Assembly: GCA_032622095.1 (NCBI GenBank)
Contig: CP136069.1
Location: 3,954,976-4,018,975 of the forward strand
Reading direction: 5' to 3'
DNA length: 64,000 bases
DNA from: Siphonodentalium dalli
Lineage: Eukaryota > Mollusca > Scaphopoda > Gadilida > Siphonodentaliidae
Below the pieces are notes generated by a model. That model was not told the origin of the DNA. It saw only the letters and a program-made list of their open reading frames with translations, and made no database searches. Positions 1 through 64,000 of this stretch are shown in pieces; the first letter of the stretch is position 1, and every line of letters starts with the position of its first letter. Both the position numbers and the translations under genes were made by a program.

Positions 1-9
1 ACCATCATC

Positions 10-41
<32 letters not shown>

Positions 42-2270
42 CATATTCATCATCAGCATCATCGTCATCATCTTCGTCATCATCATAACCATCATCACCA
101 TCACTATCATTATTGCCATCATCATCATCATCGTCATCTCACCACTTCCGTCGTCATCAGCAGCATCCATCATTATCGCCATTATCATCAGTATGGTGAT
201 GATCATCGTCATCATCTTTAACTTCTTATTCTCACCATCATCAATAGCATCACCATCATCTTCATCACCATCTTCGTCATCATCATCATTATCATCATCA
301 TCATCTTCATCATTGTCACCGTCGTCGTCTCACCACTACCACCGTCATATCACCATCCTAATCAAAAGCATCACCATCATCTTTATCACCATCATAGTCA
401 TCATTATCATCATCAGTATCATCATCATCAGCATCATCATCATCATCATCATCGCCGTCGTAGTCGTCTCACCACTGCCATCGTCATCAACAGCATCACT
501 ATCATTATCAGTATGGTGATGGTCATCGTCATCATCGTCATCATATTTAACATCGTCGTCTTTCAATCTTCATCAATAGCATCAGCATCATCTTCATCAC
601 CATCATCGTCATGAGTATCATCATCATCATTATTATCATTATCATCATCATCGTCGTCGTGTAACCACTATCATCATCATCATCACCATCAGCATAATTT
701 TCATCGTCGTCATCATCATTATCATCATCATCGTCGTCGTCGTCTCACCACTATCATCAGCATCATCATCGTTGTTGTCGTCGTCATCATCATCATCGAT
801 ATCATCATCATCATCATCAATAGCATCACCATCATCATAATCATCATTAACATCGTCCTCTCACCATCATCATCAATAGCATCACCATCATCTTAATCAT
901 CATCATCAACATCATCATTATCATCATCATCCTCATAACCATCATTAACATCGTCATCTCACCATCATCATCAATAGCATCACCATCATCAGCATCATCA
1001 TTAACATCGTCATCTCACCATCATCACAAATAGCATCACCATCATCATAATCATCATCATCAACATCATCATTATCATCATCATCATAACCATCATCAGC
1101 ATCATCATTAACATCGTCATCTCACTATCATCATCAATAGCATCGCCCTCATCATAATCGTCATCATCAACATCATCATTATCATCATCGAAATCATCAT
1201 TAACATCGTCATCTCACCATCATCATCAATAGCATCACCATCATAATAATCATCATCAACATCATCATTATCATCATCATCATCGTAATCATCATTAACA
1301 TCGTCATCTCACCATCATCACCAATAGCATCACCATCATCATAATCCTCATCATCAACATCATCATTATCATCATCATCATCGTCGTAATCCTCATTAAC
1401 ATCGTAATCTCACCATCATCCTCAATATCATCACCATCATCATAATCATCATCATCAACATCATCATTATCATCAACATCGTAATCATCATTAACATCGT
1501 CATCTCACCATCACCATCAATAGCATCACCATCATCATAATCATCATCATCATCATCGTAATCATCATTAACATCGTCATCTCACCATCATCACCAATAG
1601 CATCACCATCATCATAATCATCATTAACATCGTCATCTCACCACCATCATCAATAGCATCACCATAATCATAATCATCATCATCAACATCATCATTATTA
1701 TCATCATCATCGTAATCATCATTAACATCGTCATCTCACCACCATCATCAATAGCATCACCACCATCATCTCACCACCATCAGCAATAGCATCAACATCA
1801 TAATAATCATCATCACCATCATCATAATCATCATTATCAACATCATCATTATTATCATCATCATCGTAATCATCATTAACATCGTCATCTCACCATCATC
1901 ATCAATAGCATCGCCATCATCATTATCATCATTAACATCGTCATCTCGCCATCAGCATCAATAGCATCACCATCATCATAATCATCATCATCAACATCAT
2001 CATTATCGTCATCATCATCATCATAATCATCATTAACATCGTCATCTCACCACCATCAGCAATAGCATCAACATCATAATAATCATCATCACCATCATCA
2101 TAATCATCATTATCAACATCATCATTATTATCATCATCATCGTAATCATCATTAACATCGTCATCTCACCATCATCATCAATAGCATCGCCATCATCATT
2201 ATCATCATTAACATCGTCATCTCGCCATCAGCATCAATAGCATCACCATCATCATAATCATCATCATCAA

Positions 2271-2303
<33 letters not shown>

Positions 2304-5300
2304 AATCATCATTAACATCGTCATCTCACCACCATCAGCAATAGCATCAACATCATAATAATCATCATCACCATCATCATAATCATCATTATCAACATCA
2401 TCGACATAATCATCATCATCTTCGTAATCATTCTTAACATCGTCGTCTCACCATCATTATCGATAGCATCACCATCATCATAATCATCATCATCTCACCA
2501 TCATCATCAATAGCATCACCATAATCATCATCATCAACATCATCATTATTATCATCATCATCGTAATCATCATTAACATCGTCATCTCACCATCATCATC
2601 AATAGCATCGCCATCATCATTATCATCATTAACATCGTCATCTCGCCATCAGCATCAATAGCATCACCATCATCATAATCATCATCATCAACATCATCAT
2701 TATCGTCATCATCATCATCATAATCATCATTAACATCGTCATCTCACCACCATCAGCAATAGCATCAACATCATAATAATCATCATCACCATCATCATAA
2801 TCATCATTATCAACATCATCGACATAATCATCATCATCGTCGTAATCATTCTTAACATCGTCATCTCACCATCATTATCGATAGCATCACCATCATCATA
2901 ATCATCATCATCTCACCATCATCATCAATAGCATCACCATCATCATAATCATCATCGTCAACATCATCACTATCATCATCATCATCGTAGTGATCATTAA
3001 CATCGTCATCTCACCATCATCATCCTGTATCATCATCATCATCATCGTAATCATCATTAACATCGTCATCTGACCATCATCATCAATAGCATCACCACCA
3101 TCATAATCATCATTAACATCGTCATCTCGCCACCATCATCAATAGCATCGCCATCATCATAATCATCATCATTAACATCATCATTATCATCATTAACAGA
3201 GTCATCTCATCATCAATAGCATCACCATCATCATAATCATCATAATCATCAACATCATCATTATTATCATTATCATCATCATCGTAATCATCATTAACAT
3301 CGTAATCTCACCATCATAATCAACAGCATCACCATAATCATAATTATCATCACCATCATCATAATCATCATCAACATCATCAGTATCATCATCATCATCG
3401 TAATCATAATTAACATCGTCATCTCACCATCATCATCAATAGCATCACCATCATCATAATCATCATCATCATCAACATCAACATTATCATCATCAACATC
3501 ATCGTAATCATCATTAACATCGTCATCTCACCATCATCATCAGTATCATCACCATCATCATAATCATCAACATCACCATCATCATAATCATCATCATTAA
3601 CATCATCATTATCATCATCATCGTAATTATCATTAACACAATCATCACCATCATCATTAACAGCGTCATCTCATCATCAATAGCATCACCATCATCATAA
3701 TCATCATAATCATCAACATCATCATTATTATCATTATCATCATCATCGTAATCATCATTAACATCGTAATCTCACCATCATAATCAACAGCATCACCATC
3801 ATCATAATCATCATCACCATCATCATAATCATCATCAACATCATCAGTATCATCATCATCATCGTAATCATAATTAACATCGTCATCTCACCATCATCAT
3901 CAATAGCATCACCAACATCATAATCATCATCAACATCAACATTATCATCATCATCATTGTAATCATCATTAACATCGTCATCTCACCATCATCATCAATA
4001 GCATCACCAACATCATAAACATCATCATAATTAGTATCATCATCATCATCGTAATCATCATTAACATCGTCATCTCACCATCATCATCAATAGCATCACC
4101 ATCATCATCATCATCATCATCAACATCATTATTATCATCATAATCTTCGTAATCATCATGAACATCGTCATCTCACCATCATCACAATAGCATCACGATC
4201 ATCATAATCATCGTCATCAACATCATCATTATCATCATCATCATAACCATCATTAACATCGTCATCTCACCATCATCATCAATATCATCACCATCATTAT
4301 AATCATCATCATCAACATCATCATTATCATCGTCATCATCGTAATCATCATGAACATCGTCATCTCACCATCATCATCAATAGCATCACCATCATCATAA
4401 ACATCATCATCAACATCATGATTATCATCATCATCATAACCATCATTAACATCGTCATCTCACCATCATCATACACATCATCACCATCATCATAATCATC
4501 ATCATCAACATCATCATTATCATCATCATCATCGTAATCATTATTAATATCGTCACCCCCCATCAATAGCATCACCATCATCATAATCATCATCATGAAC
4601 ATCATCATCGTAATCATCATTAACATCGTCATCTCACCACCATCATCAATAGCATCGCCAACATCATAATCATCATCATCAACATCATCATTATCATCAT
4701 CATCGTAATCATTATTAACATCGTCATCTCACCATCATCAGCAATAGCATCACCATCATCATAATCATCATCGTCAACATCATCACTATCATCATCATCG
4801 TAGTCATCATTAGCATCGTCATCTCACCATCATCATCCTGTATCATCATCATCATCATCATCGTAATCATCATTAACATCGTCATCTCACCATCATCATC
4901 AATAGCATCACCATCATCATAATAATCATTAACATCGTCATCTCACCACCATCATCAATAGCATCGCCATCATCATAATCATCATCATTAACATCATCAT
5001 TATCATCATCATCGTAATTATCATTAACACCATCATCACCATCATCATTAACAGCGTCATCTCATCATCAATAGCATCACCATCATCATAATCATCATAA
5101 ACATCAACATCATCATTATTATCATTATCATCATCATCGTAATCATCATTAACATCGTAATCTCACCATCATAATCAACAGCATCACCATCATCATAATC
5201 ATCATCACCATCATCATAATCATCATCAACATCATCAGTATCATCATCATCATCGTAATCATAATTAACATCGTCATCTCACCATCATCATCAATAGCAT

Positions 5301-7886
5301 CACCATCATCATCATCATCATCAACAACATCAACATTATCATCATCATCATTGTAATCATCATTAACATCGTCATCTCACCATCATCATCAATAGCATCA
5401 CCAACATCATAAACATCATCATAATTAGTATCATCATCATCGTAATCATCATTAACATCGTCATCTCATCATCAATAGCATCACCATCAGCATCATCATC
5501 AACATCATTATTATCATCATAATCATCGTAATCATCATGAACATCGTCATCTCACCATCATCACGATCATCATAATCATCGTCATCAACATCATCATTAT
5601 CATCATCATCATAACCATCATTAACATCGTCATCTCACCATCATCATCAATATCATCACCATCATTATAATCATCATCATCAACATCATCATTATCATCG
5701 TCATCATCGTAATCATCATGAACATCGTCATCTCACCATCATCATCAATAGCATCACCATCATCATAAACATCATCATCAACATCATCATTATCATCATC
5801 ATCATAACCATCATTAACATCGTCATCTCACCATCATCATAAACATCATCACCATCATCATAATCATCATCATCAACATCATCATTATCATCATCATCGT
5901 AATCATTATTAATATCGTCACCCCCATCAATAGCATCACCATCATCATAATCATCATCATGAACATCATCATCGTAATCATAATTAACATCGTCATCTCA
6001 CCACCATCATCAATAGCATCGCCAACATCATAATCATCATCATCAACATCATCATCATTATCATCATCATCGTAATCATTATTAACATCGTCATCTCACC
6101 ATCATCAGCAATAGCATCACCATCATAATAATCATCATCATAATCATCATTATCAACATCATCGACAATATCATCATCATCGTCGTAATCATTATTAACA
6201 TCGTCATCTCACCATCATTATCGATAGCATCACCATCATCATAATCATCATCATCTCACCATCATCATCAATAGCATCACCATCATCATAATCATCATCG
6301 TCAACATCATCACTATCATCATCATCATCATCGTAGTCATCATTAAGATCGTCATCTCACCATCATCATCATCATCATCATCATTGTAATAATCATTAAC
6401 ATCGTCATCTGACCATCATCATCAATAGCATCACCATCATCATAATCATCATTAACATCGTCATCTCACCACCATCAATAGCATCGCCATCATCATAATC
6501 ATCATCATTAACATCATCATTATCATCATCATCGTAATTATCATTAACACCATCATCATTAACAGTGTCATCTCATCATCAATAGCATCACCATCATCAT
6601 AATCATCATCATCATCATCAACATCATCATTATTATCATTATCATCATCATCGTAATCATCATTAACATCGTAATCTCACCATCATAATCAACAGCATCA
6701 CCATCATCATAATCATCATCACCATCATTATAATCATCATCAACATCATCAGTATCATCATCATCATCGTAATCATAATTAACATCGTCATCTCACCATC
6801 ATCATCAATAGCATCACCATCATAATAATCATCATCATTATCATCATCATCATCGTAATCATCATTAACATCGTCATCTCACCATCATCACCAATAGCAT
6901 CACCATCATCATAATCCTCATTCTCAACATCACCATCATCATCAATAGCATCGCCCTCATCATAATCGTCATCACCAACATCATCATTATCATCGCCATC
7001 ATCGTAATCATCATTAACATCGTCATCTAACCATCATCATCAATAGCATCACCATCATCATAATCATCATCATCAACATCATCATTATCATCATCACCAT
7101 CGTCGTAATCCTCATTAACATCGTCATCTCACCATCACCATCAATAGCATCACCATCATCATAATCATCATCATCATCATCGTAATCATCATTAACATCG
7201 TCATCTCACCATCATCACCAATAGCATCACCATCATCATAATCATCATTAACATCGTCATCTCACCACCATCATCAATAGCATCACCATCATCATAATCA
7301 TCATCATCAACATCATCATTATTATCATCATCATCGTAATCATCATTAACATCGTCATCTCACCACCACCATCAATAGCATCACCATAATCATCATCATC
7401 ATCATCGTAATCATCATTAACATCGTCATCTCACCATCATCATCAATAGCATCGCCATCATCATAATCATCATTAACATCGTCATCTCGCCATCAGCATC
7501 AATAGCATCACCATCATCATAATCATCATCATCAACATCATCATTATCGTCATCATCATCATCATAATCATCATTAACATCGTCATCTCACCACCATCAG
7601 CAATAGCATCAACATCATAATAATCATCATCACCATCATCATAATCATCATTATCAACATCATCGACATAATCATCATCATCGTCGTAATCATTCTTAAC
7701 ATCTTCATCTCACCATCATTATCGATAGCATCACCATCATCATAATCATCATCATCTCACCATCATCATCAATAGCATCACCATCATCATAATCATGATC
7801 GTCAACATCATCACTATCATCATCATCATCGAAATCATCATTAACATCGTCATCTCACCATCATCATCCTGTATCATCATCTTCTT
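1..7886. repeat. (ATC)n-derived macrosatellite, first block
   Basis: Almost pure degenerate CAT/ATC triplets, with a longer periodicity on top. Phrases such as CATCAATAGCATCACC, CATCATTAACATCGTCATCTCACC and CATCATTATCATC recur in the same order, giving larger units of roughly 47 to 100 bases built from shared sub-blocks. Units differ by small deletions, so the reading frame is not kept. The long open frames here are low-complexity artefacts (runs of Ser/His/Ile/Met/Asp) and not genes. The block starts before the window. It resumes at 10423 and 15476 after two insertions. Confidence 0.95.
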
Positions 7887-7895
7887 CGACAATTC

Positions 7896-8399
7896 GTGGA
7901 GTGTGTGGGTCAATCCATGGCAGATGTATCCAATACACAGAGAAATATCGCAGAAACATTAAATGAATTTATGAAATACGCCACAGATGATTGTTATCCG
8001 GACGAGAGCGATGCTCATTCTGACAGCAGAAGTTCGCATTCCAGTAAACCAAATGACGTGAGCTATCATTCAGAAGTCCCGTTACACGAACACAAGCAAA
8101 CCCGACAGACGCCTACTCGCTCAGCAGATGATTCACAGGACGACTATTTCTTCCACAAGCATGGCAGTCCAATAAAAACTTCACAAGTATACCTTGGAGG
8201 ATTTGCTGACTCCGTTACCATTCATGACATTAAGAAGCACCTTCTATATAAAGACGTTCGATTCACGGTTATACGAATGCTGAGGGGTAACTGCGCTCGC
8301 ATAAATATATGTGATGATGATGTCGATTATGTTCTCGGGCACCGATTCTGGCCAAGTGGTGCCACGTGCAGGATGTGGGTTCACAAATCCTACGATTAA
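7896..8399 (+). pseudogene. LINE ORF1 C-terminal fragment
   Basis: Open frame of about 167 codons entered from satellite sequence. The first real ATG is at 7917; upstream codons come from the junction. The N-terminal part is Ser/Asp/His-rich and probably disordered. The C-terminal ~70 residues start at VYLGGFADSVTIHDIK and contain GHRFWPSGATCRMWV. This is the pattern found at the C-terminus of ORF1/gag-like proteins of CR1-like LINEs (an RRM-like fold followed by FWPxG). It ends in TAA 9 bases before the next open frame. The 5' half of the ORF is absent. Confidence 0.7.
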
Positions 8400-8546
8400 T
8401 GCATACCATTGTTTACTTGTGTGAAACATGTTATCTGCCTCAGAATGTGTAAAATTGTTGCGCTGTTAGTACTCACCTTATTTTTGTACTTAAGCGGTAT
8501 ACAAAATCAGGACGTTCACTTGTCACCAATCATATGTAACTGTAAA

Positions 8547-9947
8547 ATGGATACCACTAATCTTAATGTGATTACATGGAATGCTACAGGCGTCATGTCG
8601 TCCGGTTATTACTTGAGTCAGTTACTGAGAAGTGGTATACATGATATAATAGGTCTCAGTGAACACTGGCTCTATCAATACGATACAAATTTTCTGGGTT
8701 CGCTCGACAAGTATTATGAATACCATGCTGTGTGTGATTCCCGCCAAAGGAACCCCAATAAAAGAGGGAGACCGAGTGGCGGGGTCGCACTGTTATGGCA
8801 CACCAGAATTTCTGAACGAATAAGCCCTCTTGCAATTGACGATGATAGAATAATAGGAATACAAATAAGAATAACAGATGAATGTTTTTTGTACCTATTG
8901 CAAGTTTACCTGCCTTCTACAAATTACTCGGTCGAATTTTACGACGAATACACAAAAACACTTGGCGACGTTTGTGATATGTATAAACCATACGGCAATG
9001 TAATAGTAATGGGGGGTTTTAATGGTCAATTTGAGAAATCCGATGACCGAAACATGGCATTCAGAAAACTTGTCAAGCGAATCGAAATGGTGTCTGTGAA
9101 CCATACTTTTTGTCATGATTGTCCGCGTACGACATGCGTCCCTTTTGGCGGTGGCCCACACGAAGGAACGATCGTTGATCACATTATGATCCCACACACT
9201 CTTATTCCTTTCATGCGAGACGTGCGCGTTTTAGATGATGATGCCATCAATGTGTCCAATCACAGACCAGTTACTCTGAACATAAGCTTTGAATTACGAG
9301 ATCGACATGTAGGTAAATCAGACGCCGACGGAAATGGCATTGTAGATTGGAAAAAGGCCAAATATCAGCCTGAAATTCTTGAACATTACAACCGAATTCT
9401 TGATTCAGAATTAAACTCACCCGACCAATTAGATCAAAAGGAAACCGATCCATGTAAAATATACGATTCAATTGTAAGTGCAATATCAAATGCATCCAAA
9501 ACAACCCTGCCAAAAAAGAAATTCAATAAATGCCTGAAACCCTTCTGGAACGAAAATTTTAAAACCATGCATATGAATATGCGGCAAATTTGGGTGAATG
9601 AAGGCAGGCCTCGCGCAGATACTCACTTGGAAAGTTATATAAAATATAAAAATGCGAAATGTGACTTCCGTAGAGAATATAGAAAAGCATCTAGTAAATA
9701 CCTGGCCGAACAAAATGATGAAATTGATAAACGTGCTCAAATTGATCAGAACTATTTATTCCGTATTTTACACACGAAACGTCAGAAAAATCACATCGAT
9801 AAGAACGCATTTTTTTCATATGAGGGACAAACTCTTCGTCATGATCACGAAATTTCAGAAGGATGGGCATCTTACTTTGAAAAATTATATTCCCCGCTAT
9901 ATGATATAGACCAGAGTTTGACACACAGCACTTCAACTATGCAATGA
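8547..9947 (+). pseudogene. LINE ORF2 endonuclease region, degenerate
   Basis: The frame is open from 8409, but the likely ORF2 start is the ATG at 8547, just before NVITWNATG. APE endonuclease motifs appear in order: WNATG, LSEHWL (catalytic Glu), GGVALLW, LQVYLPS, MGGFNGQF, VDHIMIP and SNHRPV. Two catalytic positions are altered: the usual GDFN is GGFN and the usual SDH is SNH. The nuclease is therefore probably dead. A basic linker (FRREYRKASSKYL) and the pre-RT segment follow. The frame stops at 9945-9947 and resumes in another frame, so the ORF is broken by at least one frameshift. Confidence 0.85.
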
Positions 9948-10422
9948 ATTTGTTACACGAAAAACCACCAGCAATCAGCATGGTGATAATTATAATGACA
10001 TACTCTTTTGTGTAACTCCACTTGAATTACTTTCTGTTTATCGCAGCCTGAGTTTTGGAAAAGCAACTGGTTGGGATGGCATATCGAATGAACACCTGAT
10101 ATATGGAAGCCATAAGTTAACTCAGACGGTATCTAATCTTATGACAGTCATGATTCAAACACAAATTATCCCTTCACAGATGAAACGTGGTGTAATCATA
10201 ACACTATACAAAGGTGGTTCAAAATCCAGAACTGACTTTGATAGTTTCAGAGCTATAACGCTGATGCCCACTTTATACAAGTTACTCGAAAAGATTTTAC
10301 AAACTAGAATAGAATTATACGCCCCAAAATTACTTAATGTACATCCGCTTCAACACGGTTTCCAAAAGGGCATAAGCGCAACAATGACGTCATATGTAAT
10401 GAAAGAATGTATCGCATATCGT
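9948..10422 (+). pseudogene. LINE reverse transcriptase N-terminal fragment
   Basis: After the frameshift the RT domain continues in frame 1: LSFGKATGWDGISNEHL (entry motif), KRGVIITLYKGG, FRAITLMPTLYKLLEKIL (RT block 2) and HPLQHGFQKGISAT (RT block 3). It breaks off at about 10422, where codons turn into His/Asn runs of the ATC satellite. The catalytic FADD block, thumb and 3' UTR are missing, so the fragment cannot be active. Confidence 0.85.
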
Positions 10423-13400
10423 CATCATAATCATCATCACCAACATCATCAGTATCATCATCATCATCGTAATCATCACTAACATCGTCATCTCACCATC
10501 ATCACCAATAGCATCATCATAATCATCAACATCATCACTATCATCATCATCGTCGTAATCATCATTAACATCATCATAATCATCATCACCAATAGCATCA
10601 CCATCATCTTAATCATCATTAACATCGTCATCTCACCATCATCATCAATAGCATCACCATCATCATAATCATCATTAACATCGTCATCTCACCATCATCA
10701 TCAATAGCATCACCATTATCATAATCATCAACATCATCAGTATCATCATCATCATCATCAACGTAATCATCATTAACACCGTCATCTCACCATCATCATC
10801 AATAGCATCACCATCATCATCATCAACATCATCACTATCATCATCATCGTCGTAATCATCATCTCACCATCATCATCAATAGCATCACCATCATCTTAAT
10901 CATCATTAACATCGTCATCTCACCATCATCATCAATAGCATTACCATCATCATAAACATCATGACCATCATCATAAGCATCATCATCAACAGCATCAGTA
11001 TCATCATCATCAACGTAATCATCATTAACATCGTCATCTCACCATCATCATCAATAGCATCACCATCATCATCATCAACATCATCACTATCATCATCATC
11101 GTCGTAATCATCATCTCACCATCATCATCAATAGCATCACCATCATCTTAATCATCATTAACATCGTCATCTCACCATCATCATCAATAGCATTACCATC
11201 ATCATAAACATAATGACCATCATCATAAGCATCATCATCAACAGCATCAGTATCATCATCATCAACGTAATCATCATTAACATCGTCATCTCACCATCAT
11301 CATCAATAGCATCACCATCATCTTAATCATCATAAACATCGTCATCTCACCATCATCGTCAATAGCATCACCATCATCATAAACATCATCATCAATAGCA
11401 TCACCATCATCATAATCGTACTCACCAACATCATCATTATCATCATCGTAATCATCATTAACATCGTCATCTCACCATCATCACCATTAGCATCATCATA
11501 ATCATCATCATCAACATCATCATTATCATCATCATCATCGTAATCATCGTCATCTCACCATCATCATCATCATCAATAGCATCACCATCAACATTACCAT
11601 CATTAACATCGTCATCTCACCATCATCATCAATAGCAACACCATCATCATAATCATCATCAACATCATCATGATCATCATCATCGTAATCATCATTAACA
11701 TCGTCATCTCACCATCATCATCAATAGCATCATCATAATCATCATTAACATCGTCTTCACCATCATCATCAATAGCAGCACCATCATCATAATCATCATC
11801 AACAACATCATCAGTATCATCATCATCATCTCACCATCATCATCAATAGCATCACCATCATCATTAACATCGTCATTATCATCATCATCTTCATAATCAT
11901 CATCAACATCACCATCATCATCATAATCATCATTAACATCGTCATTTCACCGTCATCATCATCAACATCATCAGTATCATCATCATCATCGTAATCATCA
12001 TTAACATTGTCATCTCACCATCATCATCAATAGCATCACCATCATCAACATCATCAGTATCATCATCATCATCATCATCGTAATCATCATTAACATCGTC
12101 ATCTCACCATCGTCACCAATAGCATCACCATCATCATAAACATCATCATCTCACCAACATCATCAATAGCATCACCATCATCATAATCATCATCATCGAC
12201 ATCATCATTATCATCATCGCAATCATCATTAACATCGTCATCTCACCATCATCATCAATAGCATCACTATCATAATAATCATCATTAACATCGTCATCTC
12301 ACCATCATCATCAATAGCATCACCATTATCATAATCATCATCACCATCATCATCAACATCATCAGTATCACCATCATCATCGTAATCATCATTAACATCG
12401 TCATCTCACCATCATCATCAATAGCATCACTATCATCATAATCATCATCATCAACATCATCACCATCATCACCATCAACATCATCAGTATCATCATCGTA
12501 ATCATCATTAACATCGTCATATCACCATCGTCATCAATAGCATCACCATCATCATCATATCACCATCATCATCAATAGCATCACCATCATCATCGACATC
12601 ATCATCGTAATCATCATTAACATCGTCATCTCACCATCATCATCAATAGCATCATCATAATCATCATTAACATCATCTCACCATCATCAATAGCATCACC
12701 ATTATCATAATCATCATTAACATCGCCATGTCACCATCATCGACAATAGCATCACCATCATCATAATCATCATTAACATCGTCATCTCACCATCGTCATC
12801 AATAGCATCACCACCATCATAATCATCATCATTATCATAATCATTGTAATTATCATTAACACCATCATCACCATCATCATTAACAGCGTCATAATCATCA
12901 TCAACATCATCACTATCATCATCATCTTCGTAATCATCATTAACATCGTTAGCTCACCATCATCACCAATATCATCACCATCATCATAAACATCATCATC
13001 TCACCATCATCATCATCAATAGCATCACCATCATCATCATCGACATCATCATTATCATCATCGTAATCATCATTAACATCGTCATCTCACCATCATCATC
13101 AATAGCATCACCATCATCATAATCATCATTAACATCGTCATCTCACCATCATCAATAGCATCACCATCATCATAATCATCATTAACATCGTCATGTCACC
13201 ATCATCGACAATAGCATCGCCATCATCATAATCATCATTATCATCGTAATTATCATTAACATCGTCATCTCACCATCATCATCAATAGCATCACCATCAT
13301 CATAAACATCGTCATGTCACCATCATCGACAATAGCATCGCCATCATCATAATCATCACCATCAACATCGTAATTATCATTAACATCGTCATCTCACCAT

Positions 13401-13849
13401 CATCATCAATAGCATCACCATCATCATCATCAACATCATCAGTATCATCATCATCATCGTAATCATCATTAACATCGTCATCTCACCATCATCATCAATA
13501 GCATCACCATCATCATTAACATCGTCATCTCACCATCATCATCAATAGCATCACCATCATCATTAACATCGTCATCTCACCATCATCATCAATAGCATCA
13601 CCATCATCATTAACATCGTCATTTCACCATCATCATCAATAGCATCACCATCATCATTAACATCGTCATCTCACCATCATCATCAATAGCATCACCATCA
13701 TCATTAACATCGTCATCTCACCATCATCATCAATAGCATCACCATCATCATTAACATCGTCATCTCACCATCATCATCAATAGCATCACCATCATCATCA
13801 CCATAATCATCATCATCGTAATCATTATTATCATCGTCATCTCACCATC
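10423..13849. repeat. (ATC)n-derived macrosatellite, second block
   Basis: Same satellite as 1-7886, resuming directly inside the RT-coding sequence. The phrase CATCAATAGCATCACCATCATC recurs throughout. Larger duplicated segments are visible; for example the stretch around 10795-11010 recurs nearly unchanged around 11035-11260. No gene. Confidence 0.95.
13481..13800. repeat. Homogeneous 47-bp tandem sub-array inside the ATC satellite
   Basis: About seven near-identical 47-base units start at 13481, 13528, 13575, 13622, 13669, 13716 and 13763. Each is TCTCACC, an ATC run, CAATAGCATCACC, an ATC run, then TTAACATCGTCA. The unit length is not a multiple of three. The low divergence marks this as the most recently amplified part of the block. 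It lies 50 bases from the LTR element insertion. Confidence 0.93.
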
Positions 13850-14105
13850 TGTCGGGAAGTACGGATAAATATCGGGAAGATCGAAGAAGTCGGACAAGCG
13901 AAGTACTGCATATATCACCTTTACTGTCAGCTACATAATCACAATCTCATTCAATAACACAAGCACATATTGTCACATTCACAGTTCACTCACGCGCATA
14001 TAATAGCGCGTGCGTAATCACATGCATTGTCTGTTGATCACTCAGCCACAGTCGTTACCACAATTGACCGTCCGATATATACAGGGGCGTATCTAATCCC
14101 CGACA
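13850..14105 (-). repeat. 3' LTR (element orientation)
   Basis: 256 bases, TG...CA termini with inverted ends TGTCGGG/CCCCGACA. Read on the minus strand it contains CCCCTGTATATATCGG near its start, a possible TATA element. The gag-like ORF runs in and stops at 14093-14095, inside this LTR. Confidence 0.92.
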
Positions 14106-15187
14106 TCCTCCGGGGGCACCGAACAGAAGTCCAAATTCACAAGCAGAGAAGAGGTCAGTTTTGCGTTGAAATATCCATTCAATGTTAGACACGCTGTGGA
14201 GATCTTGAAAGTACGTCCAAAAGATAACTTAGTCGGGATTGCCAAGGATCTTAGACCAGGCATGCACGGTACATATAATTCACACTCAAATACAGAACAC
14301 ACGTCTGGAAGACCTAAAGCAACATACGCAAATACATCATGCGAATCAATGATCGAGTTCGAATATCCAGCAGACAGAAGACTGTCCAGTGTCTGTGGAC
14401 CGTATGGCACATCAATCACATATTCACACGCATCGCTCTCGGGTGGTTCAGAAGAATTGCGAGTATCAAGATCGGTCGAGGTCTCTCCGACGAGGGGAAT
14501 ACATGTAGCAGCTGCCATCAATATACCCGGTGTCGCTAGGTTATACATGGGTGAAGTCGGTTGGTCATCTGGTGATATCGACCTACTAATATGTGCACCA
14601 AAAGCAAGCACATCCGACTGGGGATCTATCTGACAAGGGATCGAATGGTCGGGAGTTTCAGAACCTGAAACCGATGCGTCTATAGAGATCATAGTATCAC
14701 TAACATGTGAAGCACATTCGACTGTAACTGGTTCTGTACTGACTGAATTCAGACCATTGGGCACATGGACGTCGGCTGAACTTCTGTCACCAAACGAAGC
14801 TGGTACAGTACATTCCGGGTGGTCTGCTTCTGTGGACGGGAAATATCGAACTAGCTGGGTTGTGCACGTGTCTCTTACATCAAGATGTCCATCAAGATAC
14901 TGTCCAATCATGGAACACCTGTCTCGCACACCTCGCATGGCATCCTCTATAAGGTCAGCTTCTCTTAAATAAGCATCGTCATTCTCTATGTGTTCTATTA
15001 TATCCCAGGATGATCGACCTAGGGCTTTAACATTAGTTCTGATCAGCAATTGAATGTCTAAGAGTTCCTCTGCGCATTCCAGAGATTGAAAATCCATGAG
15101 AACATCGGCCTTGTGGACAAGATCTAGCGTGTCATCGAAGAGATGTGTCCATATCGTTATGCTCATGCGTTCCTTTGTCGAATTCAT
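14093..15187 (-). CDS. Gag-like protein of the LTR element, 364 aa
   Basis: A single intact ORF fills the element, starting 32 bases inside the 5' LTR boundary and stopping 13 bases inside the 3' LTR. The first ~110 residues are acidic and helical-looking (DDAYLREADLIEDAMRGV is typical), as at the N-terminus of BEL-type gag polyproteins. The middle is Ser/Thr/Pro-rich and probably disordered. The last ~90 residues contain a few cysteines, but I see no CCHC zinc knuckle, protease DTG or RT motif. The reading frame is open over 364 codons in a young element, so it may still be expressed and depend on an autonomous partner in trans. The BEL assignment rests on the leader and layout only. Confidence 0.6.
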   Translation of the reverse strand: MNSTKERMSITIWTHLFDDTLDLVHKADVLMDFQSLECAEELLDIQLLIRTNVKALGRSSWDIIEHIENDDAYLREADLIEDAMRGVRDRCSMIGQYLDGHLDVRDTCTTQLVRYFPSTEADHPECTVPASFGDRSSADVHVPNGLNSVSTEPVTVECASHVSDTMISIDASVSGSETPDHSIPCQIDPQSDVLAFGAHISRSISPDDQPTSPMYNLATPGILMAAATCIPLVGETSTDLDTRNSSEPPESDACEYVIDVPYGPQTLDSLLSAGYSNSIIDSHDVFAYVALGLPDVCSVFECELYVPCMPGLRSLAIPTKLSFGRTFKISTACLTLNGYFNAKLTSSLLVNLDFCSVPPEDVGD

Positions 15188-15199
15188 GTTGTGTCCAGG

Positions 15200-15217
15200 A
15201 TCCGGTTCGAGGGACCA
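15200..15217 (-). promoter_or_regulatory. Putative tRNA primer-binding site of the LTR element
   Basis: Two bases inside the 5' LTR the minus strand reads TGGTCCCTCGAACCGG. It starts with TGG, the complement of a tRNA CCA end, and contains the complement of a T-loop TTCGA. Similar leaders follow LTRs of BEL/Pao elements as I remember them; the tRNA is not identified. Confidence 0.6.
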
Positions 15218-15219
15218 AA

Positions 15220-15475
15220 TGTCGGGAAGTACGGATAAGTATCGGGAAGATCGAAGAAGTCGGACAAGCGAAGTACTGCATATATCACCTTTACTGTCAG
15301 CTACATAATCACAATCTCATTCAATAACACAAGCACATATTGTCACATTCACAGTTCACTCACGCGCATATAATAGCGCGTGCGTAATCACATGCATTGT
15401 CTGTTGATCACTCAGCCACAGTCGTTACCACAATTGACCGTCCGATATATACAGGGGCGTATCTAATCCCCGACA
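15220..15475 (-). repeat. 5' LTR (element orientation)
   Basis: 256 bases, near-identical to 13850-14105. It is followed on the minus strand by TT and then the primer-binding-like sequence. It is bordered on the right directly by ATC satellite. Confidence 0.92.
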
Positions 15476-15582
15476 TCATCATCATTAATAGCATCACCAT
15501 CATCATAAACATCGTCATCTCACCATCATCAGCATCGTAATCATCATTAACATCGTCATCTCACCATCATCATCAATAGCTT
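15476..15582. repeat. (ATC)n satellite, right edge
   Basis: About 107 bases of the same satellite continue after the LTR element (AATAGCATCACC, TTAACATCGTCATCTCACC). They end at CAATAGC before AT-rich unique sequence. This is the right boundary of the macrosatellite. Confidence 0.93.
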
Positions 15583-17840
15583 CTTAATTATCTTCATTAT
15601 CTTCCCATCCTGACTCGGAACAACATCACTTTTGAAAATGTTTATCTGCAACACTATATATACCTTCCTTGTAAACAGATGCATCGTTCTGTTATACAGC
15701 CATTAGCAAATATAGGGCATCATACCATACATCATGCTCATCAGAGGTGGACAAGCAATAAAGGCGAATTTGTATCTATCCATATACCCTATTTGAAGTC
15801 TTGAACACATCAAGTACTGAAGGGATTATACTCTCAATATCAACAGAGGTTGTGGCCGAATGGCTATTTTATCAGACACGATACGATTTATAATGCTGCA
15901 TATGTTTTTTTTCTGAAAGCCTGGGACACTTTACAAAAAGCGGCTGACAAATAATAACAAGAGCATCGCTAGGGCAAAATACGCCTTTAGTCATTTCGAA
16001 TTGTACTACCGCAAAATAAATTAATACTTTGAGCTTACATTTGAAGAAAATCTGATATACCCCTAATTTCAATGCCAAAATGCGGTCAAATTCTAAGTCG
16101 AAAAATGGCCGTAACTCATGTAAAATAATTAGACAGAACCTATATTCGAACTTGGCCTGTAGTTTTAGCTGGGAAATACACATACCAGCTTTGGTTCAGA
16201 TCAAATAATCAAAACTGGAGTTATCGGTCGGAAACCGAAATGTTATGAAATTGGTCAAATTCCAAACTGGAGTTATCGATCGGAAACCAAAAATGTTAAC
16301 GGACGGACGGACGGATAGACTGATAACATAATAAGACCTTTTTTTTCAAAAGGGCGTATAAAAATGCAATTATAACTGTCTATGTGACCACCAACGCTAT
16401 TTTCAGTCACGACAACACCACGAACTGAAGGTATATGCTTTCATTTTTAACTGAGGATGGACAGTTCTATCAGGAAGTAAATAATTTATATGGATGGTTT
16501 GGTTCATGAATCCTGGGAGTCTGTGGCACTTTGCAATAATCGGCTGGCAAATACGGAAGGCGAATTGTCACTGTTTTTGGGACCCCCTACCTATTTGAAG
16601 TATTTGACATACCACGAACTAAATGTATATGCTATGTAATTTAGCAGAGGGTGTGGAGAAAATGCTATTGGAAATAAGATCAGGAAATATACAATTATTT
16701 TGGTGGTCCCGTTCCCGAAAGCCTGCGTCACCTTACACGAAGCGAACGGCAAATCAGAAAGACAATTTTTCGTTTGTTTGGAGACCACCTACCCTATTTT
16801 AAGTCTTGAACACTCAACAAACTGAATATATAGGCCTAACAACATTTTCCCAGCTACACATCACAATCTCTTGCGTTTGATTTAGATATACTGGCATGTA
16901 CAACTGAGAGTACTGCCACCCTGGTGGGAATTCATTTGAACATACTATTTATTTTCTATATATATTTTTGTTTATTATTTAGAGGGACACTTGCAATCAC
17001 TTTGGCAACAAAAGTTATTTTTTTTTATTTGTGAGACTATATGTATACATTGTGTGTCATATGTTGTCTATAACAAATATTTCAGTCCTACAAAGTCGAC
17101 GTCGATCCATGTTTATATATATAGCTGTTATCGATAAAAATGTGTTGCTGTGGGTGTTGTTGTAACTGGGGGTCTGGAAGCCTGAACACGTCTTTAATCA
17201 CTTAAAAAATGTTACCGTGCCCAATGTTCAGCTAACGAGTCATGTGGGCTCCCATTATGATAAATTTGGAAATTTAGTGAAGTTATCAAAAATATGAAAT
17301 TTTTCAACCAAAAACGTGATTGGGGGAGGGGTAGCTAAAATCCGTTATCTCGCAATCCGATCAAAATTGACGTATACTTCTTTCTACACATGACTGTCAG
17401 CTAACTACTACACCATATGGATTAATTATTTGTGCATTAATGCAATATCCATTTCAATGATAATGTTTGATAAAAAAAAATTTAAACGGCGATTTGTCAG
17501 CAAAAAATAAATGTTTCGGCTGCAAATCGCAGGATAATCCAAATTAACAAACACTCTTTTCATATCAGGTAGAATATGGTATGATGTAGTACTTCTAACA
17601 CCAAAACTGTTGGCAAATAAGTTATTTTCTGGAAAAGGTTACTAGTGGGTATCGTTCATCGTCGATTTGGCAATAGCCACCACCGATTCCGTTATTTTTC
17701 ACTATCATTTTCGTGAAAAATATATATTTCTTCTTTGAAAAAAGTTACGAGACTTCAACTTGTTCTACTGCACATGGGTAGGTGCACGTATCTCGAAAAC
17801 TAGAGCGCTTTTAACCTAACATTTTGTCTGGTAAACTTAA
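15583..17840. other. Non-coding region with decayed dispersed repeats
   Basis: No supported gene. Diverged copies of a ~200-base motif can be followed around 15765-15860, 16500-16660 and 16720-16830, with shared words such as CTATTTGAAGTCTTGAACAC, AAAGCCTG and CGGCTG/CAAAT. They are interrupted by a segment ending in GGACGGACGGACGGATAG and AAAAGGGCGTATAAAA (16300-16370), a repeat style common in marine invertebrate genomes. 16900-17840 is AT-rich and I recognise nothing in it. Upstream exons of the lectin gene were not found here. Confidence 0.6.
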
Positions 17841-18556
17841 CATTTTATTTTAACAGGGTTCCCGTGGATTGACGGTACATACACCACGTATATAGATGTG
17901 TAACCCGACATGTTTTATTTTAACAGGGTTCCCGTGGATTGACGGTACATACACCACGTATATAGATGTGTAACGCGACATGTTTTATTTTAACAGGGTT
18001 CCTGTGGATTGACGGTACATACACCACGTATATAGATGTGTAACGCGACATGTTTTATTTTAACAGGGTTCCCGTTGATTGGCGGTACATACACCACGTA
18101 TATAGATGTGTAACGCGACATGTTTTATTTTAACAGGGTTCCCGTTGATTGGCGGTACATACAGCACGTATATAGATGTGTAACCCGACATGTTTTATTT
18201 TAACAGGGTTCCCGTGGATTGACGGTACATACACCACGTATATAGATGTGTAACGCGACATGTTTTATTTTAACAGGGTTCCCGTGGATTGACGGTACAT
18301 ACACCACGTATATAGATGTGTATCGCGACATGTTTTATTTTAACAGGGTTCCCGTGGATTGACGGTACATGCACCACGTATATAGATGTGTAACGCGACA
18401 TGTTTTATTTTAACAGGGTTCCCGTGGATTGACGGTACATACACCACGTATATAGATGTGTAACGCGACATGTTTTATTTTAACAGGGTTCCCGTGGATT
18501 GACGGTACATACACCACGTATATAGATGTGTAACGCGACATGTTTTATTTTAACAG
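17841..18556 (+). repeat. 70-bp tandem array carrying a splice acceptor in every unit
   Basis: Ten full 70-base units start at 17841 and then every 70 bases from 17911 to 18471. A 16-base head (18541-18556) becomes the acceptor of the lectin exon. Each unit holds TTTTATTTTAACAG, a good polypyrimidine/AG acceptor, then 43-45 bases that after a 2-base phase read FPWIDGTYTTYIDV and TAA. The real exon starts in the same phase with YGVSIDG. So each unit looks like the acceptor plus the first ~15 codons of a lectin exon. Copies differ at a few positions (for example the variant GTTGATTGGCGG at 18051-18190). Confidence 0.93.
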
Positions 18557-18774
18557 ATTATGGCGTGTCGATTGACGGCAGGGATAGAGACGGATCGGAC
18601 GTCATGATGACGTGGGACGGAGTGAGGCTGCCGTTCGTTGACTGGGCGCCCGGTGAGCCATACGGCGGGGATGAGGACTGCATGGGCGCCGGGTACTACT
18701 CCTCTCGGGGCCGGTATCTGATGTTTGACTATACATGCAGCTACGGACGCCAGTCTGTGTGCGAGATGATGTGA
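18557..18774 (+). CDS. C-type lectin domain, 3'-terminal exon
   Basis: Follows TTTTATTTTAACAG and enters in phase 2 (two bases complete a codon). It encodes about 71 residues and a TGA at 18772-18774. Visible C-type lectin features are SIDG near the start, MTWDG, FVDWAPGEPYGGDEDC, MFDYTC and a final VCE. The three cysteines match the second half of the CTLD disulphide pattern. The usual sugar/calcium motif EPN reads EPY, and WND reads MFD, so classical mannose-type calcium binding is doubtful. Only the last exon is in view. Secretion and ligand cannot be judged. A broken copy lies 30 bases downstream. Confidence 0.75.
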
Positions 18775-18805
18775 GGCACATGTAACACACGACAGAGACC
18801 AGGGC

Positions 18806-18990
18806 GTGTGACGTCATGATGACGTGGGACGGAGGGAAGCTGCCGTTCGTGGACTTGGTGCCCCGTTATCCACACGGCGGGAATTATGACTGCATGCTCG
18901 CCTCGTACTCCTCATCCGCGGCCGGTATCGAATGTATGACTTCCCATGCATATGGACACCCCCGTCTTTTTGCGAGATGATGTGAGGCAC
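18806..18990 (+). pseudogene. Tandem broken copy of the lectin exon
   Basis: GACGTCATGATGACGTGGG through GATGATGTGAGGCACATG repeats 18597-18783 with many substitutions. It reads MTWDGGKLPFVD, then loses WAPGEP (VPRYPHGG instead), and shifts frame after the ASYSS codons, so the last cysteines are out of frame. The acceptor and first ~35 bases are not duplicated. Probably a non-functional local duplication. Confidence 0.8.
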
Positions 18991-19904
18991 ATGACAGAAT
19001 GACCAGTTATATATATAGGGGCCTATATATATAATGAATACTAACATTTCTGATGCACCTAAAAAGTTGATTTGCAAATGTTGTTTTTGAAGAGTTTAAA
19101 ATCTGGTCATTTTGAGTATGTCATTAGCGTCCAGGGCGGACATTTTTCAAACATCAATTAAATACATAAAATATATCAGTGACTATAACATTTCACATCA
19201 TATTTCAACAACTCAACTTCAATTATAATGGAATTCGGCAGCAAACTGTTTCTGGATTATAAAATTGAATGTTGAATTTATTGGAATGTTGTATGATTAT
19301 TAGGTGTCTGCCTTATTCTGACAAAATATAAAATGTCTGCCTTAGGATGGTCTACAATGTATATTTAAAAAAAACAATTACCAGACGCTAAGTATTTATA
19401 TATCTTATGTTTAAGTATATTTTGTAATGGCTTCTATAGTATTATGGCCTATTGGGCCTATCCATAGCAAAATTATGTAATCAGTTTTGAAAACGAACAC
19501 AAATCAAAAAAGTTTATATGTCTACCTATAATGCGGGTTTTATATGGTTGGTCTGCCAAATCAAAAGTTTGATAAATTTGATTCACAACCAGTCGTAGAC
19601 GAGTTGTGAATAACATTTATCAACCGAGTTTCATAAAATCTTATATTCCAACATAACGAGTTTCAGATCTTGTATAGCACATACAAAAGTAGAGCTTTAT
19701 GCCTTTTTAACAAATCAAAATCCTTAAAAGAAGATAGAAAATGCATACATTTGCAGCGTTGGCTGAGATGCTTCACAATCGTATATGACTGACAGTATTG
19801 CGCACTTTGGGGCTGGTGGCGGAAAGTATAGTTCCCCAATTTGCCTCTTTGTTTTTATGTCTATTTTCGATAGTGCAACGAAGTTAACAATAATTTAACG
19901 TTAA
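18991..19904. other. AT-rich intergenic DNA, no feature recognised
   Basis: No exon, RNA gene or clear repeat seen. A short imperfect palindrome of TATATA lies at 19007-19033. Confidence 0.5.
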
Positions 19905-20400
19905 TGAACAAAACAAAGCAATGCATTGGTGCTGGTGTCATGCGCTGATTTTTGCGATAGTATTTATTCGCCTGAATCAATGTAAAGACGCGTGGTCATT
20001 TTGTTGGCACGATGTCAAGTGATATGTAACTAATTTGCACGCGCCGCCCAGGAAGCACGCATCGATTCATAACTAGTGAGAGATAAGGAAATATGTAATG
20101 GCTTTTTAATGATATAATAGGGGTTTAATGTGATATATATATTTAAATTGAATGTTTGCCTTCATTATTTTGCATTTACTGGTGTTGGTGATCATGCGCG
20201 GCTTTTCGAAATATTATTAATCCGCCTGAATCAATGTAATGACGCATATCATTTTGTTGGCGTGATGCCAAGCGATGTGTAACTAATTTTCCCGGGAAGC
20301 ACGTGCCTATTCATAACTGGTGAGAGATAAGGAAACATGTAATGGCTTTTTAAATTATATAGTAGGGGTTTCATATGCTATATACAAATTGAATGTTTGT
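19905..20400. repeat. Two-copy tandem duplication, ~245 bp
   Basis: 19910-20150 and 20165-20400 share long stretches: GCCTGAATCAATGTAA, CATTTTGTTGGC, GAGAGATAAGGAAA, ATGTAATGGCTTTTTAA and TAGGGGTTT. Moderately diverged. No coding potential seen. Confidence 0.8.
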
Positions 20401-20624
20401 CTTCACTGGTAATCCACATGTGTACCCATGTTACAATTTGTATTTACATCTACAATGTATATGCCACTGACTCAACCATTTTCTGTCATATCTATTTTGA
20501 TAATCAGAATAAAAGAATTAAAATTTATTAAAGCTGGTATATATCTCTTCCTGACAAGTGATTCCTGACACACACAATAAACTCCAGACTATCTCTATCT
20601 CTGCCTCTCATTCAGTCTCTCCCA

Positions 20625-20953
20625 CAATATATGTGACCCTGTGCCAATGCATTCTCTTATATATGCGAGTCGACCATATAACAATTTTTTATCAATGGAG
20701 CCCCACACATATATAGAAGCATATAGAAGAGTGTCGTCTGCTCATGTTTGTCTGGGGCTCTGTATGATTAAATTATAAAATTGTTAAAGAATACAAGAAA
20801 AAATTATTAAAATTGTCAAAAATTGTTAGGCCAATGAATTCTCTTATATATGCGAGGCGACCTATGGTCGACTCGCATATATAAGAGAATGCATTGGCAC
20901 AGGGTAAAAAAATCCCGACTTACGACTGGATTTGATATGGCGGGTCACATATA
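20625..20953. mobile_element. Composite hairpin MITE with GTGACCC/GGGTCAC ends
   Basis: Outer ends ATATGTGACCC and GGGTCACATATAT are inverted. Inside are a truncated left copy of the 69-bp hairpin module (GCCAATGCATTCTC at 20643), a nested inverted hairpin MITE whose ends read GAGCCCCACACATATA and GTCTGGGGCTC (about 20698-20765), an AT-rich spacer, and a complete right hairpin at 20830-20898. A nest of at least three insertions. Confidence 0.75.
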
Positions 20954-22120
20954 TCTCTGGGCTATTTAAATCAGCAGACTCCAGTTAACAATGGGAGTGT
21001 CTGTCATCACCTATGTGATACACAATTACCCCCCTTATACCATAACGCTCACACCCTTCAAAAATGAATAACCAACAGACAAAATACACCATAAGGTGAT
21101 GACAGGTCATGGGTATATGGTGCACCCTCTCTCTCTCTACCCGAATTAAAAATGTTCAGAAATGAGTTTGATATGGGCGCTATAACGGCTATATATATAT
21201 ATAAAATCGACTAATTTCATTCACGTTAAAAACAAACTTATGTACAAGAGAATTTGAATGTTGAACGGACGTTGAATGTTGTGCTAACTACACACGAATG
21301 TTGAATGATGTGCTAACTTCATGGACCCGTTCAACTGTGCGTGGGTGAATAATATGCCATTTGTTGTTGCTAAATCACCTCTGTGGACATATATAACCAC
21401 AACAGGCACTGGTCTACATACTCATACTGACTGTGGATTCTTCTTCTTGTGCCACCAGTCCATCTAAAAATCTCAAGATATCCTCGTGCCAATAGGATCA
21501 AATTAGACCTATATATTCACATAGGTTCAAATTAGACCTATATATACACATAGGTTCAAATTGGACCTATATATTCACATATAGGTTCATATTGGACTTA
21601 TTTTTCAGAAATAATCCCACATTGAGCTTATATCCTTTATTCCGTTGAATGGTGCGGGCCCGGAAACACGTTTGGAAGAGCGTGCATCTGGGAAGTCGTA
21701 TCGATGAAAAAGTTGATTAAATAGTGCCAATATATGGGCTTATTTCGTATTGAAACAAGCACATATCCGCCTTATTTTGAACACCGCGTTTTACGCCTAC
21801 ACAGGGTGTACTTTTTTCTCAAATACTCTTTATATGGGCCTAAAACGCGACATTCAAAATAATCCCGTATGTTACTTCTTTTCACAAATCAGTTCATATT
21901 GGCATTATTTGAGAACTCAAATACGTTCTATATAGACCTAAACTCTGGTTATTAAAACGGCCCCATTTGGAAATTTTGCGCTTATTATCAATAAAACAGG
22001 CTGGAAAATAACACTAATAAACAAACTCACAGCCTACCATAATTATGTATGCTCTTTATACTGGGTTTGCATTATGACCGGCACCATGCATCCAACGGAA
22101 TAACGGGTATACGTCCCGTT
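20954..22120. other. Intergenic DNA with a short minisatellite
   Basis: No gene seen. At about 21490-21605 a ~38-base unit (AGGTTCAAATTAGACCTATATATTCACAT) is repeated about four times. A pair of ATGTTGAATG-type repeats lies near 21250-21310. The remainder is AT-rich. Confidence 0.55.
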
Positions 22121-22123
22121 TAG

Positions 22124-22505
22124 CCCTTTACCCAACAAACCGGCCAAATAAAGCTTCAACAGCCTAAAATATCTTCGGTCTGTCTCAATAGAACCATACA
22201 AATATGGATATCATTGGAACCGGCTCCTTGACCACATTGTGATAGTTACAGTTATGCCCTGTGCCAATGCATTCTCTTATATATGCGAGTCGACCATAGG
22301 TCGCCTCGCATATATAAGAGAATGCATTGGCCTAAAAAAAATCTTTTTTTAACACTTTTTACCATTTTTTCTTACATTCTTTAACAATTTTATAATTTTT
22401 AATTTGTTAAGCCAATGCATTCTCTTATATATGCGAGGCGACCTATGGTCGACTCGCATATATAAGAGAATGCATTGGCACAGGGCCGTTCTGTTGGGTA
22501 AAGGG
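22124..22505 (+). mobile_element. TTAA-type (piggyBac-like) MITE, family A, copy 1
   Basis: Terminal inverted repeats CCCTTTACCCAACA and TGTTGGGTAAAGGG. The right flank is TTAA and the left flank TTAG, a decayed TTAA. It carries two hairpin modules in opposite orientation at 22263-22331 and 22411-22479, between conserved arms (AAAGCTTCAACAGCC, GGATATCATTGGAACCGG). TTAA duplication and CCC starts are hallmarks of piggyBac-mobilised MITEs. No transposase inside. Confidence 0.85.
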
Positions 22506-22509
22506 TTAA

Positions 22510-23589
22510 GGGCTTAAATCAGAATCAAATAAGTCCAAAATGAACACATGTGAATATTTATCTTTATATATATTTGCTAATGTCTATCTGTGTTCTACAG
22601 AAATTCACAGGGGACCATCTAAATGGCACCAAATGGGTCTACTATAGGGGTAATTTTTTACGAGAAAGATAATGACGCGGGTTAGAATTTCTAAAGTGAT
22701 GCCGTTGTTGTCAGGGACAGACAAGGGGGAGGGCCGATTTCCACCAGATTGATACACATTCTTCTCCGTAATACGAGTAAGCTAATCGTGTGGTATAGAT
22801 ATGCCAAATTGGTGCCGCCTGGGTGAGAGATATGGGTGGGCTAAATTTGATACGAATTTGTATACTCGCCAATTTTCATCAAATTTATATATATGCATAT
22901 CCATAATGAGTAAGTGTGTGGTTTAATGATGACAAAATTGGCGCCGCTTCAGTCTAAAATAGGGACGGGAGGGTCACCAAAACTGATTTAGTCTGTTCCA
23001 TTCAATATAGTTTCCACAAAAAATTACAATAAACCACTCAAAATCTAGCTGTCGTGCACATGTAGCTGATATACATGTACAGCACAGCAACATTTCTTTT
23101 AACCTGAGAATATTTTGCCAATATATAGCGCCATGAACAAAACATTTCTTTAAAACACCCCATGGAGATATGATAGCCAGGTGTCCTCAAAATCTTAGTC
23201 TAACCCACTAGATTGATTGATACATCTCTATATATATGTAAAACCCAATTGTCGTCTTTTATTTTTGCGAACTAATGTGTTTATGATGTTCTTTCGTGTC
23301 ATAACGTCTGACGTATACGCAGTTGTAAATAAATAAATAAATACTTCTTTATTGGTGGAACGTATTAATCGGGATAAACAAAATGACAATCGACAAGGTG
23401 AGCCACTACTTATATTCCATGTGTAAGAATCGTGTTTTGTGATGCTATTTGAATATACAATTTATGAGAAAACGTGTAACACTTTCAGCAAGAGTATTCT
23501 CTATTCCCACAAAATATCCACAGCATGCAGAGAGTTTCACATCTCTTTAACCTGGGCAACGCCATCTAACCCTGCTAGTTGTCTATATA
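22510..23589. other. Intergenic DNA, no gene recognised
   Basis: Two related stretches with GGTGCCGCCTGGG/GGCGCCGCTTCAG and GGTAGAGATATGCCAAATT-type words suggest a decayed duplicated repeat around 22720-22990. Otherwise AT-rich with nothing recognised. Confidence 0.45.
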
Positions 23590-24450
23590 GTCCCACCATA
23601 TGAGGGAAGCAGGCCCCCAGTAACCCCTAATTAAATTTTTACGACATGGAAATGCTATATATTTGTGCAGGAGATGTCTCTTTACTGAATTGTACTAGAA
23701 CTACTGGGTGGAGACACACTCTCATGGGACAGGGAAGCTGATAATAACAATAGGGGTTTCTACCCAATTTTAAGTCAATATGTACACCAAAATTATGAGG
23801 GGATACTTAGTGTCCTCAGGGACCCCTAATTCCATTTATATGACCATGGTAATGCAATATATCTGTGGAGATATTTCGTATCTGAAATATACTAGAGCCC
23901 CGGGCTGTAGACACATTCATGGGACAGGGATGCTGATGATAAAATTGGCATTTTTACCTAATTTTAAGTCAAAAAGTACACCACATGAGGGAAGCAAGCC
24001 CCCATGGACCACTTCTTTGACCATGGAAATGGTATATATCTGTGCAGGAGGTGTCCATTTAATAAAGTATACTAGAGCTCCGGTGTTAAGACACTTAATT
24101 CATGAGGCAGGGACGCCATTTTCGAGTCAATATAAATATATGCCCACCACATGAAGTAATCAGGCCCACAGTAACCTATTTTTCCCCATCTTATGGCCAT
24201 GGACATAATATATATCTGTGCAGAAGATGTCCCTTTACTGAAATTTATTGGAGCTCAGGGGTGGAGACACACATTCATGTGACAAGGATGCTGATATTGA
24301 AATAGGGGGTTTTACCAATTCAAGCCCAAGGGACCCTAATTCCCTTTTTATGACCATGTAAATTGTATATATCTGAGATGTCCTTCATTCAAATATACCA
24401 GAGCTCCGGATGGAGACACACATTCGTGGGGCAGGGATGATGATATGCAT
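23590..24450. repeat. Diverged tandem repeat, ~160-200 bp unit, five copies
   Basis: The landmark GACCATGGAAATG..TATATCTGTGCAGGAG..GTCC recurs near 23643, 23842, 24019, 24194 and 24351. Each copy is followed by TACTAGAGCTCC and GGAGACACACATTCATGGGACAGGGATG. Units have diverged by indels. The open frames across them are repeat artefacts. Confidence 0.85.
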
Positions 24451-24821
24451 TTGGAAATAAATAATCGTTGAGTGTTGCCACGACGGAGGACGAGCTAGCC
24501 GACAGACAGCAAAAAATGCCAGCTAACTAAACGACCATAGGGCCTGGCATTTTTCAGTTCAATTTTGCCAGCATATGACAGGACCCGTAATGTCTGAAAA
24601 GATGAATCAGTATTGATTATTTATGTCTGCCAGACTATTGAAAACATGATTGAATAATATTTATGTTATTTTATGACGTTTTGGTCACTCATACAAATAG
24701 TTCTTCCAATGGCTGTCAAAGAAACTAAAATATGCAATGAAAAATGTTTTATTTATTTTATTGGGTTACGGTCTTAAAATATGGTGCATATTTTTAGTCA
24801 ATATTCGCCCGACTGACCACA

Positions 24822-25208
24822 CTCTAAATAAAGTTTAGTTACGCATGACTAAATTTTAGTCAACTTTTAAGGTCAAAACTCCTCCGAATAAACAATTCTT
24901 AAATAAACTATTTTCTGACTAAATATATACAAACTCAATTGGGTTACCTCGTTTTCCTCCTACACAATTTTAGTTAATTGTAACTCACTAAATTGGGTCA
25001 AAATTAATTAGTAACTCTTAACCCAATATTTAGTAAGGTTTTAACCCAATATGTAACTAATCATTGGGTTACACAAAGTAACCAAATGGAATTGTGTTAT
25101 AAAATTAACTTAATATTTTGTAGCCTTTAACTAGAATTGAGTCATGTATGACTAAATAATGTGGGTCAAAAGTGACTAAATATTGGGTCCATGTTCTTCT
25201 CAGTGTAA
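24822..25208. mobile_element. Putative MITE whose right end seeds the following minisatellite
   Basis: The left end CACACTCTAAATAAAG and the right end, read in reverse as TTACACTGAGAAGAAC, are similar inverted ends. The body is filled with TTTAGTCA / TTGGGTTA words in both orientations. No ORF. Family not identified. Confidence 0.5.
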
Positions 25209-26041
25209 GATAAATGGGAGTTCCCAGACGTGATTTTTGTTCATGTTCTTCTCAGTCTAAGATAAATGGGAGTTCCCAGACGTGATTTTTGTTCATGTTC
25301 TTCTCAGTGTAAGATAAATGGGAGTTCCCAGACGTGATTTTTGTCCATGTTCTTCTCAGTGTAAGATAAATGGGAGTTCCCAGACGTGATTTTTGTTCAT
25401 GTTCTTCTCAGTGTAAGATAAATGGGAGTTCCCAGGCGTGATTTTTTTTCATGTTCTTCTCAGTGTAAGATAAATGGGAGTTCCCAGACGTGATTTTTGT
25501 CCATGTTCTTCTCAGTGTAAGATAAATGGGAGTTCCCAGACGTGATTTTTGTCCATGTTCTTCTCAGTGTAAGATAAATGGGAGTTCCCAGACGTGATTT
25601 TTGTTCATGTTCTTCTCAGTGTAAGATAAATGGGAGTTCCCAGGCGTGATTTTTTTTCATGTTCTTCTCAGTGTAAGATAAATGGGAGTTCCCAGACGTG
25701 ATTTTTGTCCATGTTCTTCTCAGTGTAAGATAAATGGGAGTTCCCAGACGTGATTTTTGTCCATGTTCTTCTCAGTGTAAGATAAATGGGAGTTCCCAGA
25801 CGTGATTTTTGTCCATGTTCTTCTCAGTGTAAGATAAATGGGAGTTCCCAGACGTGATTTTTGTTCATGTTCTTCTCAGTGTAAGATAAATGGGAGTTCC
25901 CAGACGTGATTTTTGTCCATGTTCTTCTCAGTGTAAGATAAATGTGAGTTCCCAGACGTGATTTTTGTCCATGTTCTTCTCAGTGTAAGATAAATGGGAG
26001 TTCCCAGACGTGATTTTTGTCCATGTTCTTCTCAGTGTAAG
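25190..26041. repeat. 52-bp minisatellite, about 16 copies
   Basis: The unit runs CATGTTCTTCTCAGTGTAAG, ATAAATGGGAGTTCCCAGAC, GTGATTTTTGTC. Variants (GTTC, GTCC, and GGCGTGATTTTTTTTC) recur in a 4-unit pattern near 25350-25560 and again near 25560-25770, which indicates block amplification. The first half of each unit equals the right end of the preceding MITE; the second half is its flank. The array ends abruptly in a hairpin MITE fragment. Confidence 0.95.
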
Positions 26042-26118
26042 ATAACTCGCATATATAAAAGAATGCACTGGCACATGATCTTTAATGTTGCACCAGCGCA
26101 GCTCCTGTTATGACAGGG
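26042..26118. mobile_element. Fragment of TTAA MITE family C
   Basis: ACTCGCATATATAAAAGAATGCACTGGC then GCACCAGCGCAGCTCCTG..CAGGG and TTAA at 26119-26122. This is the right arm of the family seen complete at 52442-52681. The left arm is replaced by the minisatellite. Confidence 0.75.
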
Positions 26119-26124
26119 TTAACA

Positions 26125-27290
26125 CCTACTATGTATATAGACGGAGTATATTGATAATTTGGCGGTATAACGAGTAGTGATATATATATATATGCATGTA
26201 TAGAGTGAAACATGGAATATGCATGTATGTACATAATATACATAGACTCTCGGGTTGACATGCAGCCTGATCAATCTTACTGGGTATAGATACTTATATT
26301 GACTTTTGCAGAACAAATATGTGTTTATATCAGCAACATTTCCAACCAAATTTCCCACTGCAAGCGCCACATGTCCCTTTAAGATTTTATGTTATGGGCA
26401 ATACGTCTGACCTCACTAGGGGAGAGAATGAGTGTAAGAATCACTATAGTACACATTATAATCCCATAATGTAGTCATAAAAATAATGGCACAAGAAATA
26501 AGCAAGATATAGACAGAAATCATAAGTAAAATGACATAAATATCGAGTTAGTAATAAGCCATTTAAAGGTACGGATAGCCTTTGCGATGTGTATTGCTGT
26601 TCCAATAGTCACATCCGTTAAAACCAGCACAAACAGAAAGAATATTAAAATAGAGACATATTTTGTTGTTATACCAATTATAATATCGCCTGAATAATGT
26701 TGTTGTCAAGGTCGTACACAGTGTTAGTAAACAAAAGCCATATTATGTTTCAGTACAGTATGTAAATAGTGTGAGATAAGCAAAACACTCAACATTGGGA
26801 AGATCACACTATAAGAACTTTGGTTAAAACTTAAAACTGTATCCTGCTGTTTACAACACTCGTTATACTCGCTATTCCAATTTTTTTTTTTTACTGAATG
26901 TCAAAATAACAGGCACCTAATGGATGGTGCATGTCAAATTTTCAGATGTTCTCTATGAGACAGTAATTAAATTTCCAATCAACTTATTATTCGTCAATGA
27001 TGCATACATTTTAGTGAGCAGTATAAACTTCTTTTTTTTCTCTTCAAAAATGCAATTCACAAACGAGATAATTATATTTGCTCTGAAATTAAAAAAGAAC
27101 TATGTCCGATTTGGCCAGTAATGGCTCCTTGGACATACCCAAACATAGATTGTTTAAAAAATTTCTATTGGACAAAATGTCCAACAGATACAGAAGCACT
27201 CTGGTCATAAGTTATTTTTCGTTGGACAATGACTGTGACCGGCCACTTATTTTGAGCCTTGAATTTGGCATTAAATTGGTCACAGTGAAT
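26125..27290. other. AT-rich intergenic DNA, no gene recognised
   Basis: Short open frames only, without family resemblance. A poly-T tract lies at 26881-26891. I see no exon or RNA gene. Confidence 0.5.
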
Positions 27291-27293
27291 CAA

Positions 27294-27453
27294 TCAAGCC
27301 TTGAAATAGTGTGTCTGTCAATTTGCAAAATGAGGTTCCCAGAGGGTGAATTTAGTGATGATAGCCCGCATGGAAGCATGCATCATGAAGTGTCGTCTGC
27401 TTCAGTCTATTTGAGGCTCTCTATGGGTTAGACACACTATTTCAAGGCTTGGT
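27294..27453. mobile_element. Fold-back element (family F) with a family-D hairpin inside
   Basis: The left arm CAAGCCTTGAAATAGTGTGTCTG..TTTGCAAAATGAGG and the right arm ACACACTATTTCAAGGCTTG are inverted. The interior has been replaced or invaded by the GGAAGCATG..GTCGTCTGC..GGCTCTCTATGGGTTA hairpin MITE. Compare the complete family-F palindrome at 53638-53805. Confidence 0.75.
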
Positions 27454-27765
27454 TCAGTAATGTACGACTCAGACATCAAATGATAAAGTTTAATGTTTAA
27501 CCCACAGGGATCCTCGCACAGATGGAAGCATGTATCATGAAGTGTCGTCTGCTAAGACTCTGCTTCAGTCTATTTGAGGCTCTCTATGGGTTAGACACAC
27601 TATTTCAAGGCTTGGTTCAGTAATGTACGACTCAGACATCAAATGATAAAGTTTTATGTTTAACCCACAGGGATCCTCGCACAGATGGAAGCATGTATCA
27701 TGAAGTGTCATCTGCTTCAGTCTATTTGGGGCTCTCTATGGGTGAGACACACTATTTCAAGGCTT
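27370..27765. repeat. Tandem repeat of the nested element, ~155-167 bp unit
   Basis: Two full units and a partial third: GGAAGCATG.ATCATGAAGTG, GTCTGCTTCAGTCTATTTG, GGCTCTCTATGGGTTAGACA, CACTATTTCAAGGCTTGG, GTACGACTCAGACATC, AACCCACAGGGATCCTCGCA. The second unit has a 14-base insertion (CTAAGACTCTGCTT). The unit contains the junction between fold-back arm and MITE, so the nested element was itself tandemly amplified. Confidence 0.9.
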
Positions 27766-27837
27766 GCAATCACCTAAAATAAATCATCATAAGAGTGTTT
27801 TGTGGATAATATCGTATTCATAATATCATGATACTAT

Positions 27838-27965
27838 AGTATTGCCCTAAATAATCGACAGAGCTTTCCGATGAATGGCAACAAGCCATATTTTCGACTA
27901 AATCCTGAAAAGTTACCCACAATTCTGCTTGGGTTAAGGAGTCGATTATTTAGGACATTACTGTA
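27838..27965. mobile_element. Palindromic MITE family I, copy 1
   Basis: Ends TATTGCCCTAAATAATCGAC and GTCGATTATTTAGGACATTAC are inverted. It contains CCGATGAATGGCAACAAGCC. Related copies lie at 38518-38652 and 45490-45672. Confidence 0.7.
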
Positions 27966-28410
27966 TCATTACACAATACTATTAGTATATTCTTGGGGAC
28001 ATTTTCATAATATCGGTTGGGATGATGCTGTTTTGGACTGAGTTCCGCCCATTGCTCTTCTTTTATGGATGTTCATTCAAAAACGTACTACATGTAAATA
28101 TGGAGCCCGGGTGTTCACATAAACCCCTGAATGTGATTGATCACCTGATATGTCCGCGATTAATCTTTCTTCAAAATGATATATCATCTACATTGAGAGA
28201 AATTTGAAATTCTCTGGAAAACAAAGCTTTGTTTAGTTTATATATAACTCACTGCTTTGACATTTAACGGACCTCTGATGTTTGATATCATCATGCTTGG
28301 GAAAGGCTGCCCCTCTATGTTCATATACGCAAAGCGTCCATTTGACCTTATCCGAAGACATACAAGCAATATAACCCCCACCTACGAATCTGGGCGTAAC
28401 GTCTGTTACA
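27966..28410. other. Intergenic DNA, no gene recognised
   Basis: A 123-codon open frame begins at 28257 but shows no recognisable domain. It overlaps the duplicated segment below, so I do not call it a gene. Confidence 0.45.
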
Positions 28411-28855
28411 GAAGAGCAACGGGATGGGACTCAGTCCAAAAACATCATCAACCCGACCAATATCCCAAGCCTTTGTGGACTGAGAAGACTAACCAGGTAA
28501 CTAACTATACGAGGGTTAACCGATTTGTTACCCTGTGCCAATGCATTCTCTTATATATGCGAGTCGACCATAGGTCGCCTCGCACATATAAGAGAATGCA
28601 TTGGCCTAACAATTTTTTGCAATTTTAATAATTTTTTCTTGTATTCTTTAACAATTTTATAATTTAACCCATACAGAGCCCCATACAAACATGAGCAGAC
28701 GGCACTCTTCTATATGCTTCTATATATGTGTGGGGCTCCCTGCAGGGTAATGAATATTATAGAAGAGCAACGGGATGGGACTCGGTCCAAAAACATCATC
28801 AACCCGACCGATATTCCATGCCGTTGTGGTCTGAGAAGACTTGTCTATCGAATGC
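28411..28855. repeat. Direct ~95-bp duplication flanking a hairpin MITE pair
   Basis: 28411-28498 (AGAAGAGCAACGGGATGGGA..AACATCATCAACCCGACC) recurs at 28761-28850 with about six mismatches. Between the copies are a complete 69-bp hairpin (28537-28605) and the nested GAGCCCC..GGGGCTC hairpin MITE (about 28674-28745). The left hairpin partner is present but the right partner is lost. Confidence 0.8.
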
Positions 28856-29055
28856 CCAGATCATATCATACACAACATATTCCATATTATATACCATTTG
28901 GAAGAGGAACAAAACATATACATGTATGCCAAAGAGCTGTGGCCCAGGAGAGTCCACAAAGTGATAGAGATTCTCAGGATCACCCCAAAATTCACAAAAA
29001 CAACATGTTCGCAGTTTAATCGACCGGATAAATTGATAATACAATTTTTTACGAA

Positions 29056-29660
29056 CTTCCTCTTTCAAATGGTATGCAATATGGGATATGTTGTATATGA
29101 GGTAATCTGGTGATTCAATATGGGATATGTTGTATATGAGGTAATCTGGTGATTCGGAAATTAAGATGAGAGCGAGAATCGATGCAGAGTGAGATGAGAG
29201 AGGGATTCTGTGATATGAGAATGGTCAGGCATGCAGTATTATATGAGAATGGTCAGGCATATATACATTAAGATGAGAGCGAGAATCGATGCAGAGTGAG
29301 ATGAGAGAGGGATTCTGTGATATGAGAGCGAGAATCGATGCAGAGTGAGATGAGAGAGGGATTCTGTGATATGAGAGCGAGAATCGATGCAGAGTGAGAT
29401 GAGAGAGGGATTCTGTGATATGAGAATGGTCAGGCATGCAGTATTATATGAGAATGATCAGTCATATACATTAAGATGAGAGCGAGAATCGATGCAGAGT
29501 GAGATGAGAGAGGGATTCTGTGATACGAGAGCGAGAATCGATGCAGAGTGAGATGAGAGAGGGATTCTGTGATACGAGAGCGAGAATCGATGCAGAGTGA
29601 GATGAGAGAGGGATTCTGTGATATGAGAATGGTCAGGCATGCAGTATTATATGAGAATGA
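29056..29660. repeat. Composite tandem repeat with a 49-bp core
   Basis: The core GAGCGAGAATCGATGCAGAG, TGAGATGAGAGAGGGATTCT, GTGATATGA is repeated in blocks of one to three, separated by AATGGTCAGGCATGCAGTAT and a TATACATTAAGATGA linker. This makes a higher-order unit of about 220 bases. A 42-base duplication (ATATGGGATATGTTGTATAT) precedes it. Minus-strand open frames (HRFSLSYHRIPLSS) are artefacts. Confidence 0.9.
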
Positions 29661-30980
29661 TCAGGCATGCACAAGAGAGAGGGATTGATCAATGTAGATG
29701 AACAGAAAATAAAAAATAATAATAATTAGTACTGATACAAGGTTGAGAAACATCCTCATGCAAAAAACGAACAGCTTAATTTCGCGCAAACGAGTAGCAA
29801 TATGTCAGTTTCATATACCAGTAGATATTCATTGGTGTCTCGGCATAAAATAATCATGTTGAATCTGGGCTCTATAATGCCTTCAGTGTTTCATATAGAT
29901 ATTCATTGGTGTCTCGGCATAAAATAATCATGTTGAATCTGGGCTTTATATTGCCTTCAGGCTTCAGTTATCACCAGTGACGCATCATTGTTGAATCTGC
30001 ATGGCTTTGTTAAAAAAAAATTCTAAAAAAATTGTTTTCTAGTGCCCCGTTGTTTGTCGCCCACTTTGACATTATGATTTCAATTATAGCAATTTCATAT
30101 CACCAAGGAATGGGTTAAACATCTCTGTCGATAGTGATCGGCCTCTTGTCTATACAAATAATTTTTATTCAAATTGAATGGTACACCTTTTGATGATTTC
30201 GAGCATAAAATTATTGTCATAGAACCCATGGTGCCTGCCAATATGATAGTCCTATTGGGTTTAAAAAAAAATATAATTTCAAAGAGGAATAGAATATGTA
30301 TATTTTGTACATCTGCATGTATTTGGCCATTCTTATTTTGATAGATTATGGGTTCATAAGTAGGTAGACCAGTAGTCTACCATGTTCTATTCTGCTATGG
30401 AAAACCCGCATAAAGAACTCATATAAATAAAGACTCGCATAAAGAACCCATATAAATAAAGACTCCTTTGGGATATATATTGGCAGAAATTTAATGAAAT
30501 AACTTTTCAAACTCTTCATTCATTAAGAGTTTATTGGATAATATTCTAAGCCACAATATTTTGAGACGTAGAGTAAGGAATGTAAACAGACAAACCGGTC
30601 AAAAGTCAAAGGTCACATTTGCGCAACAATAATACATTTTGGTTACACATGGCACTATTTCATGTTTTGGATCAAATGTTGCATAACAATTTATATAATG
30701 GAAAATATATGGGAGGCGACTAATTAAAGTCCTTCTTGTTAGTGCCTACTAGCGTTAGGGTGCACGGAGAGTGAAGATCCGCTCCATCTCTCTATTTAAT
30801 TGCGCGCTGAGGTGCTGTGCTGAGGTTTATTGTTCCAGATTTGTATGTGCGTTTTGTTCACCTTTGCGAGTTGTCATCATGGATTACTATATAGAGAGGG
30901 ACACGTTGATGTCAACGGATGTGACACTGTGAGATGGATGCTCGTGACCATATTGCATGCGATTGAGTTGTGAGTAAATA
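29661..30980. other. Intergenic DNA with small direct duplications
   Basis: No gene seen. A ~75-base duplication (TATTCATTGGTGTCTCGGCA) lies at about 29825-29885 and 29895-29955. A 30-base one (GCATAAAGAACTCATATAAATA) is near 30408-30465. Confidence 0.55.
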
Positions 30981-30981
30981 A

Positions 30982-31137
30982 AAATATGCGAGGATGATCC
31001 CCCAGTGAGGTACTCAATCACTTGAATATCCCACAAATTGTCTAGCGCGAGACATCTACATGTGATGTGTGTGCGTATATGTAGATGTCTCGCGCGAGAT
31101 CATTTGTACCTCACTGGAGGACCATCCTCGCATATTT
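30982..31137. mobile_element. Fold-back element with long inverted arms
   Basis: AAATATGCGAGGATGATCCC..CAGTGAGGTAC pairs with GTACCTCACTGGAGGACCATCCTCGCATATTT. An inner pair, GCGCGAGACATCTACATG / TATGTAGATGTCTCGCGC, extends the stem. It would fold into an almost complete ~150-base hairpin. No ORF. Confidence 0.8.
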
Positions 31138-31776
31138 GTAATTTATAGAATGGGTTTATTGAATGGAATAAGGGTCGGATCATGTAATAAAGAGAGATAC
31201 GACACTGGTTACCTTAACGAATGTTACATAACAATTTATAGAATGGGTTTATTAGTGATACGACACTGGTTACCTTAACGAATGTTACATAACAATTTAT
31301 AGAATGGGTTTATTAGTGATACGACACTGGTTACCTTAACGAATGTTACATAACAATTTATAGAATGGGTTTATTGAATGGAATAAGGGTCGGATCATGT
31401 AATAAAGAGAGATACGACACTGGTTACCTTAACGAATGTTACATAACAATTTATAGAATGGGTTTATTAGTGATACGACACTGGTTACCTTAACGAATGT
31501 TACATAACAATTTATAGAATGGGTTTATTGAATGGAATAAGGGTTGGATCATGTAATAAAGAGAGATACGACACTGGTTACCTTAACGAATGTTACATAA
31601 CAATTTATAGAATGGGTTTATTGAATGGAATAAGGGTCGGATCATGTAATAAAGAGAGATACGACACTTGTTACCTTAACGAATGTTACATAACAATTTA
31701 TAGAATGGGTTTATTGAATGGAATAAGGGTCGGATCATGTAATAAACAGAGATACGACACTGGTTACCTTACTCAT
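31138..31776. repeat. Tandem array of 93-bp and 61-bp units
   Basis: Long units (93 bases: AATTTATAGAATGGGTTTAT, TGAATGGAATAAGGGTCGGA, TCATGTAATAAAGAGAGATA, CGACACTGGTTACCTTAACG, AATGTTACATAAC) alternate with short units lacking 32 internal bases, in the order long, short, short, long, short, long, long, long. The 93-base unit is 31 codons and stays open in one frame, but nothing suggests that it is translated. Confidence 0.92.
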
Positions 31777-32118
31777 ATTTAAATTCGCGCAGTACTATTT
31801 GAGCACTGATTGGGTGAAAAATAGTACTATTCCTGTATTTATATCAAATCACACATAAATCAGGTACGTTATTGCATTGCATGTCTATACATACATTAGA
31901 GATGGTTGGACTGAATATAGACAAATATATTGACATGTTGGTATGCTTCTTAACACCATTATTCATGTGTAAATAATGGTAAAATCGTCGGTGTTGCAAT
32001 ATTTGTAAGAAATACACATAATCCCGTGCGAAAGAACACGAAGGAGTGACAACGTGTCATGTCAACCCAACTGTTTGAAATACTGATGACAGCCAATGTC
32101 ATGTCCATACTCAGGCCG
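31777..32118. other. AT-rich intergenic DNA
   Basis: Nothing recognised except a short word (AATTCGCGCAGTACTATTTG) that reappears inverted near 33225-33262. Confidence 0.45.
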
Positions 32119-32552
32119 ATGGGGTCGTTGTCACAAGGCCCTGGTCACATTCGTAGCCAGTTTTTTAAATCGATCACATTCGTAGGCAGCTTTTCTATAA
32201 TTCCATGTTTTATATGAAGCGAAATGATGACGTCATCGCGTTCGCGACTAAAATATCGACGTCCTGCTCCAAATTTGACTTCTGTAACAACTTATATTGT
32301 AATATAATTCGAGTATCTAACGACATTGATCAGAAACCCAAGGTTATTGGAGGAACTAATATAAATTAAAATGTATGTTGTTTTTCATCAACTCAGAAAA
32401 ATGAGACTAACATAATCTTGTTCATTGAAACTCGCATGAATATATGAAAAGCTGGCTTCAAATGTGATCGCCGTAGAAAAGCTGGCTACATTTGTGTTCG
32501 ATTTAAAAAGTTGGCTACGAATGTGACCGGAGCCTTGTGACAATGACCCCAT
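32119..32552. mobile_element. MITE with long terminal inverted repeats (~110 bp)
   Basis: GATGGGGTCGTTGTCACAAG..GGTCACATTCGTAGCCA..TTTAAATCGA at the left pairs with TTTAAAAAGTTGGCTACGAATGTGACC..CCTTGTGACAATGACCCCATC at the right. The CACATTCGTAG/AGCTGGCT motif is itself repeated twice within each arm. No ORF. TSD not clear. Confidence 0.8.
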
Positions 32553-32572
32553 CAGCGATACTCAGTTTTTTT

Positions 32573-32925
32573 ACCCTGTGCCAATGCATTCTCTTATATA
32601 TGCGAGTCGACCATAGGTCGCCTCGCATATATAAGAGAATGCATTGGCCTAACAATTTTTTACAATTTTAATAAATTTTTCTTGTATTCTTTAACAATTT
32701 TATAATTTCACCCATACAGAGCCCCAGACAAACATGAGCAGACGACACTCTTCTATATGCTTCTATATATGTGTGGGGCTCCCTGCAGGGTAATGGATGT
32801 TTTTTTATTTTATGTCCTAAAATTAAAAAAAAATGATAAAAAATTGTTAGGCCAATGCATTCTCTTATATATGCGAGGCGACCTATGGTCGACTCGCATA
32901 TATAAGAGAATGCATTGGCACAGGG
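32573..32925. mobile_element. Hairpin-pair MITE with a nested hairpin MITE
   Basis: Ends ACCCTGTGCC and GGCACAGGG. A complete 69-bp hairpin sits at each end in opposite orientation (32580-32648 and 32851-32919). The AT-rich spacer is interrupted by a second MITE (about 32706-32790, GAGCCCC..GTGGGGCTCCCTGCAGGG). This is the best stand-alone copy of the hairpin-pair element. Confidence 0.85.
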
Positions 32926-33284
32926 CTAACTGTAACAGGGTAAAAAAATATATTCCCATATGTGGTTGTTTTACGGGTACTTCTTTAAAGTTTCATTCAT
33001 ATCCGTAACGATTTGAATATCAGAATAATTATTTTGAGCAAATATAACTATTAATCTTCTCAACAAAATGTTGATGCAGTTTACTAGATGCTCACTTTCA
33101 TTGCGGTGGTCTTTAATATACACAGGTACCCTCAGGAACAATTGAGAACTGACACTGTCATGAGATAAAAGTTTTCTTTTCGAAAATATATGTCAGTTTT
33201 GAGTTTGCGCAGCACGGGGCACGAATTCAAAACTGAGCGAAAAATAGTACTGCACGAATTTAAATACGAGTAAGTTATTCAAAT
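32926..33284. other. Intergenic DNA
   Basis: No gene or clear repeat except the inverted AGTACTGCACGAATTTAAAT word shared with 31780-31800. Confidence 0.45.
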
Positions 33285-33420
33285 CTGGTTGGGAGCTGCG
33301 CTGGTGCAGCATTAGATATCCTGTGCCAGTGCATTCTCTTATGGGAGACTCGCATATATAAGAGAATACCCTGGCTTACAGGTCAAGGTAAATATTGTAT
33401 TCTCTTATATGTGTGATGTT
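33285..33420. mobile_element. Partial TTAA MITE family C
   Basis: GGGAGCTGCGCTGGTGCAGC then GCCAGTGCATTCTCTTATGGGAGACTCG and GGTCAAGGTAAATATTG, all family-C words (compare 52442-52681). Ends are not complete. Confidence 0.65.
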
Positions 33421-33439
33421 CTCTAGGGGATATACCAGA

Positions 33440-33775
33440 TCACAGGCATTTAACAAGACCCAGCAGTATAACAGCCATTCAACTCGACGACCCACCAGTA
33501 TCACAGCCATTCAACTTGACCCACCAACATCATAGCCATTCAACTCAACCCACCAACATAACAGCCATTCAACTCGACCCACCAGCATCACAGCCATCCA
33601 ACTCGACGACCCACCAGCATCACAGCCATTCAACTTGACCCACCAACATCATAGCCATTCAACTCAACCCACCAACATAACAGCCGTTCAACTCGACCCA
33701 CCAGCATCACAGCCATTCAACTCGAAGACCCACCAGCATCACAGCCATTCAACTTGACCCACCAGCATCCCTTGA
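33440..33775. repeat. Minisatellite of ~29-34 bp units
   Basis: About eleven copies of CAGCCATTCAACTCGACCCA plus CCAGCATCA, with variants AACTTGACC, AACTCAACC and AACTCGACGACC. A larger three-unit pattern repeats (33500-33600 versus 33615-33715). Confidence 0.9.
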
Positions 33776-34011
33776 CATTAGCAGGACATACTAGTGGAGA
33801 CAGAGCACAATGCGATCATAGGTAATGTACCAGTCTCTTTGACCCGGTCTATACATAATGGATTGTCCCATTCAGTAATAGAAGTACAACTTGGAATAGT
33901 CTATTTTTCATCTGGAGGGGTGTTCAGAAAAAATAAACAGACAACAGATAACAAAAATGCAGAAGGTATCCTATTTATTAGAGCGAAATGTTCCTACTAA
34001 AATGTAATGTT

Positions 34012-34170
34012 TAACCAACAGGGAGCCTCACACAGATGAAAGCATGCACTACAGAGTCTATGTGTGGTCCCTCTATGAGGGGGACTACCCCACCCCCTCT
34101 GGCATCCGGCCTAAAATGTGGGGGGGGGTGGCATCTGGAATACTCTATAACAGAGGGTGGCATCCGGAAT
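34012..34170. repeat. Degenerate family-D MITE arm plus GGCATCCGGAATAC repeats
   Basis: TTTAACCAACAGGGAGCCTCACACAGATG is the left end of family D (compare 42986-43065). It is followed by a G-rich stretch with three GGCATC(C/T)GGAATAC/GGCATCCGGCC words. The same words occur at 37541-37630. Confidence 0.65.
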
Positions 34171-34740
34171 ACTATTTATACCAATTTAACCTATTGTTGC
34201 CAAACGTTTATAGCTAAAACAACGCATTGGTAGTATCAAATGTACAATTCATATACTCAAAGAAAGAATGAGAGGTGGGAGTGCTATGCAACTATCCCTT
34301 TACGTTGCTCCATTCCGTCTCCGTGTCACAGCATAAAACCTTCCATGGGGGAATTCTGGGTCGGGTTTTAGCCTTAGTTAGCCAAGAACTGTCCTTGTAC
34401 AATATCCAAATAAAAGTCTCCCAAATCCAAAATGACGCCCACAATGGCCGACAGATTTTGAAAAATCACTGAAATTCCCTCATATTCACATCATTGAGCA
34501 TTATTGTCGAGACAACTCACCGATTCTTACAGTTGTGTTGGAAATACTGAGGTGAAGTAATTACCTTACATCTCATACAAGAAATTGTTTTCCAAATCGA
34601 AGATGGCTGCCAAAATGGCGACCGAAATATGAAAACACGCCTACATTCATTTACTTTCTTACGATGGGCGTTATTGTTTCGCGATTTATACCCACCATTA
34701 CATGTTGATATGGAATATTGATATGAAGTATGTATTCATT

Positions 34741-35413
34741 ACGTGCGCTCGCGCAACAGTATGGCGATCAGACAGATTCGTACGTAGCTTGGTGTCACCC
34801 TACTCCGTTTCACTCCATGACGTCACCAAAAACGACGTAAAACCTCGTGGCGTTCTGACATTTTTACTGTGCCGCTTTTTGCTATGTTTATTTTATGTGT
34901 TGTTTTCGATTATTTGTTTGTCGCCGATATCGCCATTTGTCGGGTTTCCCTGTTTCTATATTTAAAACTGGCATGCTCGTAGTGAGCCTCGATTTTGATT
35001 TTTTCTCCCAGGTCAAAATTCGTCAAAGTTATGACAAAAATAGATCGACCTACATTTTCTCCATCAGAACTCTACATCAAAGAGTCTATAGACTCCTTCG
35101 GGACCTACATAGACTCATTCATTTGGGTATTTTTACTTATAATTGGGAAGTTTTATCATTTTTTGGTTCGTGCGAAGACCTCTTTTTTTCGTGCGGGAAA
35201 AGTCTCATCCTTTCGGCAACATGGAATTGGTTTTAATTGATTAATATAGTAATTTGCCTTTTATCTGTGATGAAATGATAAATGGTAATTGTCTTTTTTT
35301 GCTAACATTAAATTAAATTAAATAAATTAAGTAAAATACAGTGAAATTATTTTTTAAATTATTGTTTATTACATTTTTGCGCACGTTGGCATCTCTCTGA
35401 GTGCATTCTAGTT
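34741..35413 (+). repeat. Dispersed repeat J, copy 1 (internally deleted)
   Basis: Starts ACGTGCGCTCGCGCAAC and ends GAGTGCATTCTAGTTT. It matches 46141-47100 in inverse orientation at about 90% or better by eye, but lacks ~320 internal bases present there; the junction is near 35205, at an AAAG microhomology. It carries a 113-codon open frame (34895-35236) whose frame is shared by the other copy. Family unknown; no TIRs seen. Confidence 0.75.
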
Positions 35414-36090
35414 TGAGTTTGGCAATTGATACAGTCAAGTAGGCGTTCAAGAAGTGTGGGTATATTATGCATTATGGTCTTCTACTCCTTAGCAGAAAGG
35501 CATCCGTCAAATGTCAGACTTTCAACATTCGAAGCCATATGCAGAAGTTTTCCGGGTACGTAAGTGCATTAGATGAGTATGTGAATTGATGAACCATATA
35601 TTGAGAAGTGGCTGTTTGGGAAGATCACCAGGTGTACATGTTGTTATCCCCGTTAGGTCACCAAAGCTGAAAATACGCAGATAGAGACCGGCACCGGCAT
35701 ATGCATTGTTTGAAACATTCCGATTAGTGGGACCTTTATATATAAAAGTTTAGAAAACTGTGTTGGTGTGAGCGAGATAGATTAATGTGACGAAGATACG
35801 GAAACTGGGCCAGATAATGCTGAATGTGGCAAATCAGAATAAACTCAGGTACTGTTGTTTTGATTATTGGAAGTCAAAATATGACTATTCGGCGCACCTA
35901 TATATGGTTACGGCCATTATGGGCGCTTAGTGGAGAATGGATATCGAAATGCCACATCGCGATTATTAATTGTGGATTTTCATCCTTCCAGAAGGCTACG
36001 ACTTATTTTGGAACTAATAGATGGCTTATATTATGTACCGTTTTGTCCATCGAAATAATGACAAAAAGTTGAAATTAGTATGTGATAATA
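35414..36090. other. Intergenic DNA, no gene recognised
   Basis: Several short open frames without recognisable motifs. An ~82-codon frame at 35824-36072 shows no domain. Confidence 0.45.
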
Positions 36091-36659
36091 TCGACTTCTT
36101 TACAATTTCTGGCCGCCAGTTTGCTCGCCATCTTGACTGTTAGAATTTTCCAAACTCAACTGAGTACTTCATATACATTTTCCATATGTACATGTAGTTG
36201 TTGGCATAAATCGCGTAACAATAAGGTCCATCGAAAGAAAGTAAAGGAATGTGAGCGTCTTTTCAAATTTCGGACGCCATCTTCAATTTGGAAAACAATT
36301 TCTTGCAGTAGATGCAAGATAATTACTTCACCTCAGTATTTCCAACTCAACTGTTAGCATGTGTCCAGTTGTCTCGAAAATAATGCCCAATGATGTGGAA
36401 ATGAGGGAATTTCGGTCATTTTTCAAAATATTTCAGCCATTGTGGGCGCCATTTTAAATTTTGGCGGACTTTTATTTTGATATGATAAAAGGACAGTTCT
36501 TCGCCTAAGTGTTCCCAACTCACAATAGTAAACAGGTGTGGATTTGTCGTGACAATAATGCTCACTGATGTTAAAATCAGCGATTTTTTTTATTTCTGGT
36601 GGCCATTTTGGCCGCCATCTTGGATTTGGGTGAATATTAGTCAACTCAGATATAAGAGG

Positions 36660-37540
36660 AACCCTAGCTCGAGTATCTACTGCACATATATATATGCATG
36701 GGTGTTGTTATAATAGCAATAACATTCATTGATCCGAAACATTACATCGCGTTCTTAGCGTCGATTCGGCTTTGACCTATTAATTATACCGGCATTTGGG
36801 AAAACGTGATATCAGACAAAAAAATCCCACAATGAATGTATATAATGGTCGCCTTGTGTTTGCTAATGACTCTTCTATACGATAAATGTATAAATTGATG
36901 CCAAGATGCCAATATTTTCCAACAGAGACAAACGAAATGTGGTGAAATGTCATAAAATAGCATATTTTCACATTTCGGCGGCCATCTTTGCCACTATATT
37001 GGATTCTGGTGTCGGATTTTGGCTATTTTGTAAGGGTTGTATATTAACATAATGAATCGAGCGGAAAATAAGACCTCATGTGATATCATCTTTACTATAA
37101 CGGCGATCAAAAAGACCTGGTGCATATACAAAAATGGCCGACATGATGGACGCCATCTTGTCTGGAGTCTCTGCGACCACTTTTTTTTTCTGGTTAAAAA
37201 AATTAGAGGAGACATTAAGAAAGAAAATTAGTGGGGTGAAGTTGAGTCCTGGGGGTGAAGAGGTCGACCAATATCTCCTGGACTAGATGCATCAAATTTG
37301 AGCGCCATGTTTACTAAGTCAGATTATCAAGGTCGCATGTCGAAGTATCGAAAGCGATCGAGATATGTCTCGTACTATGCATTTTGCGTTCACCGTCTAC
37401 AATATTGTTGTCATTGTTTCTATTGACGCGGGACTATTGTGAAATGCCGTCGTTAGACGGGTAGGAAAATTAAATATGTGACAACTATAGTTAATTATGA
37501 ATAAAAACAACACTAAATAATATCTGTCATTGTAATTTCG
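36660..37540. other. Intergenic DNA with GCCATCTTG-type repeat fragments
   Basis: Fragments of the same repeat as 34386-36505 (GGCGGCCATCTTTGCC, GGACGCCATCTTGTC). No gene seen. Confidence 0.5.
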
Positions 37541-37685
37541 GCATCCGGAATACGAAATATACAGGTTTCGGCATCCGGCGTACTGACACTCGGCATCCGG
37601 AATACTCTATATTAACCCCGGAATCCGGCGTACGAAAAGGGGGTGGTCCCCCTCTATGGGTTAGAAGGAGTGTCGTCTGCTGCAG
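37541..37685. repeat. GGCATCCGGAATAC cluster and family-D fragment
   Basis: Four copies of GGCATCCGG(A/C)(A/G)TAC-like words, then CCCTCTATGGGTTAG and GTGTCGTCTGCTGCAGTCTATG from family D. Both also co-occur at 34012-34170, so the two modules travel together. Confidence 0.65.
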
Positions 37686-38346
37686 TCTATGAAAATAGCG
37701 CCTAGTCTCAGACATGACAATTGAAATAGCGCCTAGTCTCATACATAACCAATGATATAGCACCTAGTCTCGGACATTACCAATGAAATAGCGCCTAGTC
37801 TCGGACATTACCAATGAAATAGCGCCTAGTCTCGGACATAACCAATGAAATAGCGCCTAGTCTCGGACATAACCAATGAAATAGCGCCTATATCAGACAT
37901 GACCAATGAAATAGCGCCTAGTCTCAGACATGACCAATGATATAGTGCCTAGTCTCAGACATAACCAATGAAATAGCACCTAGTCTCGGACGTGACCAAT
38001 GAAATAGCACCTAGTCTCGAACATGACCAATGAAATAGCGCCTAGTCTCGGACGTGAGCAATGACATAGCACCTACATGTAGGCTCGAACATGACCAATG
38101 AAATAGCGCCTAGTCTCGGACATGACCAATGAAATAGCGCCTAGTCTCGGACATGACCAATGAAATAGCGCCTAGTCTTGGACATAACCAATGAAATAGC
38201 GCCTAGTCTCGGACGTGAGCAATAAAATAGCGCCTAGTCTCGGACGTGAGCAATAAAATAGCGCCTAGTCTTGGACATAACCAATGAAATAGCGCCTAGT
38301 CTCGGACGTGAGCAATAAAATAGCGCCTAGTCTTGGACGTGACCAA
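37686..38346. repeat. 31-bp minisatellite, about 21 copies
   Basis: The unit is AATGAAATAGCGCCTAGTCT followed by CGGACATGACC, with variants ATAACC, GTGAGC and TTGG. It ends near a short tandem of ACTGTGCACTTAATGATAAA (38395-38510). Confidence 0.95.
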
Positions 38347-38394
38347 TTGAATGAAGGGAATCACATCAATACAGAAATCAGATCTGAATTCCAA

Positions 38395-38652
38395 TTCCAG
38401 AAAAATAACTAATTTACTGTGCACTTAATGATAAAAACCAATATATTTACTGTGCACTTAATGATAAAAATAACTAATTTACTGTGTACTTAATGATAAA
38501 AACCAATATATTTTCAGTAAATATGGCTTGTTGCCATTCATCGGAAAGCTCTCACTGAGAGCTTTCCATTGAATGGCAAAAAGCCATATTTCCGATTAAA
38601 TCCTCAAAAATTACCCATAACTAAGGAGTCGATTATTTAGGGCATTACTGTA
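38395..38652. repeat. Short tandem plus palindromic MITE family I, copy 2
   Basis: Three to four units of ATTTACTGTGCACTTAATGATAAA (38395-38515). Then a palindrome: GTTGCCATTCATCGGAAAGCTCTC / GAGAGCTTTCCATTGAATGGCAA, followed by AGGAGTCGATTATTTAGGGC and ATTACTGTA. Confidence 0.7.
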
Positions 38653-38760
38653 TTCTGGCCACGAAATTCATATAATGTTGATATAAACTTCACTTTTGTT
38701 TTAGGTTGCCATTATGAAGTATGACAGAACAAATACAAAAGAGCGGTCATGATATCTCAA

Positions 38761-39067
38761 CCCTTTTCATGACGGGAGCTGTGCTGGTGCATCAATGCAT
38801 CATTAAAGATCCTGTGCAGTGCATTCTCTTATATATGCGAGTCTCCATATTTAATGATCTTCTGCCACTGGATTCTCTTGTATATGTGAGTCTCCCATAG
38901 GGAGCCTCGCATATCTAAGAGAATGCACTGGGTTACAAAGGCAAGGTAAATATTGTTAGAATAAACGGATTATCTTATATATGTTAGTCTCCCCTACATA
39001 TATAAGAAAATGCATTGATTGGCACAGGGTTTTCATAAAATTTCAGGAAGCTACAGTATTGTAAGGA
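38761..39067 (-). mobile_element. TTAA MITE family C, inverted copy
   Basis: Starts CCCTTTTCATGACGGGAGC and ends before TTAA at 39068-39071, with inner GCACAGGGTTTTCATAAAAT. The left flank is TCAA, a decayed TTAA. It holds several diverged hairpin modules with GAGTCTCCC centres. Compare 52442-52681. Confidence 0.75.
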
Positions 39068-39225
39068 TTAATCTTGAACTATGTTTATAGTCACCTTTTT
39101 GAAGTAGAAAATAACCCATTTCTTTCTTAAACGCCAAGGGGAAATCACTCAAAATCGTGGTGATCTGTTGCAGCTAATAAACATTCGCATCATAGAAATC
39201 AAATGTCAATCACAGTTACCAAGAC

Positions 39226-39711
39226 TAGGGCCCTGCGAATCGATTTGATGCGATTCAGAATCTCTTTGTCTGATTCGATTCGAAATCGGCTATCCAGATT
39301 CTAATTATATCAAGCTATACTATATAGACCACTGAAGCATTGCAAGACAAATGAAACTGATTCAAGTCGAACTTCAGCTATGTAAAGGCTTACTGACTTC
39401 ATTATTGCGAATGATAACACTTCGATATTATATAGCAGAGATAGCCACAAAGATTGAGCACTTCATTTATGGTTAATATATAGCGCACTTCATTTATGGT
39501 TAATATATAGCGCACTCCATTTATGGTTAATATATAGCGCACTCCATTTATGGATAAAATAAAACAAAGTTAGTAAATTGATACACTCAGTAAAGTGATA
39601 TCTACATCGTCACTATTAATAGATGTAATGATACGATTCGAGATTCAATGTGATTCGGAATCATTTGGCTGATTCGATTCGAGATGAAAATGCCCGATTC
39701 GCAGGGCCCTA
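39226..39711. mobile_element. hAT-like MITE in the 3' region of the HURP-like gene
   Basis: Terminal inverted repeats TAGGGCCCTGCGAATCG / CGATTCGCAGGGCCCTA in outline. GATTCGATTCGA words fill both arms. Flanks ACCAAGAC (left) and ACCAATAA (right) share five of eight bases, a decayed 8-bp duplication. A CATTTATGGTTAATATATAGCG unit is repeated three times inside (39465-39545). Its right end is 67 bases downstream of the HURP stop codon, so it may be in the 3' UTR. Confidence 0.75.
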
Positions 39712-39778
39712 ACCAATAAACAAGAAACTGGTTATGCTCTGTTCAATATTATATGTACATAAAGATATCATAGAATAA

Positions 39779-39951
39779 TCACATAGGAGAAAAACATATG
39801 AGATCAGACCCCGACGACGATGGCGGCGTGCCCGGAATATCACTCATTGACGATGACGATGCCCTCTTCTTATAGGGAGTTGACCTTCGTCTTCTCTCAG
39901 CACTTGGTAATCTCTTCAGTGTGTTCTTTGATGGTTGATTGTCATTCGGAG
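39779..39951 (-). CDS. HURP-like exon 7 (last): basic tail and stop
   Basis: Acceptor TTTTCTATTTCAG|CTCCGAAT. 173 bases from 39951 to the TGA at 39779-39781, joining exon 6 in phase 1. It reads LKRLPSAERRRRSTPYKKR, a Ser-rich linker with DIPGTPPSS, and ends GSDLICFSPM. Vertebrate HURP ends in a similar L-I-x-F-S-P motif a few residues from its C-terminus (from memory). RRRRS is another basophilic kinase site. No AATAAA was found in the first 500 bases downstream. Confidence 0.83.
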
Positions 39952-39989
39952 CTGAAATAGAAAATTATTCATATACAAATGTACTATAA

Positions 39990-40223
39990 CCCTTTGAGTG
40001 CCAGGGGCCGATCTCATCGGCCCTAAACCTACAAAATAAGTCTGTTAAAGAATATAAGAATAAATGATTAAAATTGTAAAAAAAAAAAAAAAAAAAAAAA
40101 AATGTTTAGCCAATGCATTCTCTTATATATGCGAGGCGACCTATGGTCGACTCGCATATATAAGAGAATGCATTGGCACAGGGTATATGGGTTAATACAA
40201 AAATCGACCTGGCACTCAAAGGG
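39990..40223. mobile_element. TTAA MITE family B with hairpin module
   Basis: TIRs CCCTTTGAGTGCCAGG / CCTGGCACTCAAAGGG. The right flank is TTAA (40224-40227) and the left is ATAA, a decayed copy. It holds the right half of the hairpin-pair element (complete hairpin at 40109-40177) after a poly-A run (40078-40102). It lies 38 bases inside the last intron of the HURP-like gene, close to the acceptor of exon 7. Confidence 0.82.
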
Positions 40224-40227
40224 TTAA

Positions 40228-41350
40228 CTTGGTGGTTTGTGCTCCAAACTAAACTTAATAACATTAATAATAATACGGACATTATTTTAAATCGCCTACC
40301 CTAAAGTATTAATAATAATATAGACACTATTTTAATTTTTTAAATCACCTACCCTGAAGTATTAATAATAATACCGACACTATTTAAAATCGCCTACCCT
40401 AATAATACTAATAACACTATATTAAATCCACTACCCTAATAATATTAATAATAATACCAACACTATTTTAAATCGCCTCCCCTAATAATATTAATAATAC
40501 TGACACTATTTTAAATCGCCTCCCCTAATAATATTAATAATACCAACATTATTTTAAATCGCCTACCCCACCCTGTCTACCCTAAAGTATTTTTCAGGGT
40601 TTTCCAGGGTTTTCAAGAAAATTTATTTAATTTTTTCACCAAAAAATTTCATAAAACACATTTAAAGTGATGTGAAACACTGCGGTAGGGTGATCGAATA
40701 GAAAAGGAGAAATATCTTGCTCAAAGTAGTTATTTTTACAAATATTATATCCAAATTGGCAACACACATCGTCTTTCTTATATTTTAATTAATTGCAATG
40801 ATTCTCGAAGGTGAAATCGTTTTCTTTATCTTATCGCATATAGTTAGTTCCGTCCCGAATCGAGAAGTAAATATTTACAATTGAGAGTAGTTCAGCCGAT
40901 ATTTTCTATGAAGTGGTACGGTCGATTTGCTTGATATTTTCGGTGATGTTACTAAAATGCTACAATCCTCCAGTTGACATAGCACCTGAATACTAACTTA
41001 TCAGTTTAACATACCCCAACAAGTACATAATATGTCTTTAAGCATCTCAGAATAGAATGATTTTTAAGTAAAAGTATTGTGTAATATTAAAATTTATAGA
41101 AAAATAATCAAAAGTAGTTTTATGTCAATCTTTCAGAGTAATACGCATAGAGAAAGTCAAAATAATATGTCAAATTAAAAATCAAGCCTACCTACCGACA
41201 ATATTTTTTTTTCGGCTTGTAACCCAAACCAGATATTTAATTTTTTTAGCCTGAGGGTATTTATTACAGAATTATAGGATTAGGATTAGTACTTAATTGA
41301 AGCCACTTGGTGGTTTATGCTCCAAAATAAACCTAATAATATTTGCTTTT
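40228..41350. repeat. Intronic AT-rich repeat region
   Basis: A ~60-base unit (AATAATATTAATAATAAT..ACACTATTTTAAATCGCCTACCC) is repeated about six times at 40255-40585. ACTTGGTGGTTTGTGCTCCA at 40229 recurs as ACTTGGTGGTTTATGCTCCA near 41308, so the whole segment is bracketed by a ~40-base direct repeat. Rest AT-rich; no exon seen. Confidence 0.65.
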
Positions 41351-41639
41351 AAATTTTTACCTGGTATCAAAATAGGTTGATAAATACCGTATCTACCTTT
41401 CTACGAGCATTAGGCCATTAAATAAAATGTCTGTGTTATCAGGCAATTAATTATATCTCTATTATGAGATGGGGGGGGGGGGGGGATATTTAGATTTTTT
41501 CCCCAAAATCTGAAAAACATACCGGTACTCAAGAAACAAAAATGAATGTGTCTCCAGGGGAAGGAGTTCATATTTTGCTGAGCAGTTAATAGAGTGTATT
41601 GTATTGTGTAGATGAAATTATTTTTCATTTCAAACATTT

Positions 41640-41905
41640 CAAATTTGAAATCCAAAATGGCTGCTGATGGCCATGTTTTGTAACAAATTTCCGATATAAT
41701 AGATGGCTCCCATCTAGAGGTTACCCCGAAGCTCCATATGAAGTTGATGATCGGACGAGGGATGTGGCCTGTAGGGTGTGCCGAAAGATTTAGTCATACA
41801 AAGAGTGAAATCCAAGATGGCTGCTAACAGCCATGTTTTACAACGAATTACAGAAAACATTGATGGCCCCCATCTAGGTCACCCTAAAGATCCATATATA
41901 TATAA
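41640..41905. repeat. Two-copy intronic repeat with AAATGGCTGCT
   Basis: GAAATCCAAAATGGCTGCTG..GCCATGTTTTGTAACAAATT..GATGGCTCCCATCTAGAGG at 41647-41725 recurs at 41807-41880. Related in style to the GCCATCTTGGATTTGG repeats near 34-37 kb. A poly-G run lies at 41471-41486. Confidence 0.7.
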
Positions 41906-42194
41906 CTATAAAAATACCGCCGTAATAACAAAATTACACCCAATTAATTGTTATTTTCATAAATATTGAGAAATTTCAGTGAATTTATAATCTATGAACA
42001 ACAAAAGACAATCCTGGTCATCAATATAGCTGTGATGGTATAAATAAATCTAATCCTGAATAAGGAATTATTATAGGTATTATGAATTTTATCAAAGTTA
42101 ATTTTCATGTTACATGATTATACAGTCCCAATTAAATTCATAATTTTCCAACAGAAATATATGGATGGATCGTCCGTGACTGGCCCTTTCTGAA

Positions 42195-42272
42195 AATATG
42201 CGAAAAACCATGTGCCAATACATTCTCTTATACTGGCACAGGAATTTTAATGCAGCTCCTGTCATGAAATGG
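42195..42272. mobile_element. Short TTAA MITE family C derivative
   Basis: GTGCCAATACATTCTCTTATACTGGCACAGG is a shortened hairpin. It is followed by GCAGCTCCTGTCATGAAATGG and TTAA at 42273-42276, the family-C right end. Confidence 0.6.
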
Positions 42273-42276
42273 TTAA

Positions 42277-42981
42277 CAGTTGATTGATTTATCGTACAAT
42301 GTATAATACCAGACGATATAAAAAATATCTCAAATTCAACCGAGTCTGCACATGCCAAGTTTTTTCCCCACCATCTGTCGGCCACATGGTCTTTCTTGCG
42401 AAAATCATTCTTTTGAAACCGAAAGTTAAGCTTGTATTTGCCATTGTACCCCAAGCGGGACGACCCCTCATATTTTTTCATGAATCGTTTTCCCTCATTT
42501 TAGGGAATGATTCTTAGAATTAATTTCGGATGAAATTGAAATAGTCAAAGGTAAAACATAGACGGCTACTTTCCTTTGATCTGTTGCAGTTTGTGACATT
42601 GGTGACAGTGTTCGCGCTGTCGGTGGCCAAATTGGCCAATGGCTAAACTTTTATTTTACCTCAAATGGATACAGAAATCTAATTAATGAGTTGATGTAAA
42701 TTTGTTGTTGGCCCAGCCATTTCTGAATTTTTTGATTTTCACCGGGCTTTTTGCGTATGGTCGGATGTGAAATCCCGCCGTATTCTATATTAACGCTTTA
42801 CATGAATTGATATGTCTGTGTGATATAATGCATACCTATGTTCGTATAATATTGTTTTTAAAGCTGTGTTTGTGTTGTTTTAATTATGTTTTTATTCTGA
42901 GTAACAAATATTTTAGTCATTAGTTGTGAAACGCCCAGAAAATGAGGATTTAATTTGACCAAGATTTATAAAATGTAATGT
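42277..42981. other. Intron sequence, nothing recognised
   Basis: Open frames on both strands up to 123 codons, without domain resemblance or splice context. Confidence 0.45.
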
Positions 42982-42985
42982 TTAA

Positions 42986-43065
42986 CCCACAGGGAGCCTC
43001 ACACAGATGAAAGCATGCACTACAGAGTGTCGTCTGCTGCAGTCTATGTGGGGCTCTCTAAAGGG
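42986..43065. mobile_element. TTAA MITE family D, complete 80-bp copy
   Basis: CCCACAGGGAGCCTCACACA ... GGGGCTCTCTAAAGGG, with TTAA on both sides (42982-42985 and 43066-43069). The arms are partly self-complementary. It sits 22 bases beyond the exon 6 donor. Confidence 0.82.
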
Positions 43066-43087
43066 TTAAGCATAAATTACAACTCAC

Positions 43088-43335
43088 TGTGTTGTTCTGT
43101 AGAAGCTGGCTCACATAGTGATTCTGGTGCTGACGGCTCTAAGTATTTCATGAATAGGTCGTCTGGTATATTTTTTTCACTCAGTGATGTTCTAGTCCGG
43201 GATCGAGTCACAGGACTCCTAGGAACCGACGTCGGCTCCAGATATTTCGCCAGATCAAACACGTCCTCATTTGTTGTCTCTTCCTCTTGAGTATCATTCG
43301 CAAATCGTACTGTTTTATTTGCATGGACACTTCGT
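43088..43335 (-). CDS. HURP-like exon 6: KTVRF motif and KYLEP repeats
   Basis: Acceptor CATGAATTTCAG|ACGAAG; donor CAACACA|GTGAGT. 248 bases, phase 2 in, phase 1 out. It begins RRSVHANKTVRFAND. KTVRF fits the RVxF docking motif of protein phosphatase 1. Two similar short motifs follow: DLAKYLEPTS and LFMKYLEPSA, separated by an Arg/Ser/Thr stretch (RSPVTRSRTRTS). Function of the repeat unknown. The exon is bordered by an 80-bp TTAA MITE 22 bases past the donor and by a family-D tandem 50 bases before the acceptor. Confidence 0.82.
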
Positions 43336-43384
43336 CTGAAATTCATGGAAATATACGATTTGAAGGGATTCAAGGCCTTTAAAG

Positions 43385-43835
43385 TGTATAGCCCATAGAG
43401 AGCCCCACATAGATTGGAGCAGACAACACTCCATAGTTCATGCTTCCATCTGTGTGAGGCTCCCTGTGGGTTCATAAGTCAATAAGTATATAGCCCATAG
43501 AGAGCCCCACATAGATTGGAGCATACGACACTCCATAGTTCATGCTTCCATCTGTGTGAGGCTCCCTGTGGGTTCATTCAAAATAACATAAAAGTCTGTA
43601 AAACAACTACATGTGTATCATCAATAAGTATATAGCCCATAGAGAGCCCCACATAGATTTGAGCAGACGACACTCCATAATTCATGCTTCCTTCTGTGTG
43701 AGGCTCCCTGTGGGTTCATAAGTCAATAAGTATATAGCCCATAGAGAGCCCCACATAGATTGGAGCATACGACACACCATAGTTCATGCTTCCATCTGTG
43801 TGAGGCTCCCTGTGGGTTCATTCAAAATAACATAT
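43385..43835. repeat. Tandem of four family-D hairpins in two alternating spacers
   Basis: The hairpin CCCATAGAGAGCCCCACATA ... GTGTGAGGCTCCCTGTGGG occurs at about 43390, 43492, 43633 and 43737. Spacers alternate (CATAAGTCAATAAGTATATAG versus CATTCAAAATAACATA), so a two-hairpin block of ~245 bases was duplicated. Just upstream of exon 6. Confidence 0.88.
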
Positions 43836-44010
43836 ATTTTTTTTTTATTAAAGATGGATTATCTCTTTAAAGATGGATTATCTCTTTAAATAAGAAATTT
43901 GAGATAGTTGCCTGGGTGTAAAATATGAACTGAAGACCCCTGTCCGGAAAGGCTTCTATCAATTAATATTGATTTTATTTTGAATATTTTATTGGGCCCG
44001 TTTATTTGTT
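43836..44010. other. Intron sequence
   Basis: A short 21-base direct repeat (AAGATGGATTATCTCTTTA) at 43851-43890. Nothing else. Confidence 0.5.
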
Positions 44011-44011
44011 T

Positions 44012-45440
44012 AGGCCAAAACGAAGAATACCTGTGTTTAGGGTAACCCGCCCGCCCCTACTCAAAACCTGCCGCCAAATTCCATTTTATCGTTTTTCAAA
44101 AATTTCCTCCGACTTCATTTTATTTTTTCGTAATTAGGAATTCGCGACTACGGAATTAGCTTAAACAAGTAAACCATTTTCGTGCAAATATCGTCAATTC
44201 ACGAAAAACGGAAGTGCCGCCATTGTTGTTGTAGTATATTCGTATTCCCTCGTCATTGTTCGGCAAACACGCGATAATTGTGCCGGAATATGTATTAACT
44301 AGCAAATCGAAAGTAACCGGATATTTTGCCGATTGCGCATGGCGATTGAATATGGCAGAAACACTTCCGTGTGCGGATAGATCCTGAGTTTTAGCTATTA
44401 AACTTCACAAATGCGTTCATATGAATCAGAATAGAAACATCATGGCGCCTGTCAACTATAGCACAGACATGTTATCGTGCGTGAACCGGTACCACATAGA
44501 TTCTGAACTGACAGAAAAGGACATAGTAATAAAATGTCGGATTAAAAATAATTCTGACACTTTTGAAATCGACCCAAAGCTCAAAATTCCATTATTATAG
44601 TTTATCCACCTCTCACCGCATCCACACTGAAAATTATAAGCCTGACATAACATGAGTCTGTATGTACCCATGCAGTAGGAGTGGTATGTGCCTGGTAGAA
44701 CTTAATTTTTTCCTAGTAGAACAATTTCTCATTAAATATTCATTAGTTCTACAGAAATCCGGACCCGATGAATCAACATCTTCTGTGTCGCAATGATCGG
44801 AATGCAACAGTCATAGGGTAATCAATGCACATATATTGTTCTTGGTGCTTACTTTGTTTTACAGGTGTTAATGCCACCACCGCTTTACATATTGATTATG
44901 TTATGTATGTCACGTTGGCGTTGCCGCATGTACATGTATGTGCCATTTACAATGGAGGAACTCTTGTTAAATTCACCTTCGGAGTTGAATATTTCGCAAA
45001 ATTTCTTAGTATTCGAGTCGGTGGATAAACAAAATATCATAAGTGTCTTGTGTGGGAAATTGAAAAGTAATATGTCCACTCGTAGGTTTTGGCCTGTAAT
45101 ATCCGAGCTTCAGCATGAACATAAACCGTTTAATTTCCAACACTAGACACTTATTCTACATGTATATATAATATCATTTAATATCATGCTGTATACATGT
45201 CATTGAACTTCTGCAACACCATTAAACTGATTAAAGCTACCATGACATTGATTAGTGTGACAATGACTTGCCCAAGTTATATACGAGTGACACTGGCAGA
45301 CGATTAGAAGGCACGAATACTTAAATACTATTCCCCGTGAAAAATAAAATGAAAAAATAAAATAAAATGAAGTACCGCCCGCCCGCCCCTGTTTTTTTCC
45401 CTCATGTTACCCTAAACTCAGGTATTCTTCCTTTTGGCCT
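44012..45440. mobile_element. DNA transposon-like element, ~36-bp TIRs, 1.43 kb
   Basis: AGGCCAAAACGAAGAATACC..GTTTAGGGTAAC at the left pairs with GTTACCCTAAAC..AGGTATTCTTCCTTTTGGCCT at the right. Just inside each end is a CCCGCCCGCCCCT tract, but both tracts lie on the same strand, so this part is a direct repeat and not an inverted one. No transposase-like ORF. TSD not evident. Superfamily unknown. Lies in intron 5 of the HURP-like gene. Confidence 0.72.
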
Positions 45441-45489
45441 TATTTTTAGAACAGAACATTCGGGCGATACCATAGCCATAGAATTATTG

Positions 45490-45672
45490 GTATTTTTTCA
45501 GGATTTAGTCGGAAATATGGCTTGTTGCCATTCATTGTTGCCATTCATCGGAACGCTATCGTCGAGAGCTGTCTGATAAATGGCAACAACCCATATTTCC
45601 GACTAAATCTTGAAAAATTACACATAATTCTGCTGTGATTAAGGGGTCAATTACTTTGGGCATTACTGTTTA
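45490..45672. mobile_element. Palindromic MITE family I, copy 3
   Basis: TTTAGTCGGAAATATGGCTTG / CAACCCATATTTCCGACTAAA inverted, with GGGGTCAATTACTTTGGGC and ATTACTGT. Related to 27838 and 38518. Confidence 0.7.
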
Positions 45673-46140
45673 ACAGCTTATAACTTAGGATGAATCGTAC
45701 GTGACACGTGATGGAGCAACCACACACACTGTGCCTCAAATTTTTATCGGCAACATAACGCTGAGAATAACAGCATGTACATGTATGTAACAGCATGCAA
45801 TTGGCCCCAGTGGAAACGACATGACAAGTACGTATCATCATGGATTGTGCAATATGTCTGGATTTTAGCCCACAAAGCCAACATGGCGTAAATGAACCAT
45901 ACCATGACGTCATATCTGGTTTTCATTAAACTAACTAACGAAATTGGTCTAAATGAAACTAATATGCCGAAATCACATGGGAATGCGTCGGAAGTTGGGA
46001 AGTTGACAAATTTATTTGCATCTCATTGGTTCATAGCAGATTCCGCAATTTAACAATCTCCAGACAGTTGCTAACCGGAAGTCACGTGTCAATTTCACAA
46101 AAAATCATACACGCCACCAGAATTTGGCTCATCGCTATAG
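45673..46140. other. Intron sequence, nothing recognised
   Basis: No domain or clear repeat. Confidence 0.45.
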
Positions 46141-47100
46141 AAACTAGAATGCACTCAGAGAGATGCCAACGTGCGCAAAAATGTAATAAACAATAATTTA
46201 ACAAATAATTTCACTGTATTTTACTTAATTTATTTAATTTAATTTAATGTTAGCAAAAAAAGACAATTACCATTTCTCATTTCATCACAGATAAAAGGCA
46301 AATTACTATATTAATCATTTAAGTAATTAAAACCATTTCCATGTTGCCGAAAGGATGAGACTTTAATATCGATTACATTTTTTTCAGCAGCATATTTTCA
46401 TTTTCCGATAGTCAAAGTTGACCAAAGGAGCAATTATAAGAAATAATTAGTACTATTTTTGTAAATATTGATAGCAGCCAATATGCAACAATAAATATCA
46501 ATAATTAATCAATAACGATCATTTTATGTAATAATAAACTCTTCAAACGGTGTTTGTGTTAACAAATGCGTTTTGTTTTGTGTTACGTCATTCGTCGTAT
46601 TTGACCGGCTGAACTCGGCTGAAGGTTAGGCGATTCAGCCTATTGCGTCGAATTACGAAATCGCGTTTTGAATGTCTCTCTTTTCCCGCACGATAAAAAG
46701 AGGTCTTCGCACGAACCAAAAATGATAAAACTTCCCAATTATAAGTGAAAATAACCAAATGAAGGAGTCTATGTAGGTCCCGAAGGAGTCTATAGACTCT
46801 TTGATGTAGATTTCTGATGGAGAAAATGTAGGTCAATATATTTTTGTCATAACTCTGACGAATTTTGACCTGGGAGAAAAAATCGAAATCGAGGCCAACT
46901 ACGAGCATGCCAGTTTTAAATATAGAAACAGGGAATCCTGACAAATGGCGATATCGGCGACAAACAAATAATCGAAAACAACACATAAAATAAACATAGC
47001 AAAAATGTCAGAACGCCACGAGGTTTTACGTCGTTTTTGGTGTGACACCAAGCTATGAACGAATCTGTCTGATCGCCATACTGTTGTGCGAGCGCACGTA
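46141..47100 (-). repeat. Dispersed repeat J, copy 2 (longer form)
   Basis: Inverse of 34741-35413, with ~320 extra internal bases (about 46366-46685). The minus-strand open frame 46588-46986 (132 codons) shares its first ~95 codons with the 34895-35236 frame. Termini by comparison: TACGTGCGCTCGC and GCATTCTAGTTT. Confidence 0.75.
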
Positions 47101-47469
47101 AATATAGGTAAAATTATATGCCGTCATCATTTATCTGCGCCTAAGGTATAAGCATCAACACGCGCTTGCGGTTGCTATAACTGTTGACATAAAACACTGC
47201 TGACTGCTCTACAACAACTGTGGATATAACGAGAGTAGCTACATGGTCATCTCTAAGTATATTATTAAGTAAATTGATAGATTTCTTGTTATGGTTTCCC
47301 ATTGTATTGTCTGTTATTCGGCACACGTAACGAATAACCCACGTTTGATGGTGTTTTATGACTAGATAGTTCAATCCCATAATTTTTGCCAAATGAAATT
47401 ATTTTATGCCATTGGCAAGCGGCAACATGAACCCTGGTTTTCAAAATCAATCGAGATATTGTTGTAAGA

Positions 47470-48851
47470 CAGGGTTTCCGCCAGGCCGGCTGCGGGTCCG
47501 TCACACGGACCCATTCCCCTCGCAGATGATCTGTTTGATTCATGCATGTACCAAATGTCAGTAGCAATATGTCGTAAATTTTTTTTGGCTGCAACGGGAG
47601 TTCGGGGGTTAAACAGAATAATGGTGAAAAAGCGGGTCAAATAGCGACATTAGATACAGCGTAATACATGTCGCGGTAACATCAAAGAATGCCGGACTGT
47701 TGAATACTGATGTTTTTGTGCACGGGATTCAATGGATGAAATTACTCAGACTCGAAGACCCCGTCCTGTCCTATCGTACAATTACATAATTGGATCAAAG
47801 AACACCCAATTGCTGAGTCGGGACATTTTTATGCACGGGATTTTCGTGGATGAAACTACTCAATGTTGATCATTTATCTTATTGCTGTATTATCATTTGT
47901 TTTGAGTTCGATGTCAGTGAAGTTCCTGAAAAAAACATGTGATTCTCTACGTGTGTTGATTATTATGCGTCTATTGCCATGCATACTCAACAAAATCCCA
48001 AAGTGATTTATTTCACAATAATACGGAACCTGTCCTGTCTTTATAGCGCGAATTCATAGTGACAACACCATTCATTTGAGCCATATTACACGCATGGAGG
48101 ATAAACATAAACACATACCCTTCCCCCCAATATGGAGATAAAGTCAAAGTACAGTCAATAATAGTTTTGTTGTCCCGCCTGGGTCCCCAAGCACAATCAA
48201 CGACGCACATGTTCACATTTCCAGCCGAAACTCAATTATATTTTATAAAACGTTGGCTAAAACTCTGTTCTATAGCTGCGGTCGATCGTCAGTTGTTGGC
48301 CTAAACAGACTATTGAACAAGCTACGCGTTCCGAGTGAAAGACTTCGCTACCATTCGTATTTCGCCACTATAAAAATATACTCCAGACAAACCCTGCAGT
48401 ATGACATCACAGCGCACAAGGAGTTTTACGATTGACAGAATACATGTACATAATCCTGTCAGTTTAATTTCCACGGACGCTACTTGAAATTCTAAAAAAT
48501 AATTTATTCAATTCTCCTTGCGTGGTATTATTGGTCAATGCGTAGATGCTTTTTAGTGTTTATATTCATTATATCTTATTGTAAGTTATAAATGTGTAAA
48601 CACTGTAACTCGTAGCTCGTTATTTATAGAGTATTCAATCAGACGGCAGTCTTATACGTACGTAATTACATGATTAATTATTTGTATACCATCAACAGAA
48701 TTAATGCACCCACAGAAATGATTGACTTGCATAATATATGTAGCTTTGGATTGCTTTGTGGGACACTCAGGTGCAAGGAAATGGCTACTTTTAAGTGCGT
48801 TATGTGTTTCTCCAATACGGACTCATTTATTTCCCCCTGGCGGAAACCCTG
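47470..48851. mobile_element. hAT-like non-autonomous element, 1.38 kb
   Basis: TIRs CAGGGTTTCCGCCAGG / CCTGGCGGAAACCCTG. Flanked by the direct repeat TGTAAGA on both sides (47463-47469 and 48852-48858), a target duplication of 7 bases visible. CAGGG ends are common in hAT elements. No transposase recognised. In intron 5 of the HURP-like gene. Confidence 0.82.
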
Positions 48852-49046
48852 TGTAAGATATCCATATACCAAATATGAATGGAATCGTTGCCGTTTGTTC
48901 AAGTTATCGTGCTAACCGCCTTGAAATATCTAAAAATCAACAAAGGGCCATCATAAACTCTGGCAAAAATGTTGAGTTGGGTTGCAGCAACTATGCGAAA
49001 CATGGGCTTGGATTGAAAATTAATGAATTGTAACTGGATATCGTAC

Positions 49047-50119
49047 TAGAGGTGCCACGAGTATTGATTTTGATAATCGATAATCGGTCGTCAATAATCG
49101 ACTATAATCGATTAATCGTACCTAATATTAATAACATCAGCGGAAGTTATATAATTCTGTAATATGGCCTATTGACTAGGTGCTGGTTAACTGCACTGTC
49201 GCTGGTTGTTTTAGGCATCTGCTGATGTAATTTTTATGTTAATAAAGTGCGTCAAAATTACTATTAATACTAATGAGCACAATGTATTGAATAACAGCAC
49301 AGTTCTCAGCGATGATATGGTTTTTATATTTGTGAGTTCATTAGACCGAACGTAGCGATTAATTTCAGTGTTATGAATAGCCAAATATTCAAACAATATA
49401 AAAGTAGGAATCTACGATAGACTGCCGGCGATTCCTAAAAAAGGAATCGAATCGGAAACTAAAAGTGTCATAAAACTACCAAAGTGTGGTTAACAATCAC
49501 AAAGGTGTTCCCCCACACGCACATTGCAGGACTCGATCAGAACAAGGTAAGTATTTGATAATAGTCAGTTTCATTCAGCATTCACCACACGATATGCGAT
49601 AGCCTTTACTAGTAACTTCTATGTATACTTATGCAAACAAAGTATACTCGCAATTACATCGCTGATTAAAATGCCATATATTTTGGTTCCATGCATTTAG
49701 AGAGAATGTCAATCAACTTCCCAATGGTCCAATCAGATTCAAGGGCGAGTGCATTCAGTTCATTGAACACGGTGACAGTTGGCACATTGCAAAGACAAAG
49801 TGCCACCTTTCAAGTATAAATATACAACGATGTCGCCATGACCCTACGAGAAACCATGTCGCATCATCAAATGAACTGCTGACTGTTTGCTACATATATT
49901 AGTCAGTACTCATGTTATTGGAATCTCTTTGATACACGTTCGAAGGATGTTAACCCCTCGGTTGTAGATTAAACTGTAGAACAAACACGGTATTCAGTAA
50001 TACATGGCATTTTCTGACGTCCGAAATAAATTGCGTAGATTAATCGACGATGGTAATGGTAATCGATTATCAGCTTTATCAACGGTTCATCGATTATACG
50101 ATTAATAGTGGCACCCCTA
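49047..50119. mobile_element. hAT non-autonomous element with perfect 8-bp TSD
   Basis: TIRs TAGAGGTGCCAC / GTGGCACCCCTA, flanked by TATCGTAC at 49039-49046 and again at 50120-50127. Subterminal regions are full of ATCGATTA words in both orientations (TAATCGATAATCGG, AATCGATTATCAG). 1073 bases, no transposase. The 8-bp duplication and TAGRGGTG ends are diagnostic of hAT. Confidence 0.9.
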
Positions 50120-50204
50120 TATCGTACACAACACTGTTGAGGAGTCTGACAAATTCACAAAAATAAGCTGATTAAGTGCCACGGACCTGGTCAGTTTTTA
50201 AAAT

Positions 50205-50345
50205 CGATCAAGCAAGTCATTTGCAGAATGAGGTCCCCAGAGGGTGAATTTAGTGATGCTAGCCCACTATGCAGATAGCGTCACTAAATTCACCCTCTGG
50301 GGACCTCATTCTGCAAATGACAGACACACTAAACTCAGGCTTGCT
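50205..50345. mobile_element. Fold-back element family F, copy 2
   Basis: CATTTGCAGAATGAGGTCCC..AGAGGGTGAATTTAGTGA is repeated inverted as TCACTAAATTCACCCTCTGG..GGACCTCATTCTGCAAATG around a short GCTAGCCCACTATGC centre. A near-perfect ~110-base hairpin, 47 bases from the donor of exon 5. Confidence 0.85.
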
Positions 50346-50391
50346 TGTAACCCCCAACCAGGAAACTAAGTTGTTTTTTTTTGGGGCTTAC

Positions 50392-50776
50392 CTGAGTGAT
50401 CTCCGTCTCGGTTTGTTTTCTTCCAAACTTAAAACCATCGTCTTCATCTCGCTGACTGACTCATCAAGTGCTAATTTCTTCGACACCAAAGATTGTCTCT
50501 GTGACCTACGTCTCGGCTCTACTTTGGGAGTTGAGTCCTTGAGCAACGGGCTCGGAACGACAGGAACATAACTCCGCCTTGGTTTGAGAATATATGCAGG
50601 ATCGGAAGAATTTGCTCCCGTAATGTCCATTGTTGGCACAAGGTTCTCTTTATCAACAGGAGCGGTTTCATTGTCTGATTCTGGTTCCATTTCTTTTGAA
50701 TCTAAATTCAGAGGTAGTTGACTAGGAGATGAATTGGAGGCAGGCGACGTCCTCAGTCTCCTCGTAGGTGTTCCAG
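50392..50776 (-). CDS. HURP-like exon 5: disordered basic Ser/Pro-rich region
   Basis: Acceptor TTTTTTACATTGCAG|CTGGAAC; donor CACTCAG|GTAAGC. 385 bases, phase 1 in, phase 2 out. Rich in Ser, Pro, Arg and Lys with repeated basic-Ser sites: GTPTRRLRTSPAS, VDKENLVP, KPRRSYVPVVPSPLL, EPRRRSQRQSL and KPRRRSL. R-R-x-S matches the Aurora kinase consensus and S/T-P matches CDK sites. This fits a mitotic HURP-type protein (inference). KEN (in DKENLV) matches an APC/C-Cdh1 degron. Confidence 0.82.
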
Positions 50777-51440
50777 CTGCAATGTAAAAAATTTAACCCT
50801 TTCTATACTATGCATATAGTCAGCAATCTGTAACGAGTTGAAACGTTATGTGACATGCGCTCTACTTTTGGCATTAAATGAATCTTGTTTTTGTGGGGTA
50901 CGTTCTAAAACTATTTTCAAAATTCCAATAAACCACTCCGGGGTGCAGCTTCCACCTCAAAATTCATGTCATCAGAACGAGGAGCAATTTGTCTGCGAGA
51001 AATTGGGACCTTGGTCATCATTACATTTAGCCTCGAATCTTCTTTAATATGCCTAGCAGACAACCTCCCCTTTCTTTTGACATCCATACATTTGTGCACC
51101 ACCTTCATTATGTGGGGAAATTATATGACGGATATGTTGTAAGCCATTATTTCTTTCAATATACTTATGTTGACAAACGGAAAGGCCATAAGGTCCGTCA
51201 GCCAGTGCTCCATTCTGACTTGTTATTGTCATTCCGGAAGGCTAGGTGTGATTTTCGTTGACAGATGTGTTACCTTGTCAGGCACCCACTTACCTGTATT
51301 GGTTAACCTTGAAAACAATGTAACAAATTTAACCCTTTCTGTACTAAATGGATTCTCCCATTCCGTTATAAAATTATACATTGAAATTGTCTAATAAAAT
51401 AATATGCAAGGCATATAGATCGACCCCGGCATGATCTTAA
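50777..51440. other. Intron sequence with TTAACCCTTTCTRTACTAAATG ends
   Basis: TTTAACCCTTTCTATACTA (50796) and TTTAACCCTTTCTGTACTAAATGG (51329) resemble ends of another TTAA-type MITE family. Related words occur at 56056 and, inverted, at 57325-57355. Boundaries not resolved. Confidence 0.5.
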
Positions 51441-51832
51441 CCCTTTACCCAACAAAACGGCCAAAACCGGCCAAATAAAGCTTCAACAGCCTAAAATATC
51501 TTCGGTCTGTCTCAATAGAACCATACACATATGGATATCATTGGAACCGGCTCCTTGACCACATTGTGATAGTTACAGTTATGCCCTGTGCCAATGCATT
51601 CTCTTATATATGCGAGTCGACCATAGGTCGCCTCGCATATATAAGAGAATGCATTGGCCTAAAAAAAATCTTTTTTTAATACTTTTTACCATTTTTTCTT
51701 ACATTCTTTAACAATTTTATAATTTTTAATGTGTTAAGCCAATGCATTCTCTTATATATGCGAGGCGACCTATGGTCGACTCGCATATATAAGAGAATGC
51801 ATTGGCACAGGGCCATTCTGTTGGGTAAAGGG
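51441..51832 (+). mobile_element. TTAA MITE family A, copy 2
   Basis: 392 bases, TTAA on both sides (51437-51440, 51833-51836), CCCTTTACCCAACA ends. Hairpins at 51590-51658 and 51738-51806. Confidence 0.92.
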
Positions 51833-51924
51833 TTAAGGGTAAGAACATTGCAAGGATCATGTAAATATTCATGAAACTCTATATGCCTATTTAGGTCTTA
51901 TCTTGGAGATCGTTTTGGATGCAA

Positions 51925-52345
51925 GTAGACTTCAATAATTATGCCTAAAAATTTACCCATTCCCTACCCAGTAGACTTCAATAATTATGCCTAAAAATTT
52001 ACCCATTCCCTACCCAGTAGACTTCAATAATTATGCCTAAAAATTTACCCATTCCCTACCCAGTAGACTTCAATAATTATGCCTAAAAATTTACCCATTC
52101 CCTACCCAGTAGACTTCAATAATTATGCCTACAAATTTACACATTCCCTACCCAGTAGACTTCAATAATTATGCCTATAAATATAGCCCATTCCCTACCC
52201 AGTAGACTTCAATAATTATGCCTAAAAATATAGCCCATTCCCTACCCAGTAGACTTCAATAATTATGCCTAAAAATTTACACATTCCCTACCCAGTAGGC
52301 TTCAATAATTATGCCTATAAAAATAGCCCATTCCCTACCAAGTAT
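51925..52345. repeat. 46-bp minisatellite, about nine copies
   Basis: The unit is CAGTAGACTTCAATAATTAT, GCCTAAAAATTTACCCATTC, CCTACC, with TATAAATATAGCCC variants in later copies. Intron 4 of the HURP-like gene. Confidence 0.93.
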
Positions 52346-52441
52346 CTGTAAAGATATCCCATCATATCAGACAGATGTATTATCTGATTACCCAATTCAT
52401 GGGTTTTTTTTCAAGTTGCTCATAGAAACTGATAACTTTAA

Positions 52442-52681
52442 CCCTTACATGACATGGAGTTTCCTGAAATTTTTGTGAAAACCCTGTGCCAATGAATTGT
52501 CTTATATATGCGAGTCACCCATAGGGAGCCTCGCATATATAAGAGAATATATTGGCCTAACAATATTTACCTTGACCTTGTAAGCCAGTGCATTCTATTA
52601 TAGGAAGACTCGCATATATAAGATAATGCACTGGCAAAGAATCTTTAATGCTGCACCAGCGCAACTCCCATCATGAAAGGG
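52442..52681. mobile_element. TTAA MITE family C, complete copy
   Basis: TTAA at 52438-52441 and 52682-52685. Ends CCCTTACATGACATGGAGTT / AACTCCCATCATGAAAGGG. It contains two diverged hairpin modules (centres CCCATAGGGAGCC and TAGGAAGACTCG) around GGTAAATATTG-type sequence in reverse. 240 bases. Confidence 0.88.
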
Positions 52682-52685
52682 TTAA

Positions 52686-53605
52686 CAAGAAAAATCACAT
52701 TAATTTTGTAAAATAAATGTCCATCTATGGTTGAACAATAAAACAAAATTTCAGGCTATAACATTTTTTGAGTAGGAAGTGGGCAATCAAACCCGATTTA
52801 AATTTTGGGCAAATCAAAGTTTACTATTTATATCTCTTAGATTTGGGCCAAAGAAAAAAACCTCTGCGTTTCCGGTTTCCCGACCTACCTGCCGACATTG
52901 GGCCAACCTGGATTTGTTTCCCAAAAGTTTCTTTTTTGTTTGTTCATGTAATTGACATGTAAAACACATCTTATATTGCTAAATATATACTATATACTAT
53001 GTTTACATTAAGCAGCAATAATTTTAGATGGAATTTTCAAAAACAATTTACTTCTATTAAAATACATGTCTACAGTGGTTGCAGATGAATCGCAATCTCA
53101 GGAATAAATCTGTTCTGAGAGTCGCACGGCCAGGTGAAAATGCGATGTCAACATGATGGCATGGTGCATATTCTGGGTATATTGTCAGATATAAAACTAG
53201 TTTTCTGTCAGAAACTTCAGCAACTGGATACAATGGTATTGAGAATACCAACTTTTATATTGTTTTTAGAATATGGTGCATTAGCCATTATTATATAGAT
53301 GGATTTGGAAAAAAATAAAAAATTGGCAAAAAAAAAAACATTTCCAACCTGTCTACCTGGATTTTTTTTCCCTACTTGCCAACCTGGATATTTTTGCTCA
53401 AGAAATCGGAAACAAACAAGTTTTTTTTGCTGGCCTTATTCATATCTTGTGTGAATGGAATAACAGGGTTAGAAAATAATCTTAAAAACAAGGGCAAGTC
53501 CATCTGTGAATTGGGAATTTTGGGAACAGAAATTTGGAAAACCTGACTATTCGAGAAAACCTGACTATTCGAGAAAACCTGACTATTCTCTCTTGTGAAA
53601 CATTT
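52686..53605. other. Intron sequence with CCAACCTGGATTT words
   Basis: CCGACCTACCTGCCGACATTGGGCCAACCTGGATTTG (in two halves, near 52880-52916) resembles AACCTGTCTACCTGGATTTT / CTTGCCAACCTGGATATTTT at 53347-53395, a decayed repeat pair. A triplicated AAAACCTGACTATTCGAG lies at 53537-53590. No exon seen. Confidence 0.5.
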
Positions 53606-53637
53606 TAACCCTTTCCGTTGCTTAAAAAATACATAAA

Positions 53638-53805
53638 CAAGCCTTGAAATAGGGTGTCTGTCATTTGCAGAATGAGGTCCCAAAAGGGTGAATTTAGTGA
53701 TGCTACCCCGAATAGCGGGCTAGCATCACCAAATTCACCCTCTGGGAACCTCATTTTGCTGGGGACCTCATTCTGCAAATGACAGACACCCTATTTCAAG
53801 GCTTG
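53638..53805. mobile_element. Fold-back element family F, complete palindrome
   Basis: CAAGCCTTGAAATAGGGTGT..GTCATTTGCAGAATGAGGTCC at the left, exact inverse at the right end. The right arm has an extra partial copy (AACCTCATTTTGCTG). It is nested in a sequence starting TTAACCCTTTCCGTTGC (53606) and ending GAAAGG (about 53843). Confidence 0.87.
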
Positions 53806-53911
53806 TACATAAATAGTGTAAAGAAAACAGTCAATGAAAGGATTTTGTGTGAATATATTGTAGAGGATTTGATATGAATGTAGCAGTTAATTTACCTTCA
53901 CATAAGAAATG

Positions 53912-54050
53912 AACGGCGGTTTCAATGTGGTCACAGGATTTTGACCGCGAGAAAAATTCAGCAAACTGCATGAACCCCGAAGGGGTTCATGCGGAGTTTG
54001 CTGATTTTTTATCGCGGTCAAAACCCATGACCACGTTGAATCCGCCGTTT
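53912..54050. mobile_element. Near-perfect 139-bp hairpin element
   Basis: AACGGCGGTTTCAATGTGGTC..TTTTGACCGCGA..TCAGCAAACTGCATGAACCCC, a GAA loop, then the inverse to GGATTCAACGTGG-type and CCGCCGTTT. The palindrome is almost uninterrupted. No ORF of note. Confidence 0.85.
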
Positions 54051-54540
54051 ATTATTTATATTTATATACTTACACTCTTTAAAACACTTCTCCAAATATG
54101 TCAGTGATTTCGTCAAAAAAACTTTTTCGTGCTATTTCGCTGTATTTTCATATTTCGCTTTTTCGTTGTATTTCATATTTCGATAATTCGCTATATTTGA
54201 CATATTATGGGATATGGGATTATATGATAACCAACATTCTGATAGTCAATCGAATATCTCGTGCCACCCGTGCTCGCGATTAGATGCAACTAGCCATCCA
54301 ATCGTGAACCTCGATTACATATTGTTTGCTATCAAATCCTTGGCGTACTCGCTGACTAGATACTCAAGCAGTCGGTAATGTCCGACAATCCCCGGTGATT
54401 TCCGGGACCAATGTGTTCATAAACCTATGAACGACATTGAAAGTGACGTCACGTTACGTTTATGAACGCATTGAATAAGGGGGCGTGTCTACCGTAACGC
54501 TATGGGGAAATCGGAAGAGATATCAGGTGTATGTAAATAT
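54051..54540. other. Intron sequence, nothing recognised
   Basis: TTTCGCTNTATTTCATATTTCG words repeat three times around 54130-54200. Otherwise nothing. Confidence 0.45.
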
Positions 54541-54984
54541 AGTGATATGACGGAACCTTCACGGGACCGACGACCATGAACAATCCGGCATCAAACACTT
54601 TATTCTTACCTTCACAGTGATATGACGGAACCTTCACGGGACCGACGACCATGAACAATCCGGCATCAAACACTTTATTCTTACCTTCACAGTGATATGA
54701 CGGAACCTTCACGGGACCGACGACCATGAACAATCCGGCATCAAACACTTTATTCTTACCTTCACAGTGATATGACGGAACCTTCACGGGACCGACGACC
54801 ATGAACAATCCGGCATCAAACACTTTATTCTTACCTTCACAGTGATATGACGGAACCTTCACGGGACTGACGACCATGAACAATCCGGCATCAAACACTT
54901 TATTCTTACCTTCACAGTGATATGACGGAACCTTCACGGGACTGACGACCATGAACAATCCGGCATCAAACACTTTATTCTCTG
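54541..54984 (-). repeat. 75-bp tandem array spanning the exon 4 splice donor
   Basis: Six copies (54541, 54616, 54691, 54766, 54841, 54916) of a 75-base unit equal to the last 70 bases of exon 4 plus the first five intron bases (GTAAG). Five copies end in a full TGTGAAG|GTAAGA donor (at 54908-9, 54833-4, 54758-9, 54683-4, 54608-9); the last copy diverges after TATCACT. The two copies nearest the exon body code VSPV, the other four VGPV. The unit is 25 codons and stays open throughout. Confidence 0.95.
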
Positions 54985-55093
54985 GCTTTTCTTTTATATC
55001 GGATCCTTCATCCACCTGTTTCTTCATCTGTTTTCTAAAATCGGCAAACTTAGACTTCCCCATAGGTTTCTTCGCCATCTGTTCAGCTTTTTT
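54910..55093 (-). CDS. HURP-like exon 4: FDAG..SPVK motif
   Basis: Acceptor TTTTTTTCCTTAG|AAAAAAGC; first donor TGTGAAG|GTAAGA at 54908-54909. It encodes a basic, probably helical segment (KSKFADFRKQMKKQVDE) and then NKVFDAGLFMVVSPVKVPSY. Human HURP, as I remember it, has a closely similar VFDAGFFRVESPVK after its GKAP domain, which is the main reason to prefer DLGAP5 over DLGAP1-4. The 3' part with the donor is tandemly repeated (54541-54909) in multiples of 25 codons without a stop, so longer in-frame isoforms are possible. Confidence 0.88.
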
Positions 55094-56177
55094 CTAAGGA
55101 AAAAAAATTTACAACTTTATATCCACAATGCATAACAAGGATTTAAAACAAAAAGTGTGCTGCATTTTGTGAAATCATAACATTAAAACAATACGTTAGA
55201 TAAAATTGGAACTTTCAAATTTAGCGATACGGCCGAAAAAACTAAATAATGTGGTTTATAGATGTATTTGCCCGAAAAATAATAGATTCGTAGGCTTTTA
55301 ATTGTTTAATATAATATATATTTATTTTTTGTGTGTGTGTAGTTTTAGAGACTATAGATATTCACAGAATGTATTTCTAGAAAAGTCCCTCTGCATATTG
55401 CAGTGGAATGAGTACAATGTGATTAATTTACTACCGAAAATACCAAACAGCAAAAATATTTCAATATTGAATAAATATGTAATAATTCTTGTATTAATGC
55501 AAACTAAACACTAAAATCAAACTTTAAGACAATATTTTAGCTACTAGTTGATTCCAACTCAACTTCAGGCCGATTAGCAGGACGAAATAAGCTAAAATAC
55601 AATGACTACAAATTTTTACAAATTTCAATGCCAATATTTAATAGGGTCCTTGTGAAATATCATACAGCGTGGGTCGATTGCATGGGTATAAAAGTCGCAA
55701 TTAGTGTGCAGTACAGAAAGAGCGCATAATTTCAGAACAACAATTCCGTTCAGGATTCATTTCTCAATTTTGCATACGCTATTTCAGTATACCGCGTTGT
55801 TTTGAAATTTCGATGATATGATTAGAGATTTTCCAACAATTAGATCGCAGATTAGATTCGAACAAAAATCTGTGATTTGCAGGACCCTAGCCATTGACAT
55901 GAAATACCAACAGTCATAAGTTTGGTCTACAAGGGAGGAGGGGGTGCAGTTACAAGGAGGGGGTGCAGTTACAAGGGGAGGGGGTGCAGTTGGAAGTTGG
56001 ACACCCCATAACCATGTTCAGGTTATTGAAACTGAAACCAAGTATCATATTAATAACCCTTTCTATACTAAATACTCATTAAAGAGTAGTTACCTTATTA
56101 ACCCTCTCTATATACTAAATACTCATTGAAGAGTAGTTCCCTTAGGAAATGTTCAGATAATAAGTTCAACAAATCAC
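55094..56177. other. Intron 3 sequence
   Basis: No exon seen. Three copies of GGAGGGGGTGCAGTTACAAG lie at 55935-55995. AACCCTTTCTATACTAAATACTCATT and AACCCTCTCTATATACTAAATACTC form a direct pair at 56057-56130. Confidence 0.5.
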
Positions 56178-57161
56178 TAGAGATGGGCGGTATTGAATTT
56201 CAATCTCGGTATCGGTAAATTTTCATTGATTTACCTCGGTAACAGTACAGTAATCGGTATTGCTATTAAACTATAAGACAAGAACAGAGGTTCCCGGTAA
56301 ATTGCGGTAATTCAAGTTTTTAACTGAACAATGAAAACATTTTTGGGAAACAAGTTTTTTAAAATGGTTAATTTCCCAAGGCATGTGGGGAAGACGAGGA
56401 ATTCCCCGTCCGAAGAAATATAGTAAATTTCATTCGTCGTTAAATTTGGAGTACTCTGCTCCACAAATCATATTCGGAAACATCACAATAGTTATTTTTA
56501 GATCATTTCTCTAATACGACTTCTGATTGGTTTTTAGTTCCGACAATCTTAAAGCGACATTCGGTCATGACATTCATTATTAATTTTGACAGCTTCAGGT
56601 CAATTGAAGCCCATTTTTTAGCCACTATTCACACATCTCTTTGAAGATTTACACGCACGCTGTCGCAAAAGAACAAAGAATAAGAGATTGCATCATTGCA
56701 TGACTACAATATCTATATGTGTCAATTTTGTCACCTTTTCGTGAGTGAATAGAATTGTGAGTAGTAATCAGTGATCACAATTCACAAATCCCATTCAATA
56801 GTCGCAACGCCGAAATAAATCCGCTGTGCAAACACAACATTGAGAATTTGAGCAAAACACATTGTAAAGATCGAATTCTTAGAATTTAATCAATTGATGG
56901 ATCTGTTCTATTTTTAGAAAGTGAAAGTAAGATTTTGATTCACTGTATAAATGAACTGTCCACATTCATTTGAAAATTGTCTTGATCACAATTAAGGAGT
57001 GTTTACTGTCAGAGAAACTTTACTCAAGACACACAGGTTGGCAACATATGAATAATTTAAGTACCGAAAATTCGGTATTTTTAGTTTTGATTCGGTACAG
57101 TAAATCGGTATTACGTTGATACCGACACCGCACGGTAAATACCGAGTACCGCTCATCTCTA
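56178..57161. mobile_element. hAT-like non-autonomous element, ~0.98 kb
   Basis: Ends TAGAGATGGGCGGTA / TACCGCTCATCTCTA in outline. Flanks CAAATCAC (56170-56177) and AAAATCAC (57162-57169), an 8-bp duplication with one mismatch. Subterminal TCGGTA / TACCG words fill both ends. No transposase. Confidence 0.85.
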
Positions 57162-57394
57162 AAAATCACCATAGGTACTTTTTGTTAAACTTATTAGCTT
57201 AACGTTTCCCGATTATAAATGAATCACATTCTGTTCTTGTTATATCTGTTTATCTGTCTGCTTGTATTACATTAACGCCCCTCCAAATGAATAATAGACA
57301 GTTCCAATTTATACTTTTATAAATAAATGGGAGAATCCATTTAGTATAGATAGGGGTAATATCACCCGTGAGACGGATAATTTCATGTTCGGTT

Positions 57395-57813
57395 CTTACC
57401 TATTAAACACAGCCTTCTTCACGTTTGTTTCTTCCACCCAATTGTTCTCTTTAACTTACCCTATTAAACACACCTTCTTCACGGTTTTTTCTTCCACCCA
57501 ATTGTTCTCTTTAACCTACCCTATTAAACACAGCCTTCTTCACGGTTTTTTCTTCCACCCAATTGTTCTCTTTAACTTACCCTATTAAACACAGCCTTCT
57601 TCACGGTTTTTTCTTCCACCCAATTGTTCTCTTTAACTTACCCTATTAAACACAGCCTTCTTCATGGTTTTTTCTTCCACCCAATTGTTCTCTTTAACTT
57701 ACTCTATTAAACACAGCCTTCTTCACGGTTTTTTCTTCCACCCAATTGTTCTCTTTAACTTACCCTATTAAACACAGCCTTCTTCACGGTTTTTTCTTCC
57801 ACCCAATTGTTCT
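57395..57813 (-). repeat. 61-bp tandem array spanning the exon 3 splice donor
   Basis: Seven units; the six with a 61-base (once 60-base) spacing equal 54 bases of exon 3 end plus GTAAGTT. Donors (plus-strand CTTACC/CCTACC) lie near 57398, 57459, 57519, 57580, 57641, 57702 and 57763. One has a GTAGGT variant (57519 copy), another reads GAGTAAGT. The array begins inside exon 3 and runs into the intron. Confidence 0.94.
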
Positions 57814-57859
57814 CTTTAAGCTTGATGAGGTTCATGAACTTCTTATGAACATCTTCAAC
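57764..57859 (-). CDS. HURP-like exon 3: end of GKAP domain
   Basis: Acceptor ATTTTAATCCCAG|GTTGAAG; donor AATAGG|GTAAGT (consensus). Exactly 32 codons, phase 0 to 0. It reads VEDVHKKFMNLIKLKENNW and VEEKTVKKAVFNR, continuing IQ|VEDV as in GKAP proteins (..QVEDV..KF..L..L....W). The last 54 bases plus the donor are repeated in tandem downstream (57395-57763). Using any later donor would read GTA AGT TAA, a stop two codons past the normal junction. Confidence 0.93.
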
Positions 57860-58537
57860 CTGGGATTAAAATCAGAAAATAAGTAAACAGTTACAAAAAC
57901 AAACCAATAAATGTAGCTACCGGTATCTTCTGGAAACCAATACAAAAAAAGGTCAGCAGACCACAGTGTCCCAGAAAACGTGGCAAGTCGATGCCACTTT
58001 GTTAAAGAAATTAAAAAAAATGTTGAAATTTTCTTAGTCGAAAAGGGTTAATAACTCTATAAAAAAATAATTTTTCCGTCTTCTATATACATGTTGCACA
58101 TCTCCAATATGTGGGTAACAATACACTGAAGTTTCAAATATCTATGATCAAAACTGTAATAGGAGTTGATTACACCATGAAGGTACCCTCATACAGAAAA
58201 TTAAAAAAAATGTTGAAATTTTCTAAACCGAAAAGGGTTAATAACTCTGTCAAAAAATAATTGTTCCGAAAACTGTAGGAGTTGATTACACCATGAAGGT
58301 ACTCAAAAGTGTGACGGATGGACGGACGGTACGACGAACGAACGGACGTAGCCCGTTTCTATAGTCCCCCAAAAATAAATTTTTCGAAGGACAACTAATC
58401 TCTAACTTGAAAAAGGCCCATAACATTGTTAAAGGCCTGGATGGCCTTCATGGTGGGTATGCTGTTAAAATAGTCACAATCGTCAAGTTCGTATGCTAAG
58501 TTATATCCTACAATGCTTCATAACAAACCTGTGTTAA
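57860..58537. other. Intron 2 sequence
   Basis: AAATTAAAAAAAATGTTGAAATTTTCT..CGAAAAGGGTTAATAACTCT occurs twice (58007-58070 and 58198-58255). A GGACGGACGG..ACGAACGGACG stretch with CTATAGTCCCCCAAAAATAAAT follows at 58317-58385. Decayed repeat of the type also at 59760-60520. Confidence 0.55.
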
Positions 58538-58929
58538 CCCTTTACCCAACAAACCGGCCAAAAACGCCCAAATAAGGCTTCAACAGCCTAAAATATCTTC
58601 GGTCTGTCTCAATAGAACCATACAAATATGGATATCACTGGAACCGGCTCCTTGACCACATTGTGATAGTTACAGTTATGCCCTGTGCCAATACATTCTC
58701 TTATATATGCGAGTCGACCATAGGTCGCCTCGCATATATAAGAGAATGCATTGGCCTAAAAAAAATCTTTTTTTAACACTTTTTACCATTTTTTCTTATA
58801 TTCTTTAACAATTTTATAATTTTTAATGTGTTAAGCCAATGCATTCTCTTATATATGCGAGGCGACCTATGGTCGACTCGCATATATAAGAGAATGCATT
58901 GGCACAGGGCCCTTCTGTTGGGTAAAGGG
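58538..58929 (+). mobile_element. TTAA MITE family A, copy 3
   Basis: 392 bases; TTAA at 58534-58537 and 58930-58933; hairpins at 58687-58755 and 58835-58903. Ends 31 bases from exon 2, next to its weak GTTCGT donor. Confidence 0.92.
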
Positions 58930-58960
58930 TTAAAATCATATCCCATGCTTCTTAACGAAC

Positions 58961-59130
58961 CTGTATATAAATCATATCCCAGAACGCTTGTAAATCATCA
59001 CCGTTTACTTCTTTCTCGTCAGCCTTTATTATCTTGAACTCAAAATTATCAACGAGTCCCGAAAACTGTTTGAATCTCTGGGACATCAATAGCTGAGCCT
59101 GACCGATTGTCGTCCTTAACAGACCACTGA
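58961..59130 (-). CDS. HURP-like exon 2: core of GKAP domain
   Basis: Acceptor TTTCATTCTTTTCAG|TCAGTGG; donor ATACAG|GTTCGT, a weak but usable site. 170 bases, phase 1 in, phase 0 out. It reads SGLLRTTIGQAQLLMSQRF, KQFSGLVDNFEF and LQAFWDMIYIQ. QAQLLMSQRFKQFSGLVD is the signature of the DLGAP/GKAP family. Upstream (59131-59575) the acceptor is repeated in a tandem array. Downstream a TTAA MITE ends 31 bases from the exon edge (58929). Confidence 0.93.
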
Positions 59131-59575
59131 CTGAAAAGAATGAAAGAAACGGCATGAAAAGAACGATAGAAACAGCATTAATTATGGTGGGTCTTAACTG
59201 ACGACTGACTGAAAAGAATGAAAGAAACGGCATGAAAAGAACGAAAGAAACAGCATTAATTATGGGTGGGTCTTAACTGACCACTGACTGAAAAGAATGA
59301 AAGAAACGTCATGAAAAGAACGAAAGAAACAGCATTAATTATGGGTGGGTCTTAACTGACCACTGACTGAAAAGAATGAAAGAAACGTCATGAAAAGAAC
59401 GAAAGAAACAGCATTTAATTATGGGTGGGTCTTAACTGACCACTGACTGAAAAGAATGAAAGAAACGGCATGAAAAGAACGAAAGAAACGGCATTTAATT
59501 ATGGGTGGGTCTTAACTAACCACTGACTGAAAAGAATGAAAGAAATGGCATTTAATGATGGGTGGGTCTTAACAG
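59117..59575 (-). repeat. 78-80-bp tandem array spanning the exon 2 splice acceptor
   Basis: The minus-strand unit is (C)TTTCATTCTTTTCAG|TCAGTGGTCAGTTAAGACCC..ACC followed by CATAATTAATGCTG and TTTCGTTCTTTTCATGCCG. Acceptors lie at plus 59131, 59209, 59288, 59367, 59447 and 59527. About 17 bases after each AG match the start of exon 2. The nearest unit is 78 bases and open, so the second acceptor would add 26 codons in frame; units further out are 79-80 bases. Confidence 0.93.
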
Positions 59576-60640
59576 GGGCGACATTGAGCGGCATGACCAA
59601 TAACTGAAATAAACTAAAGGTTTGACTTTTGACTGTCACAATGGGACTAAGGATACCCCCCCCCCCCCCCCCAAATTTTTAAAACACTAAGATGTTTCAC
59701 ATGTCAGTAAACATTTAGTTCAAATAATAAAATAATAGATTGCCATTGCAGGTGCACAACCCTAACCCTAATCCTAAACCTATTCACCGAAAAAAGTAGG
59801 CATAAAAGCTCGGACAAAATATATTCATGTTGGAAAATGTTCTAAGTCGAAAAAGGGGAATAACATCACAAAAAAAAAGTCGGACAGATGTCAAAATCGC
59901 AGGTGCACAGGTTCCCATGGTACTAAATATCTGTGCCATATTTTTTAAAATTGAATTAAAAATGTAGAAATAAAAGCTCAGACAAAATTATACATGTTGT
60001 GAAAATGTTCTAAGTCGAAAAAGGGGGGTTAACTCCACCAAAAAAAGTCTGACAGATGTCATAATCACAGGTGCACAGGTTCCCATGGTGGTTGATGTCT
60101 GTGCCAAGTTTCACGGAAAATGATAACAAAAACGACTGAGAAAAACTCCGGACAAATTTGATTCCATGGAGGGACAAGGTCGCCGACCACAGTGTCGCCC
60201 GAAACGGTGGCTAACTCCAAAATTGGCAGTGTTATTGAAATCGGTTAATAATTGTTCGAGTTATTGCGCTTATGACAAACAAACTGGCGAGAAATTGTGA
60301 AACTAAGGTGAATAACTCAGGTAAGAAAAATCAGTCAAAATTGGTTGTCGAACCAACCCATCCAAGATAGTGTGGCAACCAACTCATAATTTTTATTTTA
60401 TTTAAATCTGTTAATATTTGTTCGAGTTATTGCGCTTACGACCGGATCGGATGGACGGCTACAAAGACGGATGGTGCTGATTTCTATAGTCCCCCGAAAT
60501 TTATTTTCGGGGGACAATTAAAGAACTATCAAGCTAGAGTATGTGCTAAAGGGAGCCTCAAGCTACAGTATATATATCCCTATTTAATGATGCAAGTCAT
60601 CAGCTTGAAATTGCGGGATTCGATACAAGTGACAATGCAG
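59576..60640. other. Intron 1 sequence with decayed repeats
   Basis: Diverged repeats share TGTTCTAAGTCGAAAAAGGGG, ACAGATGTCA and GGTGCACAGGTTCCCATGGT (59830-59930 and 60000-60095). A poly-C run lies at 59657-59672. GTTAATANTTGTTCGAGTTATTGCGCTTA occurs twice (60245, 60412). GGATGGACGG with CCCCCGAAATTTATTTTCGGGGG, a short hairpin, is at 60448-60517. Confidence 0.6.
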
Positions 60641-60651
60641 AACTCTCAGCT

Positions 60652-61146
60652 AAAACAGACCCATTTCCTGGTTCAGATCTCCCCCTAAAACAGACCCATT
60701 TCCTGGTTCAGATCTCCCCCTAAAAGACCCATTTCCTGGTTCTGATCTCCCCCTAAAACAGACCCATTTCCTGGTTCAGATCTCCCCCTAAAACAGACCC
60801 ATTTCCTGGTTCAGATCTCCCCCTAAAAGACCCATTTCCTGGTTCAGATCTCCCCCTAAAACAGACCCATTTCCTGGTTCAGATCTCCCCCTAAAAGACC
60901 CTTTCCTGGTTCTGATCTAGCCCTAAAACAAACCCATTTCCTGGTTCAGATCTCCCCCTAAAACAGACCCATTTCCTGGTTCAGAACTTCAGATCACCCC
61001 CTAAAACAGACCCATTTCCTGGTTCAGATCTTCTCCTAAAACAGACCCATTTCCTGGTTCAGATCTCCCCCTAAAACAGAGTGAGACCCATTTCCTGGTT
61101 CAGATCTCCCCTAAAACAGACCCATTTCCTGGTTCAGATCTCCCCC
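60652..61146. repeat. 35-bp minisatellite, about fifteen copies
   Basis: The unit is CTAAAACAGACCCATTTCCT plus GGTTCAGATCTCCCC, with 32-base variants lacking ACA. On the minus strand each unit reads TCTGTTTTAG|GGGGAGATCTGAACC, an acceptor-like site. The left edge ends in the same TCTGTTTTAG followed by CTGAGAGTTCTGC. Confidence 0.92.
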
Positions 61147-61500
61147 AATTAATTATTGTAATTGGAAACCATGTTCAAACATATGTTAAAAACATGAAGA
61201 ATTCGTCTAAAATCTTGGTAAAAAATGTGTCACTTGATTGGCTGAATTTTGCACAAAATAAATCACATGCAATCTATTAACTAGCATTTACGGACATCTA
61301 TTCAGGGATACCTACAGCAGGCAACACGAAAAAATAAATATAAAATCACGTACTTGCATGATAAAATATAAAAACTCCTACTTGAATGATAAAATATAAA
61401 AACTCGTACTTGCATGATTTATAAAATACAATATCACGTACTTGCATGATTTTCTTACTTTTTTGGCCTGAGAAATGTATATTGATTTTTTACTACTTAC
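61147..61500. other. Intron 1 sequence near exon 1
   Basis: CACGTACTTGCATGAT..AAAATATAAAAACTC is repeated about four times at 61345-61455. Otherwise nothing. Confidence 0.55.
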
Positions 61501-61629
61501 TTTCGTCAGTAATGTTGCCAGAACATTGATCGCTGATCTCTGTCCATGTGTCACAATGCTGCTGCAGAATGGCCGATTCAGACACCAGGAGGTTTCGGAA
61601 ATGATTTGCACTCTGCCGAGAAGAATCAT
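61501..61629 (-). CDS. HURP-like exon 1 of 7 in window: start of GKAP domain
   Basis: Bounded on the minus strand by TTCATTCAGCAG (acceptor; the CAGCAG allows a one-codon shift) and GACGAAA|GTAAGT (strong donor). It enters in phase 2 and leaves with one base. It reads DDSSRQSANHFRNLLVSESA, then ILQQHCDTWTEISD, matching the opening helix of the GKAP/SAPAP domain, where a conserved FRxLLxSE..L...C..W motif is expected. The previous exon was not found up to 64000. A TTAA MITE sits just upstream, from 61687. Confidence 0.85.
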
Positions 61630-61686
61630 CTGCTGAATGAATAATACAAAAATATGAATCTTTCTGCAATTGTGAAATTGTGTTAA

Positions 61687-62124
61687 CCCTTTACCCAACA
61701 GAAGGGCCCTGTGCCAAAGCATTCTCTTATATATGCGAGTTGACCATAGGTCGCCTCGCATATATAAGAGAATGCATTGGCTTAACACATATTAAAAATG
61801 ATAAAATTGTCAAAGAATGTAGAAAAATATTATAAAAAAAGTTAAAAAATGTAAGAACAAATTATAAAATTGTTAAAGAATGTAAGAAAAAATGGTAAAA
61901 AAAAGATTTTTTTTAGGCCAATGCATTCTCTTATATATGCGAGGCGACCTATGGTCGACTCACATATATAAGAGAATGCATTGGCACAGGGCATAACTGT
62001 AACCATCACAATGTGGTCAATGAACCGATTCCAATGATATCCATATTTGTATGGTGTTATTGAGACAGACCTAAGATATTTTAGGCTGTTGAAGCTTTAT
62101 TTGGCCGTTTTGTTGGGTAAAGTG
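61687..62124 (-). mobile_element. TTAA MITE family A, copy 4 (inverted)
   Basis: TTAA at 61683-61686 and 62125-62128. Hairpins at 61713-61781 and 61917-61985, with a longer AT spacer than the other copies. Family arms (GATATCCATATTTGTATGG, GTTGAAGCTTTATTTGGCC) are at the right. 438 bases. Confidence 0.9.
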
Positions 62125-62128
62125 TTAA

Positions 62129-62639
62129 ACGGACATGGCTCGTTCGAACCTCCAAATTTTGTCTACATAATTTGAACCGACAGATATGATAGGTCGATAA
62201 ATACCCGAAATATCGATATGCCGGCTTCATATGCTTTGAAAAACACTTGCCAAAGTCACAGCCAATTTCCAGCCATTTTCAATTTTTCGCCCGAAATCAG
62301 ACAAACATTCTTTATTGCTACCATATCAGGAATAGAATAGCACGAAACACCCTTTTCTGTTGCATGTCATGCAAATGGCTGTTTTTTGTTTGGGACGTGG
62401 TCATTTTCCAGCCTTTCCATGCAGTTTGGAACTTGTAGTATGTTAAATTTGTGAGTCGATTAGAAAAGAAAAGTCGTGTTTTCAACAACAATGCCAGAGT
62501 TGAGCATTAATCAGTCACTGGAAATTTAAATTACGCATTGTGTTGCTTGCATGGTTTTAGTTCATTAACTTAGGTCAAAGAAACACAATCTGTTTCAATA
62601 TGCTTTCTGTACGAAGCTTCAATGTTCATAATTCTTGTC
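62129..62639. other. No exon recognised
   Basis: Upstream (5') of exon 1 in the gene's direction. No splice-flanked open segment with HURP resemblance was seen. Confidence 0.45.
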
Positions 62640-63554
62640 CAGGGTACCCACACATTTTTCAAAATCAAATTCAAGGACTATTTAAGCACTTTTCAAGGAC
62701 CACATACATGTACTTGATTTTCAAGGACTTCTAACTTGTTCATATACACTTACCAAAAGTTCACAACAAGCAACAAGCCTCCTCTCATATTGAAATACCT
62801 CTCTGATGCACACAATTTTATAACAAATGTTAATGTCTAATGTTGAAGCATGTCTTTGAAGAACAGGAACATGCTTTGTGCTCTTTTCATTGTCCTTCTT
62901 AAGGAATAAATCAAGCGAGTTGCCCATATTTGAAAGTTTGTTGTGCTTATCACTTTTCGAATGTGATTTAAATGCACTCTCTCCCATTCCGCCGATGTCA
63001 AATTCCTTCCGACAAACATTGCATAAAGCTTTACTTTTATTTTATTTTACCGACGAATGCCACGCATAAGTCTTTACCCAGCAGGGATTAAAAACACATC
63101 GGCCGGAAGGCATGATTGATAACTTTTCAAACTATTAACTATTCGTAAACAATTTCCTCCTGAATAAACAAAGAACTGACTCTGCAGAAAACAAGCGCGC
63201 ATGCGGTTGACACAAGACGCAAGAGCGATGACGTACTACACATAAATCTATTATAAAGCGTTGACGTCAGGTGATTCCTGGAATTTCCCGCTTGAGTTAA
63301 TAATAGAGGTGAGGATATCTCACTGTGAGAATTTTGTTAGCGTTCTGATTGCGTTGTCCGTTGTCATCGTAAGATGACTTCGGGAAGCATTTGTGCACCT
63401 AATTTCATTAATAAGATCGTAAATGGGCCAAATTCAAGTACTTATCAAGGGTGGTAGTGAGAAATCAAGTACTTTTCAAGGAACAAACTGAATTTAAGCA
63501 CTTTTCAAGGAAGGGGTCGAAATTCAAGGACTTTTCATTTGCGTATGAACCCTG
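62640..63554 (-). mobile_element. DNA transposon remnant, hAT-like ends, 915 bp
   Basis: CAGGGTACCCACACATTTTT and the right end read in reverse, CAGGGTTCATACGCAAATG. Subterminal CAAGGACTTTTC / TTTTCAAGGACC-type words form long imperfect inverted arms. TTGTC directly flanks both ends (62635-62639, 63555-63559). Contains a minus-strand zinc-finger remnant. Confidence 0.75.
62840..63035 (-). pseudogene. Zinc-finger remnant of a transposase-type protein
   Basis: The minus strand reads KALCNVCRKEFDIGGMGESA, then FKSHSKSDKHNKL. This is a C-x2-C ... H-x4/5-H finger of the kind found at the N-terminus of BED-type/hAT-associated proteins (C..C...F.IG..G..A...H....KH). In-frame stops flank it and no catalytic region follows, so it is a relic inside the 62640-63554 element. 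Confidence 0.65.
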
Positions 63555-64000
63555 TTGTCTCAGGTGCAAGGAAATCAAAATTTTCTCCCAATGGGCGAAC
63601 ATGGCCATCCGTCGCATTGTGTATTTCCCAATACAAAGCTATAGCCCTCCTCAACTTTTACAGTTATGATTTTTTATACCTTAGTTACTACTGCCCTTAG
63701 TTTGTCTATTTTTGACATTTAAAGGGGTACTGTACGCCATTTTCATTAAATTTCTGGTGACAACAACGATCTAATATCGATAATATATAGAAACATAAGT
63801 AATTTGAGTCGAAGATGTATTCTGTAAACGCTCAGGTTAATAGGTTATCTTAAAATTTAATAATTTAAAAGTTAATAATTTGATATAAATTGAATTTATG
63901 ACTGGAGCCATAAAATGGCGTCAATTAAATTACGAATTTCCGTAATCAAACAAAGTAATTGAGGGATACTGGATTGTTAAACCGATCGCACACACGATCG
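63555..64000. other. No gene recognised
   Basis: AT-rich. GGGGTACTGTACGCCATTTTC (63724) and AAAATGGCGTC (63913) are inverted relatives and may be the ends of a ~200-base MITE. Earlier HURP-like exons are expected further right. Confidence 0.45.

What the first reader, a model, noticed from the sequence alone, without database searches (positions are those of the whole stretch)
17841..61146. General pattern: tandem arrays that start across splice junctions
Four of eight recognised coding exons in this window (lectin exon; HURP-like exons 2, 3 and 4) have tandem arrays whose unit includes the splice site and flanking exon bases, on both strands and at both donors and acceptors. Unit lengths differ (70, 79, 61, 75 bases), so these are independent amplifications. 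By chance, arrays should fall mostly inside introns. I know of no described class of repeat that targets splice junctions this way. Possible causes: R-loop or co-transcriptional breakage at junctions, or tolerance, because a duplicated site rescues splicing when an intronic array grows.
Basis: inference. Interest (0 to 1): 0.9.

Follow-up and report, generated by a model that had tools for sequence, protein, structure and literature searches.

The report
Minisatellites duplicating exon edges ("mirages")
Several genes in this animal genome carry short DNA repeats that copy the edge of an exon together with its splice signal; this is a known kind of repeat, named in lancelets, and in a small sample of other genes from the same genome it is no commoner at exon edges than random seeding would give.

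Summary
Four tandem arrays span coding exon edges: lectin acceptor (70 bp x 10.2), HURP/DLGAP exon 2 acceptor (79 x 5.5), exon 3 donor (61 x 7.0), exon 4 donor (75 x 5.9). They cover 4 of 13 supported junctions, in 4 of 7 supported exons.

The claim of an undescribed, junction-targeting class does not hold. [quoted passage not shown]).

In top-scoring myosin, chaperonin and MCM loci, arrays cover 5 of 174 junctions; uniform seeding predicts 4.1 (P = 0.38) and arrays cover 6.9% of flanking bases. Exon centres: 0 of 58. This fits random seeding plus tolerance. The window itself stays above the sample (Fisher P = 0.0015), but it was noticed for this feature.

Most interesting residue: exon 4's array is an open 25-residue frame repeating a conserved HURP motif. 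Splicing itself is untested. Interest 0.3.

The parts
17843..18556 (+). Tandem array, 70 bp x 10.2, 97% matches, ending on the AG of the lectin exon acceptor; 10 decoy acceptors at 17857, 17927 ... 18487
   Evidence: TRF; copies listed; site scores; the sister duplicate has 5 full units
18557..18774 (+). Terminal C-type-lectin-like coding exon with stop codon
   Evidence: phmmer against PDB: mosGCTL-20, E = 6.4e-4; no Pfam hit for the enclosing frame
61501..61632 (-). HURP/DLGAP exon 1 as modelled, no junction-spanning array; donor fixed by phase, acceptor taken from an AG
58961..59130 (-). HURP exon 2 (GKAP domain)
   Evidence: PF03359 E = 7e-8
59115..59551 (-). Tandem array, 79 bp x 5.5, over the exon 2 acceptor; unit carries 16 exonic bases; 5 decoy acceptors scoring 9.8 like the real one
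57764..57859 (-). HURP exon 3, 32 codons, ends phase 0
57395..57819 (-). Tandem array, 61 bp x 7.0, over the exon 3 donor; about 55 exonic and 6 intronic bases per unit; read-through meets a stop after 2 codons
54910..55093 (-). HURP exon 4, ends with a FDAGLFMVVSPVK motif that aligns to human HURP
   Evidence: aligned to human DLGAP5 in PDB 8x9p
54541..54981 (-). Tandem array, 75 bp x 5.9, over the exon 4 donor; five identical GAAG|GTAAG donors (54909, 54834, 54759, 54684, 54609); open 25-residue frame throughout
50392..50776 (-). HURP exon 5, phase-consistent, no junction array
43088..43335 (-). HURP exon 6, phase-consistent, no junction array (another array lies about 46 bases from its acceptor)

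Best explanation
These are junction-spanning minisatellites of the 'mirage' kind. Step 1 (inferred): a short local tandem duplication happens at an essentially random place; sometimes the duplicated unit crosses an exon edge. Step 2 (supported by reading frames, not by RNA): the copy nearest the exon still gives the original junction, so the extra copies are simply intron and are tolerated; a duplication inside the exon would often break the protein and be lost. Step 3 (a difference is shown for the lectin array; the process is inferred): once copies exist, their number drifts by slippage or unequal exchange, here 10 units versus 5 in a duplicate of the region. The cluster of four in this window is a local, post hoc excess in an array-rich stretch.
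For: Units differ in length and sequence. For HURP exons 2 and 3 only the exon-proximal site gives the frame that aligns to human DLGAP5; distal sites of the lectin, exon 2 and exon 3 arrays lead to stops (lectin unit frame; exon 2 unit read). Exon 4 is frame-neutral and so does not discriminate. Similar structures in conserved genes elsewhere: myosin L015/L017 (67 bp donor, one event in two paralogues), chaperonin L065 (63 bp donor), L069 (39 bp donor), L051 (55 bp acceptor, not called by TRF), myosin L029 (83 bp donor, only 5 exonic bases). Rate at junctions 5 of 174, expected 4.06 by uniform seeding. Exon centres with a nearby copy 0 of 58; intronic points 219 of 3480. Lectin array 5 units in the duplicate, 10 in the window.
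Against: In the window 4 of 13 junctions are covered, more than in the sample (Fisher P = 0.0015), more than look-alike sites of the window (P = 0.026) and more than the one-unit-overhang null (P = 0.0005). The sample is small, taken from the best-scoring matches and redundant: 68 loci form 39 exon groups, and 23 loci are one myosin exon group. By group it is 3 events in about 78 junctions (P = 0.27), or 4 with L051 (P = 0.11). Splice sites in the sample were called with a recalled consensus matrix, not RNA. Exon centres at 0 of 58 are only P = 0.023, under an independence that does not hold. No RNA data show that the proximal sites are used.
Confidence: 0.78

Rival explanations
1. Arrays are actively seeded at splice junctions, for example by transcription-coupled breakage, R-loops, or slippage between acceptor-like or donor-like motifs.
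For: Window excess under the one-unit-overhang null and against the sample and the window's look-alike sites; the first partial copy of the lectin array consists of the acceptor motif ttttattttaacag.
Against: 5 of 174 junctions outside the window against 4.06 expected; 6 of 174 if L051 is added, P = 0.22; intronic look-alike sites are in arrays at 1.7% in the sample, Fisher P = 0.22; 31 of 35 window arrays are not on a supported junction.
Confidence: 0.1
2. The exon 4 array is coding, not intronic: in-frame alternative donors give HURP isoforms with one to five FDAGLF repeats, so a junction array becomes a protein length polymorphism.
For: Period 75 is 25 codons, no stop in the array, five identical strong donors; four further array copies score as protein matches in the genome search. 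L065 and the first copies of L069 also look in phase and open (63 and 39 bp, read by eye).
Against: The aligned human DLGAP5 stretch has the motif once; the last copy lacks a donor; no RNA evidence; other arrays (61, 67, 70, 79 bp) are not in phase.
Confidence: 0.2
3. The repeated sites are functional decoys that regulate splicing (slow down, select or pair splice sites).
For: Decoys score about as high as the real sites.
Against: Copy number differs two-fold between duplicates of the lectin region, and 21 of 23 loci of one myosin exon group have no TRF array at the junction that carries it in L015 and L017, so no sign of constraint.
Confidence: 0.04
4. The arrays are assembly artefacts.
For: Tandem arrays are prone to misassembly in general (general knowledge).
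Against: Copies of three of the four arrays carry several variants, exon 4's copies only one; an array of the lectin unit with a different copy number lies in a separate duplicate; the assembly has 2.23 Gb in 9 contigs, the six whose length I saw being 212-299 Mb.
Confidence: 0.03

Closest known systems
[quoted passage not shown] PMC3902484, passages; the naming paper Canestro 2002 is not held and was not read)
   Same: Unit spans the boundary; both 5' and 3' boundaries occur; units of tens of bases to about 160; copies carry AG/GT signals; copy number varies
   Different: The host here is probably not a Branchiostoma (2.23 Gb in 9 contigs; a lancelet paper speaks of 19 chromosomes); four lie within 64 kb, three in one gene found once in the genome; splicing and within-individual instability untested here
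Tandem genomic duplication crossing an intron-exon boundary, potato RdRp gene (PMC4974935, abstract)
   Same: Duplicated unit crosses an intron-exon boundary and inherits splice signals
   Different: There a new intron was gained from a tandem duplication; here no new intron is shown and copy numbers are 5 to 10
Internal tandem repeats (minisatellites) in human paralogues, some at exon-intron boundaries (PMC2812944, passages)
   Same: Boundary minisatellites that may change exon and intron structure
   Different: Studied there in recent human segmental duplications
Rogers and Gao-Lynch intron gain by internal duplication (known here only as cited in PMC3087553 and from recall)
   Same: Exon 3 and exon 4 units carry an AG followed by GT
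   Different: No gained intron demonstrated here

Membership tests
Mirage (boundary minisatellite) | Tandem repeat whose unit spans an exon-intron boundary | tested here: met
   Four arrays; the lectin unit's exonic part rests on resemblance to exon starts
Mirage (boundary minisatellite) | Can affect both 5' and 3' exon boundaries | tested here: met
   Two acceptors and two donors in the window
Mirage (boundary minisatellite) | Units of about 10-160 bp that differ between loci | tested here: met
   70, 79, 61, 75 bp; 67, 63, 39, 55, 83 bp elsewhere
Mirage (boundary minisatellite) | Many internal copies keep AG/GT splice signals | tested here: met
   Site scores
Mirage (boundary minisatellite) | Copy number varies between haplotypes | tested here: inconclusive
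   10 versus 5 units between duplicates of the lectin region; alleles not available
Mirage (boundary minisatellite) | Regular splicing is not disturbed | not testable with these tools
   No RNA data; frames only
Mirage (boundary minisatellite) | Somatic instability (reported for Adh3) | not testable with these tools
   Needs reads from several tissues
Mirage (boundary minisatellite) | Reported range: cephalochordates (a distribution, not a structural criterion) | tested here: inconclusive
   Species not identified; 2.23 Gb in 9 contigs speaks against a Branchiostoma (lancelet genome size of about 0.5 Gb is recalled)
Intron gain by tandem duplication | A new spliced intron arises from the duplicated unit | not testable with these tools
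   No RNA, and intron positions of relatives were not compared

The most novel reading that the evidence does not exclude
In this unidentified, very large animal genome, junction-spanning minisatellites form recurrently in a lineage apparently far from lancelets, and some (HURP exon 4, chaperonin L065 and L069) are in phase and open, so that repeated donors turn an intronic array into a length-variable protein segment; HURP would then carry one to five copies of a conserved motif by donor choice.
Probability: 0.12. Interest if true: 0.6.

Novelty: new member of a known kind. Interest (0 to 1): 0.3.

Why it matters
If the species is indeed not a lancelet, this extends a structure reported from single lancelet genes to several conserved genes of another animal genome, with a first rough rate (5 of 174 sampled junctions) and a null that explains that rate without targeting. 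It gives natural test cases with up to eleven similar splice sites in a row for asking how the spliceosome picks the exon-proximal one, and candidate intermediates for intron gain or for protein repeats.

Tried and rejected
Targeting of junctions was tested on loci of three protein families outside the window and not supported. A strict 30-base self-copy test found 2 of 113 junctions with a nearby copy (L051, L069) against 219 of 3480 intronic points; it did not flag L015, L017 and L065, which TRF does. Idea that other large arrays are junction arrays with unseen exons (25187-26045 with TTCTTCTCAG; 51924-52344; 60650-61146): splice-like motifs are there by eye, but I recognised no exon beside them and made no family search of those flanks, so they are not counted. 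Pfam hits of the exon 4 array to phage and other families have no significant single stretch and look like repeat artefacts. Mollusc haemocyanin marker PF14830 gave nothing, but its control rang nowhere, so it says nothing about the phylum. A search for nine-pseudomolecule assemblies listed 30 of 33 papers, none of which I could match by size.

Choices that affect counts: TRF minimum score was 50 for the window and 40 for the sample and. In one search I set the unit of several composite arrays by hand to a shorter unit. The summed unit length behind the seeding rate includes the junction arrays themselves, which raises the expectation slightly. Sample loci: 30 of 85 myosin matches, 30 of 53 chaperonin matches, 10 of 24 MCM matches; 123 kinesin matches were located but not fetched. 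L045 and L046 (long intronless frames) were dropped from the junction, exon-centre and rate counts. Junctions without a candidate site scoring 1 or more were dropped: 132 of 136 kept, 42 of 42, where 21 of the 24 neighbouring matches entered were usable.
Full report
Observation. Tandem Repeats Finder gives 35 merged arrays with period of at least 10 in window 14001-64000, covering 16.7% of it. Four of them lie on coding exon edges. Lectin acceptor: 17843-18556, 70 bp x 10.2, ending on the AG before 18557. HURP exon 2 acceptor: 59115-59551, 79 bp x 5.5. HURP exon 3 donor: 57395-57819, 61 bp x 7.0. HURP exon 4 donor: 54541-54981, 75 bp x 5.9. Copies set in register with the splice site are listed. 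The remaining 31 of 35 arrays are not on a supported junction.

Gene models. The minus-strand gene is a DLGAP-family gene: GKAP domain, E = 7e-8. Joined exons 1-6 match human DLGAP5 (HURP) in PDB 8x9p over residues 8-186, E = 1.6e-26, in one stretch with no gap at the joins of exons 1-4. All 10 matches listed by a genome search with that protein lie in this window. Intron phases agree across exons 1-6 (read from the sequence). The lectin exon matches a C-type lectin, E = 6.4e-4, though Pfam gave no hit for its frame.

Anatomy. The extra copies carry splice sites about as strong as the real one on a consensus matrix recalled from memory: acceptors 9.8 in the real and five decoy exon 2 sites; donors 10.4 in five exon 4 copies; donors 6.3-10.3 in the exon 3 copies, 10.3 for the real one; acceptors 8.2-9.1 in the lectin array against 7.4 for the real site. 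For exons 2 and 3 only the exon-proximal copy gives the frame that aligns to human HURP. Read-through from exon 3 stops after two codons; the lectin unit read in the exon's phase reaches a stop (in a unit of the duplicate's array); the exon 2 unit does so as well (read). Exon 4 is the exception: 75 bases are 25 codons, the array is open, and each copy repeats the FDAGLF motif, which the aligned human stretch has once.

Dynamics. Window 16255-22122 has a duplicate at C9:1938175-1944002, about 2 Mb away, 92-98% identical in its aligned pieces. Its lectin array has 5 full units against 10 in the window. The duplicate's exon start resembles the unit start (TCCCGTG..ATTGACGG.AC; 5 of 5000 shuffles as good), which supports an exonic part in the unit; the window's own exon is less clear (26 of 5000). 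In one group of 23 myosin loci, a 67-bp donor duplication is in two, L015 and L017.

Is it more than chance? In the window, 4 of 13 junctions are covered. If arrays are rotated freely, 2.18 are expected (P = 0.19). If an array may overhang an exon by at most one unit, which selection on the exon implies, 0.40 are expected (P = 0.0005). The window was noticed because of this feature, so an outside sample is needed. I took the best-scoring loci of myosin head (30 of 85 matches), chaperonin Cpn60/TCP1 (30 of 53, of which 28 used) and MCM (10 of 24) from the same genome. Of 132 called junctions, TRF arrays cover 4: L015 and L017 (one event), L065 and L069. Another 42 junctions from 21 of 24 neighbouring myosin matches add one, L029, with only 5 exonic bases. 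Total 5 of 174. Uniform seeding at the rate seen in the sample (94 arrays, summed unit length 4298, in 184,261 bases; the junction arrays are included) predicts 4.06; P of 5 or more is 0.38. With the acceptor duplication of L051, which TRF does not call, it is 6, P = 0.22. By exon groups it is 3 of about 78, P = 0.27, or 4 with L051, P = 0.11. Array coverage of flanking bases is 6.9%, so junctions are, if anything, covered less (P of 5 or fewer = 0.016). Intronic look-alike splice sites lie in arrays at 1.7% in the sample (Fisher P = 0.22 against 5 of 174) and 8.4% in the window (P = 0.026 against 4 of 13); the window figure includes the decoys of the four arrays themselves. Exon centres have a nearby copy in 0 of 58, intronic points in 219 of 3480. 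The window's 4 of 13 remains above the sample's 5 of 174 (Fisher P = 0.0015). I read this as a local cluster in an array-rich stretch, helped by selection of the example; a true local or gene-specific excess is not excluded.

What is known. [quoted passage not shown] Units there are 150-160 bp in globin genes and 10-72 bp in Adh3, with 6 and 3 copies in two haplotypes of one gene; the authors' RT-PCR suggests that regular splicing goes on, and they propose a route to intron gain (PMC3087553; passages, section 16). The PGBD5 paper adds 60- and 108-bp repeats and cites Adh and troponin C (PMC3902484, passages). The naming paper (Canestro 2002) is not held and was not read. A potato gene shows a duplication crossing an intron-exon boundary that made a new intron (PMC4974935, abstract), and human paralogues have minisatellites at exon-intron boundaries (PMC2812944, passages). 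So the kind is known. A genome-wide rate of such arrays did not show in the listings of the searches made, which cover only the open library.

Which animal. The window lies in a 2.23-Gb assembly of 9 contigs. The lancelet pangenome paper speaks of 19 chromosomes (PMC12373286, passages), so this is probably not a Branchiostoma. The species stayed unidentified. If it is not a lancelet, the finding widens the range of mirages known to me from these papers.

Verdict. Observation confirmed; class already described; targeting not supported by a small sample; tolerance plus random seeding best supported. Shown: structure, frames, copy-number difference between duplicates, presence in other conserved genes, sampled rate. 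Inferred: origin by random local duplication, use of the exon-proximal sites, slippage or unequal exchange.

Noticed in passing
window 3-7881 and 10418-13849: Two very long (CAT/ATC)n trinucleotide arrays of about 7.9 and 3.4 kb.
   Followed up: no
window 14093-15316 (-): Open frame of 407 residues beside the trinucleotide arrays, with no convincing Pfam match (best E = 0.22).
   Followed up: no
window 20698-20957, and similar stretches near 51620-51800, 58700-58900 and 61700-62000: Palindromic dispersed repeat (tatataagagaatgcattggc); window 20698-20957 has copies of 97-98% identity among the matches listed, on all nine contigs (40 of 5559 candidates scored). The other places were seen by eye.
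   Followed up: partly
window 16255-22122 and G000 C9:1938175-1944002: Segmental duplication carrying the lectin exon and its array, with half the array copies.
   Followed up: yes
window 18808-18990: Second, decayed partial copy of the lectin exon just downstream (seen by eye in the sequence).
   Followed up: no
window 25187-26045: 52-bp x 16.5 array whose unit contains an acceptor-like TTCTTCTCAG but no recognised exon.
   Followed up: partly
L069 1602-2050: Chaperonin exon donor repeated as a unit of about 39 bp roughly ten times, apparently in phase and open in its first copies (by eye).
   Followed up: partly
G000 C4 around 274.2-275.5 Mb: Cluster of eleven closely related myosin-head matches of the same exon; six chaperonin exons also occur as close pairs.
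   Followed up: no
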